Shown: positions 1-64,000 of the stretch, one piece after another
How the letters are laid out: the number at the start of each line of letters is the position of its first letter
Numbering within the stretch: the stretch's first letter is position 1
Assembly (NCBI RefSeq): GCF_014635865.1
Contig: NZ_BMDQ01000002.1
Coordinates: 310,001 to 374,000 of the forward strand
Length of the DNA: 64,000 nt
Source of the DNA: Winogradskyella haliclonae
GTDB taxonomy: Bacteria; Bacteroidota; Bacteroidia; Flavobacteriales; Flavobacteriaceae
Reading direction: 5' to 3'
Notes under the pieces: generated by a model
What the model was told of the DNA's origin: nothing
The model's input: the letters and a program-made list of their open reading frames with translations, nothing else
Database searches by the model: none
Position numbers and translations under genes: made by a program

Positions 1-354
1 TTAAAGGCGTCTAACTATAATTATTTGTTTTCACGTCTAGGAGATGTCTTTCTATATTTTGCCTTTTTCTATGGCTTGGAGCGTTTTCTTAAACCGCCAT
101 TATTACTAAAGATTGGTCAGAAAACCTTATCGATATATGTCATTCATTTTATCATCATTTACGGCAGTTTTACAGGTGTTGGCTTAAGTCAGTTAATTGG
201 TAAAACCTTATCGCCATGGCAAGCTGTTTTTGGCGCCGCCTTGTTTTTGGTAGTGGTTTGCTTTATTTCGTTCTATTATGTGCGGACTAACGCCTATATT
301 TATGGAAAATTGAGACAATTGTTTTACAAACTGAAAGGAACACCAAAAGCCTAA
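1..354 (+). CDS. Membrane acyltransferase-like protein, C-terminal part (partial)
   Basis: The frame is open from the first base, so the gene begins outside the window and only about 117 C-terminal residues are seen. They form two or three hydrophobic helices with the stretch IGQKTLSIYVIHFIIIYG, which resembles the last helices of integral membrane acyltransferases (acyltransferase-3 or DUF1624-type), where a histidine-containing helix near the end is usual. A basic tail (KLRQLFYKLKG) follows the last helix and is probably cytoplasmic. The stop is 14 bp before the next gene, so the two could be co-transcribed. Substrate and exact family cannot be told from the fragment. Confidence 0.55.
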   Translation, partial: LKASNYNYLFSRLGDVFLYFAFFYGLERFLKPPLLLKIGQKTLSIYVIHFIIIYGSFTGVGLSQLIGKTLSPWQAVFGAALFLVVVCFISFYYVRTNAYIYGKLRQLFYKLKGTPKA

Positions 355-368
355 CGACAGATAGAGTT

Positions 369-1265
369 ATGAAATACAGAATTATTGCTTTCCTTATTGT
401 CTTTGGCTTTCAGTCTGCTTATGCCCAAACCGAATATTTAGATTCGCTATACACGGTTGAAAAAACCACACATACCTATCATAAATTTAATAGAAAGGAT
501 AGCTTACAACTCGATTTCTACAGACCTCAAGGCGTAGACAAAGATTTGCCACTTCTACTCTACATCCATGGTGGTGGTTTTTCTGGTGGTGAACGCGATG
601 ATGCCAATACTCAGCAATTTGCAAATGCCATGGCAGCCAAAGGGTATGCTGTTGCCTCTATTTCTTACCGTTTGATTATGAAGAAAAAAGGCTTTGGTTG
701 CGATACCAAAACTAAAGATAAGATTGAAGCTTTTGATACCGCAGCTGACGATATTAGCTACGCCATAAAACACATTATAAAAAACAAATCGACATTTCAT
801 ATCGATGAAGATAAAGTGGTCATCTCTGGTACAAGTGCTGGTGCTGAAGCGGTTTTGCATTTGGCCTATGTTTACGAGAGTAAAATATTACCAAAGAAGT
901 TTAAATTGGCTGGTGTTATTGGCATGGCTGGTGCGATTATTAGCCTAGACCAAATAGATGCTGAGAAAGCCATACCAACACAGTTGTTTCATGGTACAAA
1001 TGACAATTTGGTGCCCTATCATATTGCAGCACATCATTATTGCAGCCCAGATGCAAAAGGCTATATGATTTTACATGGGTCTAGAGCTATTGCAGACCGA
1101 CTAAAAGGCTTAGGGAAATCTTATTTCTTATTTTCTGTAAATGGTGGTACACACAGCTGGTCTGGCATACCAATGAGTAGATGCATTATGGAAGTCACTG
1201 ACTTTCTCTACAATGATGTCTTAAACAATGCAAAGCGCCAGACAGAACGTACGATTGGGTTTTAA
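369..1265 (+). CDS. Secreted alpha/beta-hydrolase (esterase-like)
   Basis: The 298-residue protein starts with a signal peptide ending near AYAQ, so it is exported. Serine-hydrolase features are present: an HGGGF oxyanion-hole motif near residue 68, the nucleophile elbow GTSAGAE near residue 154, and a late NGGTHSW segment carrying the probable catalytic histidine. This is the carboxylesterase / alpha-beta hydrolase arrangement; the acid may be the Asp in GTNDNLVPYH. Its stop codon overlaps the stop of the convergent lysR gene by two bases. The natural ester substrate is unknown. Confidence 0.8.
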   Translation: MKYRIIAFLIVFGFQSAYAQTEYLDSLYTVEKTTHTYHKFNRKDSLQLDFYRPQGVDKDLPLLLYIHGGGFSGGERDDANTQQFANAMAAKGYAVASISYRLIMKKKGFGCDTKTKDKIEAFDTAADDISYAIKHIIKNKSTFHIDEDKVVISGTSAGAEAVLHLAYVYESKILPKKFKLAGVIGMAGAIISLDQIDAEKAIPTQLFHGTNDNLVPYHIAAHHYCSPDAKGYMILHGSRAIADRLKGLGKSYFLFSVNGGTHSWSGIPMSRCIMEVTDFLYNDVLNNAKRQTERTIGF

Positions 1266-2188
1266 TTGTAAGCCTCGTACCAACTGAAAGTGTCGTGGAT
1301 AATTTTCTCCTTTTCTGATTGAATATATTCAAGATATGCCGAAGCTACTGGCGATAAGTTTTTAGATGTTAACCAAATGAGGTTCCAATTGGTTTTAATG
1401 GGTAGATTTTTATAGGGAATAATATGTAATTCTTCATCCTTTAACTCATTTTTCAACCCAATTAACGGCATTATCGAAATTCCTAAACCTGCGATAAGTG
1501 CTTGTTTTAATGCCTCGTTAGAAGTTAACTCAATTTTTTTCTTATTAGGAACATTTAATTTTGTGAGGAAAGATTCCATAGCGGATCGTGTTGCTGAACC
1601 TTTTTCACGATAAAGCAAAGGATACTTTTCAAAAATCGTTTTTGTAATGCGTTTGGATTGTGTTTCGGTATGCGCACTTCCCACTAAAAACAACTTATTG
1701 GTCATCAATTCTACTTTATTAAGACTCAAATGTTCTGGCAATACAGAAACCATAGCAAAGTCAACTTCGTTATTCTCCAAACTTCTAATGACACCAGCTT
1801 TATTAGTCACATCCATTTCTAAATCAATACCTGAATGCTTTTGCATAAATCCAGTTAAAAAATAAGGCATACCATACTTTGCAGTTGATACAATAGCAAT
1901 TTTTAATTTTCCTGCCAATTTTCCTTGGCGTGATAAGGTTTTGTAATTAATGGCCTCTACTTCATTCAATATCTTTTCTGCCGCTTCTACAATTTCATTG
2001 CCAAAATCTGTAACGTAAAGCTGTCTTCCTACAACTTCTGTTAATGGAATTGAAAATTGGTCTTGAAACTTTTTTAACTGCATTGATACTGCAGGTTGAC
2101 TTAAAAAAAGTTCTTCCGAGGCTTTGGTAATACTCTTTAGTTCTGCGACTTTCAAAAAGATTTGAAGTTGATGCAAGGTATAATTCAT
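1262..2188 (-). CDS. LysR-family transcriptional regulator
   Basis: The protein has 308 residues, the usual LysR length. An N-terminal winged helix-turn-helix (about residues 1-60, with SQPAVSMQLKKFQ as recognition segment) is followed by a periplasmic-binding-protein-like effector domain from about residue 90. It is divergent from two small genes and an SbtA-type bicarbonate permease. LysR proteins usually regulate the divergent neighbour, and CbbR/CmpR/CcmR relatives control inorganic-carbon uptake, so control of sbtA in response to carbon status is a reasonable inference but is not shown. The start at 2188 fits the family N-terminus; longer frames upstream lack LysR similarity. Confidence 0.88.
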   Translation of the reverse strand: MNYTLHQLQIFLKVAELKSITKASEELFLSQPAVSMQLKKFQDQFSIPLTEVVGRQLYVTDFGNEIVEAAEKILNEVEAINYKTLSRQGKLAGKLKIAIVSTAKYGMPYFLTGFMQKHSGIDLEMDVTNKAGVIRSLENNEVDFAMVSVLPEHLSLNKVELMTNKLFLVGSAHTETQSKRITKTIFEKYPLLYREKGSATRSAMESFLTKLNVPNKKKIELTSNEALKQALIAGLGISIMPLIGLKNELKDEELHIIPYKNLPIKTNWNLIWLTSKNLSPVASAYLEYIQSEKEKIIHDTFSWYEAYN

Positions 2189-2212
2189 AAGTTTTACTTA
2201 TATATATCATAA

Positions 2213-2220
2213 CAAATATA
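2213..2220 (-). promoter_or_regulatory. Candidate -7 promoter element for lysR
   Basis: On the minus strand this reads TATATTTG, an exact match to the Bacteroidetes -7 consensus TAnnTTTG, about 25 bp before the lysR ATG. No convincing -33 TTG was found at normal spacing. The surrounding bases are very AT-rich, which makes chance matches easier. Confidence 0.4.
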
Positions 2221-2274
2221 TATAAAAATATATGAATTATTTGTTTCAATTTTGCACCATCAAAACATCACAGC

Positions 2275-2532
2275 ATGAACAGAAATTATAGTTTAAATCG
2301 AAAACAAGCACATCAAAATACGCATCGAACAAAAGCTAACGAACAAGATGTAATTGCTTCAAAAGAAAAACGCTCAGCCATTTATGCTGCAGTCATATTT
2401 TTGCTCATGATGGGCGCTATAGCTGTAATATCCTTAGGCAAAAGTATTTTTATTGATAAAATAGCGATTTGTCTTTTCATTATTGGCTGCATCTTACTGA
2501 TTAGATTAAGCGGCCCTACAAAACAACTTTAA
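2275..2532 (+). CDS. Small membrane protein of unknown function
   Basis: This 85-residue protein has a hydrophilic, basic N-terminal half (residues 1-38, rich in Asn, His, Lys) and two predicted membrane helices (about 40-57 and 62-80). No family is recognised. It begins 86 bp from the divergent lysR start and lies 16 bp before the next small gene, so both probably share one transcript and may be LysR targets. The topology suggests a small inner-membrane protein with a cytoplasmic tail; a role in bicarbonate uptake is inferred from position only. Confidence 0.6.
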   Translation: MNRNYSLNRKQAHQNTHRTKANEQDVIASKEKRSAIYAAVIFLLMMGAIAVISLGKSIFIDKIAICLFIIGCILLIRLSGPTKQL

Positions 2533-2548
2533 TTTTAAACCAGAGAAT

Positions 2549-2860
2549 ATGTCATTAGAAACAGCAACAAACTTAGTAAAAACCAAACAAGAAGTACAAC
2601 TTGTAGAAGGCCAATTTACATGCTCAGAAGCATCATTTGTTATCAATGAATTAATTAACGGGAAGATAAACTTTCACAAATTACAACGTTTAAGTCTTTG
2701 CGAAGGCGATGAAAATGCAGATACGCGCTACGCAACTAACAGAATTGCAGAACTAGAAAATGAAAAATCAGTTGCAAAATCTTATATAGATAAAGCCAGG
2801 AAAGAAGGCTACGATGTTTTTATCGATGGTGTCTTAGAGATACGATTTGTTAAAAAATAA
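2549..2860 (+). CDS. Small soluble protein of unknown function next to sbtA
   Basis: The protein has 103 residues, no signal peptide and no membrane segment. It looks mostly helical, with EGQFTCSEASFVINELING near the start, a helix running to RIAELENEKS in the middle and a short strand-like end (DVFIDGVLEIRF). I do not assign a family. It follows the small membrane gene by 16 bp and is separated from sbtA by a strong terminator, so it belongs to the upstream transcript. Cyanobacterial SbtA is controlled by the small PII-like protein SbtB, but I see no PII fold features here, so equivalence is not claimed. Confidence 0.6.
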   Translation: MSLETATNLVKTKQEVQLVEGQFTCSEASFVINELINGKINFHKLQRLSLCEGDENADTRYATNRIAELENEKSVAKSYIDKARKEGYDVFIDGVLEIRFVKK

Positions 2861-2871
2861 CCAACCCGTTC

Positions 2872-2899
2872 AATCCCGCTTAACCAAGCGGGATTTTTT
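2872..2899 (+). terminator. Rho-independent terminator after the small gene pair
   Basis: A 10-bp perfect stem (AATCCCGCTT / AAGCGGGATT) with loop AACC is followed by four more T residues. It lies 11 bp after the stop of the 103-residue gene and would separate that transcript from sbtA. Confidence 0.85.
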
Positions 2900-2958
2900 C
2901 AAACTAACATTTTAAATTATGACTCTATAGAGAGTTTATCCTACTAATCGATTATTTA

Positions 2959-3921
2959 ATGGATTTACATTTACTTTTTGATAATCTAACAAACCCTGCG
3001 CTTCTATTTTTCTTTTTAGGGATTATAGCGGTTCAGGTTAAAAGTGATTTAGCATTACCAGAAAATTCTTCAAAATTTATTTCGCTTTATCTTTTACTGT
3101 GTATTGGATTTAAAGGAGGCCAAGAGCTATCGCACAGCGAAATCAATAGAGAAATCATTTTATCAGTTTTATTGGGTATTTTCTTGGCTATTATTGTACC
3201 CATCTATTCTTATTTTATTCTTAGACGCAAATTTAATGTTGTTAACTCAGGTGCAATTGCGGCTACGTATGGTTCAATAAGCGCTGTAACATTTGTGACT
3301 GCTGTAGCATTTTTAGAAATAGCGCAATTACCATTTAGCGGGCATATGGTCGCAATCATGGCACTAATGGAAGCGCCATCAATAATTGTTGGTGTTCTTC
3401 TCATTTCAATTTATGACAAATCGAATAAGACCAAAGTTTCAATTCCGAATCTCATAAAACACTCTTTTACAAATGGGAGTGTATTATTAATCTTAGGTAG
3501 TTTAATTATTGGAATGCTTACTAGTGATGCTCAAGCTGAAGGTATAAAACCTTTTACTACAGACATTTTTAAAGGCTTTTTAATGGTGTTTCTATTAGAT
3601 ATGGGGATTACCAGCGGTAAAAAAATAGGTGCTTTTTTAAAGAAAGGTTGGTTTGCATTTTTGTTTGCTGTAATCATACCGGTAATTAATGGTGTAACCA
3701 TAGCTATTGTGAGTGGCTGGATTACTGATAGTGTTGGTAACCGTTTATTGTTTTCAATATTAGCTGCAAGCGCATCTTATATTGCGGTACCAGCTGCCAT
3801 GCGTTTAGCAGCTCCTAAAGCAAATCCTAGTTTGTATTTGCCCATGGCCTTAGCCATAACATTTCCTTTTAATATTACATTAGGAATGCCTTTGTATTTG
3901 GGCTTTATTAATTGCTTTTAA
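2959..3921 (+). CDS. Sodium-dependent bicarbonate permease, SbtA family
   Basis: This 320-residue integral membrane protein matches the SbtA/DUF897 family in length and pattern: about ten helices in two repeats, a start of the form LLFDNLTNPALLFFFLGI, KSDLALPENSSKFISLYLL early in the first repeat, and FKGGQELSH. Family members import bicarbonate with sodium. In heterotrophic marine flavobacteria such permeases are thought to feed anaplerotic carboxylation. It has its own upstream space with a perfect 10-bp palindrome CTCTATAGAG (2923-2932). The divergent LysR gene is the obvious candidate regulator. The cyanobacterial PII-like partner gene sbtB is not present nearby. Confidence 0.88.
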   Translation: MDLHLLFDNLTNPALLFFFLGIIAVQVKSDLALPENSSKFISLYLLLCIGFKGGQELSHSEINREIILSVLLGIFLAIIVPIYSYFILRRKFNVVNSGAIAATYGSISAVTFVTAVAFLEIAQLPFSGHMVAIMALMEAPSIIVGVLLISIYDKSNKTKVSIPNLIKHSFTNGSVLLILGSLIIGMLTSDAQAEGIKPFTTDIFKGFLMVFLLDMGITSGKKIGAFLKKGWFAFLFAVIIPVINGVTIAIVSGWITDSVGNRLLFSILAASASYIAVPAAMRLAAPKANPSLYLPMALAITFPFNITLGMPLYLGFINCF

Positions 3922-3940
3922 AACTTAATTGTTTGTTTTA

Positions 3941-4894
3941 CTAAGATGTCTCTAAGTAGTTTAGCACATTAGTTTCAATGCGCTTTTGAATATCCGATAC
4001 ATCTGCCTTAACAAAAGTGTGTCCTGTAATATTCTCGTAAAGTTCAATATAACGTTCGCTCACAGTCTCTATGTAGTCGTCGGACATGTAAGGCACCGAT
4101 TGTCCTTCTAATCCTTGAAATCCATTAGAAATTAACCATTGGCGTACAAACTCTTTGGAGAGTTGCTTTTGAGCTTCTCCTCTACTTTGACGTTCTTCAT
4201 AGCCATCCGCATAGAAATAACGCGACGAATCTGGGGTGTGGATTTCGTCAATGAGTACAATTTGTCCATCTTTAGTTTTACCAAATTCGTATTTGGTATC
4301 GACCAAAATAAGGCCACGTTTTGCTGCGATTTCTGTACCACGCTGAAACAGCTTTTTGGTGTAATCTTCAAGAATCTCATAATCTGCTTCAGAAACAATG
4401 CCGCGTTTCAAGATATCTTCACGTGAAATATCTTCGTCATGGTCACCCATTTCGGCTTTGGTTGCAGGTGTTATGATGGGTTCAGGAAATGGATCATTTT
4501 CTTGCATGCCATCGGGCATCTCCACACCGCAAAGCATTCGTTTTCCTGCTTTATACTCACGAGCAGCATGACCAGACATGTAACCACGAATAACCATCTC
4601 TACTTTAAAAGGCTCACACAAATGACCTACAGCAACATTAGGGTCTGGTGTTGCTACTAACCAATTTGGCACCAAATCTTCAGTGTCTTTCATCATTTGG
4701 GTTGCAATCTGATTTAAGATTTGTCCTTTGTACGGAATGCCTTTTGGCATCACCACATCAAAAGCAGATAAACGGTCTGTAGCGACCATTACCAATTGAT
4801 TGTCATTGATATTATAAACTTCTCTTACTTTTCCTTTGTAAACACTTTTCTGCTTAGGAAAATTAAAATTGGTATCTATAATTGTGTTGCTCAT
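3941..4894 (-). CDS. purC: Phosphoribosylaminoimidazole-succinocarboxamide synthase
   Basis: SAICAR synthetase joins CAIR and aspartate with ATP in de novo purine synthesis. The 317-residue length is that of the longer bacterial/yeast-like type. Clear family motifs are KGKVREVYN near residue 20, [34 protein letters not shown] and [12 protein letters not shown]. The ATG overlaps the phoH stop by one base (TAATG), so it is probably translationally coupled to phoH in one minus-strand operon. Nothing is unusual in the sequence. Confidence 0.97.
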
Positions 4895-5847
4895 TAATCT
4901 CTATTTTCAATTTCTTTATATGCAGAAATCACTTTCTTCACTAATTTATGACGAATCACATCTTTATCATCTAAGTAAATCATACCAATGCCATCTACAT
5001 TTTTAAGCACTAAAAGGGCTTCTTTTAATCCAGATATAGTACGCCTTGGCAAATCTACCTGACCAGGATCACCGGTTAATAAAAACTTAGCGTTTTTACC
5101 CATGCGTGTCAAAAACATTTTCATTTGGTTATGGGTTGTATTCTGGCCTTCATCTAAAATTACAAAGGCATTGTCTAGCGTACGTCCACGCATAAACGCC
5201 AATGGTGCAATTTGTATGGTGCCTTTCTCGATATAACTTGCTAGTTTTTCTGCAGGAATCATGTCGCGTAATGCATCGTATAATGGTTGCATATAAGGAT
5301 CTAATTTTTCTTTTAAATCCCCAGGTAAAAACCCTAGATTCTCACCCGCTTCAACAGCAGGTCTTGTAAGTATAATTCGTTTGACTTGTTTATTCTTTAA
5401 AGCTTGCACTGCCAAAGCTACGCCAGTATATGTCTTACCAGTTCCAGCGGGACCAATAGCAAAAACCATATCGTTTTTACGCATGCTCTCTACCAATTTG
5501 CGTTGATTAGCTGTTTGTGCTTTTATTAGTTTTCCGCCAACGCCGTGTACAATAACTTCGCCACTCTGCTTAGAGGTGTTGTAATCATCACTAGTTTGAC
5601 TCGTTAACACACGTTCAATAACATTTTCATCAAGTTTATTGTATTTGGCAAAGTGCTTCATGAGCATGGTCATACGGCGGTCAAACTCTTCGAGGAGTTC
5701 TTCATCGCCATAGGCTTTTATCTTGTTACCACGAGCAACTATTTTGAGCTTTGGGAAATAGGTTTTTAAAAGTGCAATATTGGCATTTTGAGCGCCAAAA
5801 AATTCTTTAGGTGAAATTTCTTCGAGTTCGAGGATAAGTTCGTTCAA
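4894..5847 (-). CDS. phoH: PhoH family ATPase
   Basis: This 317-residue cytoplasmic P-loop ATPase has an N-terminal KH-like region, Walker A GPAGTGKT at residues 132-139 and Walker B VILDEGQN around 229-236. PhoH proteins are linked to RNA metabolism and phosphate-starvation regulons; the exact role here is not known. The start is a TTG at 5847: the frame upstream has no ATG or GTG before a stop, and the N-terminus [15 protein letters not shown] agrees with family starts. It is the first gene of a phoH-purC pair and is divergent from the SAM-cleaving enzyme gene. Confidence 0.93.
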
Positions 5848-5887
5848 AAGCGAGTTATTTTTAGTGAATATATCAGTTCAATTTTAT

Positions 5888-5895
5888 TAGCTTTG
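5888..5895 (+). promoter_or_regulatory. Candidate -7 element for the SAM-cleaving enzyme gene
   Basis: TAGCTTTG matches TAnnTTTG, 62 bp before the ATG at 5958. No clear -33 TTG is seen, so this is a weak call supported mainly by position in a divergent intergenic space. Confidence 0.35.
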
Positions 5896-5903
5896 TGCAT
5901 CAA

Positions 5904-5911
5904 CAAATCTA
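5904..5911 (-). promoter_or_regulatory. Candidate -7 element for phoH-purC
   Basis: On the minus strand this reads TAGATTTG, an exact TAnnTTTG match about 57 bp before the phoH TTG start. It lies only 8 bp from the opposing plus-strand element, so polymerases at the two promoters would compete. Confidence 0.4.
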
Positions 5912-5957
5912 ATAATTTAATCTCTCGATTGGTTAAAAAAATATTAACAATCTGTAA

Positions 5958-6794
5958 ATGCCAATAATAACTTTAACTACTGATTTTGGAGAAAAAGACC
6001 ACTTTGCAGGTACTGTTAAAGGTTCTATTTACAGTGAGCTTTCTGATGTTAGAATTGTTGATGTTTCGCATTCTATTTCGCCATTCAACATTATAGAAGC
6101 GGCGTATACGATACAGAATGCCTACAGCAGTTTTCCTGAAGGCACCATACATATTATTGGTATAGACTCTGAGCTTAGCCCAGAAAATAAGCATATTGCG
6201 GTAAAATTAGACGGTCATTATTTTATCTGTGCCAACAATGGTATCATGAGTATGATTTGCCAGGACATTGCTCCAGAAAAAATTGTTGAAATTAACATAC
6301 ACGATAAGATACAGACGAGTTTTCCTGTTTTGGACGTTTTTGTAAAAGTGGCTTGCCATATTGCAAGAGGTGGAACACTAGAAGTGATTGGAAAAGTTAT
6401 TAACAATATAAAACCAATCAAGTATTTAGTGCCCTTTGTTAATGACGAAAAAACACAAATTATAGGCACTGTCATCCACATTGATAATTATGGAAATGTG
6501 ATTACTAATATTAAACGTAAATTTTTTGAGGGCGTGCAAAAAACACGCAATTATGAAATTGCTGCAAGAAACTACAAGTTTAAAAAAGTGCATGACCGTT
6601 ATGGCGATATTATAAATTTTGATATCCCTGAAGACAAACGCAATGATGAGGGAAAAGCACTTGTCGTTTTTAATGCCTCAGATTATTTAGAAATCGCCGT
6701 TTATAAAAGTAACTGTAGTACTGTTGGAAGTGCATCAACCTTAATGGGTTTAAAAGCTATGGACACGGTAACTGTAAGTTTTGATAAAGTATAA
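5958..6794 (+). CDS. SAM hydrolase / SAM-dependent hydroxide adenosyltransferase (DUF62)
   Basis: The 278-residue protein belongs to the DUF62 / SAM hydroxide adenosyltransferase family, related to fluorinase and chlorinase, whose usual members split S-adenosylmethionine into adenosine and methionine with water. The start ITLTTDFGEKDHFAGTVKG contains the conserved Asp and substrate-binding segment; VDVSHSISPFNIIEAAY and NNGIMSMI are also typical. A second beta-barrel domain begins about residue 170 (GTVIHIDNYGNVITNI). It is cytoplasmic. It is followed after 3 bp by a small ABM-domain gene, so they are probably co-transcribed. No halogenation-specific insertion was recognised. Confidence 0.9.
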   Translation: MPIITLTTDFGEKDHFAGTVKGSIYSELSDVRIVDVSHSISPFNIIEAAYTIQNAYSSFPEGTIHIIGIDSELSPENKHIAVKLDGHYFICANNGIMSMICQDIAPEKIVEINIHDKIQTSFPVLDVFVKVACHIARGGTLEVIGKVINNIKPIKYLVPFVNDEKTQIIGTVIHIDNYGNVITNIKRKFFEGVQKTRNYEIAARNYKFKKVHDRYGDIINFDIPEDKRNDEGKALVVFNASDYLEIAVYKSNCSTVGSASTLMGLKAMDTVTVSFDKV

Positions 6795-6797
6795 AAG

Positions 6798-7094
6798 ATG
6801 TTAGTAAGGATTGTAAAAATGAGTTTTCAGCCTGAAAAAGTAGATGAATTTTTATCTAATTTTGAAGCTAATAAAACAAAAATTAGAGCTTTTGAAGGTT
6901 GCCATTTTTTAGAATTATATAGAGACCAGAACAATAGTAATATCTTTTTTACGTATAGCTATTGGGACTCTGAAGATGATTTAAATAATTATAGACATTC
7001 AGATTTATTTAAAGGTGTTTGGGCAAAGACAAAATGCTTATTTAATGCAAAACCTGAAGCTTGGAGCGTAGATAAGCTCGCTTCGCTTAAGTGA
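6798..7094 (+). CDS. ABM-domain (antibiotic biosynthesis monooxygenase-like) protein
   Basis: This 98-residue protein has the dimeric ferredoxin-like ABM pattern: VRIVKMSFQPEKVDEFLSNF at the start, a central strand-turn FEGCHFLELYRDQ, then YSYWDSEDDLNNYRHSDLF. Such small proteins act as cofactor-free monooxygenases or as ligand-binding or heme-degrading relatives; no substrate can be named. It sits 3 bp after the SAM-cleaving enzyme. Its TGA stop (7092-7094) lies inside the first unit of the heptamer tandem repeat. Changes in repeat number cannot alter the protein because that first unit already ends it. Confidence 0.82.
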   Translation: MLVRIVKMSFQPEKVDEFLSNFEANKTKIRAFEGCHFLELYRDQNNSNIFFTYSYWDSEDDLNNYRHSDLFKGVWAKTKCLFNAKPEAWSVDKLASLK

Positions 7095-7197
7095 TAAGTG
7101 ATAAGTGATAAGTGATAAGTGATAAGTGATAAGTGATAAGTGATAAGTGATAAGTGATAAGTGATAAGTGATAAGTGATAAGTGATAAGTGATAAGT
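7088..7197 (+). repeat. Heptamer tandem repeat (TAAGTGA) x 15.7
   Basis: Fifteen perfect copies of TAAGTGA and a five-base partial copy (110 bp) run from the last codons of the ABM gene to 20 bp before the gldF start. All units are identical, so the array is young or actively homogenised by slippage. On the plus strand every frame has stops. On the minus strand every frame is open and would encode repeated SLITYHL, but this frame has no other support. The array forms nearly the whole ABM-gldF spacer, so length changes would alter spacing between any upstream signal and gldF. Confidence 0.95.
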
Positions 7198-7216
7198 ATA
7201 AAATATCAGAATTAAA

Positions 7217-7939
7217 ATGTTAGCCATACTAAAAAAAGAAATAAACACATTTTTTGCTTCACCCATTGGGTATTTAGTAATTGCCGTCTTTTTGGTACTC
7301 AATGGTTTGTTTTTATGGGTATTTACAGGAGAATTTAATATCCTAGATAATGGCTATGCAGATTTATCATCGTTCTTTTTGTTAGCACCATGGATACTTA
7401 TTTTTTTAGTGCCTGCAGTAACTATGCGCAGTTTTAGTGATGAGAAAAAGCAAGGCACATTAGAGCTTTTAGTCACAAAGCCCCTATCGCACCTTCAAAT
7501 TGTATTGGGCAAATACTTTGGCTCATTTTTATTGATTGTGATTGCTTTAGTACCAACATTACTTTATGTGTATACAATAAGTAAATTAGGAAACCCAGTG
7601 GGTAACTTGGATATTGGCAGTACCATTGGCTCCTATTTTGGTTTGTTATTCTTAATAGCCTCATATACCGCTATTGGTCTATTTGCATCAAGTATAACGG
7701 ATAATCAAATTGTGGCTTTTATCGTTGCTATTTTTATATGTTTTGTATTCTATTTTGGTTTTGATGGCATAGCGAGTTACAACCTTTTTGGTTCTGGGTT
7801 TGACATCGAAAGTATAGGCATGTCTTCGCATTATAAAAGCATGAGTCGTGGTGTTATAGACACAAGAGATTTGATTTATTTTATAAGCATAGCCGCATTT
7901 TTTATAGTATTAACCAAACTAAATATTAAAAAGGATTAG
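7217..7939 (+). CDS. gldF: Gliding motility ABC transporter permease GldF
   Basis: This 240-residue ABC-2 type permease has six hydrophobic helices. The N-terminus MLAILKKEINTFFASPIGY and the segment MRSFSDEKKQGTLELLVTKP are typical of GldF and its ABC-2 relatives. In Flavobacterium, GldF works with GldG and the ATPase GldA in a transporter needed for gliding; gldA is not in this window. It is followed by a small BamE-like gene 3 bp downstream and then gldG, so the three appear to be one operon. The 5' side is the heptamer repeat. Confidence 0.9.
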   Translation: MLAILKKEINTFFASPIGYLVIAVFLVLNGLFLWVFTGEFNILDNGYADLSSFFLLAPWILIFLVPAVTMRSFSDEKKQGTLELLVTKPLSHLQIVLGKYFGSFLLIVIALVPTLLYVYTISKLGNPVGNLDIGSTIGSYFGLLFLIASYTAIGLFASSITDNQIVAFIVAIFICFVFYFGFDGIASYNLFGSGFDIESIGMSSHYKSMSRGVIDTRDLIYFISIAAFFIVLTKLNIKKD

Positions 7940-7942
7940 ATT

Positions 7943-8434
7943 ATGATTATAACACCGCTTTTAGTCATATTTATGCTCGTCGTTTTTATACTGCTTTTTC
8001 TGTTTTTGAATACTGTAGACAAACGCAAATGGTTAACAGGTTTAATTAGTTTGGTATTAACGCCTTTAGCCTATTTTCACCTCTTATATCCGTTTATAAA
8101 TATCGTAAGTAATTACCATCACCAAAAGTATTTTGATGCTGAAGCTTGGCTAGAAAAACCAGCTTTACGATATGAAATGATAGATTTCACTATTGAATCT
8201 GACACACTTAAAGGAAAATCAAAAACAGAAATTGAAACGCTTTTAGGAAAAGCCGAATGGTTATCATGGGATGATGCAAAAAAGATGCATGATGACAATA
8301 AATGGAATTATGGTTTAGGTATAGAACCTGGAGCATTTACTGAAGAAAAGAGTAATGTCGAAATTATATTTAATAATAATAAAGTCGTACGTTTAAAAAC
8401 CTATACAGAACCTATAACTTTTGATGAAGAATAG
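7943..8434 (+). CDS. Two-helix membrane protein with BamE-like domain, between gldF and gldG
   Basis: The protein has 163 residues, with two membrane helices (about residues 1-25 and 33-55) and a C-terminal soluble part. The segment LKGKSKTEIETLLGKAEW followed by a Trp/Tyr-rich strand pair (KWNYGLG, VEIIFNNNKVVRLK) resembles the short SmpA/OmlA/BamE-like fold. It starts 3 bp after gldF and overlaps gldG by 11 bp, so it is translated with the gliding transporter genes. In the well-known arrangement gldF and gldG are adjacent, so an extra gene here is notable. The family call is from pattern only. Confidence 0.65.
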   Translation: MIITPLLVIFMLVVFILLFLFLNTVDKRKWLTGLISLVLTPLAYFHLLYPFINIVSNYHHQKYFDAEAWLEKPALRYEMIDFTIESDTLKGKSKTEIETLLGKAEWLSWDDAKKMHDDNKWNYGLGIEPGAFTEEKSNVEIIFNNNKVVRLKTYTEPITFDEE

Positions 8435-10097
8435 AAAGTCAAAAATCATACATATTGCGACAGTTCTTGTCGCTATTATTGCTTTAAATATCATTGGCAA
8501 TAGCATGTTTAAGCGTTTTGATTTGACAAAAGATAAGCGCTATACACTATCTGAAACCTCCAAATCTATTATTGATTTGGCAGACACACCTTTAATTATA
8601 GACATTTTTTTAGAAGGAAACTTACCATCAGAATTTAAGCTGTTACAAATTGAAACCAAACAACTTATTGAAGAGTTTCAGACTTTAAATCCTCTAATAA
8701 AAGTTAATTATATAGACCCATTAGAAGACGAAGCAAATCGTGATAATATCATTCGAGAATTAACAAAAACTGGATTAGAACCTTATGTAAATAGTAAAAA
8801 AGTAAGTGGTAAAATTACTCAAGAACTCATATTCCCATGGGGTTTTGCAAGCCATAAAGGACGTACAATTAAGATTCCGTTATTTAAGAAAAGTGTTACT
8901 GAAGATTTGCAAACACAAATGACAAATTCTATTCAGCAGTTAGAATATAATTTTGCAGATGCCTTTGACCAATTAACAAAAGAAAAGTCTAAAACAATTG
9001 CTGTATTAATTGGCAATGGGCAATTAGGTGATTTATATGTTAGAGATTTTTTAAAAACAATTCAGCCTTATTACAATTTAGCACCTTTTACATTAGACTC
9101 TGTGGCTAGTAATCCACAAACTACTCTAAACCAGATAAAGCAATACGATTTGTTGATTTCTGCAAAGCCATCAGAAGCATTTACAGAAAACGAAAAACTT
9201 GTTTTAGACCAATACACCATGTCTGGCGGCAAAAGCTTATGGCTAACAGAAGGTGTTTTTATGGACCGCGATAGCTTGTACAATGATTCTGGTTCATCAG
9301 TAAGTATTGCAAAAGATTTAAACTTAAATGATTTTTTCTTTCAATATGGCGCAAGAATTAATCAAAACTTAGTTAAGGACTTGTATTCAGCTCCTATTCC
9401 ATTAGCTATTGGCGAAGGTAGAAATACGCAATTTCAACCTGTGCAATGGCAGTATTCGCCTTTGGCATCTTCTAATTCTAATCATCCCATAAGCGATAAT
9501 ATAGATTTAGTAAAGTTTGATTTTGCAAGTCAGATAGATACTTTAAAAAATGACATAAAGAAGACCATTCTATTGCAAAGCTCAGAACGTACAAAATTAG
9601 AAGGGCCATTAAAAACCATCTCTTTATCATCTGTAACGCAACAACCAGATGAGAAGAATTATAATCAAGGTAAACAGACATTAGCTGTCTTACTTGAAGG
9701 TGAATTTAATTCTGTATACAAGAATAGAGTCTTACCATTTGATGTAGAAAACTTTCAAGACAATGGACAACCCGCAAAAATGATTATTATCTCTGACGGA
9801 GATGTTATTAAGAACGAGGTGCAAAGAGGTAGGTCACTTCAATTAGGTTTTGAACGTATTACTGGACGAACGTTTGGCAATAAAGAATTTTTACTCAATG
9901 CCGTCAATTACCTTTTAGACGATACTGGACTTATAAACATTAGAACAAAATCAGTAGACATTGCATTTTTAGATTCTGATAAAGTCGAAAAGCAAAAAAG
10001 TACGTGGCAGTTTATCAATATTGCTTTGCCATTATTACTATTAGGCGTTTTTGGGTTTATTTTTAGCTATTTCAGAAAACGTAAATACAACAAATAA
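8424..10097 (+). CDS. gldG: Gliding motility-associated ABC transporter substrate-binding protein GldG
   Basis: The protein has 557 residues from the ATG at 8424; a TTG one codon earlier is less likely. An N-terminal helix (about 11-28) is followed by a large extracytoplasmic region with the GldG signature FDLTKDKRYTLSETSK and LADTPLIIDIFLEG, and a C-terminal helix (about 530-548) with a short basic tail. It belongs to the GldG / ABC-type uncharacterised transport family and pairs with GldF. The start lies inside the end of the preceding gene, which suggests translational coupling. Confidence 0.93.
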   Translation: MKNRKSKIIHIATVLVAIIALNIIGNSMFKRFDLTKDKRYTLSETSKSIIDLADTPLIIDIFLEGNLPSEFKLLQIETKQLIEEFQTLNPLIKVNYIDPLEDEANRDNIIRELTKTGLEPYVNSKKVSGKITQELIFPWGFASHKGRTIKIPLFKKSVTEDLQTQMTNSIQQLEYNFADAFDQLTKEKSKTIAVLIGNGQLGDLYVRDFLKTIQPYYNLAPFTLDSVASNPQTTLNQIKQYDLLISAKPSEAFTENEKLVLDQYTMSGGKSLWLTEGVFMDRDSLYNDSGSSVSIAKDLNLNDFFFQYGARINQNLVKDLYSAPIPLAIGEGRNTQFQPVQWQYSPLASSNSNHPISDNIDLVKFDFASQIDTLKNDIKKTILLQSSERTKLEGPLKTISLSSVTQQPDEKNYNQGKQTLAVLLEGEFNSVYKNRVLPFDVENFQDNGQPAKMIIISDGDVIKNEVQRGRSLQLGFERITGRTFGNKEFLLNAVNYLLDDTGLINIRTKSVDIAFLDSDKVEKQKSTWQFINIALPLLLLGVFGFIFSYFRKRKYNK

Positions 10098-10180
10098 CCG
10101 TCTTGTTTTAAGGATAATTTTGCGATTTCTAGAACAACTTTTTGTTAATAAGTTTGTTTCATAAAGACAAGTGATTAAGA

Positions 10181-10188
10181 TATATTTG
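10181..10188 (+). promoter_or_regulatory. Candidate -7 promoter element for dnaN
   Basis: TATATTTG is an exact TAnnTTTG match 38 bp before the dnaN ATG. A TTTG lies upstream at 10153-10156 but with a 24-bp gap, a little long for the -33 element. Confidence 0.45.
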
Positions 10189-10226
10189 TAAGGATTAATG
10201 ATTCGTTAAAAATCGAAAGCATACAG

Positions 10227-11345
10227 ATGAAATTTATAGTATCAAGTACATATTTACTAAAACAGCTTCAAGTTTTAGGCGGTGTAATTAACAGTAGTAA
10301 CACCTTACCCATTTTAGATAATTTTCTATTTGAATTAAAGCAATCAAGTCTTACGGTTTCTGCTAGTGATTTAGAAACAACAATGTCGTCTAAGGTAGAC
10401 GTAGAGAGTGACTCTGAAGGTAGTATTGCACTACCAGCTCGTCTGTTATTAGATACATTAAAAACATTTCCTGAACAACCCTTAACGTTCGTTGTTGAAG
10501 ATAATAATACTGTTGAAATTAGCTCTAATCATGGTAAATATGCACTAGCTTATGCTGATGGTGCTGAATTTCCAAAAGCTGTGGCTTTAGATAATCCAAG
10601 TACAACAAGTCTGGAAGGTGATATCTTAGCAACTGCGATTAGTAAAACAATTTTTGCTGCTGGTAATGATGATTTAAGACCTGTTATGAGTGGTGTATTC
10701 TTTCAGTTTTCGCAAGATAACTTAACCTTTGTGGCCACAGACGCTCACAAACTAGTAAAATATACGCGCGAAGATGTTTCTGCTGATGCTGTTGCAGAGT
10801 TTATTATGCCCAAAAAACCTTTAAATCTTTTAAAAGGTATTTTGGCAGGTAGTGAAGAAGCCGTAACTATAGAATATAATGACTCTAATGCAAAATTTAC
10901 ATTTAACAATTCTGAATTGGTATGTCGTTTAATAGATGGTAAATATCCTAATTATGAAGCTGTGATTCCTAAAGAGAATCCTAATAAACTCGTTATAGAC
11001 CGTACACAATTTTTAAACTCAGTACGTCGTGTTAGTATATTCTCAAATAAAACAACACATCAGATTCGTTTAAAAATCGCTGGTGCAGAATTAAATATTT
11101 CTGCAGAAGATATTGATTACAGTAATAAAGCCGAAGAGCGCTTAAGTTGCGATTACCAAGGCGATGATATGCAAATAGGTTTTAACTCTCGTTTCTTAAC
11201 CGAAATGATTAACAATCTTAATGCAGATAATGTACAATTAGAAATGAGCTTACCTAATCGTGCTGGTATTTTAACTCCAACAGATGGTTTAGACGAAGGT
11301 GAACATGTTACAATGCTTGTTATGCCTGTCATGCTTAATAATTAA
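10227..11345 (+). CDS. dnaN: DNA polymerase III beta subunit (sliding clamp)
   Basis: The 372-residue length is standard. Three clamp domains of about 120 residues are recognisable, with LKQLQVLGGVINSSNTLPIL at the start, SGVFFQFSQDNLTFVATDAHK opening the middle domain and SNKTTHQIRLKI in the third. The C-terminal VMPVMLNN is in the usual position of the clamp's last strand. It acts as the processivity factor for replication. A strong terminator follows 19 bp after the stop. It is the last clearly conserved housekeeping gene before the accessory region. Confidence 0.97.
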   Translation: MKFIVSSTYLLKQLQVLGGVINSSNTLPILDNFLFELKQSSLTVSASDLETTMSSKVDVESDSEGSIALPARLLLDTLKTFPEQPLTFVVEDNNTVEISSNHGKYALAYADGAEFPKAVALDNPSTTSLEGDILATAISKTIFAAGNDDLRPVMSGVFFQFSQDNLTFVATDAHKLVKYTREDVSADAVAEFIMPKKPLNLLKGILAGSEEAVTIEYNDSNAKFTFNNSELVCRLIDGKYPNYEAVIPKENPNKLVIDRTQFLNSVRRVSIFSNKTTHQIRLKIAGAELNISAEDIDYSNKAEERLSCDYQGDDMQIGFNSRFLTEMINNLNADNVQLEMSLPNRAGILTPTDGLDEGEHVTMLVMPVMLNN

Positions 11346-11364
11346 AAAGCTTAGAACATAAATG

Positions 11365-11394
11365 AAAAAGGCTCACCAATTGGTGAGCCTTTTT
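11365..11394. terminator. Bidirectional terminator between dnaN and the DUF4870 gene
   Basis: A 13-bp perfect stem (AAAAAGGCTCACC / GGTGAGCCTTTTT) with loop AATT has A residues on one side and T residues on the other. It can end dnaN transcription and also serve the convergent DUF4870 gene. Confidence 0.88.
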
Positions 11395-11415
11395 TGCATC
11401 TCTGTAATAAAATAA

Positions 11416-11781
11416 CTAACTAACAAAATTAAGAGATAATGGGTAGCTAGGTGGTTCTCCATTGCTAGCTTTTATAGCGTTTATTATTGGAAATATTAAT
11501 GAGAATAAACCAACAAATATTAATATTAAAATTCCTATACCAAACAGTAATATGAGAGGTACACTAATAATACAGTAAACAATGACGCTTAACTGAAAAT
11601 TAATAATTGCTTTACCATGAGCATCCATACCTTGTACTCTATCCTTTTGAGTCGCCCACAAAATTAAAGGCACAATTAAGCCACCAAAGCCTGTAAAACA
11701 AGTAAGTAGTTGGCATAAGTGTGTTACAACCAACAATTGGTTGTCTCTTCGCATTGATACTTCGTAATAATTAGATTCCAT
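11416..11781 (-). CDS. DUF4870 small membrane protein
   Basis: The protein is about 121 residues long from the ATG at 11781; an in-frame ATG at 11808 would add nine residues and another at 11754 would remove nine. It shows the DUF4870 (Tic20-like) layout: LTCFTGFGGLIVPLILWATQ in the first helix, HGKAIINFQLSV at the second, and a third helix near PIINAIKASNGE. The function of the family is unknown. It is convergent with dnaN. The upstream side opens into the AT-rich accessory region, so this gene probably marks the left border of the core. Confidence 0.8.
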   Translation of the reverse strand: MESNYYEVSMRRDNQLLVVTHLCQLLTCFTGFGGLIVPLILWATQKDRVQGMDAHGKAIINFQLSVIVYCIISVPLILLFGIGILILIFVGLFSLIFPIINAIKASNGEPPSYPLSLNFVS

Positions 11782-11991
11782 GATTTGCAATTTTACTATA
11801 TGACGCAATGATTATAATAATGTTACAAAAAAGAGCACATTTCTGTACTCTCTTATAGCGATTAAAATTCATATAACGCAATCCTTATTCCCCTTATTAG
11901 CTTCACTAGACTTAAATTTAACCAAAAACGCTTAACTACTATTATGTTTTGAAATTTTATTATCTAAGTAAAACTAAACCTTAAGAACTAA

Positions 11992-12189
11992 TTGAAGAAC
12001 TTTGAGCTACTCTTAGATTCAAATACTTTTTTTAGAATAAATAGAAGTGAAATTATTAATATAAACTTTGTAAAAAAGTATAGAAGTTATATAAAAAATA
12101 GATTAGAAATAGAATTCAATATAGAGATAAACAAATTATATACATCCAATAGTCGTTCTTTAGATTTTAAAAACTGGTTAGATAGATAA
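11992..12189 (+). pseudogene. LytTR DNA-binding domain fragment
   Basis: About 65 codons encode the C-terminal two thirds of a LytTR domain: FFRINRSEIININFVKKY matches the conserved [FI]-R-[IH]-[HN]-R-S-x-[IL]-[IV]-N segment, and LYTSNSRSLDFKNWL is the usual end. A stop lies directly upstream in frame and there is no ATG, so the receiver or sensory part and the first strand of the domain are missing. It is not a copy of the LytTR regulator at 31671-32450, from which it differs at most positions. It is read as a decayed regulator gene. Confidence 0.65.
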
Positions 12190-12358
12190 CTATATTATTT
12201 AAAACCTCAATAGATACTTTAAGAATCTAAAAGAGTTAAAAATTAGTAGCATAACATCTCTTCTTTTTGTCTGTTTTTTGTTGCAAGTACATATCTAATA
12301 AAATTGCTAATTAGTTTACAGTAGCTATGACAATTCCATACTTTTGTATATAGTATTT

Positions 12359-13483
12359 ATGGAATATAATTTCAATATATTTAATATCCTCATAAGCTTT
12401 GGTATGCTTCAGGGGTTTGTATTTAGTATTTTCCTTTGTTGGAAAAGTAGATTAAGAGGTACTCATGCTTTTTTAGGACTAACTGTACTTTTCCTGGCTT
12501 TTTATCTTCTCTGGGTTTTAAAATATGACATTGGCTTTCAATATCAAATACCCAAATTACAATTTCTGCCATTATTATTTCTTTGGGGGCTCGGACCTAT
12601 TTTTTATGCATATTTGCGATCTCTCATAGGAAAATCTATATCTAAAACTTTGTTAAAAATCTTTATCGGTTTTTTGTTATTAGAACAGCTCTATTTTAAT
12701 TCTTTTACAATCATTATGTGGCTAAATGAGTGGCAGGTGTCAAAACTGAGTCGCTTCGAATATATTTGGACTCGAAATGTTTTTAACGTAGAACATATAA
12801 TAGGACTCACAATTATGGGCATCTATCTTTATAAAAGCTACAAGTTACTTAAAGTTGGAGGTGTATTTTATGCCTCTAACAAAATCCGAAACATTCTACT
12901 TTGTTTTGCTTTATTATGGATTATCTGGGTACCGTACACTATTGTAGATATAATGTATTATGATTTTGGATTTCCTCCATCTGGATTTTATGTTTTTTAC
13001 ATCTATTTTGCGATATTAACATATGGGATTGGTTTTTTTGGATTCAAAATAAATGACCAAACCTATGAGAAAGTAGCACCCCCTAATACAGGTAAGTGTA
13101 TTCAAAAAACAAAGGAAAGTAAAGAAATGAAATCTTTGGCTTCCAGTATTAAAACAACAATGCAAGAAGGGAAATTATATTTAGACCCAAATCTTAGTCT
13201 TTCATCTTTTGCTCATATGATTGATTTACATCCTAATAAAGTTTCAGCTATTATTAATTCTACTCTTGGATATTCTTTTCGGGATTTTATAAACAAATAC
13301 CGAGTAAAGGAATTTGAAGAACAACTAGCATTTTACGATTTACAATCGAGAACCCTCTTGAGTTTGGCTATGGAATGTGGTTTCAACTCAAAAGCTTCCT
13401 TCAATCGAGCTTTTAAAAAATTCAATAATTGTACTCCGCAAGAATTTGTTGAAAATTATAAGAAAAGAGGGGTCAAAATGTAA
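12359..13483 (+). CDS. AraC-family regulator with membrane-spanning N-terminal domain
   Basis: The protein has 374 residues from the ATG at 12359. About seven hydrophobic helices occupy residues 5-240, followed by an AraC-type double helix-turn-helix at the C-terminus (ECGFNSKASFNRAFKK and CTPQEF). This 7TM-AraC design is common in Flavobacteriaceae and suggests a membrane sensor whose own DNA-binding domain faces the cytoplasm. It lies 65 bp upstream of a co-directional serine hydrolase gene, the likely partner or target. It is the leftmost of four such regulators, one of them a fragment, in the accessory region. Confidence 0.85.
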   Translation: MEYNFNIFNILISFGMLQGFVFSIFLCWKSRLRGTHAFLGLTVLFLAFYLLWVLKYDIGFQYQIPKLQFLPLLFLWGLGPIFYAYLRSLIGKSISKTLLKIFIGFLLLEQLYFNSFTIIMWLNEWQVSKLSRFEYIWTRNVFNVEHIIGLTIMGIYLYKSYKLLKVGGVFYASNKIRNILLCFALLWIIWVPYTIVDIMYYDFGFPPSGFYVFYIYFAILTYGIGFFGFKINDQTYEKVAPPNTGKCIQKTKESKEMKSLASSIKTTMQEGKLYLDPNLSLSSFAHMIDLHPNKVSAIINSTLGYSFRDFINKYRVKEFEEQLAFYDLQSRTLLSLAMECGFNSKASFNRAFKKFNNCTPQEFVENYKKRGVKM

Positions 13484-13548
13484 AATGAGTCGATTCATAG
13501 ATTCAAAAATAGGTTCTTTGGACTTTTATTCAATCAAAAATTTACAAT

Positions 13549-14919
13549 ATGAAAAAGACCATTTTTTCCGTATGCATTTACTTATTGGGAATGTTTTTAA
13601 TAGTTGCTCAGGAGCAAAAAGATTTTAATTTCGAAGAATTCGTAGAGAAGGCAGATAGCTATATGAAGGCTATAGAAAATATCGGTGAGTTTAGAGGGAC
13701 TGTGCTAGTAGCAGAAAAAGGAGATATCAAATTTCACAAAGGTTATGGAATGGCAAGTGAACGATTCGATATTCCAAATGGACCACAAATTAAATATCGC
13801 ATTGGTTCTATTACAAAAAGCTTCACAGCTATATGTATTCTACAACAAGTAGAAAAAGAGAGAATAAATCTAGACGACCCTGTGGACAAATACCTTCCTA
13901 ATTATCCTTTTGGAGCACAAATCAAAATAAGGAATTTGCTTTCGCACACATCGGGACTTAAAAGAGATATCGACTTTCCTGATAAAACCAAAAATTACCC
14001 ATTAAGTGAACAGGTGCGTATGACCTATGTAGATTCCTTATTGTATAGTCCAGGGTCAAAGTCTACATATTCTAATGGAGGTTATGTGCTATTACACGCC
14101 ATTCTTGAAAAAGTAAGTGGAATGGATTATAAATCCTATGTTACCAAATATGTATTGGAACCTATGGGACTAAAACAAACGGGAATAGAGTATACTTTAA
14201 TGCCCCCAAAAGGTTTGGCAGATGGTTATAATAATGGCTCTAATCGTGATGGCAATTATTCAATTGTAATGGGCTATTTACAATCTCACGGCTACTCAGA
14301 TGCTGTTGGGGCTATGTATTCCACTACCGAAGATCTTTTAAAGTTTTGCAGACAAATAGGGAAAAGTAAGATTCTTTCTGAAAAAAGCTGGAAACTAGCA
14401 CTAACACCGGTCGTAAAAAATAAAGGTGGATATAATTGGGGTTTAGGATTCAATATTTTGAAAGGAAAAACTACTACCGCTTACAATCATAATGGAAGGA
14501 CAACAGGATTTAGAGGGGGATACTATCAATTTAATGAAGATGATGTAACTATTATTATATTAGGTAATTATAACAATGCCGCAAGAGAAACAATTGTCTC
14601 CGCATTTCAGCGAATACTATTAGATAGGGAATACTATCAACCAACTCTGCATAAGGTCAAGGACTTACCAATAAAAGAGTTGAAGAAATATGTAGGTAAA
14701 TACAAAACGAATGATTTTCAGTTTGAAATTTTTGAATTTAAAAATCATTTATACGTTAGTTCTCATGGAGACGCTCCAGCACGTATTGAAAATTTTGGTG
14801 AAGATGCATTCTTCTGCAAATATTTTGATTTGGAATTAAAATTCAAAAGAGAGAAAAATCGTATTATCGGTTGTAATTGGGTTTTTAAAGAAACCTCAAT
14901 GCCAGCAAAGAAAATATAA
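13549..14919 (+). CDS. Secreted beta-lactamase-fold serine hydrolase
   Basis: The 456-residue protein has a signal peptide ending near IVAQ. Class C beta-lactamase / D-aminopeptidase family motifs are SITK (nucleophile Ser87, Lys90), YSN at 174-176 and HNGRTTGF in place of the K-[ST]-G box. A small C-terminal beta domain starts around residue 365 (ELKKYVGKYKTNDF). Such enzymes hydrolyse esters, peptides or D-amino-acid amides; antibiotic resistance should not be assumed. It is probably co-transcribed with or controlled by the 7TM-AraC gene upstream. Confidence 0.85.
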   Translation: MKKTIFSVCIYLLGMFLIVAQEQKDFNFEEFVEKADSYMKAIENIGEFRGTVLVAEKGDIKFHKGYGMASERFDIPNGPQIKYRIGSITKSFTAICILQQVEKERINLDDPVDKYLPNYPFGAQIKIRNLLSHTSGLKRDIDFPDKTKNYPLSEQVRMTYVDSLLYSPGSKSTYSNGGYVLLHAILEKVSGMDYKSYVTKYVLEPMGLKQTGIEYTLMPPKGLADGYNNGSNRDGNYSIVMGYLQSHGYSDAVGAMYSTTEDLLKFCRQIGKSKILSEKSWKLALTPVVKNKGGYNWGLGFNILKGKTTTAYNHNGRTTGFRGGYYQFNEDDVTIIILGNYNNAARETIVSAFQRILLDREYYQPTLHKVKDLPIKELKKYVGKYKTNDFQFEIFEFKNHLYVSSHGDAPARIENFGEDAFFCKYFDLELKFKREKNRIIGCNWVFKETSMPAKKI

Positions 14920-15094
14920 AGGCCAATATTAAAGAAAGAACCTATAGAATCTAGTGGTATAACTTTGAAGCACTAAAAAATTAGAAATTCAGATTGGATA
15001 TAAAGTAAAACTATATAGAGAATTAGTGTTAAAACACAAAGAGTAAATTAAAGTTAACATACCTATTAATACTTTATATTTTTTATTAGTAATC

Positions 15095-16021
15095 TTAAAG
15101 TTTAATTTTACCTTCTTTAACCATTTGTATTATAACTCTATCAGGACCAGCGTGACCTTGGTCTGAAGTATAAACAGGTACATTTTTTGACTTTAAAAAA
15201 TCTAGCTCTTTTTGTGTCAATGCTCCAATTTGTGGGTCGTTCGTAGCATAAGCATAAACCACGTTTGACAAATCCATGTCAGCTAGTTCTTCAGTGAACT
15301 TATATTTACCAAGAGCAGCTTTCATAAACTGCTTTACTCTAGATATTTTATGATAATATTCTCCTCTATTTGGATTACGCACTCTTGTTGTATCAGGAAA
15401 TATCATCGTCTTACCATCGTGTAAAAATTTAGAATTATACCCTTTTAAAAAATACTTCACTTGCATAGGGTCTGAATCTAGTCTTCCAGCACTTATTATT
15501 ATTTTATCTACATTATTTCCATATTTTGTTAGATAATATGGGATTAAAATTGCTCCCCAAGAAGTGCCAGCTAAAATAACTTTCTTATTGCGACTCTTAA
15601 AGTAGTTTATAGTTCTAGCCAAAGCTTCTGTCTCATTATTAACTTCTAATTCTCCCATATCATGAGTAAACTCGTGTTTCCAGTTGTATATTGAAGGGTT
15701 GAGGCCGTTTACTTGATGAAGATGCACCCTGTAATAGTTGTAATAATCTGGTAGAGCTGACCAAATATCTATACCATTTGTTTGAAAATAAATCTTGTTA
15801 TGTGGTCCACCTTCAATTACAATAAAGGCAGTATCACTATTCATATCGCCTTCGCCAATCCAAAGATTAGTAGTGTCTTTAGGCAATACTGTGGGTAGGT
15901 AATTGAGTTCTTTTTCTGCTTTTGCAGACAGTATAACAGGGTTCTTTTCTTGAGTATTACAAGAACTTAAAAAGATTATAATTCCTGTTAAGACTAGATG
16001 ATTTTTTATTATTGCTTTCAT
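15095..16021 (-). CDS. Alpha/beta-hydrolase-like lipoprotein with intact GTSWG
   Basis: The 308-residue protein has a lipobox (LSSC, Cys21), so it should be a lipoprotein. A hydrolase-like core includes FIVIEGGPHN near residue 67 and the nucleophile elbow GTSWG with Ser154; a candidate catalytic His is in DQGHAGPD near the end. It is a paralogue of the next upstream gene (16091-17005), and the two share nearly all landmarks including IGEGD, SALPDYYNYYR and YAYATND. With that gene and the divergent marR it forms a small locus with twin operators. Substrate unknown. Confidence 0.72.
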   Translation of the reverse strand: MKAIIKNHLVLTGIIIFLSSCNTQEKNPVILSAKAEKELNYLPTVLPKDTTNLWIGEGDMNSDTAFIVIEGGPHNKIYFQTNGIDIWSALPDYYNYYRVHLHQVNGLNPSIYNWKHEFTHDMGELEVNNETEALARTINYFKSRNKKVILAGTSWGAILIPYYLTKYGNNVDKIIISAGRLDSDPMQVKYFLKGYNSKFLHDGKTMIFPDTTRVRNPNRGEYYHKISRVKQFMKAALGKYKFTEELADMDLSNVVYAYATNDPQIGALTQKELDFLKSKNVPVYTSDQGHAGPDRVIIQMVKEGKIKL

Positions 16022-16090
16022 TTTTTTGATTTAATGATTGTTTAAATAACCGATATCAATTTAGGGGTTGCTTTGATACAAATTGTTTCA

Positions 16091-17005
16091 TTATAATTTA
16101 ACTGTTTCATTTGTTAAAAGCTCTAAAAGAAATGCATCTACACCAAAATGACCTTTATCATTACTATATACAGAAGCACTTTTAGACTTTAAAAACGCTA
16201 ATTCTTTATCTGTTAACGCGCCTGAATAAGTATCATTTGTAGCATAGGCATATACTACGTTTGATAAGTCTTTACCAGCAAGTTTCTCAGTAAATCGTTG
16301 CCTTTTCATTACACCTTTCATAGTCTGGGTTACCTTTACTATTCTTGAGTATCGCTCCTGCTTCAAAGGATCAGGTGCATTTAAAGTATCTGGTGCAATT
16401 GGTGTTTTACCGTCATTAGTAAAGGTGGCTTGAAATCCTTTCAAATGATATTTATAATGCTCTTCATTAATATCTAATCTACCAGCACTGATTAAGTATT
16501 TATCAGCATTGTTTCCATATTTGGCTATATAATCTTGTATGACAAATGCACTCCAAAACGTACCTATTACGATTACCTTTTTATTCTTTTCTTTAAAATG
16601 CTTAATGGTTCTTGCTAGAATCTCTGTACCATTATCTATCTCAACTTGAGCCATATCTTCGGTAAAGTCATACTTCCAATCATATATACCATTATTTAAT
16701 GTAGTCGCTTGATGAATGTGTGCTCTGTAATAGTTAAAATAATTTGGTAGTCTTGACCAAATCTCTTTAGCACGCCAATCAAATGTTAATTGAGCTTTTG
16801 GCCCACTTTCTGCAATAATGAGAACTGTATCGCTATTTAAATCACCTTCACCAATGTAGAGCTGACTTGTATCTTCTGGCAATACAGTGGCTTCATAATT
16901 TAAATCGCCTTCTATCCTGCTTGACTGATAGATTTCATTTTTTTCTTGAGAATTACATGCATTCAAAAGAAACATAAGAACTAATAATGATAAATAATTT
17001 TTCAT
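16091..17005 (-). CDS. Alpha/beta-hydrolase-like lipoprotein lacking the nucleophile Ser
   Basis: The 304-residue lipoprotein (lipobox LNAC, Cys17) is paralogous to the downstream gene. At the nucleophile elbow the paralogue reads GTSWG while this one reads GTFWS (148-152): the Ser is Phe and the closing Gly is Ser. The candidate His region (DKGHFGVD) is kept. It is therefore probably a pseudoenzyme, binding protein or partner of the active paralogue, unless S152 replaces the nucleophile. It is the first gene of the operon, 106 bp from marR, with both operators in its promoter region. Confidence 0.72.
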   Translation of the reverse strand: MKNYLSLLVLMFLLNACNSQEKNEIYQSSRIEGDLNYEATVLPEDTSQLYIGEGDLNSDTVLIIAESGPKAQLTFDWRAKEIWSRLPNYFNYYRAHIHQATTLNNGIYDWKYDFTEDMAQVEIDNGTEILARTIKHFKEKNKKVIVIGTFWSAFVIQDYIAKYGNNADKYLISAGRLDINEEHYKYHLKGFQATFTNDGKTPIAPDTLNAPDPLKQERYSRIVKVTQTMKGVMKRQRFTEKLAGKDLSNVVYAYATNDTYSGALTDKELAFLKSKSASVYSNDKGHFGVDAFLLELLTNETVKL

Positions 17006-17024
17006 GCTTTATTGTTTTTAAAAA

Positions 17025-17042
17025 TATCTTTATATCAAGATA
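17025..17042. promoter_or_regulatory. MarR operator, copy 1
   Basis: TATCTTTATATCAAGATA is a near-perfect 18-bp palindrome (TATCTT and AAGATA arms, mismatches only at the central pair of positions). It lies 20 bp upstream of the 16091-17005 gene start and is identical to copy 2. Size and symmetry fit a MarR dimer site. Confidence 0.75.
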
Positions 17043-17062
17043 CTTTGCAAATATATAAAATT

Positions 17063-17080
17063 TATCTTTATATCAAGATA
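17063..17080. promoter_or_regulatory. MarR operator, copy 2
   Basis: This is identical in all 18 bases to copy 1 and displaced by exactly 38 bp, close to but not exactly a whole number of helical turns. It ends 31 bp before the marR ATG, so it can control marR itself as well as the divergent hydrolase genes. Confidence 0.75.
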
Positions 17081-17111
17081 TTTTTATATTTTTGAAAGAA
17101 AATTTTGTTCT

Positions 17112-17603
17112 ATGAATAAAAATGATATTATCGATTCTCTAGTTTTAGACTGGCAAAAAGAACGTTCAGACCTTGATGTCTCGGCTATGTCTGTAGTAGG
17201 ACGAATCTTAAAATTGGGTAAAACTCTCGAAAAACGTGCTGGTTTAGTGTTAAAAAACATTGATTTATACTATACTGATTTTGATGTTTTAGCAACTTTA
17301 CGACGTTCAGGCAACCCCTATCAGCTTACACCAAAAGAGCTAATGGAATCTGTTTTAATAACCTCAGGTGCTATGACCTCTTTACTAGAACGACTGACTA
17401 AACTAGACCTCATTTATAGAGAAACGGATGAAAAGGATAAACGTGTAAAACGTGCTATACTTACTGAAAAAGGTATAAAACTAATAGATGAAGCTGTTGA
17501 GCTACGTTTTAATGAAGCTAATAAATCCATAGACTATTTAAGTAATGATGAAAAAAAAACACTATCAGAACTACTCAAAAAAATGATTTTAAATATTGAA
17601 TAG
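17112..17603 (+). CDS. MarR-family transcriptional regulator
   Basis: This 163-residue cytoplasmic winged-helix regulator has the MarR segments LTPKELMESVLITSGAMTS (recognition helix), LLERLTKLDLIYRET and the wing DEKDKRVKRAILTEKG. MarR proteins generally repress a divergent gene and themselves until a small molecule binds. The twin palindromes between it and the hydrolase-like genes fit this model. The 3' end is duplicated in a 79-bp tandem repeat, but the first copy keeps the complete gene and stop. Confidence 0.92.
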   Translation: MNKNDIIDSLVLDWQKERSDLDVSAMSVVGRILKLGKTLEKRAGLVLKNIDLYYTDFDVLATLRRSGNPYQLTPKELMESVLITSGAMTSLLERLTKLDLIYRETDEKDKRVKRAILTEKGIKLIDEAVELRFNEANKSIDYLSNDEKKTLSELLKKMILNIE

Positions 17604-17722
17604 ATTAAATACTATACTAGATATTTTTGAAAATGGAACACTATCAGAACTACTCAAAAAAATGATTTTAAATATTGAATAGATTAAATACTATACTAGA
17701 TATTTTTGAAAATGGAACACTA
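17558..17722 (+). repeat. 79-bp tandem duplication covering the marR 3' end
   Basis: Bases 17558-17643 equal 17637-17722 exactly, giving a unit of 79 bp repeated with no mismatch. The unit contains the last codons of marR (LSELLKKMILNIE and the stop) plus about 35 bp of downstream sequence. The second copy is a useless gene tail. Perfect identity means a very recent event. The duplication is flanked by the short repeat AACACTA-like ends. Confidence 0.95.
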
Positions 17723-18137
17723 ATATTTTTAACCTGTGATTAAAATAAAATTTATGCGCTATTGTTTTTTCTTAATTTATGAACTAATTCTAAAACCTTA
17801 TTCTAATAGTTAAATAGCTTAATTTTAAGATGTTGAGTCTTGTCTATTATTTTATCCTATTTACCAATACAGAAAGTAATTTATTATTATTAATAGTACT
17901 TTAAAGCCCAAAGAGACAAAATTGGTACATTAAAAATCAAAATAGATTAAAATATATAATAGTATTTATTCCTACTAGAACCTCATTCATAATTTTGAAA
18001 TATACCTAAATAACAACATCTTGATTTTGTTAATTAAAATCAATCTATTATATAGCCTAAATGGCTACTAGTTTTTATGTTGATATTCATATTTTCAAAA
18101 AATAATGATAGTTTTTTTTCATTTACCTAACTATATC
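17723..18137. other. Non-coding AT-rich stretch holding site A
   Basis: No open frame with protein character was found on either strand. The only structured element is the mnmE-tail relic at 17861-17883. The stretch leads directly into the CPBP pseudogene. Confidence 0.6.
17861..17883 (-). repeat. Site A: relic of the mnmE 3' end (att-like)
   Basis: Read on the minus strand it encodes ITFCIGK followed by TAG (ACT TTC TGT ATT GGT AAA TAG), the conserved last residues of MnmE, in the same orientation as the real mnmE at 42419-43810. It is the most diverged of three relics. It shares with the others an in-frame TAA just before the ITFCIGK codons. It is interpreted as an old attachment-site junction. 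Confidence 0.6.
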
Positions 18138-18442
18138 TTGGGTTTTAGGAGCAATTGGTGAAGAAATAAGTTTTAGCTGTTTTTTTAATGAATCGGATAG
18201 CAGCCTTATATAACAATACTAAAGCTGGCTGGATTTTGGCAATTATATTATCTAGTGCTCTTTTTTGCTGGAGACATACAGAGCAGGAGATTTCTGGCTG
18301 GTTTTAGAAGTTTTAAATGCCATAATTTAATAGTATTTGTTAGATTAATAAGAGCCTCTTCATTCCAATTATAGCACATGGTATTTCCAACACAATGGGA
18401 CTAGTTATGATTTACTTTGGCACTTATCTATGTGTCTATTAA
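18138..18442 (+). pseudogene. CPBP-family intramembrane protease, decayed remnant
   Basis: Three pieces in different frames rebuild a CPBP (Abi-like) glutamic protease. The first is VLGAIGEEISFSCFF with the EE motif, where the usual Arg after Phe is now Ser. The second is LMNRIAALYNNTKAGWILA followed by LSSALFCWRH in another frame, matching the first catalytic His helix. The last is FIPIIAHGISNTMGLVMIYF in a third frame with the second H-x-x-x-N motif. Frameshifts, a stop after the first His helix and missing middle sequence make it non-functional. An intact family member lies at 26777-27688. Confidence 0.75.
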
Positions 18443-18518
18443 TCAAGTACATTAGAATTAACATTAAATTATCTTACTAAACACCATTAAACTTGTTTAG
18501 ATTACAGCGAATTTAAAA

Positions 18519-19247
18519 TCATAGTTTAACCAATTCAATAATTAGTGGTTGATCAACAACTTCGACCTTTACTATTCGCTTAGGGAATTGTTTGCTTATA
18601 TAAATTATATTAGATACTACATTCTTAATTCCACTTCTGAAGGTTACTTTATGACAATCAAAAGTTCCTGCTGGTACAGTAACCACTTCATCCCCTGCGT
18701 ACATTAGTTTCATTTCATACGCTAAGGCTGAACTTAGAAAAAAAGTATTTATTTTTTCATCTAACTTTGTTGGGTCAGTTATAGTATGTATTAATCCAAA
18801 AATTTCTGGCCGTAAAATTACTCTAGAAGTATAAGTCGTATCTATCTTCTTTTCTGTCAAATTTCCATTATTAATTGAGAAATTCCCTTTCAAATCTAAA
18901 CTACTCTTACGTTGAATAGCTACATCTAATGAGAAATTACTTCCTTTCATTTTCATATCAACCATTTTTGAAACCAGATTTTTTTTGTCCATTTTCAACA
19001 CAAACTCTTCTTGAATTATGTTAAACAAAACTGATATGTCTTTCAAAATGATTTCTTTTTCATTTACCTCTGTTTCCCAAATCCAATACCCAACTATCTT
19101 ACCGTTTTTTGTCATGTTAAATGAGTCTTTTCTCATTTCTAAGAGCTTTAAATCAACTTCTTTATCTAACCATAACTTGGTTTGAGAAAAAATTAGGTTT
19201 GAAAAAAAAATCATTAAAAGAACTAAAGGGAATTTATTTTTAATCAT
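18519..19247 (-). CDS. Secreted protein, DUF3108/TapB-like
   Basis: The 242-residue protein has an N-terminal signal peptide (ends near IFSQ). The rest is rich in beta strands, and the late segment VTVPAGTFDCHKVTF is typical of TapB/DUF3108-like periplasmic proteins, where a conserved P-A-G-x-[FY]-x-[CA] strand occurs. Function in this group is unknown. It is the last gene of a minus-strand run that includes an NTF2-like protein 51 bp upstream and a serine hydrolase. The start is the only ATG preceding the signal peptide. Confidence 0.6.
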   Translation of the reverse strand: MIKNKFPLVLLMIFFSNLIFSQTKLWLDKEVDLKLLEMRKDSFNMTKNGKIVGYWIWETEVNEKEIILKDISVLFNIIQEEFVLKMDKKNLVSKMVDMKMKGSNFSLDVAIQRKSSLDLKGNFSINNGNLTEKKIDTTYTSRVILRPEIFGLIHTITDPTKLDEKINTFFLSSALAYEMKLMYAGDEVVTVPAGTFDCHKVTFRSGIKNVVSNIIYISKQFPKRIVKVEVVDQPLIIELVKL

Positions 19248-19298
19248 ACAGTTTTTAACTTTTTTATTAATTGATTTTTAAGATTCATTACTCTAATT

Positions 19299-19808
19299 TT
19301 ACATTTTGAGGTATGCTTCAGGTATATCTGGATAAGATGTAGTATCACTAAAGATAGTAGAATAAATAAGCCACCCTTTTTTAGGATCTTTAATCAACTG
19401 AAAAGTGTTTACTCCTCTAATGGTTTGTTGTTTATCTCCAGCTTTTATAGTAAATTCATATGGACTAAAACGAACTGCAACTCCACCATAAACATGTGTA
19501 ATGTGACTCAACTCTTTTTCAACAAATGATTTTACATTATACTTCTTGAAGTTCTCTTTATTCTTATTGGTGAAATCTGCTTCTTTGAACATCTTTATTT
19601 GAGTCGTATCTACAGCTCCCACTATTGCTTCATGATAATGAATTGCCTTAAGTGTTTTATAATCAGGACTTTTAGTTTTAGTAAAAGAAATAGATTTATA
19701 AAGTTTCATTATTATCTCGTCAATATGTTTTCTATCCTCTTCTTGATTTTGAGAAAAACAAAAAGTTGTTAATACTAAAGCTATGAATAGTGTGCATTTA
19801 ATTTTCAT
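19299..19808 (-). CDS. Secreted NTF2-like protein
   Basis: The 169-residue protein has a signal peptide ending near CFSQ. The mature part has the NTF2/SnoaL-like pattern: a long first helix (IDEIIMKLYKSISF), a loop with YKTLKAIHYHEA, and end strands (AVRFSPYEFTI, GVNTFQLIKDPKKGWLI). It is clearly paralogous to the 39444-39974 protein (shared YGGVA-RFS-YEF and VFQLIKDP-KGWLI patterns), which lies in another segment of the accessory region. No catalytic assignment is possible. Confidence 0.72.
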   Translation of the reverse strand: MKIKCTLFIALVLTTFCFSQNQEEDRKHIDEIIMKLYKSISFTKTKSPDYKTLKAIHYHEAIVGAVDTTQIKMFKEADFTNKNKENFKKYNVKSFVEKELSHITHVYGGVAVRFSPYEFTIKAGDKQQTIRGVNTFQLIKDPKKGWLIYSTIFSDTTSYPDIPEAYLKM

Positions 19809-19835
19809 GATATATAGTTGTTGAATTTTATAATT

Positions 19836-21020
19836 TTAATTTAAAATGGAAGGCAAGATATCTCCCCAAAGCATTGATTCTGATTTTCTAGTTACAGCCT
19901 CATTACCTGCAGTTGTTACGATAACCATATCTAAATGTGGAATGACCCAAATGTATTGCCCTGCGTGTCCAATAGCATAGTAAATATCTTTTGTTCCTAA
20001 TGTATTATACACATAATGATTCTCTGAATATCTCCACCAATGGTAGCCATAGTTATTATTATCTGTAATTCTAATTTGGCTTGAAGTAGAAGTTTCAATC
20101 CAATCTTCAGAAATAATTTGAAGGTCATTCCAATGCCCATTATTTAGATATAGTTCTCCAAATTTTAGCATATCTATCGGTCTTAAAAATAGCTCTCCAG
20201 ATGTCCATGTAAGTCCATCGTCACCTCTAAGCCAATTCCATTCTTCAATTCCGACTTTAGAAAATAGATTATTTGCAGCATACTGCTCAGCAGATAAACC
20301 CGTTTTATTCTTTATAATTCCAGACAGCAGAATACTACAACCACTATTATAAGTAAAGTGTGTACCTGGATTATGCGATAATGGCAAATTGAGCATATAC
20401 TTTATCATATCATTACTCTCCCAAAGAATTGTAGCAGAATTATTTGGGTTGTCATATGGATATGTCCATTCATTCCATTCAAATCCAGAACTCATTGTTA
20501 AAATATTTTCTAATGTTATATTTTCCTTTTCATTGCTTAAATTTTCTATTTGTGAATACTCAGGAAAAAAATCTAATAGTTCTTCATCCAAGTCATTGAT
20601 ATCATTACTATCTATAGCAATACCTATGAGTGCAGATGTCACACTTTTGGTTATAGAGTATATACAATGCAATCTATCTCTATCATATCCTCGAAAGTAT
20701 TTCTCTAAAACAACTTCATTTTTTCTTGAAATAATTATACTATGAACATCTCCAAAATAACCATTATCAATTTTTGAAACTAAGCTTTGTAACTTAATTG
20801 TATCAAAGTTTTGTTTATGAGCTTCTAAGTACTTATTGTTGCTAGATAAACGGCCATTATAATCGACATCGACCGAATGATTATCAATTATCGCACAACA
20901 AATAAATAAGATAGATACAGTGCAAATTGATATACCCTTAATCACTCTAACTTTTAAATTAAACTTCATTAAATATGCATTTTTTATTTGCTCTAAAAAC
21001 ATATTGCTTTTATGCTTCAT
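19836..21020 (-). CDS. Beta-lactamase-fold serine hydrolase, probable lipoprotein
   Basis: The reading frame has 394 residues. Motifs are YSITKS (Ser122, Lys125), YNSGCS for the Tyr box and GHAGQY for the third box, plus TMSSGFEWNEW. Two starts are possible. The first ATG (21020) overlaps the preceding stop as ATGA, which favours coupling. The in-frame ATG at 20969 starts a cleaner lipoprotein signal (KFNLKVRVIKGISICTVSIL, then FICC). The protein is extracytoplasmic either way. It is the serine hydrolase member of the site A-site B segment. Confidence 0.82.
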   Translation of the reverse strand: MKHKSNMFLEQIKNAYLMKFNLKVRVIKGISICTVSILFICCAIIDNHSVDVDYNGRLSSNNKYLEAHKQNFDTIKLQSLVSKIDNGYFGDVHSIIISRKNEVVLEKYFRGYDRDRLHCIYSITKSVTSALIGIAIDSNDINDLDEELLDFFPEYSQIENLSNEKENITLENILTMSSGFEWNEWTYPYDNPNNSATILWESNDMIKYMLNLPLSHNPGTHFTYNSGCSILLSGIIKNKTGLSAEQYAANNLFSKVGIEEWNWLRGDDGLTWTSGELFLRPIDMLKFGELYLNNGHWNDLQIISEDWIETSTSSQIRITDNNNYGYHWWRYSENHYVYNTLGTKDIYYAIGHAGQYIWVIPHLDMVIVTTAGNEAVTRKSESMLWGDILPSILN

Positions 21021-21481
21021 GAATGGTCTGTTATTATAAGATATTTATTATTATATCTCTTCATTATAACAGAAAACCAATTAGAAAACGGTTCTTTTGA
21101 ATCTTTAAAAGTCAAATTAAATTTACCAGTCACAAAGAATAAGTCTTCGGCTAATTTTCTATAATGATAATTTTCAAATGATAATTTCCCCATATCTCTC
21201 TTAGGGAAAGATTTTTTAAATTGTCTTAAAATGTTTTCATATCCAAATGTGACTCCATTCTTAGATATCATTTGTACGGTATCTTTTGTTGAATATGCTT
21301 TCATATAACACTCAATATCCTCATTGTTCCAACAAATCACAATATCGTTAAAGGTATTCATTATCATCTCCTTATCTTTATCCAAAGACTTATTGATTTC
21401 TAATACCGTATAGAAGTCTTTATTTTGATTACAAGCAGAAATAAAAATTGCAATCAAAATGCTTATCATATAATTTTTCAT
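21017..21481 (-). CDS. NTF2-like (DUF4440/SnoaL-type) lipoprotein
   Basis: The 154-residue protein has a lipobox (FISAC) followed by a compact NTF2-like domain: NTFNDIVICWNNEDIECYMK, a central TFGYENILRQFKKSFP and the final strands LFFVTGKFNLTF and WFSVIMKRYNNKYLI. DUF4440/SnoaL proteins include small enzymes and pure binding proteins. Its stop overlaps the serine hydrolase start by four bases, so the two are translated together and probably act together at the cell surface. Confidence 0.72.
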   Translation of the reverse strand: MKNYMISILIAIFISACNQNKDFYTVLEINKSLDKDKEMIMNTFNDIVICWNNEDIECYMKAYSTKDTVQMISKNGVTFGYENILRQFKKSFPKRDMGKLSFENYHYRKLAEDLFFVTGKFNLTFKDSKEPFSNWFSVIMKRYNNKYLIITDHS

Positions 21482-21615
21482 TTATTTTTCTCTTGCAAAG
21501 AGTAAATAACCTGTAGACAAACTTTCAATAATTTTAATACAAGCTGTAAAATTTAAAAGTCTTAAGACAAATATTAAACAATATCTAGCAAACAAAATTT
21601 CTTATTGAATATTTA

Positions 21616-21999
21616 TTAAATGTTCATCATTTTTTCAATTACTTCTCTCCATTCTGGCGTATCAAAAAACAATCTGGATTTTATAATTTTATTTCCTCTA
21701 ATAGTAAAAACTTCTGCTGTTCTTGTATTCTCTACAGTAGGTATGTCTGTAGTAAAATTATATAGTGCTAAAACGTCATCCCTTTCTTCAATGAGTTGCT
21801 CAATCTCTATACTTTTAATAATCATAATGAACTTCTCAAAAGACAACATAAAATTGTCAGCTCCAAAATGCTCTTCTATTGGTCCTTTAAAGTGAAAATC
21901 GTCATCAAGTAAAGATCTACATCCTGAAAAATCATGATTTATTTGTGCATTTAGGTAAGCTTTAACCAGCTTTTTATTTCCTGTATTTTCAGTACTCAT
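21616..21999 (-). CDS. Cytoplasmic SnoaL/NTF2-like protein
   Basis: This 127-residue protein without signal peptide shows the SnoaL-like order: first helix KKLVKAYLNAQINHDFSGCR, LLDDDFHFKGPIEEHFG, then strands DVLALYNFTTDI, AEVFTIRGNKIIKSRLFF. Members may be isomerases, hydrolases or ligand binders, and nothing here fixes the chemistry. It lies 134 bp upstream of the DUF4440 lipoprotein on the same strand, and 67 bp after the DUF2911 gene. Confidence 0.72.
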   Translation of the reverse strand: MSTENTGNKKLVKAYLNAQINHDFSGCRSLLDDDFHFKGPIEEHFGADNFMLSFEKFIMIIKSIEIEQLIEERDDVLALYNFTTDIPTVENTRTAEVFTIRGNKIIKSRLFFDTPEWREVIEKMMNI

Positions 22000-22066
22000 T
22001 GTTTAATTATTTCTCTAACTATTTTATTCTTTTTATTAATCAGTTTAATTTTTATTAAAACTTCAA

Positions 22067-23173
22067 TTAATTAGGGATTTTATAAATACCAGCTTTCATC
22101 TCCTTCACAACTGTATTAAAACGATTATGATAATGCTGAGGTGCCTTTGAGATAACTTCCTCAATAATACTAATAGCCTCTTCAGTGTTTCCAAGGAAAT
22201 ATCTAGCCAATCCTTCATTAATAGCTAAAAACCATGTGTCTGAAAACTTCTTTCTTGCCTTTATAGCAAAGTCTAATGCTGATTCGTATTCTTTGAAATT
22301 AAGTAGCTCTCTACCAAATTGAAATGCTTCTCCAGGAGAAGAATAAATGGATTCAATATCATTTACCACTGCTTTAAAATCTTTATCCTTTTTTAATCTT
22401 TTTAAAAGCCTAGCTTTAGTATTTAAATTTGAAAAATTCTTATTAGCAGCAAAACCACCATAACCACCATTAATAGACCTTTCTGCCCATTGTAATGCCT
22501 CTTCTATATTAGTGTTGTGATTTAAGCACCATGTGGCTGCGTCATTCCATGCTTGCCAATGATATGTATTTATTCCTCTCAACTCACTTCTAAAACTTTC
22601 AACAACTGTTTTGTTGATGTCTACTTTTACTTCGAAGGGAATCCTCCTATCTGCCCATTCCAAGCCTATGGTGACTGAGTTTGCTTTCCAATCAAAAAAC
22701 TCATAATCTAATTTCTCTGAGAACGGACTCTCTTCGGAATTCACATCAATGCTTAAAGTTATATCCTTATCAATATCCAAATAATAACTACCCCATAAGT
22801 TATTATTATGAGCAAAAAGTAAAGTATAGACATTATTACTTTTTGGTATAATATGAAAACCATACTTACCTTTTTTCAATGCCATGCCTTCAATGATTAC
22901 ATCAGTTGAAAACTCAATAGTTGTATTCATATTAGCACCTGCTCTCCATGGTATAGGCTCTCCTTCTTGAGGTATAACATTTGTGTCGTTCCAAACATCT
23001 CTGTTATTTACTGTAGGGCTACAATACGAAATTATAATGTCTGTTACTCCAAGCCGTTGTTGTTCTTTTACTTCATTGCTTAACTGTGGAATTTTTAAGG
23101 TATGAAATTGTGCATTTCCTATTTTAAAAAATAACAACAGTATTAAGATGCATAAGATTTTGATTTTGCTCAT
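22067..23173 (-). CDS. Secreted DUF2911 protein with C-terminal TPR-like repeats
   Basis: The 368-residue protein has a signal peptide (ends near GNAQ). Residues about 35-175 match DUF2911: ISYCSPTVNNRDVWND, PWRAGAN, KKGKYGFHIIPKS and NNLWGSYYLDIDKD. The second half is helical, with repeat-like units (ATWCLNHNTNIEEALQWAER, ALDFAIKARKKFSDTWFLAI) of TPR character. The DUF2911 function is unknown. A copy of the recurring TCCTGATTT motif lies 69 bp upstream of the start. It heads a minus-strand run toward the NTF2-like and serine hydrolase genes. Confidence 0.85.
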   Translation of the reverse strand: MSKIKILCILILLLFFKIGNAQFHTLKIPQLSNEVKEQQRLGVTDIIISYCSPTVNNRDVWNDTNVIPQEGEPIPWRAGANMNTTIEFSTDVIIEGMALKKGKYGFHIIPKSNNVYTLLFAHNNNLWGSYYLDIDKDITLSIDVNSEESPFSEKLDYEFFDWKANSVTIGLEWADRRIPFEVKVDINKTVVESFRSELRGINTYHWQAWNDAATWCLNHNTNIEEALQWAERSINGGYGGFAANKNFSNLNTKARLLKRLKKDKDFKAVVNDIESIYSSPGEAFQFGRELLNFKEYESALDFAIKARKKFSDTWFLAINEGLARYFLGNTEEAISIIEEVISKAPQHYHNRFNTVVKEMKAGIYKIPN

Positions 23174-23495
23174 AATTTAAGTAGTGATTTTATTTTCGCT
23201 AAAAGTAAAGCTCATTAAATAGTCAAGTATCTTTATTTCGAAAATCAGGATATGAAAACTTTGTTTTTAGTATATCATTAACTTAATTCACTATTAAAAC
23301 TTTCTTCATCATAACCGTTAGCAACATAATACAAGTTTGCTTATGTTTATTCAATATTAGATAGTCATTAGTATTACAGAAGATTCTAAATAAAAATATG
23401 CTTATATAATGTTTGTTTGGGAATTCATAGATTACAGAATATTAGAACTCTATAATTACAATCGATTCAATTACTTAAACTGGTAATTAGATTAA
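23174..23495. other. Intergenic stretch upstream of the DUF2911 gene
   Basis: This is 322 bp without a convincing gene on either strand. Apart from the motif at 23242-23252 nothing structured was seen. Confidence 0.5.
23242..23252 (-). promoter_or_regulatory. Recurring TCCTGATTT motif, upstream of the DUF2911 gene
   Basis: On the coding (minus) strand the bases read TATCCTGATTT, 69 bp before the start codon. The same words occur upstream of genes at 25629, 32450 and 36501 in the same orientation to the gene. Confidence 0.45.
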
Positions 23496-24521
23496 CTAAG
23501 CAGATGTTAAATTACTTTTCACTTGAAAATGTTTATCTTGATAATCTCTAGGACTCATTCCTGTTTCCTTCTTAAATGCAACATAAAATGCAGAAGGTGA
23601 ATTAAAGCCAACCTCATAAGCAAGAGCTTCAACCTTAATTTCTTTGCGATTCCTATTGTTTAGCAACATAGTTTTTACATCTTCAATTCTAAAATGATTT
23701 ACTACTTCTGGAAACCTTTTACCATAAAGCTGCTTTACTGATTGTGTAACTAAATATATTGGTATTTTACTGTCAATTGAAAATTTAGTTAGTGTTATAG
23801 ATTTTTCCATATATAACTTTTCTTCTTCAAAGGCTTTTTTAACTTTTTTCAATATACTTAAAGGCACTAAGTCAGTATTTTTTTTAAAGATTATCGGGGA
23901 TTTTAGTGCTGCAAAAAAAATATAATAAATGGACAATGATGCTAATCCAGTCCATAGTGCGTATTGTAAAATAAAAGGTGTTATATGTTGTATCAAAAAG
24001 GAAAACCAAATTACACTTATTACCAATAGTAAACGACTATTCCAAAGTTTGATATTTGTCTCATGATATGTATTTCTAATATGTATAAATAGCGAGGCTA
24101 ATAAATAAGCTAAGAAGATAAAAGTTGCTGTTTTATAAAGCATTACCACATACTTAAAGTCAACAAATAAACATGTAATAGTACCAATTACAGGGATAAT
24201 GAAATGCATCCATGTTTTAAAATAAAACTCTATTTTCTTATTTACCATTCTACACATATATACATATAACAATGGTCCAGCACAACTAAGACCTAAAAAC
24301 CCAAAGGAAAGACCTAAAGAAAAAACATCAATAAAAATAAAATGGATAATAGACTTAATAATTCTTAACCCTATAGCTATAAACAACAATCCTAATAAAG
24401 TATTCTCATATTTATCTCTCTTTTTAATAAGAATTAGATAGACAGCTATAAAAAAGTTCGTAGTAACGGCGATGCCTGAAAAAATTCCCAAAAGGACAAT
24501 ATTTCTATCTATGTCATACAT
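23496..24521 (-). CDS. 7TM-AraC family regulator
   Basis: The 341-residue protein has about seven hydrophobic helices up to residue 212, then an AraC double helix-turn-helix (ALAYEVGFNSPSAFYVAFKK, MSPRDYQ). The same design occurs at 12359-13483 and 35485-36501, and the DNA-binding end resembles that of the 35485 gene (EVGFNS-SAFYVAFKK versus DVGFNSTSSFYAAFKK). Probably a membrane-anchored sensor-regulator for the adjacent secreted-protein genes. The start is the first ATG, directly before the first helix. Confidence 0.85.
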   Translation of the reverse strand: MYDIDRNIVLLGIFSGIAVTTNFFIAVYLILIKKRDKYENTLLGLLFIAIGLRIIKSIIHFIFIDVFSLGLSFGFLGLSCAGPLLYVYMCRMVNKKIEFYFKTWMHFIIPVIGTITCLFVDFKYVVMLYKTATFIFLAYLLASLFIHIRNTYHETNIKLWNSRLLLVISVIWFSFLIQHITPFILQYALWTGLASLSIYYIFFAALKSPIIFKKNTDLVPLSILKKVKKAFEEEKLYMEKSITLTKFSIDSKIPIYLVTQSVKQLYGKRFPEVVNHFRIEDVKTMLLNNRNRKEIKVEALAYEVGFNSPSAFYVAFKKETGMSPRDYQDKHFQVKSNLTSA

Positions 24522-24708
24522 AATTAAATTTACTATAATTTTGACTTTAAATAAAAAACTGTAGCTATGACTACACTTAATTAATTTACCTCTTTAATTC
24601 TTATTAAATCAACTCTAATTACAAAACCCTCTAAACATTTATATACTATATATTAAATTTTATAATTCTTAATGATTCTATTTAATCATTTAAATAACAG
24701 AAAATAAA

Positions 24709-25629
24709 CTATTCTGATTTGAAATTATTAATATATTCTCTCAACTTCTCTATTGTAGGGGCATTCAGTCTTCTTCGTTCTAAAGTTGAAACAGCAGTAG
24801 TATCTATAAGCTTAGGGTCTAACATAATTTTATGATTCATCGTTACAGATATTCCTTGTGTACCATACCACTGTGGCTTATCTTGGCTTAACAAAAGCCT
24901 ATCTTTAGTTGCTGCACATAACCAAGGTGCCATTTCATGAGTTGAATCAAACTTCAATGACTTCTGGGCTAGTTTATGTGCTATTTTATAATCTTCTGTT
25001 TTTGAACCATGATGCATTATCATGGCTGCTTTGTAATAATCATATCCAGATTTTAGTTTATCATTTTCTATAAATTTCATAACTTTAAATCGACGAATTG
25101 AATCTTGTACAATCACTTTCAAATTATTGTATTGGCCGTTTAGACGTACTTGCTGATCTTCGCTATACAATTTTGCTAATTCTTTGTTATGCTCTTTATA
25201 GTAAAGAACTAATAAAGGGCTTATAAGCTTTGTCCACTCATCAGAATCTTTAATAAAGGAAAGCTTTTCATCAAACTCTAATTTACTCATGTCTGACCAT
25301 CCATTATTTATAGACTCTTTCAAATATTTTACAGCTTTATCCTTAATCTTGAACATAGAAAAATAGCAAGCTATCTCATAATAAGCTAAGCTTATCTCTT
25401 TATCTTCAAACTCTCCTTTATCTATGGCTTTAATCAATAGATTTGCTGCCTCTTTATATTGTTCTTTATACTTAGCAATCTTTGATTTAAACCTATATTT
25501 TGTAGTGTCACCGCTAATTTGAAACATTGTAAAGTTTTGTCCACTTCCTTTTTTAATAGTAACAGTGTGTTGAGAATAAATATTATTGTTATACAAACAC
25601 ATAATAGCCATAACCATTATAATTTTCAT
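24709..25629 (-). CDS. Secreted TPR-like protein with DUF6624-like end
   Basis: The 306-residue protein has a signal peptide ending near IYSQ. Residues 60-150 form TPR-like helices (LAYYEIACYFSMFKIKDKAV and a final WTKLISPLLV of TPR end-of-group type). The C-terminal half contains YYKAAMIMHHG and TKDRLLLSQDKPQWYGTQ, which resembles the D-R-x-L-x-x-x-G-x-x-Q-x-Y-G-T-Q signature I associate with DUF6624. No function is known. The TCCTGATTT motif is 94 bp upstream. Confidence 0.6.
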   Translation of the reverse strand: MKIIMVMAIMCLYNNNIYSQHTVTIKKGSGQNFTMFQISGDTTKYRFKSKIAKYKEQYKEAANLLIKAIDKGEFEDKEISLAYYEIACYFSMFKIKDKAVKYLKESINNGWSDMSKLEFDEKLSFIKDSDEWTKLISPLLVLYYKEHNKELAKLYSEDQQVRLNGQYNNLKVIVQDSIRRFKVMKFIENDKLKSGYDYYKAAMIMHHGSKTEDYKIAHKLAQKSLKFDSTHEMAPWLCAATKDRLLLSQDKPQWYGTQGISVTMNHKIMLDPKLIDTTAVSTLERRRLNAPTIEKLREYINNFKSE

Positions 25630-25977
25630 GATATTTTGATTTTTATATATAATCCCTGGGGAAATTTAGAATAAATATAGAATGATTCATTTAGCGAAAA
25701 AGTTAGTTAACTATTGATTTGACAAATCAGGACGTTAATTTTTGTTAACATCGATGAACTACAAAAGTTTGAGCTAAACATTTAATAACATTATCACTTT
25801 AAATGTTTATGAAAAATTATCGAAAGAGCATCTTTCAGTATTAATCTACTGTATATATAAATCTTTAATGATACTGTTATGTTTGAAAAAGTAATGAAAT
25901 ACATTAAAAAACTACGTTCTTAAACGTAAATTTATGTGATTACTTTTTAAGTAGTTTATATCAGCGTGGTTTAATGA
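25630..25977. other. Non-coding stretch left of site B
   Basis: This is 348 bp without a convincing reading frame. It contains the palindrome and motif at 25715-25733 and otherwise only AT-rich sequence leading into site B. Confidence 0.5.
25715..25733 (-). promoter_or_regulatory. Palindrome with recurring TCCTGATTTG motif
   Basis: The plus strand reads TGATTTGACAAATCAGGAC. The inner TGATTTG-A-CAAATCA is a perfect 7-bp inverted repeat, and on the minus strand GTCCTGATTTG matches the motif found upstream of three other genes. It is 94 bp before the 24709-25629 gene start. Confidence 0.45.
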
Positions 25978-26015
25978 AGCTTGTACTAGTTACTTCCGAT
26001 ACAGAAAGTAATTTA
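25978..26015 (-). repeat. Site B: relic of the mnmE 3' end (att-like)
   Basis: On the minus strand it reads ATT ACT TTC TGT ATC GGA AGT AAC, the ITFCIG tail of MnmE with one base lost in the GGG run. It aligns with site C over 39 columns with about 34 identities, extending past the mnmE-derived core on the stop-codon side (AGYTTGTAYTARTTACTTC). Orientation is the same as mnmE. Confidence 0.65.
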
Positions 26016-26108
26016 ATTAGCTTGATATTTTATGAGGTTCAAATTCAGTACAATATATATTGTGATTATAGTTTGTTATTTAATGTCTAAAAGTTTTAAC
26101 AATCGCAG

Positions 26109-26327
26109 TCATTTATTTGGAAATTCATCACTGTCTTTTTCCAATATGCAGTAGGCATCTGTAATGTCATTGTATATGCATAAGTATTTTCCTTTTTGAA
26201 AAAAATCTAATTTTAAATCATAGAGTTTTGAGAAGAAATTATTGGGTTTATAGATTACACTAATTTTATATTTCTAGTAATAGATTTATCAGTAAAAGGG
26301 GTCTTAATTTTAATGAGTTTTCTTAGT
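26109..26327 (-). pseudogene. Unidentified gene remnant
   Basis: A start-less minus-strand frame of 54 codons (stop at 26109-26111) reads like protein: VIYKPNNFFSKLYDLKLDFF, then QKGKYLCIYNDITDAYCILE. Directly upstream, in another frame, lies a compatible stretch (IKIKTPFTDKSITRNIK), so one frameshift joins about 70 codons. No start or family could be found. It lies between site B and the AraC fragment and is read as a decayed C-terminus of unknown type. Confidence 0.35.
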
Positions 26328-26434
26328 CGACATTAATAGTGAATCATATATAAGTAAGGATAAAAAAAGAGTTTTAATATTCAATTTTTATATTCTCCAT
26401 AATCTATATTAAATCACAAAACTATTAATAGTAT

Positions 26435-26706
26435 TGCTGTTAAACTTTTAAAAACTATCCTCATTACAACATATCATGAAGCATCTTTCTCTGAAACTCT
26501 CTTGGTGTAATCTTTACTATCTTTTTAAAAGCTACGTAAAAAGAAGAGGTTGAATTAAATCCAACATCAAAAGCAAGTTCTTCCACTTTTACATTTGCCA
26601 AATTGGGGTCTTTAAGCTTATTTGTAATGTCCTTTATTCTCATGGAATTAATAACTTCAGGGAATGATTTACTGTATGCTACACCAAATAGAGGTTTTCT
26701 ATCCAA
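26435..26706 (-). pseudogene. 7TM-AraC regulator, C-terminal fragment (duplicate of the 35485 gene)
   Basis: Bases 26435-26677 match 35457-35698 with only about six differences, covering the last 70 codons and the downstream flank of the intact 7TM-AraC gene. Identity stops abruptly after TACTGTAT, inside the codons for RYSKSF, and the frame then runs into unrelated sequence (DRKPLFGVA). The membrane domain and first helix of the DNA-binding domain are missing, so the fragment cannot be a normal regulator. An ATG at 26706 leaves an 80-codon frame that is probably not meaningful. Confidence 0.88.
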
Positions 26707-26776
26707 GTTCTGCGAATAACAAAATTGATAAGCATTATAACTAATAGGACTAATACTTTTATATAATTGTTAGACT

Positions 26777-27688
26777 TTATTTTATTTTTAAGATTTTTTG
26801 ATTGAACTTATTATTATCAAAAATTTCAGAACGCATCATAATAAATAATGTAAGAGATATAGCTACTGTAGTTAGTAAGCCACCTTCAACTCCAAAACTA
26901 CCTCCTGTCCATAACTCATTCCCTGAATTTTCAAAAGTCAATATTGTTACTATAGATTCTTTACCACTATTTGCAGATCCAAAAACATTATTCTGAAATA
27001 TATTCCAAAATGCATGCAGACCAATCGCAAAATTCAATTTTCCAGTTTTAACAACTAACCAACCAAAAAGCAAGCCTAATAATATTAGATTAATAGTAGA
27101 CAATAATGAAGAATTATCATTCCCAATATGAAGAATTCCAAAAATAGAAGATGTAATTATATATGAGATAAAAACAGCTTTAGAACTACTTAATTTTCCT
27201 TTTAATCCTTCAGCAATATTTATTAACAAATAGCCTCTACTAAAAGCTTCTTCAAAAACACTACCGCATAAGTATCTGAAAATTTGACCTGTAAAAGCTA
27301 ATACAAATGGATAAGTAGAAAGCTTATTATATTTTAAATCACTTATCTCTAACCAACCAAGCAAGTACATCACAACAAAAATAAGGGTAACTAGAAAGGC
27401 TCCTAAACATGCTCCAAAAAAGAAAGACTTAATTGGTAGTAAAGTAATTCCAAAGTCAACCCACCTTCTCTTATCTACATAAGTACCAACTATATATATA
27501 GAAAATAATATTGCAGCCATTATTAGAAAATTCAGTAATGATTTCTCTAATAATTCATTTAAATTATCAAATACTAATGAAAGAATATTTGCAAAAACTG
27601 CAGCTATTAATATTAGAATAAAAATCCTAAAAGGAGCTCTAATTCGTTTCTCTTCTTTATTCCAAAAAAAAGCTTTCATATATAACAT
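26777..27688 (-). CDS. CPBP family intramembrane glutamic endopeptidase
   Basis: The 303-residue protein has about eight helices. CPBP (CAAX protease / Abi-like) motifs are FEEAFSRGYLL (E-E-x-x-x-R), IITSSIFGILHIGND with the first catalytic His, and FAIGLHAFWNIFQNN (H-x-x-x-N). In other systems such proteases process prenylated peptides or bacteriocin-like peptides, or give self-immunity. It ends a minus-strand run behind two NTF2-like genes, an M28 peptidase and a two-component pair. The first ATG (27688) is used; one three codons later is equally possible. Confidence 0.85.
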   Translation of the reverse strand: MLYMKAFFWNKEEKRIRAPFRIFILILIAAVFANILSLVFDNLNELLEKSLLNFLIMAAILFSIYIVGTYVDKRRWVDFGITLLPIKSFFFGACLGAFLVTLIFVVMYLLGWLEISDLKYNKLSTYPFVLAFTGQIFRYLCGSVFEEAFSRGYLLINIAEGLKGKLSSSKAVFISYIITSSIFGILHIGNDNSSLLSTINLILLGLLFGWLVVKTGKLNFAIGLHAFWNIFQNNVFGSANSGKESIVTILTFENSGNELWTGGSFGVEGGLLTTVAISLTLFIMMRSEIFDNNKFNQKILKIK

Positions 27689-27693
27689 ATAGC

Positions 27694-28221
27694 TTAGCCC
27701 TTTAAATAGATTTCAGGTATTTTATATTTTTCATTTTCGGCCATCCAAAACATTGATATAAACCAGTATCGTTCCCCGTCAAAAAATATTTCATAACTCG
27801 TAATTCCCCTACCTGGCTTAATACTATTGTCCTCAGAATAATATTTATAAGAGCTAAAAACTTGTATTACAGAACCAAATTGATTTTGTGAATTAGAAAT
27901 TTCTTCTTCATAAAATCCTTTCTTATCCATATAATTGAGTTTGCTTAAGTATTCGTCTATTGTTTTAAAAACTAATACTGAAGCTTTTGTTTGATCTTCA
28001 TTCCAATAACTATAAGCAAACTTGGCTGTTGGATGAAACATATTTCTAAGTCTATCAAAATCTCTCTTCGCTTCTATTGGTCCAGAAATACAATCGTAAT
28101 ATGAATCTAAAAGGTTTTGAACACTTTTAGTGTCATTTGAATATTTTGTTTCTATTAATTGTGCCTTTAGTTGAACACTATTACAAATTAGAATTATAGT
28201 TATGATTTTAATGTATTTCAT
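27694..28221 (-). CDS. Secreted NTF2-like protein
   Basis: The 175-residue protein has a signal peptide (ends near LKAQ). The mature domain has the NTF2-like order: helix VQNLLDSYYDCISGPIE, FDRLRNMFHPTAKFAY, the FKTIDEYLSKL segment, and strands FGSVIQVFSSYKYY and ITSYEIFFDGERYWFIS. It is paralogous to the neighbouring upstream gene (28242-28769), sharing the RD-[FW]-x-[RN]-[LY]-R-N-[ML]-F-x-P-T-A pattern. It lies 5 bp before the CPBP gene in one run. Confidence 0.75.
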   Translation of the reverse strand: MKYIKIITIILICNSVQLKAQLIETKYSNDTKSVQNLLDSYYDCISGPIEAKRDFDRLRNMFHPTAKFAYSYWNEDQTKASVLVFKTIDEYLSKLNYMDKKGFYEEEISNSQNQFGSVIQVFSSYKYYSEDNSIKPGRGITSYEIFFDGERYWFISMFWMAENEKYKIPEIYLKG

Positions 28222-28241
28222 ATTACTATTTATATATAAAA

Positions 28242-28769
28242 TTAGTCTTCTGCTTGATACTCTTTATCTAAAAATTTATTAGGGATTTGATTTTCTGGTG
28301 TTTCATTTGACCAAGTTGTACTAGCAATCCACCATCTGTTACTAATAAAAACGAGTTGATAACTATTAATTCCTCTTTTTTCATATGTCCCTTTTAAGTT
28401 TTTAGCATAATAGCATTGAAAGGCATTTGCAATTCCATTGAACTCATTAATTGTTAATCCAATTTCTATTTCTTTAAAGCCGTTTTTTCTATATGATGGT
28501 CCTACTACTCTAACAAACTCTTCTATATTCATTGCACGAGTTCTGTTATTGGGATTCTTTGTATTAGGGTATAAAACATATTTTTGAGCTGTCGGTAAGA
28601 ACAAGTTTCTATAGTTATCCCAATCTCTTGGTTCATCAATATCACCAGATATAAGCTCAAGCATTTTATTCACTGTGCCCTCAATTGTTTTCGTAGCTAT
28701 AGTATCTATTTGCGCTTCAATATTTAAATGCATTATCATGAATGACACAAGAAGTATTACTTTTTTCAT
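28242..28769 (-). CDS. Secreted NTF2-like protein
   Basis: The 175-residue protein has a signal peptide (ends near IEAQ). The NTF2-like domain shows VNKMLELISGDIDEPRDWDN, YRNLFLPTAQKYVLY, a NIEEFVRVVGPSYRKNGF helix and closing strands INSYQLVFISNRWWIAS. With the next gene it forms a tandem pair that probably arose by duplication. It follows the M28 peptidase gene by 10 bp, suggesting a common transcript. No catalytic residues can be named. Confidence 0.75.
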   Translation of the reverse strand: MKKVILLVSFMIMHLNIEAQIDTIATKTIEGTVNKMLELISGDIDEPRDWDNYRNLFLPTAQKYVLYPNTKNPNNRTRAMNIEEFVRVVGPSYRKNGFKEIEIGLTINEFNGIANAFQCYYAKNLKGTYEKRGINSYQLVFISNRWWIASTTWSNETPENQIPNKFLDKEYQAED

Positions 28770-28779
28770 AAATCAGTTT

Positions 28780-30408
28780 TTAATTATATATTATGCTTTT
28801 ATATCTAATAGCCTTATACTCAGAACTAGGTATCCAATTGGGCCAAAGTTGTGAATTTGCCACTTCAAGACCAGTTAGAAAATTAAGTTGTGCATCAAAC
28901 ACAATATTAGCTGAATTGAACCCTTCATAATATTCATCTGTAACCTTATGGTAATGCAATCTTACAAACTGACCTATTTTTTCTGTTTCTGTTTCATCAC
29001 CGTTCATTGGATTAAAATTGCCAATATTCCAAACTGCAGGAACACCTTTTTTAACGAATGGATAATGGTCTGATCGCTTAAAAACATTATTCGGAGGCAT
29101 TTCACCATTTCCTTTATAAATCTCTCTTCCTAATTTTGAAGCAGCTATATTTACCAACGTATCCATTTCAGTAAAGCCTTCAATAACATTAATTACCGTT
29201 TTCATTCGCTCTACAGTAAAACTTGCATCAGCATTAATGACACAGACTGTTTTATTTAATGGATAAACCGGATGATTTGCATAATATTCTGCACCTAAAA
29301 GCCCCATTTCTTCAGCAGATGTAAATAAAAATACTATTGACCTTTTTGGTCTATTATTTAATTTCTTAAATGCATTAGCGACTTCTAGCTGCATGGCTGT
29401 TCCTGAAGCATTGTCAACTGCCCCATTATATATTGAGTCTTTGCCTAAACTTGCGTCTCTTGTTCCTATATGATCCCAATGGGCTGTGTATAAAACATAT
29501 TCATTTGGTCTTTCTGAGCCTTCTATAAAACCAATAACATTCTTTGTTTTAATAAAATCAGTAGCTGTTGATTTAAGAGATAAAGAAACCTTTGAGTTTA
29601 AGGAGGAAATCTGAAAATTTTCATCTAAGGCATTTTTCTCATAATCAGAGTTCGGCATCAAATCTTTCATTATGGATGTAGTAATATATCCTGAAAACTG
29701 CAAACCATCAGAAGCTAACTCTTCTTCTCCTTCAACAAAAAGAGGTGCATCTTTTTGACTATTAAATGTGTCAAAACCAATCAACTCATCATGAACAATT
29801 AACAAACCAATTGCACCCTTATTAAAAGCCTCTTTCTTTTTATACTTTAAACTACCATAGAATGTTGGTTGTTTACCTCTGAAAAGGTTAGGGTTATCCA
29901 TATAAAATCCAGGATCATTATTGAGAACTACCACAACTTTACCTTTAACATCTGCATCTTTATAATCATCCCAATTATTATTAGGTGCTACAATTCCGAA
30001 ACCTGCGAAAACCATTTCCGCATTTTCAATTTCTACATCTTCATTTAACTTAAATGATGTACTTGCATAAAACTCTTTCTTAAATTTGTATAGATTATTT
30101 TCGTCACCAATAGACAGCTTGAGGTCGCTACAATCTAAATACTTAACTTTTTTTATTGTAAAATCCTGAAAATAACTATCACCATATCCAGGACTAACAT
30201 TTAATTCCTCTAACTGAGATTTTATATATTCTGTAGTTTTTTTCTCTCCTAAAGTTCCAGGTTTTCTTCCTAAAAAATCGTCTGAAGCTAATATCTTTAT
30301 ATGAGCATTAACTTTTTGTGTTCTAATATGATTTTCTGGCTTGACATCTAGTTGTTTGCATGAAAACAAGCATAGAAACAATATAATAAACAACAAATAT
30401 TTAGTCAT
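28780..30408 (-). CDS. M28-family metallopeptidase lipoprotein with PA domain
   Basis: The 542-residue lipoprotein (lipobox LFSC) has a protease-associated domain (about residues 120-270, VFAGFGIVAPNNNWDDYKD) inserted before an M28 zinc aminopeptidase core: AHWDHIG with the first zinc His, GAVDNASGTA with the bridging Asp, and FTSAEEMGLLGA with the Glu pair; RSDHYPFVKKGVPA gives the late His. Such enzymes remove N-terminal residues from peptides outside the cytoplasm. It is downstream of the LytS/LytTR pair, 134 bp away. Confidence 0.9.
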   Translation of the reverse strand: MTKYLLFIILFLCLFSCKQLDVKPENHIRTQKVNAHIKILASDDFLGRKPGTLGEKKTTEYIKSQLEELNVSPGYGDSYFQDFTIKKVKYLDCSDLKLSIGDENNLYKFKKEFYASTSFKLNEDVEIENAEMVFAGFGIVAPNNNWDDYKDADVKGKVVVVLNNDPGFYMDNPNLFRGKQPTFYGSLKYKKKEAFNKGAIGLLIVHDELIGFDTFNSQKDAPLFVEGEEELASDGLQFSGYITTSIMKDLMPNSDYEKNALDENFQISSLNSKVSLSLKSTATDFIKTKNVIGFIEGSERPNEYVLYTAHWDHIGTRDASLGKDSIYNGAVDNASGTAMQLEVANAFKKLNNRPKRSIVFLFTSAEEMGLLGAEYYANHPVYPLNKTVCVINADASFTVERMKTVINVIEGFTEMDTLVNIAASKLGREIYKGNGEMPPNNVFKRSDHYPFVKKGVPAVWNIGNFNPMNGDETETEKIGQFVRLHYHKVTDEYYEGFNSANIVFDAQLNFLTGLEVANSQLWPNWIPSSEYKAIRYKSIIYN

Positions 30409-30542
30409 AACTATACCATTAACTTTATAATTTAATATAATGATAAGGTTATAGCTTAGAATAATTAGGCTTCATGATGTAAACCAACAATTATTAGATA
30501 TAAATAGGTGCAAATATGAATCAAATAAACTTGTAAATAATT

Positions 30543-31664
30543 CTAATAAATTTTTGCAGGTATTGTTTTCTTATCTGTATTTTCTACAAAAGGAATTACT
30601 ATTTTAGTCAATACACTAAACTTTTCATTATTTGAATTTAAGAAGCTAAACTCATGGTCTTCACCAAATAATGTATACAACCTATTTTTAGTGTTTTTAA
30701 TGCCATGCCCTTCATTTAATGGCTTTTCAATTGGCTTGCCATTATTAAATACTTCAACAATTAATTTATCATCAAGTTTGTATGCTTTTAGTTGAATTCT
30801 TAAATTCTTAATTTGCTTTGAATATCCATGTTTTATGGAGTTTTCTACAATTGGCTGCAATAACATACTTGGAACCAGAGAGTCTTTTAGTTCATGAGAA
30901 ATATCAAATTCAATTGATAGATGATCCGAAAAACGAGTTAACATTATATTTATATACCTTTTTAAGAGTGAAATTTCTGTTGTAAAAGGAATAAGATTAA
31001 TCTCTTTAAAATATAGAACTTCCCTCAAAAGCTCACTCAAATCAACCAACGTATTTTGAGCTTCATCTGGGTTTGATTTAATAAGCGATGAAATAGAATT
31101 TAAAGTATTAAATAAAAAATGAGGCTGAAGCTGGGCTTTTAAAATTTGCATTTTTGTTGTTACCAACTGATTCTCTAATTTACTTTTTTGAAGTTCAGTT
31201 TCTCTTAATTTTTTCACATAATAGTAGATGTAAATTATTCCTGCCATAAAGAAATAGGTAATTAAATTTACATCAACTATAGTTATATAATTCTCAAAAG
31301 AGAATACATGCTGCATAATTACTTCAAAAGTAATTGTTCCTGCTAATAATTGCATAAATCCTACTGCAACGAACAGGTACCAGCTCATAAAAAAACCTAA
31401 AACTATATGAATTAAAATAATGTACTGGTATTTTAAAGATGCAGAAAACATTTTTTTTGTAATGATTGCTACAACCACCATGTAAATCACTACAGAAATC
31501 CAATCAAAAATTGTTTGCCCAAATATTAAAACGCCCCAATCAATATTGTCAAAAAGGCCTTTTTTATATAGCATAAATATTCTTTTAGAAAAAGATAAAA
31601 GCACAATAAACCCGTAAAAAACAGCAAGTATTTTAACTAATCTAAACTCAATATATTTTTTCAT
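30543..31664 (-). CDS. LytS-like sensor histidine kinase
   Basis: The 373-residue protein has four to five N-terminal helices up to residue 155, a short coiled coil, then the PF06580-type kinase region with AQLQPHFLFNTLNS carrying the phospho-acceptor His, and an ATPase domain with MLLQPIVENSIKHGYS (N box) and NEGHGIKNTKNRLY (G box). It acts as a membrane sensor for the LytTR regulator encoded 6 bp upstream. The M28 peptidase, NTF2-like and CPBP genes downstream on the same strand are the likely output. Confidence 0.92.
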   Translation of the reverse strand: MKKYIEFRLVKILAVFYGFIVLLSFSKRIFMLYKKGLFDNIDWGVLIFGQTIFDWISVVIYMVVVAIITKKMFSASLKYQYIILIHIVLGFFMSWYLFVAVGFMQLLAGTITFEVIMQHVFSFENYITIVDVNLITYFFMAGIIYIYYYVKKLRETELQKSKLENQLVTTKMQILKAQLQPHFLFNTLNSISSLIKSNPDEAQNTLVDLSELLREVLYFKEINLIPFTTEISLLKRYINIMLTRFSDHLSIEFDISHELKDSLVPSMLLQPIVENSIKHGYSKQIKNLRIQLKAYKLDDKLIVEVFNNGKPIEKPLNEGHGIKNTKNRLYTLFGEDHEFSFLNSNNEKFSVLTKIVIPFVENTDKKTIPAKIY

Positions 31665-31670
31665 TGATAA

Positions 31671-32450
31671 CTAGATATTCAATTTCTTTGAGAAGTCTTT
31701 TTTATAACTCTTACTAATCCTAAATAATTTTCCATCTTTCATCTTAACATCCATTTCTCCAAAACTAGAGTTTATAATTTCATACATATATTCTAAATTG
31801 ATTATCGTAGATCTATGAATTCTTATAAAGTTATCATTATTAATCTCTAAAATTAAATTGGCTAATGATCTTCTAATAAGATGCTTTTTTTCTTCTGAGT
31901 AAATCTCAGCATAATAACCAGATGCAGTTATGTATTTAATATCTTTTATTTTTAAAAAAGAAATTTTGTTTCCTAATTTAATTGGAATTGATTGCAGTGC
32001 GTGAGTATCTTTAAGCTTATTCTCCCGTTGTTCTATTGTAGCCAATAACTGAATTAAGTTATCACTAGATTGCCTCTTCTTTAATCTAATTTGCTCAATG
32101 ACTTTAGAAACTGATTCAAAAAATCTTTGATCTTTGAAAGGTTTTAACAAGTAATCAAAAGCAAAACTATCAAAAGCCTTAATAGCATAATTATCATATG
32201 CAGTAACAAAGATTATAGTTGGAAGTATTTCCATTGTCAATTTTTCTAAAACATCAAATCCAGTCATATCCTTCATTTCAATATCTAGAAAGATTAGATC
32301 CGGCTTTAAATCTTCTATTTCTTTAATAGCTTGCTCACCATTAGAGCATTGAGATAACAATTTAAATTCAGAAACTTCATCTATCAAATTTGCTAAACGT
32401 TTTCTTGCTAAATGTTCATCATCAATTATTATAACTTTTATTGGTGCCAT
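31671..32450 (-). CDS. LytTR-type response regulator
   Basis: From the ATG at 32450 the protein has 259 residues starting MAPIKVIIIDDEHLARKRLA, as usual for receivers; in-frame ATGs at 32459 and 32504 would add a hydrophobic leader unlike the family. The receiver has phospho-acceptor Asp56 (LIFLDIEMKD) and YLLKPF. A LytTR DNA-binding domain follows (FIRIHRSTIINLEYM). With the start at 32450 the recurring TCCTGATTTG motif is about 68 bp upstream, the same distance as for the DUF2911 gene. It is paired with the kinase gene directly downstream. Confidence 0.9.
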   Translation of the reverse strand: MAPIKVIIIDDEHLARKRLANLIDEVSEFKLLSQCSNGEQAIKEIEDLKPDLIFLDIEMKDMTGFDVLEKLTMEILPTIIFVTAYDNYAIKAFDSFAFDYLLKPFKDQRFFESVSKVIEQIRLKKRQSSDNLIQLLATIEQRENKLKDTHALQSIPIKLGNKISFLKIKDIKYITASGYYAEIYSEEKKHLIRRSLANLILEINNDNFIRIHRSTIINLEYMYEIINSSFGEMDVKMKDGKLFRISKSYKKDFSKKLNI

Positions 32451-32517
32451 TTTTAACATCAGAATATAATATAAAGAAAAGCAAATTATTTTTTTTAATA
32501 TCATATCTGGGAAAAAT

Positions 32518-32530
32518 CAAATCAGGATAT
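32518..32530 (-). promoter_or_regulatory. Recurring TCCTGATTTG motif, upstream of the LytTR regulator
   Basis: The minus strand reads ATATCCTGATTTG, about 68 bp before the chosen regulator start. The same ten-base word is at 25723-25732 and 36571-36580. Confidence 0.45.
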
Positions 32531-32670
32531 AAACGACACAAATCAATATTATGGCATTTAAAATCATAAAACTTCAACTTTAAATCAAAAAAAATATTTC
32601 AGCAGTTAAAGACTCTAACTTAATACTTTCAAAGTTGTGTTTTCCAGTTTTAATAACATATTCTGTCATT

Positions 32671-33012
32671 AGCTTTTTATTGAAAAACATAAAATCATAC
32701 TAGCTGGTCATAGAGATGGAAAAATAACTGTTTTTGGCTTTAATGGAACTATAATTAAAGTAATTGATGCTCATATAGGTGATGAAAGCAGCATGGTGTC
32801 TGAAATTGAATTTATCAAGAATGATAAATATTTTATTTATGTGGCGCAGACAAAACAATAAAAATTTTGAACATAAAAGGGCAGTTAAAAACTGTGATTC
32901 TAGGTCATCGTGGTTGGGTTGCAAGTGTCTCTTACTCTAAAGGAATTCTCGTAACTGCGGGGATTATCCAGAAAACACAGTTAAGATTTGGAAGTTGAAC
33001 AGTTTAGATTAA
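32671..33012 (+). pseudogene. WD40-repeat protein remnant
   Basis: Three pieces in shifting frames resemble WD40 blades: HKIILAGHRDGKITVFGFNG, then GADKTIKILNIKGQL followed by VILGHRGWVASVSYSKG, then PENTVKIWKLNSLD before a TAA at 33010-33012. The D-K-T-I-K-I-[LW] and G-H-x-x-W-V segments are typical blade ends. At least two frameshifts and the missing N-terminus make it a pseudogene. A TolB-like propeller protein is encoded nearby (33557-34444) but is a different family. Confidence 0.65.
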
Positions 33013-33036
33013 TCTTAATTATATATAAACAGTCCT

Positions 33037-33555
33037 ATGAATAGAAGAAAATTTGTCGAAAAATCAATGCTTTTTGGTTGTAGTATTGCAGTACTATCGT
33101 CATGCAAGGCAAAGAATTCGCTAACTGCTGAATTTGTAAAAAACCCTTTAGACATTGAAAAAACCAGAGACTTTGTCTATTACGCACATTCAGATTTAGC
33201 TCTGGTAAAAAAGTTCGTAAACGAATTTCCTCATATAGTAAATTCAACTGTAGATTGGGGAGATGGTGATTTTGAATCTGCATTAGGAGCTGCAAGTCAT
33301 GTGGGTAATATAGATATAGCTAACTTTCTTATTGAAAGTGGAGCACGAGCAGACATTTTTACTTTGGCTATGTTGGGACTAACAGATAATGTTATCACTT
33401 ATTTAAAAAAATTCCCAGCCACCATTAACAGTATTGGTCCACATGGTTTTACATTGTTACATCATTCAGAAATAGGAGTAAAAAGTGAAGGCTTGTCAAA
33501 CTATTTAATTAATAATGGATTAACTGACAAGTTTATTAAGACTTTTAAAAAATAA
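33037..33555 (+). CDS. Ankyrin-like lipoprotein with twin-arginine signal
   Basis: The 172-residue protein starts with MNRRKFVEKSMLFGCSIAVL, then SSC: a twin-arginine style signal followed by a lipobox, so a Tat-exported lipoprotein is likely. The mature part has ankyrin-like helices, for example YYAHSDLALVKKFVNEFPHI, ALGAASHVGNIDIANFLIES and GPHGFTLLHHSEIG, about three to four repeats. It has a protein-binding rather than enzymatic look. It ends one base before the TolB-like gene, so they are co-transcribed. The C-terminal LINNGLTDKFIKTFKK has no partner repeat. Confidence 0.75.
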   Translation: MNRRKFVEKSMLFGCSIAVLSSCKAKNSLTAEFVKNPLDIEKTRDFVYYAHSDLALVKKFVNEFPHIVNSTVDWGDGDFESALGAASHVGNIDIANFLIESGARADIFTLAMLGLTDNVITYLKKFPATINSIGPHGFTLLHHSEIGVKSEGLSNYLINNGLTDKFIKTFKK

Positions 33556-33556
33556 G

Positions 33557-34444
33557 ATGAAGGCAGTATCAACATGTGTTAGTATATTAATTTGTTTTAC
33601 TCTAATGGGGCAAAATGATAAATCAATAGAAACTTGCTTAACAGAAAATGAGTTTGATGACAGATATGCTTCATATTCATCAAATGGACAGCGTATAGTT
33701 TTTGAGTCGAATAGAGATGGAGATTGGCAAATTTTTCTAATGGATTCTAATGGAGAAAATGTTGAGAAATTGACAATAAACCATAGAATAAACAGAAGAC
33801 CTACTTGGCATCCGAATGGAAAAATAGTTCTTTTTGAATCTTCAAAAGATGGTGCTAAAGAGCTAAGGATAATTAAAGTAAAAAGTAAAAAAGAGCGGAT
33901 TATTAAACCCTTTATCAATAAAGAATTTCTATTTGCCGCATTTTCTCCTAACGGAAAAAAAATAGCTGTCAGCTTAAAGGAATCAGATGATAAAAGCAAT
34001 ATTGTAATACTAGATAAGAAAGGGAAACTAGAAAAAAAAGTCACAAAAAACAATAATCGAAACTATTATCCTAAATGGTCAAAAGACGGAAAAGAGTTAG
34101 TTTATTTTTCGAGAAAAGATACAGAAAATAAGGACGATGAAATTTATCGTATAAACATAAAAACTGATAAAGAAATAAGACTTACAAATTGGCCTAAAAA
34201 CAATTTTTGCCCATCATGGTCCGCCGATGATACTAAAATCGTTTACGTCACTTCTATGGATGAATCAAGGCCTGAAATTTATATAATGAATATTGATGGT
34301 AATAATAAAAAAAGAATAACACATAATGAAGATGGTGATACTTTGCCTAATTGGCATCCACTAGAAAACAAAATTCTAATTACAGGTTATAGAAATGGAA
34401 ATTATGAAATCTGTGAATTAAAACTAACAGAGAACAATAACTAA
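33557..34444 (+). CDS. Secreted TolB-like beta-propeller protein
   Basis: The 295-residue protein has a signal peptide (ends near LMGQ) followed by about six PD40 blades: YASYSSNGQRIVFESNRDGD, RRPTWHPNGKIVLFESSKDG, FAAFSPNGKKIAVS, YYPKWSKDGKELVYFSRKD, FCPSWSADDTKIVYVTSM and LPNWHPLENKILITGYRNGN. These are WD40-like repeats as in TolB and the DPP-IV propeller. It has no enzymatic domain, so it probably binds a peptide or protein. It is translated directly after the ankyrin lipoprotein. Confidence 0.85.
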   Translation: MKAVSTCVSILICFTLMGQNDKSIETCLTENEFDDRYASYSSNGQRIVFESNRDGDWQIFLMDSNGENVEKLTINHRINRRPTWHPNGKIVLFESSKDGAKELRIIKVKSKKERIIKPFINKEFLFAAFSPNGKKIAVSLKESDDKSNIVILDKKGKLEKKVTKNNNRNYYPKWSKDGKELVYFSRKDTENKDDEIYRINIKTDKEIRLTNWPKNNFCPSWSADDTKIVYVTSMDESRPEIYIMNIDGNNKKRITHNEDGDTLPNWHPLENKILITGYRNGNYEICELKLTENNN

Positions 34445-34480
34445 AATTTGTGTCAACTAACGATTAATTATAATACTAAA

Positions 34481-35026
34481 ATGATGAAAATTAACAGAAA
34501 ATACTTATGGCTATTTTGCATGGTATCATTAATATCTATTACCTCTAATGCACAAGAAGAATCATACACCTGCCAAAACCCTCTATATAATTACTTGAGT
34601 ACCATTATTGGAGATTGGGAAGTTAAAACTAAAGACAGAACTTCGCCAGGAGTATACGAAAATAACAAGGGTAATTCAAAAATTACAAATTTAATAGAAG
34701 GCTGTGGGATTAAAGAATCTTACCGTGGTAGTTATAAAAGTAGAAAATATGCCAGAGAGGTAATGATCGTAGGACAAGATTCAATTAGTGTTCAAATGTC
34801 TGCATTAGATTCAGAACATGGATCATTCTCAATCTTGAATGGTAAAATTGAAAATGACAAACTAGTAATTTATTGGTTTAGAAATATAGATGTAAAAAAA
34901 TTACAGTCAAAATATATTCTTTCCATTGAGAATAAAGACAAATTTGAGTTTTCTTCATATTTATCAACAGATTATGGGAAAAATTGGGCTCTTACACATA
35001 AAAGAATTTACAGTAGAATAGATTAA
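34481..35026 (+). CDS. Secreted DUF1579-like protein
   Basis: From the ATG at 34481 (another at 34484) the protein has about 181 residues with a signal peptide ending near SNAQ; the longer GTG-started frame would put 11 extra residues before it. The mature part is beta-rich: YLSTIIGDWEVKTKD, GCGIKESYRGSYKSR, REVMIVGQDSISVQM, then a late TDYGKNWALTHKRIY. The opening I-G-x-W-x-V-x-x and closing kxxY strand resemble DUF1579-type lipocalin-like proteins. No function is known. Confidence 0.6.
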   Translation: MMKINRKYLWLFCMVSLISITSNAQEESYTCQNPLYNYLSTIIGDWEVKTKDRTSPGVYENNKGNSKITNLIEGCGIKESYRGSYKSRKYAREVMIVGQDSISVQMSALDSEHGSFSILNGKIENDKLVIYWFRNIDVKKLQSKYILSIENKDKFEFSSYLSTDYGKNWALTHKRIYSRID

Positions 35027-35031
35027 AACTA

Positions 35032-35413
35032 ATGATTATGAAAATTCTTTTATGCGTATGAGCAACTATAAAAAACTACTGGCGCAATAATATGTTTAAC
35101 ATATTAATTGGGTTTTGTCTCAAAAGCTAATTCGCAAAGTAGATTCCCTTCTCAATTAGCTACAGATTTGCAATTTGAATTAGATAATTGGGCTAAAGAC
35201 TCAAATCACATAGGTGTAAGTGCTTCAGTTATTCTAAAAGATGGATTTCAATGGATAGGTACCTCAGGTATTTCTGCATTAGACAAAGATTTAAATGAAG
35301 ATGAATTAATATGTATAGCTAGTATTACTAAATATTTAGAATTGAATTTGAAATTTTATAGTTCTCCAAGCTTAACTGGTTTCTTTTTCTACAATAAATT
35401 TAGCTTGATGTAG
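35032..35413 (+). pseudogene. Serine hydrolase (beta-lactamase fold), truncated
   Basis: The frame at 35108-35413 encodes the N-terminal part of a beta-lactamase-fold hydrolase (ASVILKDGFQWIGTSGIS, then ELICIASITK with the S-x-x-K box) but breaks into unrelated residues right after it. The Tyr and third boxes are absent. The signal peptide start at 35032-35060 (MIMKILLCV) is cut by a TGA and is out of frame. It lies just left of site C, so the break could be an insertion or deletion boundary. Confidence 0.8.
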
Positions 35414-35450
35414 TTTGTATTAATTACTTCCCGATACAGAAAGTGATTTA
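35412..35450 (-). repeat. Site C: relic of the mnmE 3' end (att-like)
   Basis: On the minus strand it reads ATC ACT TTC TGT ATC GGG AAG TAA, i.e. ITFCIGK and stop, the exact end of MnmE. The 17 bases TGTATCGGGAAGTAATT are identical to those at the real mnmE end (site D), while sequence outside diverges. Orientation is the same as mnmE. It is 34 bp from the 3' end of the intact 7TM-AraC gene. Confidence 0.75.
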
Positions 35451-35484
35451 TCATTATGCTGTTAAACTTTTAAAACTATACTCA

Positions 35485-36501
35485 TTACAACATATCATGA
35501 AGCATCTTTCTCTGAAACTCTCTTGGTGTAATTTTTACTATCTTTTTAAAAGCTGCGTAAAAAGAAGAGGTTGAATTAAATCCAACATCAAAAGCAAGTT
35601 CTTCCACTTTTACATTTGCCAAATTGGGATCTTTAAGCTTATTTGTAATGTCTTTTATTCTCATGGAATTAATAACTTCAGGGAATGATTTACTGTATCT
35701 ATCTCTAATGACAATAGAGATTACATACTTAGGAATATTAATTTTATTTGAAAATTTGGTCAAATTAATACCTTGAGTTCTGTATAATTTATCTAATTCC
35801 AAAGCAGTAATTATTTGAATCATTTGCTCTGGTTTAGGCGAGATTTTGTTTAATGCTTTTAACATGTTAGGTGGATTTTTAAGCATATAAAAAAACAACC
35901 CACTAATCACAACAGATGATATAGCTGTCCCTATTATATGCATCTGAATCGTTGTCATGAAGTACTGAACAAGAAATACTAAAAACAATAATGACATTGT
36001 AATAAAAATTGTTTTATCCCAAAATAGATAAGAGACTTCTGTTTTGTTTTTCTTATCGAGAAAAGTAAAAAAGCAATACGAAAGATATAATAGAAAACTT
36101 AAGTTACAAACAAAATATAATTCATTGTCTAAATTGCTCGTTGAAAAAATCGTTGTAACTCCAATGATGGATAATAGAAAATGAAGCAATTGAATCTTAG
36201 AAAAATCAAATATTGTTCTTACTGAATTAGATTTAAAGTACCAATATGTCAGAGGCCCAATTAACGAAAACCCCAAAAAGCCTATTGCTACTATAATTCT
36301 AGGCATAAAACCATGTTTCATTGTAATAAAATAGAAAATTATAGATTTTATTATACATAAAAATATAGCGATTATTAAAGCAGAAAGTATAGATTTTTTT
36401 AAACTTCTCTCTTTGATTCCAAATAATAGATACATTACAATGAAAATACACATTACAACGACAATTCCAGAAAATACAGTAAGTAAAAAGTAAATACCCA
36501 T
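35485..36501 (-). CDS. 7TM-AraC family regulator
   Basis: The protein has about 338 residues from the ATG at 36501; a GTG two codons earlier is less likely. Seven hydrophobic helices occupy roughly residues 5-210, and an AraC DNA-binding domain ends the protein (FDVGFNSTSSFYAAFKK, ITPREFQ). Its last 70 codons and flank are duplicated at 26435-26677. It is divergent from a serine hydrolase gene at 36825. A palindromic TCCTGATT / AATCAGGA element lies 70-90 bp upstream of its start and may be its own operator. Confidence 0.87.
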   Translation of the reverse strand: MGIYFLLTVFSGIVVVMCIFIVMYLLFGIKERSLKKSILSALIIAIFLCIIKSIIFYFITMKHGFMPRIIVAIGFLGFSLIGPLTYWYFKSNSVRTIFDFSKIQLLHFLLSIIGVTTIFSTSNLDNELYFVCNLSFLLYLSYCFFTFLDKKNKTEVSYLFWDKTIFITMSLLFLVFLVQYFMTTIQMHIIGTAISSVVISGLFFYMLKNPPNMLKALNKISPKPEQMIQIITALELDKLYRTQGINLTKFSNKINIPKYVISIVIRDRYSKSFPEVINSMRIKDITNKLKDPNLANVKVEELAFDVGFNSTSSFYAAFKKIVKITPREFQRKMLHDML

Positions 36502-36824
36502 AACCACAAAATACTAGAAAATTGATTTTTAATACATTAACTTTATTGTTAAATCTGTCACAAATATATATCCTGATTTGATGAATCAGGATTTTTAATA
36601 AAATACTCTATACAATTTATAAACACAAAGAATTTTATTCTGATATAAAAATTTCAAAAGAATGGAGATTTTTATCACTCGTTTTCATACTATAAATTAA
36701 GAAAGAATAAAACCACTGTCAATTTGTTAAAAATTTTATAATTCTTATTCCTGTTTATAAAAATCAGGAAATCACATGGTAAAGTTCCGTCTATTTTTAA
36801 CATCAAAATTTCAATTATAAAATT
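36502..36824. other. Divergent intergenic region of AraC and serine hydrolase genes
   Basis: This 323-bp region contains two motif-like elements (36571-36591 and 36751-36769) and no reading frame of note. The second element reads TTCCTG near 36751 and AATCAGGA near 36762 before the serine hydrolase start, a looser version of the first palindrome. Confidence 0.5.
36571..36591. promoter_or_regulatory. Palindrome TCCTGATT-N5-AATCAGGA
   Basis: A perfect 8-bp inverted repeat with a 5-bp spacer (TGATG), followed by TTTTT. It contains the recurring word TCCTGATTTG, upstream of the 7TM-AraC gene. It may be an operator; the following T run also makes a weak terminator possible, though no plus-strand gene ends here. 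Confidence 0.5.
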
Positions 36825-38333
36825 ATGACAAAATCGCTTACAAATAATTTAAAATGCTTTATTATACTATTTTTATTTACAACTTCTCTTTTACATGCTC
36901 AACAAGATAAAGTAGAGCAAATAGACAAATTTATTAATCAGTTAAAAAAACAATACCAATCCATCCCAGGTTTGGCTGTTGCTATAGTTAAAGACAATAA
37001 TACTATATTAACCAAGGGGTACGGTTATGCTGATTTAAATAAAAATATAAAAGCAGACAAAAACACAGCTTTTTATATTGCTTCTACAACTAAATCTTTT
37101 ATTGGTGCATTAGCAACTATTCTAGAACATAAAGGACAATTAAATTTATCAGCACCCCTAAGCAGTTACAAACCGTTTAAAGAACTATCAAATAGAGATA
37201 TTTTTGATAACATTACCATTTTAGAATTATTAAACCATACGAGTGGATTGACAAATAATTTTCTCACATTCAGATATTCATATTTAGGAAACTTATCAAA
37301 AAAAGATATCATAATGCTTATAGAAAAAACTACTCAAGCTAAAGATAAGCGATTTAAATATTCTAATCTTGGTTATAATTTGTTTAGTGTATTACTAAAA
37401 GAAGAATTTGATAAAAACTGGCAAGATTTATTAAATGAAAAGTTGTTTACACCTTTGAAAATGTCTCATACTTCAGGCTATATGTCTGATGCTTTTAAGA
37501 ATAAATGGATATTAGCACAACCTTATGTAGGGGGGTATAAGGATGGTCTGAAAAAGTTTCCTCTAAAAACAGACAATACAATGCATGCAGCTGGAGGACT
37601 AATTTCTTCTGCAAGTGATGCTGCTAAATGGTTGCTTTACAACATTAATACAGGAAAGTTAGATAACACTCAAATTACAGCTTCTACGGCAATAAAAAAA
37701 TCTCATATACCCACTATTAATTATTCAAAAAAGAAAGGACAAATATTTCAAGGACTGAGTTATTCTATAGGTTGGCACAATGCTACGTTTAACGATAATA
37801 ATGATGTTATTTATCATTTTGGTGGTTATAACGGTTTTCAATCTCATATATCATTTATGCCAAAAGAAAAGATTGGTATAGCTGTTTTTACGAATGAAGA
37901 ACATTTTGGAGATAATTTAAGTAGTATCATCGCTTCTTATATTTATGAAGTATTACTAGAAGAACCTATTAATGAAAACACTTATAATCAAAAGTTAAAA
38001 GATCTAACTGAACTTGAGAGAAAGTTAATAGAAAACTCTGGAAAAAAGAAGTTAAATGAGACGGCTACTGAATGGAATTTAACAATGCCTTTAAAAGCTT
38101 ATACGGGTATTTATAAAAATGATTTTATGGGAAGTATGGATATTACAATAAAAAATAAAACTTTATATGTAGAATTTGGAGAACTACAGGCTGCAGCTGT
38201 AGCTTCACCAGAAGTCAATGCATGCAAAGTTGAGCTTATTACTAACCGAACTATGAATTTAAAGTTCATTATAAATAATAATACCATAACTGGAATAGAT
38301 AGTGGCGGACTAACTTTTAAAAAAGTAGAATAA
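36825..38333 (+). CDS. Secreted beta-lactamase-fold serine hydrolase with C-terminal DUF3471-like domain
   Basis: The 502-residue protein has a signal peptide ending near LHAQ. Catalytic boxes are STTK (Ser87, Lys90), YSNLGYN and HFGGYNGF. A small beta domain of DUF3471 type follows about residue 420 (LKAYTGIYKNDFMGSMDITI). It is the same family as 13549-14919 and 19836-21020 but not a recent copy. Divergent from the 7TM-AraC regulator and followed 13 bp later by an alpha/beta-hydrolase gene, so a two-hydrolase operon is likely. Confidence 0.88.
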   Translation: MTKSLTNNLKCFIILFLFTTSLLHAQQDKVEQIDKFINQLKKQYQSIPGLAVAIVKDNNTILTKGYGYADLNKNIKADKNTAFYIASTTKSFIGALATILEHKGQLNLSAPLSSYKPFKELSNRDIFDNITILELLNHTSGLTNNFLTFRYSYLGNLSKKDIIMLIEKTTQAKDKRFKYSNLGYNLFSVLLKEEFDKNWQDLLNEKLFTPLKMSHTSGYMSDAFKNKWILAQPYVGGYKDGLKKFPLKTDNTMHAAGGLISSASDAAKWLLYNINTGKLDNTQITASTAIKKSHIPTINYSKKKGQIFQGLSYSIGWHNATFNDNNDVIYHFGGYNGFQSHISFMPKEKIGIAVFTNEEHFGDNLSSIIASYIYEVLLEEPINENTYNQKLKDLTELERKLIENSGKKKLNETATEWNLTMPLKAYTGIYKNDFMGSMDITIKNKTLYVEFGELQAAAVASPEVNACKVELITNRTMNLKFIINNNTITGIDSGGLTFKKVE

Positions 38334-38346
38334 GGCCAGCCAAAAT

Positions 38347-39318
38347 ATGAAAAACTTAAAATATAGTCTAGGTTTAATAGAAAAGTGTGTTTCAACTATA
38401 TTAAAACGAGGAGTTGGGAAAAAGAAAACTGTAACTTGGAACTTAAAAACTGAACTTATTTGGGCTACTACTAGATTCACACTTTTATCCTCAAACATAC
38501 ATGGTTTAGAGTGGTTAAAAAGATTATCCAATCGTTTTAATCCAAAATCTTCATTAGTTAATGAACTTATAATCGAGGAAATAAATAATAATGTTGGTAA
38601 ATATCTTAAAGTAGAACCGAAAGATAAAAAGTATAGCAAAAACATCATTATTTACTTTCATGGTGGTGGCTTTGTTACAGGCTCTCCTTATGCTATTATT
38701 GAATTTATTTCAAGGTTAGCCATGTCTTCAAATTCAAAAATCATAATACCCTTTTACCCAACTGCTCCTGAGAAATTTTATCCGTCTGCTCATAAATTTG
38801 CTATAGAGATAAGTGAGTTCATTTTAAAAGAGATAGAAACTCCAATATATCTTACAGGCGATTCAGCTGGAGCAAATTTAGCGATAACTACATTTAAAAA
38901 ATTAACAATAAATAACAGACAAAAGATTCGTGGTTGTATTCTTATCTCTCCTTGGGTAGAACCAACATCAACGAAAGGCACGATTCAAAGTAATTCTAAA
39001 AATGACGTAGCAAATTCTCAATACTTAAAGAATTGTTATGACATGTATATAAACAATAATAACGAACTAGATGAATACCCTCTTACTCTAAACAAAAGTC
39101 AGTTGATTAAACTACCTAAAACCATAATAACTGTTGGAACTTTTGAAATGTTATTAGATCAAGTCAAAAAATTAGACGATAATTTAAAATCTTTAAAAAC
39201 AGAAACCACACTTATTGAATACGACAACATGTTTCATACATTTTGGAATGTTCCAGCAAAAATTAGAGAAGCTGATAAATTAATTGATGATATTGCAAGT
39301 TGGCTGGATTCAAATTAA
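38347..39318 (+). CDS. Alpha/beta-hydrolase fold-3 (HSL-like) esterase
   Basis: The 323-residue protein has no signal peptide. The hormone-sensitive-lipase-like pattern is clear: IYFHGGGFVTGSP (HGGG oxyanion hole, near residue 103), LTGDSAGANLA with nucleophile Ser, and MFHTFWN with the catalytic His near the end. Such enzymes hydrolyse short acyl esters in the cytoplasm. It follows the serine hydrolase gene by 13 bp on the same strand. The N-terminal region (GVGKKKTVTWNLKTELIWAT) is unremarkable. Confidence 0.85.
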   Translation: MKNLKYSLGLIEKCVSTILKRGVGKKKTVTWNLKTELIWATTRFTLLSSNIHGLEWLKRLSNRFNPKSSLVNELIIEEINNNVGKYLKVEPKDKKYSKNIIIYFHGGGFVTGSPYAIIEFISRLAMSSNSKIIIPFYPTAPEKFYPSAHKFAIEISEFILKEIETPIYLTGDSAGANLAITTFKKLTINNRQKIRGCILISPWVEPTSTKGTIQSNSKNDVANSQYLKNCYDMYINNNNELDEYPLTLNKSQLIKLPKTIITVGTFEMLLDQVKKLDDNLKSLKTETTLIEYDNMFHTFWNVPAKIREADKLIDDIASWLDSN

Positions 39319-39443
39319 ACCGCAACCCTTGTTAAACTAATCAAAATATTTTGTCCCGATTTAATAAACCAGAGTATTAATAAGCTATACATTTTATATT
39401 TTTTGGCCATGAAAATTTTTAATTAGCATTTAAACCAAAACAT

Positions 39444-39974
39444 ATGCATAAAATTTCAATAAAACTTTTTGCTCTTATTTTCACAGCTTTTTTATCAGCT
39501 AATATAATTGCCCAGCAAGAGCAAGATGATTATAAGCAAATAGACCAAGTAATTTCTAAACTATATACATCTATCTCATTTATAAATGGCAAAGAACAAG
39601 ATTATATAACACTTAAAAAAATTCATCATGAGAAGGCTATGATAGGTTCAATATCTACAAAACAAGCTAGAATATTTCCCGTGAAAGAATTTCGTTCAAA
39701 AAATAAAGAGACTTTTAAAAAAAATAATATTCTGTCCTTTCAAGAAAAAGAAATAGATTACAAAACACTAGTATACGGTGGCGTTGCAACTCGATTTAGC
39801 ACGTATGAGTTTGAAATTAAAACTAAAGACCGAGAGTTAAAAGTAATAGGAGTTAACGTATTTCAGTTAATAAAAGATCCAGAAAAAGGTTGGTTAATAC
39901 TGTCAAATGTATTTAGTGATAATATGTCTTATCCAAATCCAAAAACACACATAAAGATTATCAGAAAAGAATAA
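39444..39974 (+). CDS. Secreted NTF2-like protein
   Basis: The 176-residue protein has a signal peptide (ends near IIAQ) and an NTF2-like domain: IDQVISKLYTSISFINGKEQ, LKKIHHEKAMIGSIST, VYGGVATRFSTYEFEI and VNVFQLIKDPEKGWLILS. It is a clear paralogue of the 19299-19808 protein in the site A-site B segment, about half identical by eye. It is followed 7 bp later by a TlpA-like lipoprotein gene. Function unknown. Confidence 0.75.
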   Translation: MHKISIKLFALIFTAFLSANIIAQQEQDDYKQIDQVISKLYTSISFINGKEQDYITLKKIHHEKAMIGSISTKQARIFPVKEFRSKNKETFKKNNILSFQEKEIDYKTLVYGGVATRFSTYEFEIKTKDRELKVIGVNVFQLIKDPEKGWLILSNVFSDNMSYPNPKTHIKIIRKE

Positions 39975-39981
39975 CTGCAAT

Positions 39982-41124
39982 ATGAAAAAAACAATCCTTT
40001 ACATAGTATTAATAAACGTTCTTCTTTCGTGCAAAAAAGAAATAACAACACCTTTAGCAGTAGTAAATTCAAATTTAGCAACTAGCTCATCTAATGTTGG
40101 TTGGGATAAAATTACGTCACAATCGTGTTTGTATAATTTAAAGACTAGTATAAATGGGAAGATTATAAATAATGAAAAAAAGGAGATAAGCCAGCAATTC
40201 CCTAACCTTCAAAAAATTGTTTCTTATAAAGACAATGTTATGACCAATATAACTTTAACAAATGATGAAGGAAGTAGCATAATTAAGTATGAAGAAAATA
40301 CCTTAATAGGCTTAAATAAAATTCCTTATGAAAAGCCTAAGATTAATCCTGTTATAGAACTTAAAGAAAAAATAGAAGATTATTATTTAATAGATACATT
40401 ATGGAACAACACTGATGTTTTTTATTTGGATAGCAAAAAAAATAATGACACTTATATATTTAATAAAGAAACAAAATTGCTTATTGCCTACCTATCCGAA
40501 ACCGGATATGGATTATCTACACTAACTTTTGAAGACTATAGAGAAGTAAATGGCTATTTATTACCATTTAAGAAAAAAAACTTTGTTCCAAAATCGGCAT
40601 ATATACAAGAGTATACTTTTCAAGAGAGAAAACTAAATGTAATATTTCCTGATAATCAATTTGAATTAAATAAAGACTTGACATATTTGAAAAAAGGTTC
40701 ACTAATTCCAGATTTTACATTACCAACCGTTTCTGATGATAATAAAGTTTTTTCCAACAATGATTTGGAGGGAAAAGTAACATTAATTGATTTTTGGGCT
40801 ACTTGGTGCAAACCTTGTATAAAAGAATTTCCAGTTATAGAAAAATATTATAATACTTATAAAAACAAAGGCTTTAACGTAATTAGTATTTCTCTTGACA
40901 CAGATATTGAAAGATTAAAATCATTCTCTAGAAAAAAAATATTTCCCTGGACTACAAGCCTTTACTCTGCTGATGGATTGAAAGGAGATATAGCTAAAAA
41001 ATTTCAGTTAGCTTCTTTACCTAAACTAATATTAGTTAATAAAGAAGGAAGAATAATTGCTATGGATAAAGAATTAAGGCATGACAAATTAGGAAAGGTT
41101 TTAAGTGAAATACTAGATAATTAA
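39982..41124 (+). CDS. TlpA-family thioredoxin-like lipoprotein
   Basis: The 380-residue lipoprotein (lipobox LLSC) has an N-terminal beta-rich region (about 20-220) and a C-terminal TlpA/ResA-type thioredoxin domain starting at PDFTLPTVSDD, with the active site WCKPC in IDFWATWCKPCIKEFP and the cis-Pro segment LASLPKLILV. The N-terminal part resembles an outer-membrane-lipoprotein-like sorting domain rather than DUF4369. It should act as a reductase or disulfide enzyme outside the cytoplasm. It is followed by an S41 peptidase gene 23 bp downstream. Confidence 0.85.
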   Translation: MKKTILYIVLINVLLSCKKEITTPLAVVNSNLATSSSNVGWDKITSQSCLYNLKTSINGKIINNEKKEISQQFPNLQKIVSYKDNVMTNITLTNDEGSSIIKYEENTLIGLNKIPYEKPKINPVIELKEKIEDYYLIDTLWNNTDVFYLDSKKNNDTYIFNKETKLLIAYLSETGYGLSTLTFEDYREVNGYLLPFKKKNFVPKSAYIQEYTFQERKLNVIFPDNQFELNKDLTYLKKGSLIPDFTLPTVSDDNKVFSNNDLEGKVTLIDFWATWCKPCIKEFPVIEKYYNTYKNKGFNVISISLDTDIERLKSFSRKKIFPWTTSLYSADGLKGDIAKKFQLASLPKLILVNKEGRIIAMDKELRHDKLGKVLSEILDN

Positions 41125-41147
41125 AACTTGTTAAAAAATATAACTCA

Positions 41148-42362
41148 ATGCGTTTATCCATACTAATCTCGATACTTTTAATTACAAATATAATTTATGG
41201 TCAGCTTTCCTTTGTTGACGATATTAATATTCCAGTAGAAAATTACAATCAAAATTTTAAACAAATAAATGCTATAGTAGCTAAAAATTATAGTCATTTA
41301 AAAAATAAGAATATTGATATCGACTCTTTATATAGTTTCTATCAAAACAAAATATCTGAAATCGCAAATAAAGAAGATTATTTTAAATGTTTACTAACGT
41401 ATTTTTCAAAACTTAAAAACTCACATACAACTATTCATCTTAGAGATTACGGTATAAAAGCTTCTGTTAAGATGATTGAAAATAGACTTTTTTTGCATAA
41501 AGTAGACGATGCAGATTTTGTTAAATTGGGAGTTAAAAAAAATGATGAAATTCTGCAAATAGATAACAGACCAATAATAGAATGGCTAAACATTCAACGA
41601 AAATTTGTAAGTGCCTCTACCCTTGATGGCGAATTAAATAATACGTTATGGAAAGTATTTAATAGTGAGTTTAAAATATCTAGAACATATACTATTAAAA
41701 CCACTAATGGATTAAAAACAATTGCAAAAAAGCTAAATATACCAACTGAATACAGTTATTCATTTCCTAACAATATAACCAAAAGTAATGGTAGAAAACT
41801 CAACGAAACTACAGGCTATATTACTATAAATTCAATGACTGGTAATGTAGTAAAAGAATTTGAGGCTTCTTTTAATTCATTAATGCATTTACCTAATTTG
41901 ATAATTGACTTAAGAGAAAACACTGGTGGGAATTCAATTTTCAGTGAACAAATAGCTAGATATTTAATATCTTATCCAACAAGAGCTTGTGTCTCTAGAA
42001 AAAAAATAAAACCTAAGAAAAATAGATATAAGGGAAAGTTATATGTGCTAATAGGTGTTAAAACAGCATCTGCTGGTGAAAGTTTTGCTATTGATTTGTT
42101 AGAAAGTGGAAATGTAAAACTAATAGGTAGTCCTACTGCAGGAGACACAGGTAACAATCCTAAAAATTTTACAACTGATTATGGAATTTCCTTTAGAATC
42201 CCAATACGCAAACCTCCTCAAATTTCTTTTAATGGTTTTCCTATGGAAGGAACTGGTTTACCACCGCATTTTGAAATTAATCAAACAGTAGAAGATTTTA
42301 AAAGTGACACAGATACGGTTTTGGAGTATACTTTAAACTATATTGCGAAAATTAAAGGATAA
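41148..42362 (+). CDS. Secreted S41-family peptidase
   Basis: The 404-residue protein has a signal peptide (ends near IIYG). The tail-specific protease core shows LIIDLRENTGGNSIFSEQ and GVKTASAGESFAIDLLESG with the nucleophile Ser of the T-A-S-A-G-E-S type, and IGSPTAGDTGN. A PDZ-like region (VKKNDEILQIDNRPIIEW) precedes it. Such peptidases cut C-terminal regions of periplasmic proteins or peptides. It is the last gene before the mnmE end and site D, hence at the right border of the accessory region. Confidence 0.87.
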   Translation: MRLSILISILLITNIIYGQLSFVDDINIPVENYNQNFKQINAIVAKNYSHLKNKNIDIDSLYSFYQNKISEIANKEDYFKCLLTYFSKLKNSHTTIHLRDYGIKASVKMIENRLFLHKVDDADFVKLGVKKNDEILQIDNRPIIEWLNIQRKFVSASTLDGELNNTLWKVFNSEFKISRTYTIKTTNGLKTIAKKLNIPTEYSYSFPNNITKSNGRKLNETTGYITINSMTGNVVKEFEASFNSLMHLPNLIIDLRENTGGNSIFSEQIARYLISYPTRACVSRKKIKPKKNRYKGKLYVLIGVKTASAGESFAIDLLESGNVKLIGSPTAGDTGNNPKNFTTDYGISFRIPIRKPPQISFNGFPMEGTGLPPHFEINQTVEDFKSDTDTVLEYTLNYIAKIKG

Positions 42363-42416
42363 ATTACACATCTTTATTCTCCTGCCTATATTGTTTACTA
42401 CTTGTTTGTTAATTGG

Positions 42417-42439
42417 AATTACTTCCCGATACAAAAGTT
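42417..42439 (-). repeat. Site D: present mnmE 3' end, proposed active attachment site
   Basis: The codons TTT TGT ATC GGG AAG TAA end mnmE and the shared 17-base word TGTATCGGGAAGTAATT continues 2 bp past the stop, where it matches site C. Left of the TGT codon the sequence differs from sites A-C (AAC TTT versus ACT TTC), as expected when crossover occurs in this word. It is the reference site for the relics at 17.86, 25.98 and 35.41 kb. Confidence 0.65.
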
Positions 42440-43810
42440 AGCAAAGATATTTCCTAACAAATCATCAGTAGTAATCTCGCCCGTGATTTCACCAAAATGA
42501 AATAGTGATTGACGGATATCAATAGCCATTAGGTCTCCTGAAAGTCCCATTTCTAGACCAGACTTCACTTTATTAATTTCTTCAAAAGCCTTTAAAAGTG
42601 AGTCGTAATGACGAGTGTTTGTAACTATTGTTTCATTATTACGAAGTGCACCAGTATTTACAAATCCTGTCAATTTATCTTTTAGTGATTCTACTCCAAC
42701 TCCAGTTTTTGCTGAAAGCAAATGAAGGTTTATAAATTGAGATTGTAGTTTACCTAGTTCATCATTGGTTATCTTATCAATTTTATTTGCAATAATTACT
42801 AATGGTTTTTGAGGAAAACGATTCTTTATTTTTTCGATTTCAACCTTCAAGCGTTGACTTTCAGTTTTAAACTCCTCAGCAGAAAACAACAGAACAACCA
42901 CCTGAGCTTGCTCCATTTTCTCAAAAGTTTTTTTGATACCAATACTTTCTACAATATCTTCGGTTTCACGTATACCAGCAGTATCTATAAATCTAAAGCC
43001 AATACCTCCAATAGAGATTTCGTCTTCAATAGCATCTCGTGTTGTTCCTGCTATATCACTAACTATAGCACGCTCTTCATTTAAAAGTGCGTTAAGCAAA
43101 GTAGATTTACCAACATTAGGCTCGCCTACTATAGCGACAGGTATTCCATTTTTAATGACGTTACCAACTGCAAAACTATCTATGAGTCGTTTTAATACAA
43201 ATGAGATTCTATCTATGAGTTCTTTAAACTCTGATCTATCCGCAAACTCTACATCTTCTTCAGCAAAATCTAATTCTAATTCAATCAAAGATGCAAAATT
43301 CATTAACTCTTCTCGAAGCTTAGCTATTTCTGAAGAGAAACCGCCTCGCATTTGTTGCATTGCAATTTGATGCGAGGCAGCATTATCACTAGCTATTAAA
43401 TCAGCTACTGCTTCAGCCTGACTTAAATCTAACTTACCATTTAAAAAAGCTCTTAGAGTAAACTCACCTGCATTAGCCATACGACAGCCAGTTCTTAGAA
43501 ATAATTGAATAATTTCTTGTTGTATATATTGGGAACCGTGGCAAGAAATTTCAACAACACTTTCTCCTGTATATGAATTTGGATTCTTAAATATTGAAAC
43601 CAAAACTTCGTCAATCTCTCGAGTTCCATCTATGATATGACCAAGATGTATCGTATGAGACTTTTGATTAATTAAAGATTTGTTATCCTTTACAGACCTA
43701 AAATGCTTGTCAATATAAGTTATAGCATCTTTACCCGAAAGTCTTATCACAGCAATGGCACCACTTCCAGAAGCTGTGGCTAAAGCTACAATTGTATCAT
43801 TATTAATCAT
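42419..43810 (-). CDS. mnmE: tRNA uridine-5-carboxymethylaminomethyl modification GTPase
   Basis: The 463-residue length is standard. The N-terminal folate-binding domain (ATASGSGAIAVIRLSG), helical domain with embedded G domain (GEPNVGKST at residues 229-237, DTAGIRET, NKID), and the invariant C-terminal FCIGK are all present. It modifies wobble uridines with MnmG. The gene's 3' end faces the accessory region and is itself a known integration target for genomic islands. The final Cys of FCIGK is a conserved catalytic residue, so any insertion must rebuild this end, as seen at the present site. Confidence 0.97.
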   Translation of the reverse strand: MINNDTIVALATASGSGAIAVIRLSGKDAITYIDKHFRSVKDNKSLINQKSHTIHLGHIIDGTREIDEVLVSIFKNPNSYTGESVVEISCHGSQYIQQEIIQLFLRTGCRMANAGEFTLRAFLNGKLDLSQAEAVADLIASDNAASHQIAMQQMRGGFSSEIAKLREELMNFASLIELELDFAEEDVEFADRSEFKELIDRISFVLKRLIDSFAVGNVIKNGIPVAIVGEPNVGKSTLLNALLNEERAIVSDIAGTTRDAIEDEISIGGIGFRFIDTAGIRETEDIVESIGIKKTFEKMEQAQVVVLLFSAEEFKTESQRLKVEIEKIKNRFPQKPLVIIANKIDKITNDELGKLQSQFINLHLLSAKTGVGVESLKDKLTGFVNTGALRNNETIVTNTRHYDSLLKAFEEINKVKSGLEMGLSGDLMAIDIRQSLFHFGEITGEITTDDLLGNIFANFCIGK

Positions 43811-43826
43811 GTAGTTTTCTTTAAGA

Positions 43827-43834
43827 CAAAAATA
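43827..43834 (-). promoter_or_regulatory. Candidate -7 promoter element for mnmE
   Basis: The minus strand reads TATTTTTG, matching TAnnTTTG, 17 bp before the mnmE ATG. No -33 TTG at proper spacing was found. Confidence 0.35.
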
Positions 43835-43897
43835 ATGCTTTTACTTTTTTAAGATATAATTTACATTAGTATATATAATCTCTTAAAGCTAACTTTT

Positions 43898-43905
43898 TAT
43901 ATTTG
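43898..43905 (+). promoter_or_regulatory. Candidate -7 promoter element for the DUF4369-TlpA gene
   Basis: TATATTTG is an exact TAnnTTTG match, 22 bp before the ATG at 43928. The -33 element is not obvious. Confidence 0.4.
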
Positions 43906-43927
43906 TGGAAGAATTAAAAAATGAATT

Positions 43928-45079
43928 ATGAAAAAATTGATTTGCATCGCTTTTTTAAGTTTATGCGTTTTTGGTTGTAAAAAAGAACAGCGAACTGACT
44001 ATGTTATTAATGGAAAAGCAAAAGGACTCTATAATGGCATTAGAGTTTATTTGAATACAATGGATGAACGTGGAAGAATAACCGCAATAGATACTGCTAT
44101 TGTCATGAACGAGACTTTTACTCTAGATGGTACTGTGGAATACCCCTCTTTACATTACATTACAGTAAATGGAGTAAACGGTCGTCTCCCTGTAATTATA
44201 GAAAATGCTGTATTAGAACTTAATATCAATCAAGAAAAATTTTCAAATTCAAAATTAAAAGGTTCTAAGGAAAATGATATCTATTCTGAGTTCGGTTTTA
44301 AAGTGAGTGAATTAAGAAAGAAACTTGTTGACGCTAAAAAAAAATATAATCAATCATTCATTTTAAATGATACATTAAATCTAAGTAATGACAAACAGTT
44401 CTTAGAAAATCTCGAAAAAGAATTTAATGATTTTCCTTATGCTCATATAGAAAAAAATAAAGAAAAATATTCTTCTCTTACTATACTTAGCGCACAATTA
44501 AATTCTAGAAATCTAGACACTGAGAAATTTATCTCTACATATAATAACCTTGATGAAAATATTAAAACTACATCCGAAGGTAGAAAAATTGGAGAAATAA
44601 TAAACAGTATAAAAGAAAAACTTAAATCTGAAAAATCTACAACGATAGGCGCTATTGCTCCTGAATTTTCTGCGCCTAATCCTGAAGGAAAAATTGTAGC
44701 ATTAAGTGATGTTGTTTCTAAAGGAAAAATTACGATTATAGATTTTTGGGCTGCTTGGTGTGGGCCTTGTAGAAGAGAAAATCCAAATGTTGTCAAAGTA
44801 TATAATAAGTATCACGATAAAGGCTTAGAAATTATTGGTGTTGGATTAGATGGTAGACGTGGGCAACAGAATCCAAAGGAAGCATGGATAAAAGCTATAA
44901 AGGATGATAATCTAACTTGGCATCAAGTATCTAACTTAAAATACTTTGACCAAATTGCAAGACGTTATAATGTAGGCTCTATTCCGTCAATGTTTGTATT
45001 AGATAATGAAGGTAAAATTGTTGCTAAGAATTTAAGAGGCTTGGCTTTGGAGAATAAAATTGCCGAATTATTAAACTAA
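43928..45079 (+). CDS. DUF4369-TlpA thioredoxin-like lipoprotein
   Basis: The 383-residue lipoprotein (lipobox FGC) starts with a DUF4369 domain (about 25-120: DYVINGKAKGLYNGIRVYL), then a helical linker, and a TlpA-type thioredoxin domain from about residue 245 (IAPEFSAPNPEGK). The active site is WCGPC in FWAAWCGPCRRENP, with the cis-Pro in VGSIPSMFVLD. It is a periplasmic or surface thiol-disulfide oxidoreductase, probably reducing substrates. It is divergent from mnmE and ends in a strong shared terminator. Confidence 0.9.
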   Translation: MKKLICIAFLSLCVFGCKKEQRTDYVINGKAKGLYNGIRVYLNTMDERGRITAIDTAIVMNETFTLDGTVEYPSLHYITVNGVNGRLPVIIENAVLELNINQEKFSNSKLKGSKENDIYSEFGFKVSELRKKLVDAKKKYNQSFILNDTLNLSNDKQFLENLEKEFNDFPYAHIEKNKEKYSSLTILSAQLNSRNLDTEKFISTYNNLDENIKTTSEGRKIGEIINSIKEKLKSEKSTTIGAIAPEFSAPNPEGKIVALSDVVSKGKITIIDFWAAWCGPCRRENPNVVKVYNKYHDKGLEIIGVGLDGRRGQQNPKEAWIKAIKDDNLTWHQVSNLKYFDQIARRYNVGSIPSMFVLDNEGKIVAKNLRGLALENKIAELLN

Positions 45080-45094
45080 CTAGTAATTAATCAT

Positions 45095-45124
45095 AAAAAA
45101 GCCAGCTATCTAGCTGGTTTTTTA
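45095..45124. terminator. Bidirectional terminator between the TlpA and 7TM-HD genes
   Basis: A stem AGCCAGCTA / TAGCTGGTT-like (one wobble) with a 2-base loop is flanked by six A residues on the left and T residues on the right. The right arm reaches the stop codon of the 45122 gene, so it serves both convergent genes. Confidence 0.82.
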
Positions 45125-47173
45125 TTCTGGATATTCAATCCGTAAATGATATATATTTGCCAGTTTTAATTTAAGTACACGCTTTATAGATTCTATATCT
45201 TTAAAGGTAATATCTGCATTTAAAAACTGTCCCATTTCTACTTGTTTATTAATAATATTCTCAACAAACTCATTAATTTTTGTACTCGTAGGAGACTTAA
45301 GACTCTTAGAAGCAGCCTCTACACTATCACACATCATTAATATAGCTGTTTCTCTACTGAAAGGTTTTGGACCAGGATAAGAGAAATCCTCTTCTTTAGC
45401 AAACTCATTGACCGCCAATTCCGTTTTATAAAAATAGTAAACCATACTTGTTCCATGATGCGTCCTTATAAAATCTATAACGCGATCAGGTAAATTATTC
45501 TTTTTAGCAATCTCTATACCATTTATAACATGATCGATTATTACCGAAGCACTTTCTTTTGAAGACAATTCATCATGTGGATTGATACCTGTAGATTGAT
45601 TTTCTGTAAAAAATGTAGGGTTTTTCATTTTACCAATATCATGATATAAAGCGCCTACTCTAGCTAGCATAGCATTTGCACCAATTTCATTTGCCGAAGC
45701 TTCTGCCAAATTTGCAACATTCAATGAATGATGAAATGTACCTGGTGCTTTATTTGATAATTCCTTTAATAATTTAGTATTAGTATCTGATAGCTCTAAT
45801 AATGACACGTCTGACACCAAACCAAATAATTTTTCATAGATATATATTAGTGGTTGTACAAAAAGTGTCGCCAAACCTCCAAGAATAAAAAGACCAAATG
45901 TTTCCCATTTTATATTAGAAATTTGCCCTTCATGAATGACAAAAAAAGCAAAGTATGCGATGATATATATTAAGGTGATTTGTCCAACTGAAATAAAAAG
46001 ATTAGCTCTTTTATATAATTCTGAAACTGTTAGAATAGTAACTATACCTGCAATTATTTGCAAAAACATATACTCGTAACTATTTGGTACAATAAAACCT
46101 AACAGCAATACTGTAAGAACGTGCGCAAAAAGACCCAATCTAGCATCGAAAAATGCCTTAAGAACTAAAGGCAAAATACATAATGGCACAACATACAGAT
46201 ACTGCGAATTATAATTGGTAACAATAGTTGTTAGCACAACCATTACAACAATATTAAAGAAGATAAAAGTGACCTTAGTATTATTAAGAAACACATCAGA
46301 TCGGTATTTCCTAAGAAAGAGTAATAACATTAAAAGTGCTAAGGCAACTAATAATGTATACGCCATAATTACCCAATTATAATTACTAGAACTCCAAACT
46401 TGAGACTCATATTCTGACTTTAAAGAATCAAGAATATTAAACTGATTATCCTCAACAACTTGCCCTTTAGAAATTATTAAAGTGCCTTCAGAAACTAAAC
46501 CTCTTGTAGGCGATATTGTAGACAGTCTCTCTTCCAATACTTTATCTGTTAGAGATTTATTGAAACCTACATTTGGCTCTATAATATTAAAAAACAAGGA
46601 CACAAAATCACTCTCATATTCTTGAAGATTATTTTGTCTTAATACCCCTTGTAGATATGGTCGAATATCTGTTTGAGCAAATAAATCTTTAAATTGAATC
46701 TTACTCTTCTGTTTATTATTTTCAATGAGTATAATCTGACGATTTTCATCATAATTATAAACAGAATTTAAAACCCCATATTTATAAATATCTTCTAAAG
46801 CTTTTTGTCCTTGATTATATAAAACTAATCTGTTTTCAAAACCAGTAATAGAATCTTCAAAAATGGTATTAAACTCTTCAAGATATCTATTAATAGCTGA
46901 TGTCTTTATTTTTAAATCAACTTCAAAATACAGTTCGTTATTATCCGTAATTCGTTTTACTTCTTCATCACTTTGAGCTTTAGATTTTTTTATAGCAAAA
47001 TCAAAAGGCGCATACAAATTTTCAGATTGCCAAGGCTTTCCTTTTTCAAAAGAATACCTAAACTTTCCAGTTTTGGGGAATAGGTAAACAATAAAAAAAG
47101 TTGTCCCTAGTAAAAGAAGCAGCTTATATATTAGCGCATGGTTGCGGTACCATTTATTTACAAGTTCATTCAT
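45122..47173 (-). CDS. 7TM-HD domain phosphodiesterase, PgpH-like
   Basis: The 683-residue protein has one N-terminal helix, an extracytoplasmic domain (about 45-265, SFEKGKPWQSENLYAPFDF), seven helices (about 270-455) and a cytoplasmic HD domain with GALYHDIGKMKNP and later IRTHHGTSMVYYF. This is the 7TMR-HDED / PgpH layout; characterised PgpH proteins hydrolyse cyclic di-AMP. Its own transcription is opposite to the thiolase. No domain is missing. Confidence 0.9.
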   Translation of the reverse strand: MNELVNKWYRNHALIYKLLLLLGTTFFIVYLFPKTGKFRYSFEKGKPWQSENLYAPFDFAIKKSKAQSDEEVKRITDNNELYFEVDLKIKTSAINRYLEEFNTIFEDSITGFENRLVLYNQGQKALEDIYKYGVLNSVYNYDENRQIILIENNKQKSKIQFKDLFAQTDIRPYLQGVLRQNNLQEYESDFVSLFFNIIEPNVGFNKSLTDKVLEERLSTISPTRGLVSEGTLIISKGQVVEDNQFNILDSLKSEYESQVWSSSNYNWVIMAYTLLVALALLMLLLFLRKYRSDVFLNNTKVTFIFFNIVVMVVLTTIVTNYNSQYLYVVPLCILPLVLKAFFDARLGLFAHVLTVLLLGFIVPNSYEYMFLQIIAGIVTILTVSELYKRANLFISVGQITLIYIIAYFAFFVIHEGQISNIKWETFGLFILGGLATLFVQPLIYIYEKLFGLVSDVSLLELSDTNTKLLKELSNKAPGTFHHSLNVANLAEASANEIGANAMLARVGALYHDIGKMKNPTFFTENQSTGINPHDELSSKESASVIIDHVINGIEIAKKNNLPDRVIDFIRTHHGTSMVYYFYKTELAVNEFAKEEDFSYPGPKPFSRETAILMMCDSVEAASKSLKSPTSTKINEFVENIINKQVEMGQFLNADITFKDIESIKRVLKLKLANIYHLRIEYPE

Positions 47174-47287
47174 AGGTAATCAAATGTAATAAATATATGT
47201 ATTTTGTGGTTTGTTTAAGAAAGATTTCGTTATCAAATCTCTTAAAAATCATTAAATTCGCATCAGCAAAAATCAATTTATAGTAAA

Positions 47288-48466
47288 ATGGAGAAACAAG
47301 TTGTAATAGTATCAGCCGTAAGAACCCCAATAGGTAGTTTTATGGGTGTTTTATCTACTGTTCCTGCTCCAAAATTAGGTGCAACAGCAATAAAAGGTGC
47401 TTTAGATAAAATAAATTTAAATCCCGAACTGGTAGAAGAAGTATTAATGGGTAATGTTGTCCAAGCTGGTACTGGACAAGCTCCAGCTAGACAAGCAGCC
47501 ATATATGCCGGAATACCTGACTCTGTCCCCTGTACAACTATAAATAAAGTTTGCGCATCTGGTATGAAAGCTATTATGCAAGCTGCTCAAGCTATTCAGC
47601 TTGGTGATGCAGATATCGTAGTTGCTGGCGGAATGGAGAATATGAGTTTAATACCGCATTATTATCATGCAAGAACAGCAACAAAATTTGGACCTACCAC
47701 TTTCGAAGATGGTATGCAAAAAGATGGTCTTGTTGATGCTTATGATAAAAATGCCATGGGTGTTTGTGCAGATGCATGTGCAACAGAATATGATTTCTCA
47801 AGAGAGGACCAAGATGCGTTTGCTATTCAATCTTACGAACGTTCAAAAAACGCATGGGAATCAGGAAAGTTTAATAATGAAGTTGTACCTGTTGAAGTCC
47901 CACAAAGACGAGGTGAACCAACTATTATTGACCATGATCAAGAATATACTAATGTAAAAATGGAAAAAATTCCAGCATTGCGACCAGCCTTTACAAAAGA
48001 AGGTACGGTAACTGCAGCAAATGCTTCAACAATAAATGATGGTGCAGCAGCAATGGTATTAATGAGTAAAGAAAAAGCTGAAGAATTAGGTTTAAAACCA
48101 ATTGCAACTATAAAGAGTTACGCAGACGCGGCTCAAGAGCCCAAATGGTTTACAACTGCACCTGCAAAAGCATTACCAAAAGCATTATCTAAAGCTAACT
48201 TAAGCATAGATGATGTAGATTTCTTTGAGTTTAATGAAGCCTTTTCTGTTGTTGGGCTAGCTAATATGAAAATATTAGACCTAGACGACAGTAAAGTAAA
48301 CGTTAATGGAGGTGCTGTGTCATTAGGCCATCCGCTTGGGTGTTCTGGAGCCAGAATTCTTGTAACCCTAGTAAACGTATTAGAACAAAATAATGCAAAA
48401 TATGGAGCAGCAGCAATTTGTAATGGCGGTGGTGGAGCTTCAGCATTAGTATTAGAGCGTTCTTAA
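47288..48466 (+). CDS. Acetyl-CoA C-acyltransferase (thiolase)
   Basis: The 392-residue protein is a type II thiolase: nucleophile Cys89 in [10 protein letters not shown], His in [16 protein letters not shown], and the second Cys in [17 protein letters not shown] is also diagnostic. It condenses two acetyl-CoA or cleaves acetoacetyl-CoA in fatty-acid or ketone metabolism; direction cannot be read from sequence. It is followed 9 bp later by an NlpC/P60 peptidase gene. Confidence 0.95.
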
Positions 48467-48475
48467 AATCTATTT

Positions 48476-49225
48476 ATGCAATACGGAATTTGTAATCTTG
48501 GAATTGTTCCAATGCGTTTTGAATCTAGCGATAAATCCGAACTTGTATCACAGGTTTTATACGGTGAAGTTTTTAAGGTTTTAGAAAAGCGTAAAAAATG
48601 GAGTAGAATTCGTATTGCGTTTGATAAATATGAAGGCTGGATAGATAATAAACAATATCTAGAGATTAATGAAGAAAATTACAAATCAATAGCTAAGAGT
48701 CAGCCAATATTATCTTCAGATTTACTAGAATATATCTCGGACAGTAACGGTAATATATATACAATTCCACTTGGGTCATCTCTTAATGGTCTAGAATTAC
48801 TAAATCATAAATTTGATGGTAATCAACTATCCAAAATACAGGATAGATCAAACCTAATTAAAACTGCATTTCTTTACCTTAACGCTCCATATTTATGGGG
48901 TGGAAAAACGCCTTTTGGCATAGACTGCTCTGGTTTTACGCAAATGGTTTATAAAATAAATGGATATAAGCTAAAACGTGATGCTTCACAACAAGCTACA
49001 CAAGGTGAAGCTTTGAGTTTTATAGAAGAAAGTGAACCTGGTGATTTAGCATTTTTCGATAATGCAGAAGGTAACATTATTCATGTTGGTATTATTATGG
49101 AAGACAATTATATTATTCATGCACATGGAAATGTAAGAATAGATCGACTCGATCATATTGGTATATACAATGTTGAAACCAATACCCATACTCATAAACT
49201 TAGGGTCATTAAAAAAGTGATATAA
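48476..49225 (+). CDS. NlpC/P60 (C40) peptidase with SH3-like domain
   Basis: The 249-residue protein has an N-terminal SH3b-like segment (about 1-60: SELVSQVLYGEVFKVLEKRK) and a C-terminal NlpC/P60 domain with the catalytic Cys in PFGIDCSGFTQMVYK, the His in IIHVGIIMEDN and a polar residue in IIHAHGN. No signal peptide is visible, so it may be cytoplasmic or exported by another route. Such enzymes cut gamma-D-glutamyl bonds in peptidoglycan peptides. It follows the thiolase gene by 9 bp. Confidence 0.9.
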   Translation: MQYGICNLGIVPMRFESSDKSELVSQVLYGEVFKVLEKRKKWSRIRIAFDKYEGWIDNKQYLEINEENYKSIAKSQPILSSDLLEYISDSNGNIYTIPLGSSLNGLELLNHKFDGNQLSKIQDRSNLIKTAFLYLNAPYLWGGKTPFGIDCSGFTQMVYKINGYKLKRDASQQATQGEALSFIEESEPGDLAFFDNAEGNIIHVGIIMEDNYIIHAHGNVRIDRLDHIGIYNVETNTHTHKLRVIKKVI

Positions 49226-49256
49226 AAAAAGCGACCTTATTTAGGTCGCTTTTTTT
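49224..49256. terminator. Terminator after the NlpC/P60 gene
   Basis: The stem GCGACCT / AGGTCGC with loop TATTT is preceded by seven A residues and followed by seven T residues, so it can act in both directions. It ends the thiolase-NlpC unit and faces the TPR gene. Confidence 0.88.
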
Positions 49257-49270
49257 ATAAAGTAATATTT

Positions 49271-50545
49271 TTAATTACCAGCTTCCATTTCAGCAATTTT
49301 TTCTTTCATTTCTTTATATTTATCGGTCATAAATGCCCCACTATATAAATCTCTTAAGTACTTTCCTGTGTCTAATTGAGGGTTTAATTCAAATGCTTTT
49401 TCAATATAAGGAATAGCTTTTTTATATAGTTCTAAACGATCGGACCTTAACTTATCATAACGAGCATTGTCAGCAGAAGAATTACCCAAGCTGTTCATTT
49501 CTTCAACAATCTGAACATCAGGCTCTAAAATTAAAGAACCCATATTAAGGTATGCATCAGACATTTTAGGGTTGACCTTTATAGCATCTTCAAAATACTT
49601 TTTTGCCATTTCATACTCAGAAATTTCCATAGCAAATATACCAAAGTTCATTAGGTTAGTAGCATCACCAGCAATCAAACTACTAGCACTATTTAGAAGA
49701 GGCTTTATTTTATCTTTTTGACCTGATGCTAAATATGCTTTAGCCTCCGCAATAACCAATTGAGTATCATCAGGATTATATTCTTTTGCCTTAGCAATGA
49801 GCTCTAATGCTCTATCCGTTTTATTTTGACTTGAATAAATTAGAGCCATATAGCGTAATATTTCTCCTTGTTTTGAAGGCAGCTTTTTTTCTTTTGGTGC
49901 AATATAACTCTTGGATTTTACGGATGCATCTCTTAATTGTTTACTATTAAAAATTTCCTCTTGGCCAGTCTCTTTATTGGTAGCAACATACTGAACAACA
50001 GTTCCTTGATAATTCATACTCTGCAACTGCTCATAAAATTCCAATGATTTATCATACTTTTGTGCGTTTAAATAAGAAGATGCGGCAGCATATAAGAACA
50101 ATGTATCCTTTTTGGATAAAGTATAAGCCTTATAAAACTTATCACCTGCTTGTTCACTTTTTCCATTTTGAACTGCTTTATATGCAGATTGTACAATAGA
50201 TTCAAATATTTGATTTTTTATAACTAAAGCTTCTTTTAAAAATTTTGATTTTTTGGTTGTTTCATTTAAGGAAACTAAATCTTCTACTGCTTTTAATGCT
50301 ACATCTATATCTGAGCTCGATATAGCACCATTTGAATAAAGAGTTTTAGCTTTTAAAAAATAAAACTTATCCTTAGTCTTATCATCCATATTCCCTAGTA
50401 AAGATTCTGCAGCTTTAACACTAGATTTTGCTGTTGCAAAATTATTACTCTTTAACGCTTTCTCGATAGCCTTAATCTCGTTCTTTTGAGCAAACGACAT
50501 CGAGCCAATTACAAGTGCGCAAATTAAAGTTATTAGTTTTTTCAT
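49271..50545 (-). CDS. Secreted tetratricopeptide repeat protein
   Basis: The 424-residue protein has a signal peptide (ends near SFAQ). It contains many TPR-like helices, including LFLYAAASSYLNAQKYDKSL, EILRYMALIYSSQNKTDRAL, EYNPDDTQLVIAEAKAYLAS, MNFGIFAMEISEYEMAKKYF and KMSDAYLNMGSLI. It is a periplasmic scaffold-type protein without enzymatic motifs. It lies 26 bp after gyrA on the same strand, an arrangement I regard as a shared operon. Confidence 0.87.
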   Translation of the reverse strand: MKKLITLICALVIGSMSFAQKNEIKAIEKALKSNNFATAKSSVKAAESLLGNMDDKTKDKFYFLKAKTLYSNGAISSSDIDVALKAVEDLVSLNETTKKSKFLKEALVIKNQIFESIVQSAYKAVQNGKSEQAGDKFYKAYTLSKKDTLFLYAAASSYLNAQKYDKSLEFYEQLQSMNYQGTVVQYVATNKETGQEEIFNSKQLRDASVKSKSYIAPKEKKLPSKQGEILRYMALIYSSQNKTDRALELIAKAKEYNPDDTQLVIAEAKAYLASGQKDKIKPLLNSASSLIAGDATNLMNFGIFAMEISEYEMAKKYFEDAIKVNPKMSDAYLNMGSLILEPDVQIVEEMNSLGNSSADNARYDKLRSDRLELYKKAIPYIEKAFELNPQLDTGKYLRDLYSGAFMTDKYKEMKEKIAEMEAGN

Positions 50546-50571
50546 TTTTAATCTATTAATTTTAGTTATTC

Positions 50572-53100
50572 TTAGTTTTCTGTTTCATTGTTATCAATAG
50601 CCGTGCCACCTTCATCTGCAGACTCATTTTCAAGACTTTGGCCTTCTAATTCTTCTTCATCTTCATCTTTCATAACCTTAGCCACAGCGGCAATAGAATC
50701 GCTTCCTTTTAGGTTAATTAATTTAACCCCTTGTGTTGCTCTTCCCATAACTCTTAAATCAGATACCGTCATTCTAATTGCTATACCAGATTTATTGATA
50801 ATCATTAAATCATCTTCATCTGTAACATTCTTGATAGCTACTAAGTTACCTGTTTTTTCGGTAATAGAGATAGTTTTCACTCCTTTTCCACCTCTATTTG
50901 TAATCCTATAGTCTTCTAAACTTGAACGTTTACCGTAACCATTCTCGGAAACCACAAGTATATTACTATCCATATCATTAACTGCAATCATACCTACAAC
51001 TTGATCCTTATCATTTTGAAGCCTTATACCTCTTACTCCTGAAGCATTACGTCCCATAGGTCGAGTTTTTGCTTCTTCAAAACGAATGGCTTTACCAGAA
51101 CGTAAAGCTAGCATTACTTGACTTTCGCCAGTCGTTAACTTAGCTTCAAGCAACTCATCGTTCTCTTTAATTGTAATAGCATTAATACCATTTGTTCTAG
51201 GTCGTGAGTATTGCTCAAGAGATGTTTTCTTTACTTGACCATTCTTCGTCGCCATGATAACATAATGACTATTAATATAATCTTCGTCTTTAAGGTCTTG
51301 CGTACAAATAAAAGCCATTACCTTATCATCTTGTTCAATATTAATAAGGTTTTGGATGGCTCTACCTTTAGATGTTTTACTTCCTTCAGGAATTTCATAA
51401 ACACGCATCCAAAAACATTTTCCTTTTTGTGTAAAGAATAACATGTATTGATGGTTTGTGCCAACAAATAAATGTTCTAAGAAATCCTCATTACGAGTGG
51501 TAGATGCTTTCTGACCAACTCCACCTCTATTTTGTGTTTTATATTCGGTTAACGATGTACGCTTGATATAGCCTGCATGAGAAATAGTAATTACCACTTT
51601 CTCATCCGGAATCATATCTTCGATACTTAAATCTCCGCCAGCATATTCAATTAAAGAACGGCGATCATCGCCATATTTAGATTGTACTTCTAATAATTCT
51701 TCCTTAATTATATCCATACGACGCTCTTTCTTGTCTAAGATATCTTTAAGGTCTTCTATTGTTTTCATTAAAGCATCATACTCTGCTCTAAGCTTATCTT
51801 GTTCAAGACCAGTCAACTGACGCAAACGCATCTCTACAATAGCTTTTGCCTGTATTTCAGTTAGTTCGAAACGCTCAATTAATTTAGCTCTAGCTTCATC
51901 GGCATTTGCACTAGCTCGAATAAGTGCAATTACTTCATCAATATTATCTGAAGCTATTATTAATCCTTCGAGTATATGTGCACGTTCTTCTGCTTTATTT
52001 AATTCATACTTAGTACGACGAACGACAACTTCATGTCTATGCTCAACAAAATGGTGAATTAAATCTTTAAGGTTTAACATTTCTGGTCGGCCATTAACCA
52101 ACGCAATATTATTTACACTAAAAGAAGATTGCAGTGCAGTATACTTATAGAGTTTGTTTAAGACAATGTTAGGAATTGCATCACGTTTTAATACATAAAC
52201 AATTCGCATTCCATTTCTATCAGATTCATCACGAATAGTAGAGATGCCATCAATCTTCTTATCGTTAACTAAATCAGCTGTTTTCTTAATCATATCAGCT
52301 TTATTTACCTGATACGGAATCTCGTTAACAATAATGCACTCTCTACCGTTAACTTCTTCGATATTAGCTTTACCTCTTAAAACTACACGACCACGACCAG
52401 TATGAAAAGCTTCCTTAACGCCATCATAACCATAAATTGTACCTCCTGTAGGAAAATCTGGTGCTTTGATGTGCTGCATTAACTCATCAATTTCAATATC
52501 GTTATTCTCGATATAAGCAACTGTACCATTGACAACTTCTGTTAAGTTATGAGGAGGCATATTAGTTGCCATCCCTACTGCAATACCTGATGCCCCATTT
52601 ACTAAAAGTCCAGGAATACGCGTTGGTAATACTGTTGGTTCTTTTAAAGTGTCATCAAAATTTAATTTATGGTCTACAGTATCTTTATCAATATCTGCCA
52701 ACATGTCTTCAGAAATCTTGCGCATACGCGCTTCTGTATAACGCATTGCAGCAGGACTATCGCCATCAATAGAACCAAAATTTCCTTGACCATCAATCAG
52801 CATATATCTTAGACTCCACTCTTGTGCCATACGAACCATAGTATCATATACTGAGGTATCACCATGTGGGTGATACTTACCTAATACTTCACCTACAATT
52901 CTTGCAGATTTCTTATGTGCTGTATTTGCTCTAACTCCTAGTTCATGCATACCGTAAAGAACACGTCTATGCACAGGTTTTAATCCATCCCTCACGTCTG
53001 GTAATGCACGTGACACTATGACCGACATCGAATAATCGATGTATGCCGATTTCATTTCATCTTCAATGTTAATAGGGATTAATTTTTCGCCTTCTGCCAT
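50572..53100 (-). CDS. gyrA: DNA gyrase subunit A
   Basis: The 842-residue protein has the breakage-reunion domain with catalytic Tyr121 in AMRYTEARM and the quinolone-determining loop [13 protein letters not shown], where Thr82 and Asp86 correspond to E. coli Ser83 and Asp87; Thr at this place is the normal state in several flavobacteria. The C-terminal beta-pinwheel contains a GyrA-box-like sequence QNRGGVGQK. The acidic C-terminal tail ([20 protein letters not shown]) is usual. It supercoils DNA together with GyrB, which is not in this window. Confidence 0.97.
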
Positions 53101-53359
53101 ATTATATATGTTAATTTATTTACTTAATTTTCATAACGTGCTAATATAAGTATTTTGTTAGGTTTAGGCCTGTTTTTACGACTTACATTTAGGGGTTTTT
53201 ATTAACAATTTTTAACGGTATTTTCGTTGATAACTATATAGTTCAATATTTTGATTTATAAACCTTTTTTAGTCTATTCGTTAATTTCATATTAATAAGG
53301 AATGGTTTTTGCCTTATTCATATTGAATTTATTATTTTTAATGCAGAACGATTTTTAAT

Positions 53360-55915
53360 ATGGATGATAATTTTTCACCTAGAGTAAAAGATGTAATTGC
53401 CTATAGTAAAGAAGAAGCTTTACGATTAGGTCACGACTTTATTGGTACTGAGCATTTAATGCTTGGCCTACTCAGAGACGGCAATGGGAAAGCCATAGAC
53501 ATACTAACTGCTTTAGAAGTAGACTTAAATCATCTGCGTAGAAAAGTTGAGATTTTAAGCCCTGCTAATCCTAATGTAACAGTAACGTCTAACGAAAAGA
53601 AAAACTTGCATTTAACAAGACAGGCAGAACGCGCACTAAAAACCACTTTTTTAGAAGCAAAACTGTTTCAAAGTACATCTATAAACACCGCACACTTACT
53701 ATTGTGCATTTTAAGAAATGAAAACGACCCTACTACTAAACTTTTAAATAAGTTGAAAGTAGATTATGATAATGTAAAAGAAGAATTTAAATCTATGATA
53801 ACAAACGACGAGGACGACTTCTTAGAAACTCCAAAAGCGGAGTCATTTTCTGATGATGACATGAGTGAATCTGATGATAATGCAAAGCAAAACCCTTTTG
53901 GTGGTACCTCTCAAAAAGGCAATAAAAAGTCTAAAACACCTGTTTTAGACAACTTTGGTAGAGATTTGACTATACTTGCCGAAGAAGGAAAATTAGACCC
54001 TGTAGTTGGTCGAGAAGAAGAAATACAGCGTGTTTCTCAGATACTTAGCAGGCGTAAAAAGAACAATCCTTTATTAATTGGAGAACCGGGTGTTGGTAAA
54101 TCTGCAATTGCAGAAGGTCTAGCTTTGCGTATTGTAAAACGAAAAGTGTCTAGAACTCTATTTAACAAACGAGTAGTCACTCTTGATTTAGCAAGTTTAG
54201 TAGCTGGCACAAAATATAGAGGTCAGTTTGAAGAACGCATGAAGGCCGTTATGAATGAGCTTGAAAAGAATGATGATATTATCCTTTTCATTGATGAAAT
54301 TCATACCATAGTTGGTGCTGGTGGTGCAACAGGAAGCCTAGACGCATCTAACATGTTTAAACCCGCTTTAGCAAGAGGTGAGATACAATGTATTGGTGCT
54401 ACTACTCTAGACGAGTACAGACAATATATCGAAAAAGATGGCGCTTTAGAACGTCGTTTTCAAAAAGTATTGGTAGAGCCAACAAGTGTTGAGCAAACCA
54501 TCGAAATACTTAACAACATTAAAGGTAAATATGAAGAGCATCATAATGTAAATTATACAGATGAAGCTATAGAAGCTTGTGTAAAATTAACTAACCGATA
54601 CATGACAGAACGGTTTTTACCTGACAAAGCTATTGATGCCTTAGATGAAGCGGGTTCTCGAGTACATATTACAAATATTGATGTACCTAAACAAATCATT
54701 GAGCTTGAGAAAAAGCTTGAAGAGGTAAGAGAAACAAAAAATAGTGTTGTAAAAAAACAGAAATATGAAGAAGCAGCTAAACTTAGAGATGACGAAAAAC
54801 GTATTGAAAAAGATTTAGCCTTAGCTCAAGAAAAATGGGAAGATGAAACAAAACTTCATCGCGAAGTTGTTTCTGAAGAAAATGTAGCAGATGTTATCTC
54901 AATGATGACTGGTATTCCTGTAAATAAAATTGCTCAGACAGAGATTAACAAGTTGGCAGAATTACCTAGCTTAATTAAAGGTCGCGTTATTGGACAAGAT
55001 GAAGCTGTTAAGAAAGTTGTTAAAGCAATACAGCGTAATAGAGCTGGTTTAAAAGACCCAAATAAGCCTATAGGTTCGTTTATCTTCTTAGGACAGACTG
55101 GTGTTGGTAAAACGCAATTGGCAAAAGTATTAGCTAACGAATTATTTGATAATGATGATGCACTCATAAGAATTGATATGAGCGAATACATGGAAAAGTT
55201 TGCTATTTCTAGGTTAATAGGTGCACCTCCAGGATACGTTGGTTATGAAGAAGGTGGGCAGTTAACCGAAAAAGTAAGACGTAAACCTTATGCTGTAGTC
55301 CTTTTAGATGAAATTGAAAAAGCACATCCAGATGTGTTTAACATGCTGCTTCAAGTACTAGATGATGGTTATTTAACAGATAGTCTTGGACGCAAAATCG
55401 ATTTTAGAAATACCATTATAATTATGACTTCCAATATTGGTGCCCGTAAACTAAAAGATTTTGGAACTGGTGTAGGATTTGGTACCTCAGCAAAAGAATC
55501 GCAAGCCGCAGATCATGCCAAAGGCATTATTGAAAATGCACTTAAAAAAGCATTTGCGCCGGAGTTCTTAAATCGTATTGATGATGTAGTTGTTTTCAAC
55601 ACACTAGAAAAAGAAGACATTAATAAAATTATTGATATCGAATTGGTTAAACTTGTAAAGCGAATTAAAGATTTAGGCTATGAATTAAAGCTTTCTAAAA
55701 AAGCTAAGGACTATATAGCTAATAAAGGTTTTGATTCGCAATACGGTGCTAGACCTTTAAAAAGAGCCATTCAGAAATATATAGAAGATGCTTTAGCAGA
55801 AGAAATTATTAACTCAAAAATCCAAGAAGGTGATACAATTTCAATGGATTTAGATGAGAAAAATGATGTTTTAAAAATTAAAGTAAAGTCATCGAGCGAG
55901 ACTAAAGAGTCATAA
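53360..55915 (+). CDS. clpC: ATP-dependent Clp protease ATP-binding subunit ClpC
   Basis: The 851-residue protein has an N-terminal double Clp-N domain (residues 1-150), the first AAA+ module with GEPGVGKS, a UVR-type segment in the middle ([17 protein letters not shown]), the second AAA+ module with GQTGVGKT and a ClpB-D2-like end. The order is that of ClpC: partner of ClpP and adaptors in proteolysis. About 260 bp upstream separate it from gyrA, with several AT-rich palindromes but no clear promoter by eye. Confidence 0.96.
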
Positions 55916-55935
55916 TTTCTAAGCTATATAATTTT

Positions 55936-55966
55936 AAAAGCCATTTCAAATGAAATGGCTTTTTTT
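55936..55966. terminator. Bidirectional terminator between clpC and hutH
   Basis: A 13-bp stem (AAAAGCCATTTCA / TGAAATGGCTTTT) with a two-base loop has T residues on the right and A residues on the left. It overlaps the hutH stop and ends clpC. Confidence 0.88.
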
Positions 55967-57515
55967 ATTCATTCTCTAAAAGACTTGCTTTTATACCATA
56001 ATCGTTCAAAAACAACTCAAAGTCATTGATGTCGTATTTCTTCAAAAACTGAATGGTTTTTTCAATATCATCATGTAAAATTTCATCTTTCTTAATAAAA
56101 GGCACTTCTTTTCTATAGGCTTTCAAAAATAATTCTATAAACTTAGAGGACTTAAATGGCTTCCTAAATTCCATAGCTTGTGAGGCATTAAACAATTCTA
56201 TAGCAATAATGCGTTCCACATTTCTAATCAAACTATAAGCCTGTGTTGCTGCATTTGCACCCATGCTTACATGATCTTCTTGGCCATTACTCGACACAAT
56301 ACTATCAATACTAGCTGGTGTTGCCAATTGTTTATTAGCACTTACAATACTAGCTGCTGTATATTGCGGAATCATAAAACCAGAGTTTAAACCTGGATTA
56401 TCTACAAGGAATGCCGGCAAACCACGTAAGCCTGATACCAACTGAAAAATACGGCGTTCAGAAATATTACCAATTTCTGCCATAGCAATTTTGAGATAGT
56501 CAAAGGCTAAAGCCAAAGGTTGACCATGGAAATTTCCTGCTGAAATTATTTCATCTTCATCTGGAAAAATATTTGGGTTGTCTGTTACCGAGTTTATTTC
56601 TGTAATCATGGTTTTCTCAACAAAATCAATAGTATCTTTTGTAGCGCCATGAACTTGAGGAATACATCTAAAAGAATATGGGTCTTGCACATGTTCTTTT
56701 TCACGATTAATCAACTCACTATCTTTTAAAAATTCTGTAAAACGACGTGCTACTTTCAACTGTCCTGCATGTGGTCTAATCAGATGAACCAAATCATTAA
56801 ACGGGTCAATTCTTCCATCAAACGCATCTAAAGAAATACTTGCCACAATATCCGCCAAATATGAAGTTTTATGCGACAACAATAAGCAGTATACTCCGTA
56901 AGATGTCATAAACTGCGTACCATTTAATAAAGCCAAACCTTCTTTAGCTTCCAATTTTATTGGTTTCCAATTAAATTTCTTTAAAACTGTGGTAGTATTT
57001 ACCAAACGGCTTTGATACGTCACCTTTCCTTTACCAATTAAAGGCAAAGACAAGTGGGCTAAAGGTGCTAAATCACCTGAGGCACCTAAAGAACCTTGTG
57101 TGTATACAAACGGAAAAATATCATTATTAAAAAAATCAACTAAACGTTTAACTGTAGATAACTGCACACCACTATGACCAAAACTCAAAGATTTAATCTT
57201 GAGCAATAACATAATCTTGACAATAACTTCAGGGACTTTGTCTCCAGTACCACAGGCATGAGACATTACTAAGTTCTCTTGTAGCTTTGTTAAATCTCGT
57301 TTTGAGATTTTTACATTATATAATGAACCAAAACCAGTATTTATGCCATAAAAAGGTTTGTCATTTTCAGAAAGTTTAGAATCTAAATATACCTTAGATC
57401 TTTTTATAGCTTTAGCAACATCATCAGAGAGTTTAATCTTTTTGTGATTAAAGATGATATCATTAATATCCTTTAGCGTCAGTTTAGAACCAGAAATTGA
57501 ATAGTATTTAGCCAT
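55965..57515 (-). CDS. hutH: Histidine ammonia-lyase
   Basis: The protein is 516 residues from the ATG at 57515; the preceding TTG is not needed. The MIO-forming triad ASG (145-147) is in GSLGASGDLAPLAH, with the typical FGHSGVQL and KEGLALLNGTQ segments. ENLVMSHACGTG has the Ser-His pair that distinguishes histidine lyases from tyrosine/phenylalanine lyases, so HutH is preferred. It deaminates histidine to urocanate; no other hut genes are next to it, so an independent role cannot be excluded. Confidence 0.85.
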   Translation of the reverse strand: MAKYYSISGSKLTLKDINDIIFNHKKIKLSDDVAKAIKRSKVYLDSKLSENDKPFYGINTGFGSLYNVKISKRDLTKLQENLVMSHACGTGDKVPEVIVKIMLLLKIKSLSFGHSGVQLSTVKRLVDFFNNDIFPFVYTQGSLGASGDLAPLAHLSLPLIGKGKVTYQSRLVNTTTVLKKFNWKPIKLEAKEGLALLNGTQFMTSYGVYCLLLSHKTSYLADIVASISLDAFDGRIDPFNDLVHLIRPHAGQLKVARRFTEFLKDSELINREKEHVQDPYSFRCIPQVHGATKDTIDFVEKTMITEINSVTDNPNIFPDEDEIISAGNFHGQPLALAFDYLKIAMAEIGNISERRIFQLVSGLRGLPAFLVDNPGLNSGFMIPQYTAASIVSANKQLATPASIDSIVSSNGQEDHVSMGANAATQAYSLIRNVERIIAIELFNASQAMEFRKPFKSSKFIELFLKAYRKEVPFIKKDEILHDDIEKTIQFLKKYDINDFELFLNDYGIKASLLENE

Positions 57516-57531
57516 CAAATTATATTTTAAT

Positions 57532-57566
57532 CAAAATTGATTATATCTTTTATACTATGCAAAAAA
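57532..57566 (-). promoter_or_regulatory. Candidate promoter for hutH
   Basis: On the minus strand TTTTTTGC (57566-57559) is the -33 element, a 19-bp spacer follows, and CAATTTTG (57539-57532) is the -7, matching TAnnTTTG in 7 of 8 bases. The -7 ends 16 bp before the ATG. Confidence 0.5.
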
Positions 57567-57640
57567 TGTTAATAATTAATCAACACATAAGATTGCGGCC
57601 ATTAAAACGTTAAATTCGTTATACCAAAAAAGTTAAACCA

Positions 57641-59020
57641 ATGAAAAAATTAGCATTAATTCTTTGCATACTATTGATTGTATCCTGTAAAGAAGACCAA
57701 AAAGATTATGCTTTAGTATCTGGAGCTTTTAAAAATACAAAAGCTAAAGAAGTTATAATCTCAAAAGGTGAAACCGAATTTAAATTAGCAATTAATGATG
57801 ACGGAACATTTAGCGATACTCTAAAAATTGAAAAGCCTGGGTTTTATAATTTTTCAGCTGATGGTCCGCCAAAATCGGTCTATATAGATTTTGGTGACAA
57901 TTTAAAAGTTATTGCTGATGCAAAATCTCCAATACTTGAGATGACGTTTGAAGGTGAAGGCGCTATTGAAAATAATTACCTATCGTCTAAAGTTGGTGTA
58001 AGAAGTTTCGCTGATAAGGGTGCAAAAGCTCTTTTCTCATTAGACGAAGTTGCTTTTAGAAATAAAATCGAAAGTGATAAAAACGAAAATCTAAAAACCT
58101 TAAGTAGCATAGAAGGTATAGATTCAAATTTTAAAACATTAGAAGAGACAAATCTTAAATACGAAACACTAACGCTTTATAATGATTATCAAAATGGTCA
58201 TCGTTATTTTACAAATAAAAGAGAATTTGAAGTTTCTGAAGACTTTTTACCGCAAAGTCTAAAGGATATGGTATTTGATAGCGGCTCTGATTATGAAAAT
58301 TCTGAAGCATATAAAAAATTAGCTCTAAACACCTCATTAGATGCTACTTTTAAAGACATAGAAAGCTTTTCAAATATCAAACCTGCAGATTTAACTCCTA
58401 TTTCTGAAATTAAAATTCAGGCTCTTAAAAATGATGTTATATCGTATGTGGGAACTATGATTATGTCTCCTGCTAATGCTAATATGAAGGATATTTATCA
58501 ATTCTTTTCAGACAATTCAACAGATCCAGAAACAAAAAAAATATTAACTAACACCTACAATAAAAATAAAAATCTATTAAAAGGCATGCCTTCTCCAAAA
58601 TTTGTAAATTATGAGAACAATGCAGGTGGTGAGACATCATTAGATGATCTAAAGGGAAAATATGTGTATGTCGATGTTTGGGCAACCTGGTGTGGACCTT
58701 GTATCGGAGAAATTCCTTCACTTAAAAAAGTTGAAAAACAATACCACGGAAAAAATATAGAATTTGTCAGCGCATCAATTGACACACCTAATGCATATGA
58801 CAAATGGAAGTCTATGATTAAAGAAAAAGAATTAGGTGGTACACAATTATTAGCAGATAATGCTTGGCAATCTAAATTTGTGCAAGATTATGCTATTGAT
58901 GGTATACCTAGATTTATTTTAATTGACCCTGATGGTAATATTATTAGTGCAGATGCACCAAGGCCTTCTAATCCAGAATTAGTAAGTATGCTTGACTCAG
59001 AACTTGACAAAACCAAATAA
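57641..59020 (+). CDS. TlpA-family thioredoxin-like lipoprotein
   Basis: The 459-residue lipoprotein (lipobox IVSC) has a DUF4369-like beta region near the start (DYALVSGAFKNTKAKEVIIS), a long helical middle and a C-terminal TlpA domain: MPSPKFVNYENNAGG, active site WCGPC in DVWATWCGPCIGEIPS, and IDGIPRFILIDPDG with the cis-Pro. It is a periplasmic thiol-disulfide enzyme. It is divergent from hutH with 125 bp between. It is one of three TlpA-type genes in the window, not especially close to the others. Confidence 0.9.
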   Translation: MKKLALILCILLIVSCKEDQKDYALVSGAFKNTKAKEVIISKGETEFKLAINDDGTFSDTLKIEKPGFYNFSADGPPKSVYIDFGDNLKVIADAKSPILEMTFEGEGAIENNYLSSKVGVRSFADKGAKALFSLDEVAFRNKIESDKNENLKTLSSIEGIDSNFKTLEETNLKYETLTLYNDYQNGHRYFTNKREFEVSEDFLPQSLKDMVFDSGSDYENSEAYKKLALNTSLDATFKDIESFSNIKPADLTPISEIKIQALKNDVISYVGTMIMSPANANMKDIYQFFSDNSTDPETKKILTNTYNKNKNLLKGMPSPKFVNYENNAGGETSLDDLKGKYVYVDVWATWCGPCIGEIPSLKKVEKQYHGKNIEFVSASIDTPNAYDKWKSMIKEKELGGTQLLADNAWQSKFVQDYAIDGIPRFILIDPDGNIISADAPRPSNPELVSMLDSELDKTK

Positions 59021-59035
59021 CATATTACAATTACT

Positions 59036-59062
59036 AAAAAGCCCATAATTATGGGCTTTTTT
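59036..59062. terminator. Bidirectional terminator between TlpA and NAD(P)HX repair genes
   Basis: A perfect 11-bp stem (AAAAAGCCCAT / ATGGGCTTTTT) with loop AATT is followed by T residues. It serves both convergent genes. Confidence 0.88.
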
Positions 59063-60614
59063 ATGCTTTATCTTCTGTTTTAACCTCTTCTTGAGCTTGT
59101 TCAGGTTGTTTAAATAAATCTATGTAAGCTTCACCTAAATAATCAATGATGTTTCCAGCTAATAAACTCTGATATCCAAACTCTTCAACTGCTAAATCTC
59201 CTGCTCGCCCATGCAAATACACACCAAAGAGTGCAGCTTCAATTGGTAAATGTTTTTGGCTTAAGAGTCCGGTAATTATACCTGTTAATACATCTCCAGA
59301 ACCTGCAGTGGACATACCAGAGTTACCTGTAACATTTATAAATTTTTTCTGACCATAAACAGTGATTGTATGCGCACCCTTTATGACTAATATTACCTTA
59401 TGTTTACTAGAGAATGTTGAAGCTTTCTCTAATTTTTCAAAATCACTAGACCAGGTCCCTATTAAACGTTCTAGCTCTCTATGATGAGGAGTTAAAATCG
59501 AGTTTTCAGGAACTAACTTTAACAACTTTTTATTTTCAGAAAGCATGTTAATGGCATCAGCATCAATCACAAGTGGCACTTTATTACTTTTCAAAAAGGC
59601 CTCATAAGCTTGGATTGTAGAGGTATCAGTTCCTATGCCAACACCTATCCCAATTGCAGATGGGGTAATATCAAAGTTTATATCTGTTATTTTCTTTTCA
59701 TCAATATCTGTCATTACCATCGCTTCAGGCAAAGAGGTTTGAAGTGGCAAATAACCACATTCTGGTACATAAGCAGTCACCATACCTGCACCTGAAACTA
59801 ATACTGAACGTGTTGCCAATTGTACTGCTCCTATTTTACCATAACTACCACCAATAATAAGACCATGACCAAAATCACCTTTATGAGAAAACTTTGTTCT
59901 AGGTTTATAAATTGGTAGAACTTCATTTTTTGAAATAAGCTCAACTTCGGTATCGGTAGTCATCAAATATTCTCTATCTATACCTATATCAATAACTTCC
60001 CATTGTATCGTATAATCTGCTGTTTCTGGTAAAAAGAATACTAATTTTGGAGATTGAAAGCTTAACGTGTAATTCGCTTTTACAACACCATTAACATCTT
60101 CTACAGGTTTATCTGTATATAAACCAGATGGTATGTCTACAGAAAGTGTAAATGCCTCTGAAGCTTTAAAATGATGAAACAGTGCTTTAATCCAATCCTC
60201 AATAGAACGATTTAGACCGATTCCAAAAATGGCATCGACTATAATATCATCTTTATGTATTTCTGGAAAATCAGATTCGCACTTTAATAACTGTGGCCAC
60301 TTTTTGGTAACCTCTTTAACCTTATCGTAACTTGTTAAAAAATCTTTTGAGCGACTATTACCGCAGTTTACAACATAAGTTTCAACATTGTATCCATGAG
60401 TAATCAGATGTCTCGCTAAAACCAATCCATCACCACCATTATTACCTATGCCACAAAAAATATGAATAGGCACTTGTGCACCCTGCATACGCATATGCAT
60501 CCAATTAAAAATTTGAAGACCTGCACGCTCCATGAGTTCAGAAGGCGGCAATTTTTGTCGTTCTTCAGTTACTTTATCGCCCTCATATATTTGTTCCTTC
60601 GAAAAGACTTTCAT
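59061..60614 (-). CDS. Bifunctional NAD(P)H-hydrate epimerase / ADP-dependent dehydratase
   Basis: The 517-residue protein joins two enzymes of NAD(P)HX repair. The N-terminal NnrE (YjeF) domain (about 1-215) has HIFCGIGNNGGDGLVLARHL and VDAIFGIGLNR. The C-terminal NnrD (YjeF-C) domain has LIIGGSYGKIGAVQLATRSV, PLVIDADAINML, LTPHHRELERLIG and the nucleotide loop GNSGMSTAGSGDVLTGII. Both epimers of damaged hydrated NAD(P)H are restored. A charged tail (EQAQEEVKTEDKA) ends it. It is divergent from thrA by 208 bp. Confidence 0.95.
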   Translation of the reverse strand: MKVFSKEQIYEGDKVTEERQKLPPSELMERAGLQIFNWMHMRMQGAQVPIHIFCGIGNNGGDGLVLARHLITHGYNVETYVVNCGNSRSKDFLTSYDKVKEVTKKWPQLLKCESDFPEIHKDDIIVDAIFGIGLNRSIEDWIKALFHHFKASEAFTLSVDIPSGLYTDKPVEDVNGVVKANYTLSFQSPKLVFFLPETADYTIQWEVIDIGIDREYLMTTDTEVELISKNEVLPIYKPRTKFSHKGDFGHGLIIGGSYGKIGAVQLATRSVLVSGAGMVTAYVPECGYLPLQTSLPEAMVMTDIDEKKITDINFDITPSAIGIGVGIGTDTSTIQAYEAFLKSNKVPLVIDADAINMLSENKKLLKLVPENSILTPHHRELERLIGTWSSDFEKLEKASTFSSKHKVILVIKGAHTITVYGQKKFINVTGNSGMSTAGSGDVLTGIITGLLSQKHLPIEAALFGVYLHGRAGDLAVEEFGYQSLLAGNIIDYLGEAYIDLFKQPEQAQEEVKTEDKA

Positions 60615-60758
60615 TCTATGTATTTTAAATATATAATCATCCTGTGATTATATTTTTTTATTCTGGTAAAAATAATACATTTGATTAGTAATGTTGTTAA
60701 AACATTTGGATGCATAAAATAATAGCTATTAAAATTGCAAAGTGCTTATTATTAAGCT

Positions 60759-60790
60759 TTTTGCATGTAATATTCTAGCTCTCAAATTTG
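60759..60790 (+). promoter_or_regulatory. Candidate promoter for thrA
   Basis: TTTTG (60759-60763), then about 19 bp, then CAAATTTG (60783-60790), a 7-of-8 match to TAnnTTTG. This is the same architecture as the hutH promoter call. The -7 is about 32 bp before the thrA ATG. A 12-bp hairpin with one mismatch covers 60737-60764, overlapping the -33 element. Confidence 0.45.
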
Positions 60791-60822
60791 TATAAAATCA
60801 ATAATTTTCTAACATCAATCAC

Positions 60823-63270
60823 ATGAAAGTATTGAAATTTGGTGGAACATCGGTCGGTTCTGCCTCTAACATAAACAATGTAATTTCTATCCTAGACAAA
60901 AAGTCAAAAGACGGTAAGGTAATTGCTGTTGTTTCTGCTGTAGGAGGAATAACAGACAAGCTCTTAGCTGCAGGTAATCTAGCAATAAAAAAAGACGAGG
61001 CCTACAAAGACGTTTTTACTGAAATTCAGAATGTTCATGTTACACTTGTAAAACAACTCATTCCATCAGAGAATGAAGCCATAATAGCTGCTATAGAAAA
61101 CAAATTCAAAGATTTAAAAAGTCTTCTTGAAGGTTTGTATCTTTTGAATGAGTTAACACCAAAAATATCAGATAAATTGGTAAGTTTTGGAGAGCTTATG
61201 TCTTCATACATTATTACAAAATGTATGTTTGCAAGAAGCTTAGATGTTGTTCGTAAAAATTCTCAAGAATTAATTATCACTAACTCTAACTATGGCGATG
61301 CGGATGTAGAACTAACTCTAACAGAAAAAAACATTCAAACCTATTTTAAGGCATCGGAATCTTTGATTACGATTCTTCCCGGTTTTGTTGCAAAAAATCA
61401 GGATGGTGAAGAAACAACTTTGGGTCGTGGTGGCTCTGACTTCACTGCATCAATAATTGCAGCAGCTTTAAATGTGGAAATCCTAGAAATATGGACAGAT
61501 GTTAGTGGTATGTATACTGCTAATCCTAAATTGGTAAAACAAGCCGTCCCAATTGAACAGTTGTCATTTCAGGAGGCAATGGAATTATCACATTTTGGTG
61601 CTAAAGTTCTATACCCACCAACGGTACAACCAGTATTGGATGCTAATATCCCAATTTTAATCAAAAACACCATGCAGCCTAATGATGCTGGAACAAAGAT
61701 TTCTGACGAGACTAAAGCATCAATTAAAAATCCTGTAAAAGGCATAACGCATATTAATGATATTGCGCTTCTTACTCTACAAGGTCCTGGTATGGTTGGT
61801 ATTCCTGGTTTTTCTAAGCGCTTGTTCGAAACCCTAGCAAATGAAAAAATCAATGTCATTTTTATAACGCAAGCCTCTTCAGAACATGCCATTTGCTTTG
61901 GAATAGACATCAGAGATTCTCAAACAGCACAAAACGTTATAGATAAGACCTTTGAATATGAAATTACTCTTAAAAAAATAGAACCAATTCTTGTAGAAAC
62001 AGGACTGTCTATTATTGCATTGATTGGTGATAATATGAAAAATTATCAAGGCATTAGTGGTAGAATGTTCAGTACACTTGGCAAAAATAATATTAATGTT
62101 AGAGCCATTGCGCAAGGTGCGTCAGAGCGAAATATATCGGCTGTGATTGATGAAAGTGATATAAAAAAGGCCTTAAATTCACTACATGAACGCTTTTTTG
62201 AAGTCCAAACCAAACAACTCAATGTCTTTATAGTTGGTGTGGGTAATGTTGGTGAGCGCTTAATAGATCAGATTGAACAACAACATGGCTTCCTTAAAGA
62301 GAAACTAAAGATAGATGTCCGTATTGTGGGAATGGCAAATTCTCGCAAAATGGTTTTTAATAATGAAGGTATAGATTTAGAAAACTGGCCTTCCGCTTTT
62401 GACTTTGCAGAACAATCAAATTTAGAACGTTTTTTCAATAAAGTGATAGAACTTAATTTGCGTAATAGCATTTTTGTAGATATTACTGCAGACGAAAAAG
62501 TCTCTGATTGGTATGCGCACTATTTAAGAAATAGCATCGCAGTTGTAGCTTGTAATAAAATTGCATGTTCTGGTGCTTATGACACCTATGAAAACTTACA
62601 CAATTTAGCATTAAGTTACAACACTGCATTTTTATATGAGACAAATGTAGGTGCAGGATTACCAATTATTAACACACTAAATAACCTAGTAGCTTCTGGA
62701 GATAAAGTAACAAGTATACAAGCCGTCTTATCTGGCAGTCTAAATTTTGTTTTTAACCATTTTGGGGATCATACCAATTTTCATGACACCGTAAAACGTG
62801 CTCAATTTGAAGGCTATACAGAACCAGACCCACGTATTGATTTAAGTGGTATTGATGTTGCCCGAAAAATTTTAATATTAGCCAGAGAAAATGGCGGTAA
62901 AATGGAGATAGAAGATATTGAAAATGAATCTTTCTTGACTACTGCAAATTTAGAAAGTAGTTCTGTAGATGATTTTTATGATACTCTTAAAGAAGATGAG
63001 TCACACTTTCAACATATTTATGCTTCAGCAAAAGCAAATAATTGTCAATTAAAGTATGTAGCTGAGTTTAAAGATGGAAAAGCAAAAGTAGGCTTACGTG
63101 AAATTCCTGAAGGTCACCCATTTTACAATTTAGAAGGTAAAGATAATATTGTGATGTTCTATACAGAACGTTACCCAGAGCAACCACTAATTGTAAAAGG
63201 TGCTGGCGCTGGTGCTGATGTCACTGCTTCTGGGTTGTTTGCAGACATTATAAAAATTGGAAATAAATAA
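60823..63270 (+). CDS. thrA: Bifunctional aspartokinase I / homoserine dehydrogenase I
   Basis: The 815-residue protein has aspartokinase (about 1-290: LKFGGTSVGS, TLGRGGSDFTASI), two ACT-type regulatory domains (about 310-460) and homoserine dehydrogenase (about 465-815: VFIVGVGNVGERLI, NVGAGLPII, AGADVTASGLFADII). It catalyses the first and third steps from aspartate to homoserine for threonine and methionine. The downstream thrB starts 1 bp after its stop, so they form the thr operon. The ACT domains suggest threonine feedback. Confidence 0.97.
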   Translation: MKVLKFGGTSVGSASNINNVISILDKKSKDGKVIAVVSAVGGITDKLLAAGNLAIKKDEAYKDVFTEIQNVHVTLVKQLIPSENEAIIAAIENKFKDLKSLLEGLYLLNELTPKISDKLVSFGELMSSYIITKCMFARSLDVVRKNSQELIITNSNYGDADVELTLTEKNIQTYFKASESLITILPGFVAKNQDGEETTLGRGGSDFTASIIAAALNVEILEIWTDVSGMYTANPKLVKQAVPIEQLSFQEAMELSHFGAKVLYPPTVQPVLDANIPILIKNTMQPNDAGTKISDETKASIKNPVKGITHINDIALLTLQGPGMVGIPGFSKRLFETLANEKINVIFITQASSEHAICFGIDIRDSQTAQNVIDKTFEYEITLKKIEPILVETGLSIIALIGDNMKNYQGISGRMFSTLGKNNINVRAIAQGASERNISAVIDESDIKKALNSLHERFFEVQTKQLNVFIVGVGNVGERLIDQIEQQHGFLKEKLKIDVRIVGMANSRKMVFNNEGIDLENWPSAFDFAEQSNLERFFNKVIELNLRNSIFVDITADEKVSDWYAHYLRNSIAVVACNKIACSGAYDTYENLHNLALSYNTAFLYETNVGAGLPIINTLNNLVASGDKVTSIQAVLSGSLNFVFNHFGDHTNFHDTVKRAQFEGYTEPDPRIDLSGIDVARKILILARENGGKMEIEDIENESFLTTANLESSSVDDFYDTLKEDESHFQHIYASAKANNCQLKYVAEFKDGKAKVGLREIPEGHPFYNLEGKDNIVMFYTERYPEQPLIVKGAGAGADVTASGLFADIIKIGNK

Positions 63271-63271
63271 T

Positions 63272-64000
63272 ATGAATAGCATTAAAATATTCTCACCCGC
63301 TACAGTTGCAAATGTATCTTGTGGTTTTGATGTTTTAGGCTTTTGCCTTGATAGTATTGGTGATGAAATGATTATTCATAAGACATCCGAAAAAGGTATT
63401 ACGATTACTAAAATTGAAGGCTATGACTTGCCCTATGAGGCAACAAAAAATGTAGCTGGAGTCTCAGCCTTGGCCATGTATGAAGCTTTACAACCAGATT
63501 GTGGTTTTGCAATAGAAATATACAAAAAAATTAAACCTGGCAGCGGAATTGGCAGTAGTTCTGCTAGTGCAGTTGGAAGTATTTTTGGTATGAATGAATT
63601 ACTCGGAAAACCGTTAGACAAAACTGCGCTTACCAAATATGCATTAAAAGGCGAAGCTATTGCAAGCCAATCAGAACATGCCGATAATCTAGCACCTGCA
63701 ATATTTGGAGGTTTTACATTAGTTCGAAGCGTTAATCCTGTTGATGTACTACAATTACCAACACCTAATGATTTATTTGCTACATTAATTCACCCACAAA
63801 TAGAAATAAAAACTTCAGTTTCAAGAGCAATTCTACCAGAAACTGTAAATTTAAAAAGCGCAATAACGCAATGGTCTAACGTTGGGAGCTTAGTGCATGC
63901 ACTTCACACAAATGACTATGAAGTATTAAGCAAATCCCTTAATGATGTAATTATAGAACCTTACCGAAAACAAATGATTCCACATTTTGCTACCATAAAA
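63272..64000 (+). CDS. thrB: Homoserine kinase (partial)
   Basis: The frame from the ATG at 63272 is open to the last base of the window (243 codons), so the gene continues outside. GHMP kinase features are present: IFSPATVANVSCGFDVLGF at the start and PGSGIGSSSASAVG, the ATP-binding loop of the P-x-x-x-G-L-G-S-S type, plus SEHADNLAPAIFGG. It phosphorylates homoserine before threonine synthase. It begins 1 bp after the thrA stop. Confidence 0.95.
   Translation, partial: MNSIKIFSPATVANVSCGFDVLGFCLDSIGDEMIIHKTSEKGITITKIEGYDLPYEATKNVAGVSALAMYEALQPDCGFAIEIYKKIKPGSGIGSSSASAVGSIFGMNELLGKPLDKTALTKYALKGEAIASQSEHADNLAPAIFGGFTLVRSVNPVDVLQLPTPNDLFATLIHPQIEIKTSVSRAILPETVNLKSAITQWSNVGSLVHALHTNDYEVLSKSLNDVIIEPYRKQMIPHFATIK

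Follow-up and report, generated by a model that had tools for sequence, protein, structure and literature searches.

An integron keeps one integrase beside an anchor, with integrase-free units behind it in one orientation. Among integrative elements, SGI1 uses a tyrosine integrase and the last 18 bp of thdF/trmE, that is mnmE, and forms tandem arrays, as described in PMC2297512 and PMC5704250. At the ssrA gene of Dehalococcoides, 15 islands are without an integration module and are perhaps cis-mobilizable elements, according to PMC3146451.

The window analysed here is a stretch of 64,000 nucleotides from Winogradskyella haliclonae. Between dnaN and mnmE it encodes hydrolases, peptidases, regulators and small proteins. 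A preliminary description of this DNA had regarded three short repeats, A, B and C, as relics of the mnmE 3′ end bounding stacked insertions without an integrase. We propose, with a probability of roughly 0.8, that integrative-element modules have accreted into an array next to the mnmE 3′ end, occupying the region between about 11.8 and 42.4 kb, and that these modules are cis-mobilizable and integrase-free. The sequence evidence pointing to this reading covers the cores and arms, an empty site, the integrases and distal cores of relatives, the transfer of an element, and integrase-free stacks in other genomes.

Results

The positions of A, B and C, their orientation on the mnmE strand and their spacings of about 8.1, 9.4 and 7.0 kb were borne out by direct reading of the window (Table 1). 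The start-to-start distances A–B, B–C and C–D, where D is the target at the end of mnmE itself, are 8,132, 9,435 and 6,995 bases. The 17-base identity between C and D and the loss of one base at B, both reported before, are present in the sequence. With a 19-mer consensus drawn partly from the sites themselves, A, C and D are the sole matches in the window at up to four mismatches, and ten Markov windows gave none. B matches this consensus only at five mismatches, a level at which one other window site and 26 sites in the ten Markov windows also appear; it is missed by the stricter scan because the deletion breaks the register. In the whole 3.05-Mb genome, ACTTTCTGYATYGGNAARTA is found at up to two mismatches at A, at C and at one further site with two mismatches, B being absent because of its lost base. 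A second core pattern is found at up to three mismatches at six places, including A, C and D.

Table 1. Features of the dnaN–mnmE region, in window positions
Feature	Position	Strand	Remark
dnaN (+) and DUF4870 gene (-), conserved left flank of the empty site	10227..11808		same order beside mnmE in G023, G026 and G029
Segment 0: AraC regulator, PF00144 hydrolase, two paralogous genes (15095, 16091), MarR	11835..17856		inserted relative to G023; no recognisable left-edge core
Core A	17857..17877	-	0 mismatches to family pattern
P arm of A, with TGTACCAATTTTGTCTC, lineage II	17878..17965	-	top of 127,824 window positions; BLASTN to G009 and G024 arms
Module 1 (A–B, 8.1 kb): DUF3108, small protein, PF00144, SnoaL-like, DUF2911, AraC	17878..25988		without integrase
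P′ arm of module 1 at B, lineage II	25949..25988	-	second-best of about 127,920 positions
Core B, one base lost	25989..26010	-	direct reading and script comparison
Scar near B	26062..26254		87% identical to own-genome G000:C1:1157492-1157682
Scar, AraC gene 3′ fragment	26436..26678	-	97.5% identical to 35458-35699
Body of module 2 (B–C)	26780..35332		three blocks 79-90% identical to module in G118 mnmE array
Truncated gene	35108..35413	+	G118 homolog is a 379-aa PF00144 protein
P′ arm stub at C, lineage II	35385..35423	-	top-scoring window position
Core C	35424..35444	-	0 mismatches; 17 bases identical to D
Module 3 (C–D, 7.0 kb): AraC, PF00144, Abhydrolase_3, small protein, Redoxin, S41	35445..42418		without integrase or recognisable arms
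mnmE	42419..43810	-	last 18 bases are target D

An empty site is found in G023, the closest relative compared (MnmE 95%). As the preliminary description had proposed to look for, this genome has dnaN–DUF4870 directly beside mnmE, the DUF4870 gene lying about 0.1 kb from the mnmE stop. Its DNA matches window 11716–11834 on one side and 42418–42484 on the other, so about 30.6 kb is inserted in the window, including a part that lies left of A and starts at about 11.8 kb. No core was seen at the left boundary of segment 0, which was counted against the accretion reading. The same-genus set comprised 34 genomes, namely 36 relatives minus G014, whose contig ends in mnmE, and G022, in which no mnmE was found; G017 is counted though represented by only 97 bp downstream of mnmE. 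Within the sequence covered downstream of mnmE, a DUF4870 homolog is present in 13 of these 34; three have it at distances of 0.1, 0.4 and 1.3 kb, and the other ten at distances ranging from 10.9 to 57.7 kb.

An integrase family is encoded directly after mnmE in 14 of the 34 same-genus relatives (phmmer; PF00589 matches). A contig scan across species yielded 23 loci related to the G009 integrase, 20 of them with mnmE just upstream; of the other three, those of F. psychrolimnae and F. petrolei lie at a P-core-P′ junction and one is a partial match with neither. An even draw of 397 genomes from the larger family was used for an integrase search and for a module DNA search. A match at 1e-60 is present in 76 of the 397, and all of the best 30 loci have mnmE just upstream. 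The domains of the integrases adjoining mnmE are Arm-DNA-bind_5, Phage_int_SAM_5 and Phage_integrase (PF00589). Many Bacteroidota have a tyrosine integrase right after mnmE, usually with a matching core 18–41 kb off.

Lineage I of these integrases is represented by nine genomes with at least about 94% to G020 and by two with 74–75%. Its distal core, beginning TATTGTAT, is present in 10 of the 11 islands, the eleventh being G001, of which only 22.9 kb are covered. TGTTGC occurs in 10/10 P and 10/10 P′ arms examined. Lineage II (G009, G024) is 58–60% identical to G020 and has ACTTTCTG at the core; its integrase-bearing elements have TGTACC/TTTGTACC-like arm sites in 13/13 P and 5/6 P′ arms, and TGTTGC in none. 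The lineage-II-like motif is also present in 4/10 lineage-I P arms, and the arm codes are not perfectly exclusive. The G031 integrase, at 47% to G020, was placed in neither lineage.

To score the arms of the window's sites, a P matrix was trained without the core on 13 lineage-II P arms taken from other genomes. With it the arm of A ranks at the top, and the scores at B, C and D do not stand out (fractions 0.11, 0.59 and 0.37). The P′ matrix, made from seven sites, two of them with identical rows and that of G019 shifted by one base, ranks C first and B second with four offsets allowed for both; A and D give no match (fractions 0.05 and 0.07). By these scores, module 1 has both arms, module 2 its P′ arm and module 3 neither. 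The strict motif count finds an arm site at A only among the window sites. That strict motifs are confined to A, and that no P arm can be recognised at B or C and no P′ arm at A or D, was counted against the accretion reading.

Through their arm sequence, which lies outside the core, A, B and C are linked with a single integrase lineage. These repeats are attachment sites, that is att cores with element arms, and not coding relics of mnmE. The in-frame TAA noted earlier is indeed present at all three sites, but it is element-arm sequence, mostly absent from the cores compared in other genomes, and its reading as a coding feature was rejected. The view that decay increases leftward was also abandoned. 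Core forms ending GGTAAATAG occur at the mnmE end of a relative and in array cores as well, and the core of A is intact and has the best-kept P arm of A, B and C, so there is no leftward gradient; the age order of modules drawn from it is unsupported too.

An AraC-type gene and a PF00144 gene are present in all four segments, as fragments in module 2, and a small-protein family is common to modules 1, 2 and 3 (19299, 27694, 28242 and 39444). No recombinase or transposase domain was found by Pfam in 32 of the 37 ORFs of at least 80 aa in 12344–42362, the other five being left out as they overlap larger ORFs, and genome searches for PF00589 and PF00239 gave no match inside the window. The earlier statement that no integrase, excisionase or transposase is visible between dnaN and mnmE is in line with this. 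Relaxase and conjugation domains are absent among the Pfam matches of the scanned ORFs, of which some have no match at all. Nor was an integrase of the arm-matching lineage found in the own genome (G000), where the integrase query P0001 has no match at 1e-60. A resident cognate integrase was considered and rejected, as five of the six own-genome PF00589 loci match the G020 integrase only in part, at 26–36%, and the remaining one does not match it. A serine recombinase was likewise rejected as the mover; the PF00239 matches of G000, G009, G455 and G457 all lie outside arrays.

Module 2 is scarred at either end. On the P side of B, the 87%-identical stretch cuts in about 50 bp from the core, with the AraC fragment next to it. 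At C, the PF00144 gene is cut, the G118 homology stops at 35332, and no more than about 60 bp further on comes the lineage-II P′ stub. In the simplest interpretation, the integrase end of a lineage-II element was lost here by deletion together with about 4.7 kb of module 2.

Cores were counted in 40 genomes, consisting of the 34 same-genus relatives, G000, G039, G306, G455, G456 and G457. Their 1,658,665 bases downstream of mnmE contain 25 cores (at up to two mismatches to a pattern drawn partly from the sites themselves, A and C being two of the 25) on the mnmE strand and 0 on the opposite strand. Twenty shuffled sets gave 11 core matches in all, each with two mismatches. Relatives with other module numbers between the same word and with an adjoining integrase, for which the preliminary description had suggested a search, were found. 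The observations it had named as speaking against itself, the same gene order without boundary repeats and frequent occurrence of the word elsewhere, were not encountered.

Winogradskyella sp. KYW1333 (G024) and a Polaribacter MAG (G456) have 28,938 bases in common at 99.85% identity. The identity begins 26 bp before the mnmE-side core and ends at the distal core; the flanks are unlike, and the 400 bp beyond the shared element agree at only 117 and 99 positions in ungapped comparison. Judged from these sequences, one whole element, ending at its cores, has been transferred recently between the two genera.

In the numbering of the analysis, the array of G009 has its mnmE core at 1,657, a degenerate core at 13,735 and further cores at 32,731, 48,331, 69,707, 76,721, 113,136, 122,103 and 148,659. 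Three distal cores are present in W. alexanderae and two in Flavivirga rizhaonensis. On the contigs of these three genomes PF00589 matches occur only at mnmE or outside the array, so all nine further modules are without one; together with the three of the window, this holds for 12/12 stacked modules in four genomes. By tblastn, int, orf2, HTH and orf4 of G009 and G024 were found only in the mnmE-side elements of the arrays examined, with the exception of distant integrase-like matches in G024 and G456 and, in G035, a match of 23 residues. Stacking does not always involve integrase-free modules, since in two Flavobacterium genomes the integrase at mnmE is accompanied by another integrase-bearing element, located on a different contig at a P-core-P′ junction; these second elements were counted against the accretion reading.

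The cargo of the window gave distant matches to the mnmE islands of relatives except for G025 (DUF2911 58.5%, AraC 38–39%, just beyond the distal core), before a DNA search of the 397 family genomes with window 22450–42400 as the query led to G118, a member of another genus. Window segments 26780–32677 (84%), 33016–33558 (79%) and 34565–35332 (90%) are collinear there, and the other matches of this search are mostly short and weak. The mnmE array of G118 has cores at 2,035 (that of mnmE), 7,893, 53,535 and 65,827, all on the mnmE strand; a core-like word with one mismatch at 57734 lies inside a hydrolase gene and was set aside as chance. The shared blocks sit in the 12.3-kb module 53,535–65,827, which spans two S41 peptidases and the 379-aa PF00144 protein through a CAAX protease. 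It has a core and P′ arm on the mnmE side and a core and P arm on the far side. No integrase was found in it among the ORFs or by tblastn with P0001, Pfam gave none in ten ORFs taken from it and from the module next to mnmE, and P0001 has no match at 1e-60 in G118. The mnmE genes of the window and G118 are 72% identical at the DNA level, and the module blocks 79–90%. The module is closer than the core gene, which points to transfer after the genera split.

A P′ arm of about 80 bp starts five integrase-free modules, two in G009, one in W. alexanderae and two in G118. BLASTN pairs of these arms are 74–96% alike, the arm holds a second half-core, and a sixth site (G016) is weakly similar. The motif is also found inside integrase-bearing elements of G009, W. 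alexanderae and Flavivirga. On this evidence the arm may mark either a trans-mobilized class or fossil junctions. A lineage-II arm site in the P′ arm of the integrase-free modules was considered and rejected as weak (2 of 6 by motif count).

Discussion

We propose that a Bacteroidota tyrosine integrase of the Arm-DNA-bind_5, SAM_5 and Phage_integrase type would recombine the core of an element with the last ~18 bp of mnmE. Each insertion would restore the mnmE end and leave a core copy at the far end, and repeated insertion would stack the modules in one orientation. The modules of the window would then be cis-mobilizable remnants whose integrase is gone, one integrase end of lineage II having presumably been lost with part of module 2 in the deletion at C. 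Module 2 may have travelled as, or from, a unit like that of G118. The C–D module may still be excisable if a fitting integrase entered the cell.

How the integrase-free modules arose can be explained in more than one way. According to the plainest account, they were once autonomous, lost their integrase end and now form a fixed stack in which nothing moves in trans. CIMEs are described as decayed elements in PMC5704250, and the scars at both ends of module 2 and the truncated P′ arms at B, C and G009 76721 agree with such decay. The further modules, however, show no remnant of the four backbone genes, and a P′ arm is conserved at integrase-free modules; we consider the chances of plain decay to be even. 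Alternatively, these modules could be non-autonomous elements with conserved att arms of their own, moved by the integrase of a neighbour at the same mnmE. A module without visible integrase that is common to two genera and more similar than their mnmE genes, with a core and an arm at both of its ends in G118, argues for this, as do the P′ arm common to five such modules in three genomes (and weakly to G016) and the arrays of G009, W. alexanderae and Flavivirga, where one integrase at mnmE precedes nine modules without one and without int, orf2, HTH and orf4. Against it, the same arm motif lies inside three integrase-bearing elements and may thus be a fossil junction, its lineage-II arm site is recognisable in a minority of arms, the G118 module is judged integrase-free from its ORFs, tblastn with P0001 and Pfam on ten ORFs, and loss of the integrase end by deletion, as at C, accounts for much without any trans action. 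Movement in trans is plausible from the sequences, and as the account of these modules it stands at somewhat less than even odds.

A quite different origin would be the filling of a hotspot by homologous recombination between the conserved flanks, with the core words as bystanders. Many relatives do carry different inserts, some without an integrase near mnmE (G019, G034). The 25-to-0 strand bias, the excess over shuffled sets and the ending of the transferred element at its cores make this origin very improbable. The accretion reading, by which the stack is real and a variant of accretion with cis-mobilizable elements, mostly explains the locus. A broader proposal is more tentative: a mobile system of Bacteroidota may exist in which a resident arm-binding tyrosine integrase recruits large integrase-free modules, each with conserved att arms of its own, in trans to mnmE, forming arrays of differing modules across genera with an integron-like logic and units of 5–40 kb.

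The results show that islands frequently insert at mnmE in Flavobacteriaceae. With the integrase lineages and the pieces of the sites named, islands of marine bacteria can be cut at their exact ends even without an integrase. Whether cargo that lacks an integrase of its own spreads in trans can be asked directly with such integrase-free stacks.

The locus resembles several described systems. Like the ssrA islands of Dehalococcoides (PMC3146451), the modules stand in tandem behind a single-copy gene and are bounded by copies of its 3′ end; those islands use ssrA and a serine recombinase, whereas here the target is mnmE and the integrases are tyrosine integrases with arm sites. As in the accretion of CIMEs with ICEs and IMEs (PMC5704250), att-bounded units without an integrase are stacked by site-specific recombination. 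The window's modules have cores at both ends (A–D), with recognisable arms limited to P at A and P′ at B and C, no integration genes of their own in the Pfam scan of 32 of the 37 ORFs or the PF00589 and PF00239 genome searches, and no transfer genes among the Pfam matches of the scanned ORFs. The lineage-II P′ stubs at B and C would fit an origin from an ICE or IME, but the counterpart of module 2 in G118 likewise shows no integrase. Compared with the CIMEs of PMC5704250, the differences are the Bacteroidota host, the mnmE target, the lack of identified transfer functions and possibly a P′ arm proper to the integrase-free units, whose mobilization is putative. With the SGI1 family the locus shares tandem arrays and integration at the trmE/mnmE 3′ end, the cores being the end of mnmE and the integrases of relatives following it directly. 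SGI1 arrays consist of copies of one island (PMC2297512), whereas the modules here differ.

A literature search with most subscription journals outside its coverage gave, among the papers listed, no description of a Bacteroidota mnmE system. Accretion with cis-mobilizable elements is a known kind of process, and its mnmE system in Bacteroidota is apparently undescribed. In three relatives (G009, W. alexanderae and Flavivirga) the layout is integron-like, with an integrase at the anchor and integrase-free units behind it. Unlike in an integron, the units are 5–40 kb long and have core-and-arm sites. The integrase at mnmE carries Arm-DNA-bind_5, SAM_5 and PF00589 domains.

Repeated sequences and paralogs

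Several local duplications are present in the window (Table). In the segment to the left of core A, the MarR-type gene has a tandem duplication of 79 bp at its 3′ end. The same segment contains two neighbouring paralogous genes, the products of which share 52% identity. Elsewhere in the window, a unit of approximately 59 bp is found in two tandem copies with 98% identity.

Coordinates of the repeats, paralogs, MnmE fragment and shared element
Feature	Location	Locus	Genome
Tandem copies of ~59-bp unit	7087-7200		W. haliclonae (window)
Paralog pair	15095-17005		W. haliclonae (window)
79-bp tandem duplication	17549-17706		W. haliclonae (window)
Second MnmE C-terminal fragment (54 residues, 57% identity)	C101:2454-2615	L079	G031 (same-genus relative)
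28.9-kb shared element	C7: about 60470-89410	part of L124	G024 (Winogradskyella)
28.9-kb shared element	C1:1629084-1658022	part of L125	G456 (Polaribacter)

Elements and cores in other genomes

Judging by its translations, the 28.9-kb element common to Winogradskyella and Polaribacter carries putative genes for the synthesis of branched-chain amino acids and others related to copper or heavy metals. In two Flavobacterium genomes, F. psychrolimnae and F. petrolei, a P-core-P′ junction (a core between its attachment-site arms) holds a second integrase-bearing element (L140 and L143). The two loci are 98% identical across 12.3 kb and lie on contigs other than those bearing mnmE. The MnmE C-terminal fragment of G031 is likewise separated from mnmE, being on its own contig.

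Outside the Flavobacteriaceae, G039, a genome from a different family, contains two intact cores downstream of mnmE, at distances of roughly 0.6 kb and 1.6 kb (L082), which indicates that short modules or empty stacks exist beyond this family. In the same-genus relative G019, the first 30 kb past mnmE (L050/L106) hold a 30.8-kb insert that lacks the mnmE integrase. The translations of this insert resemble proteins of a contractile injection apparatus.
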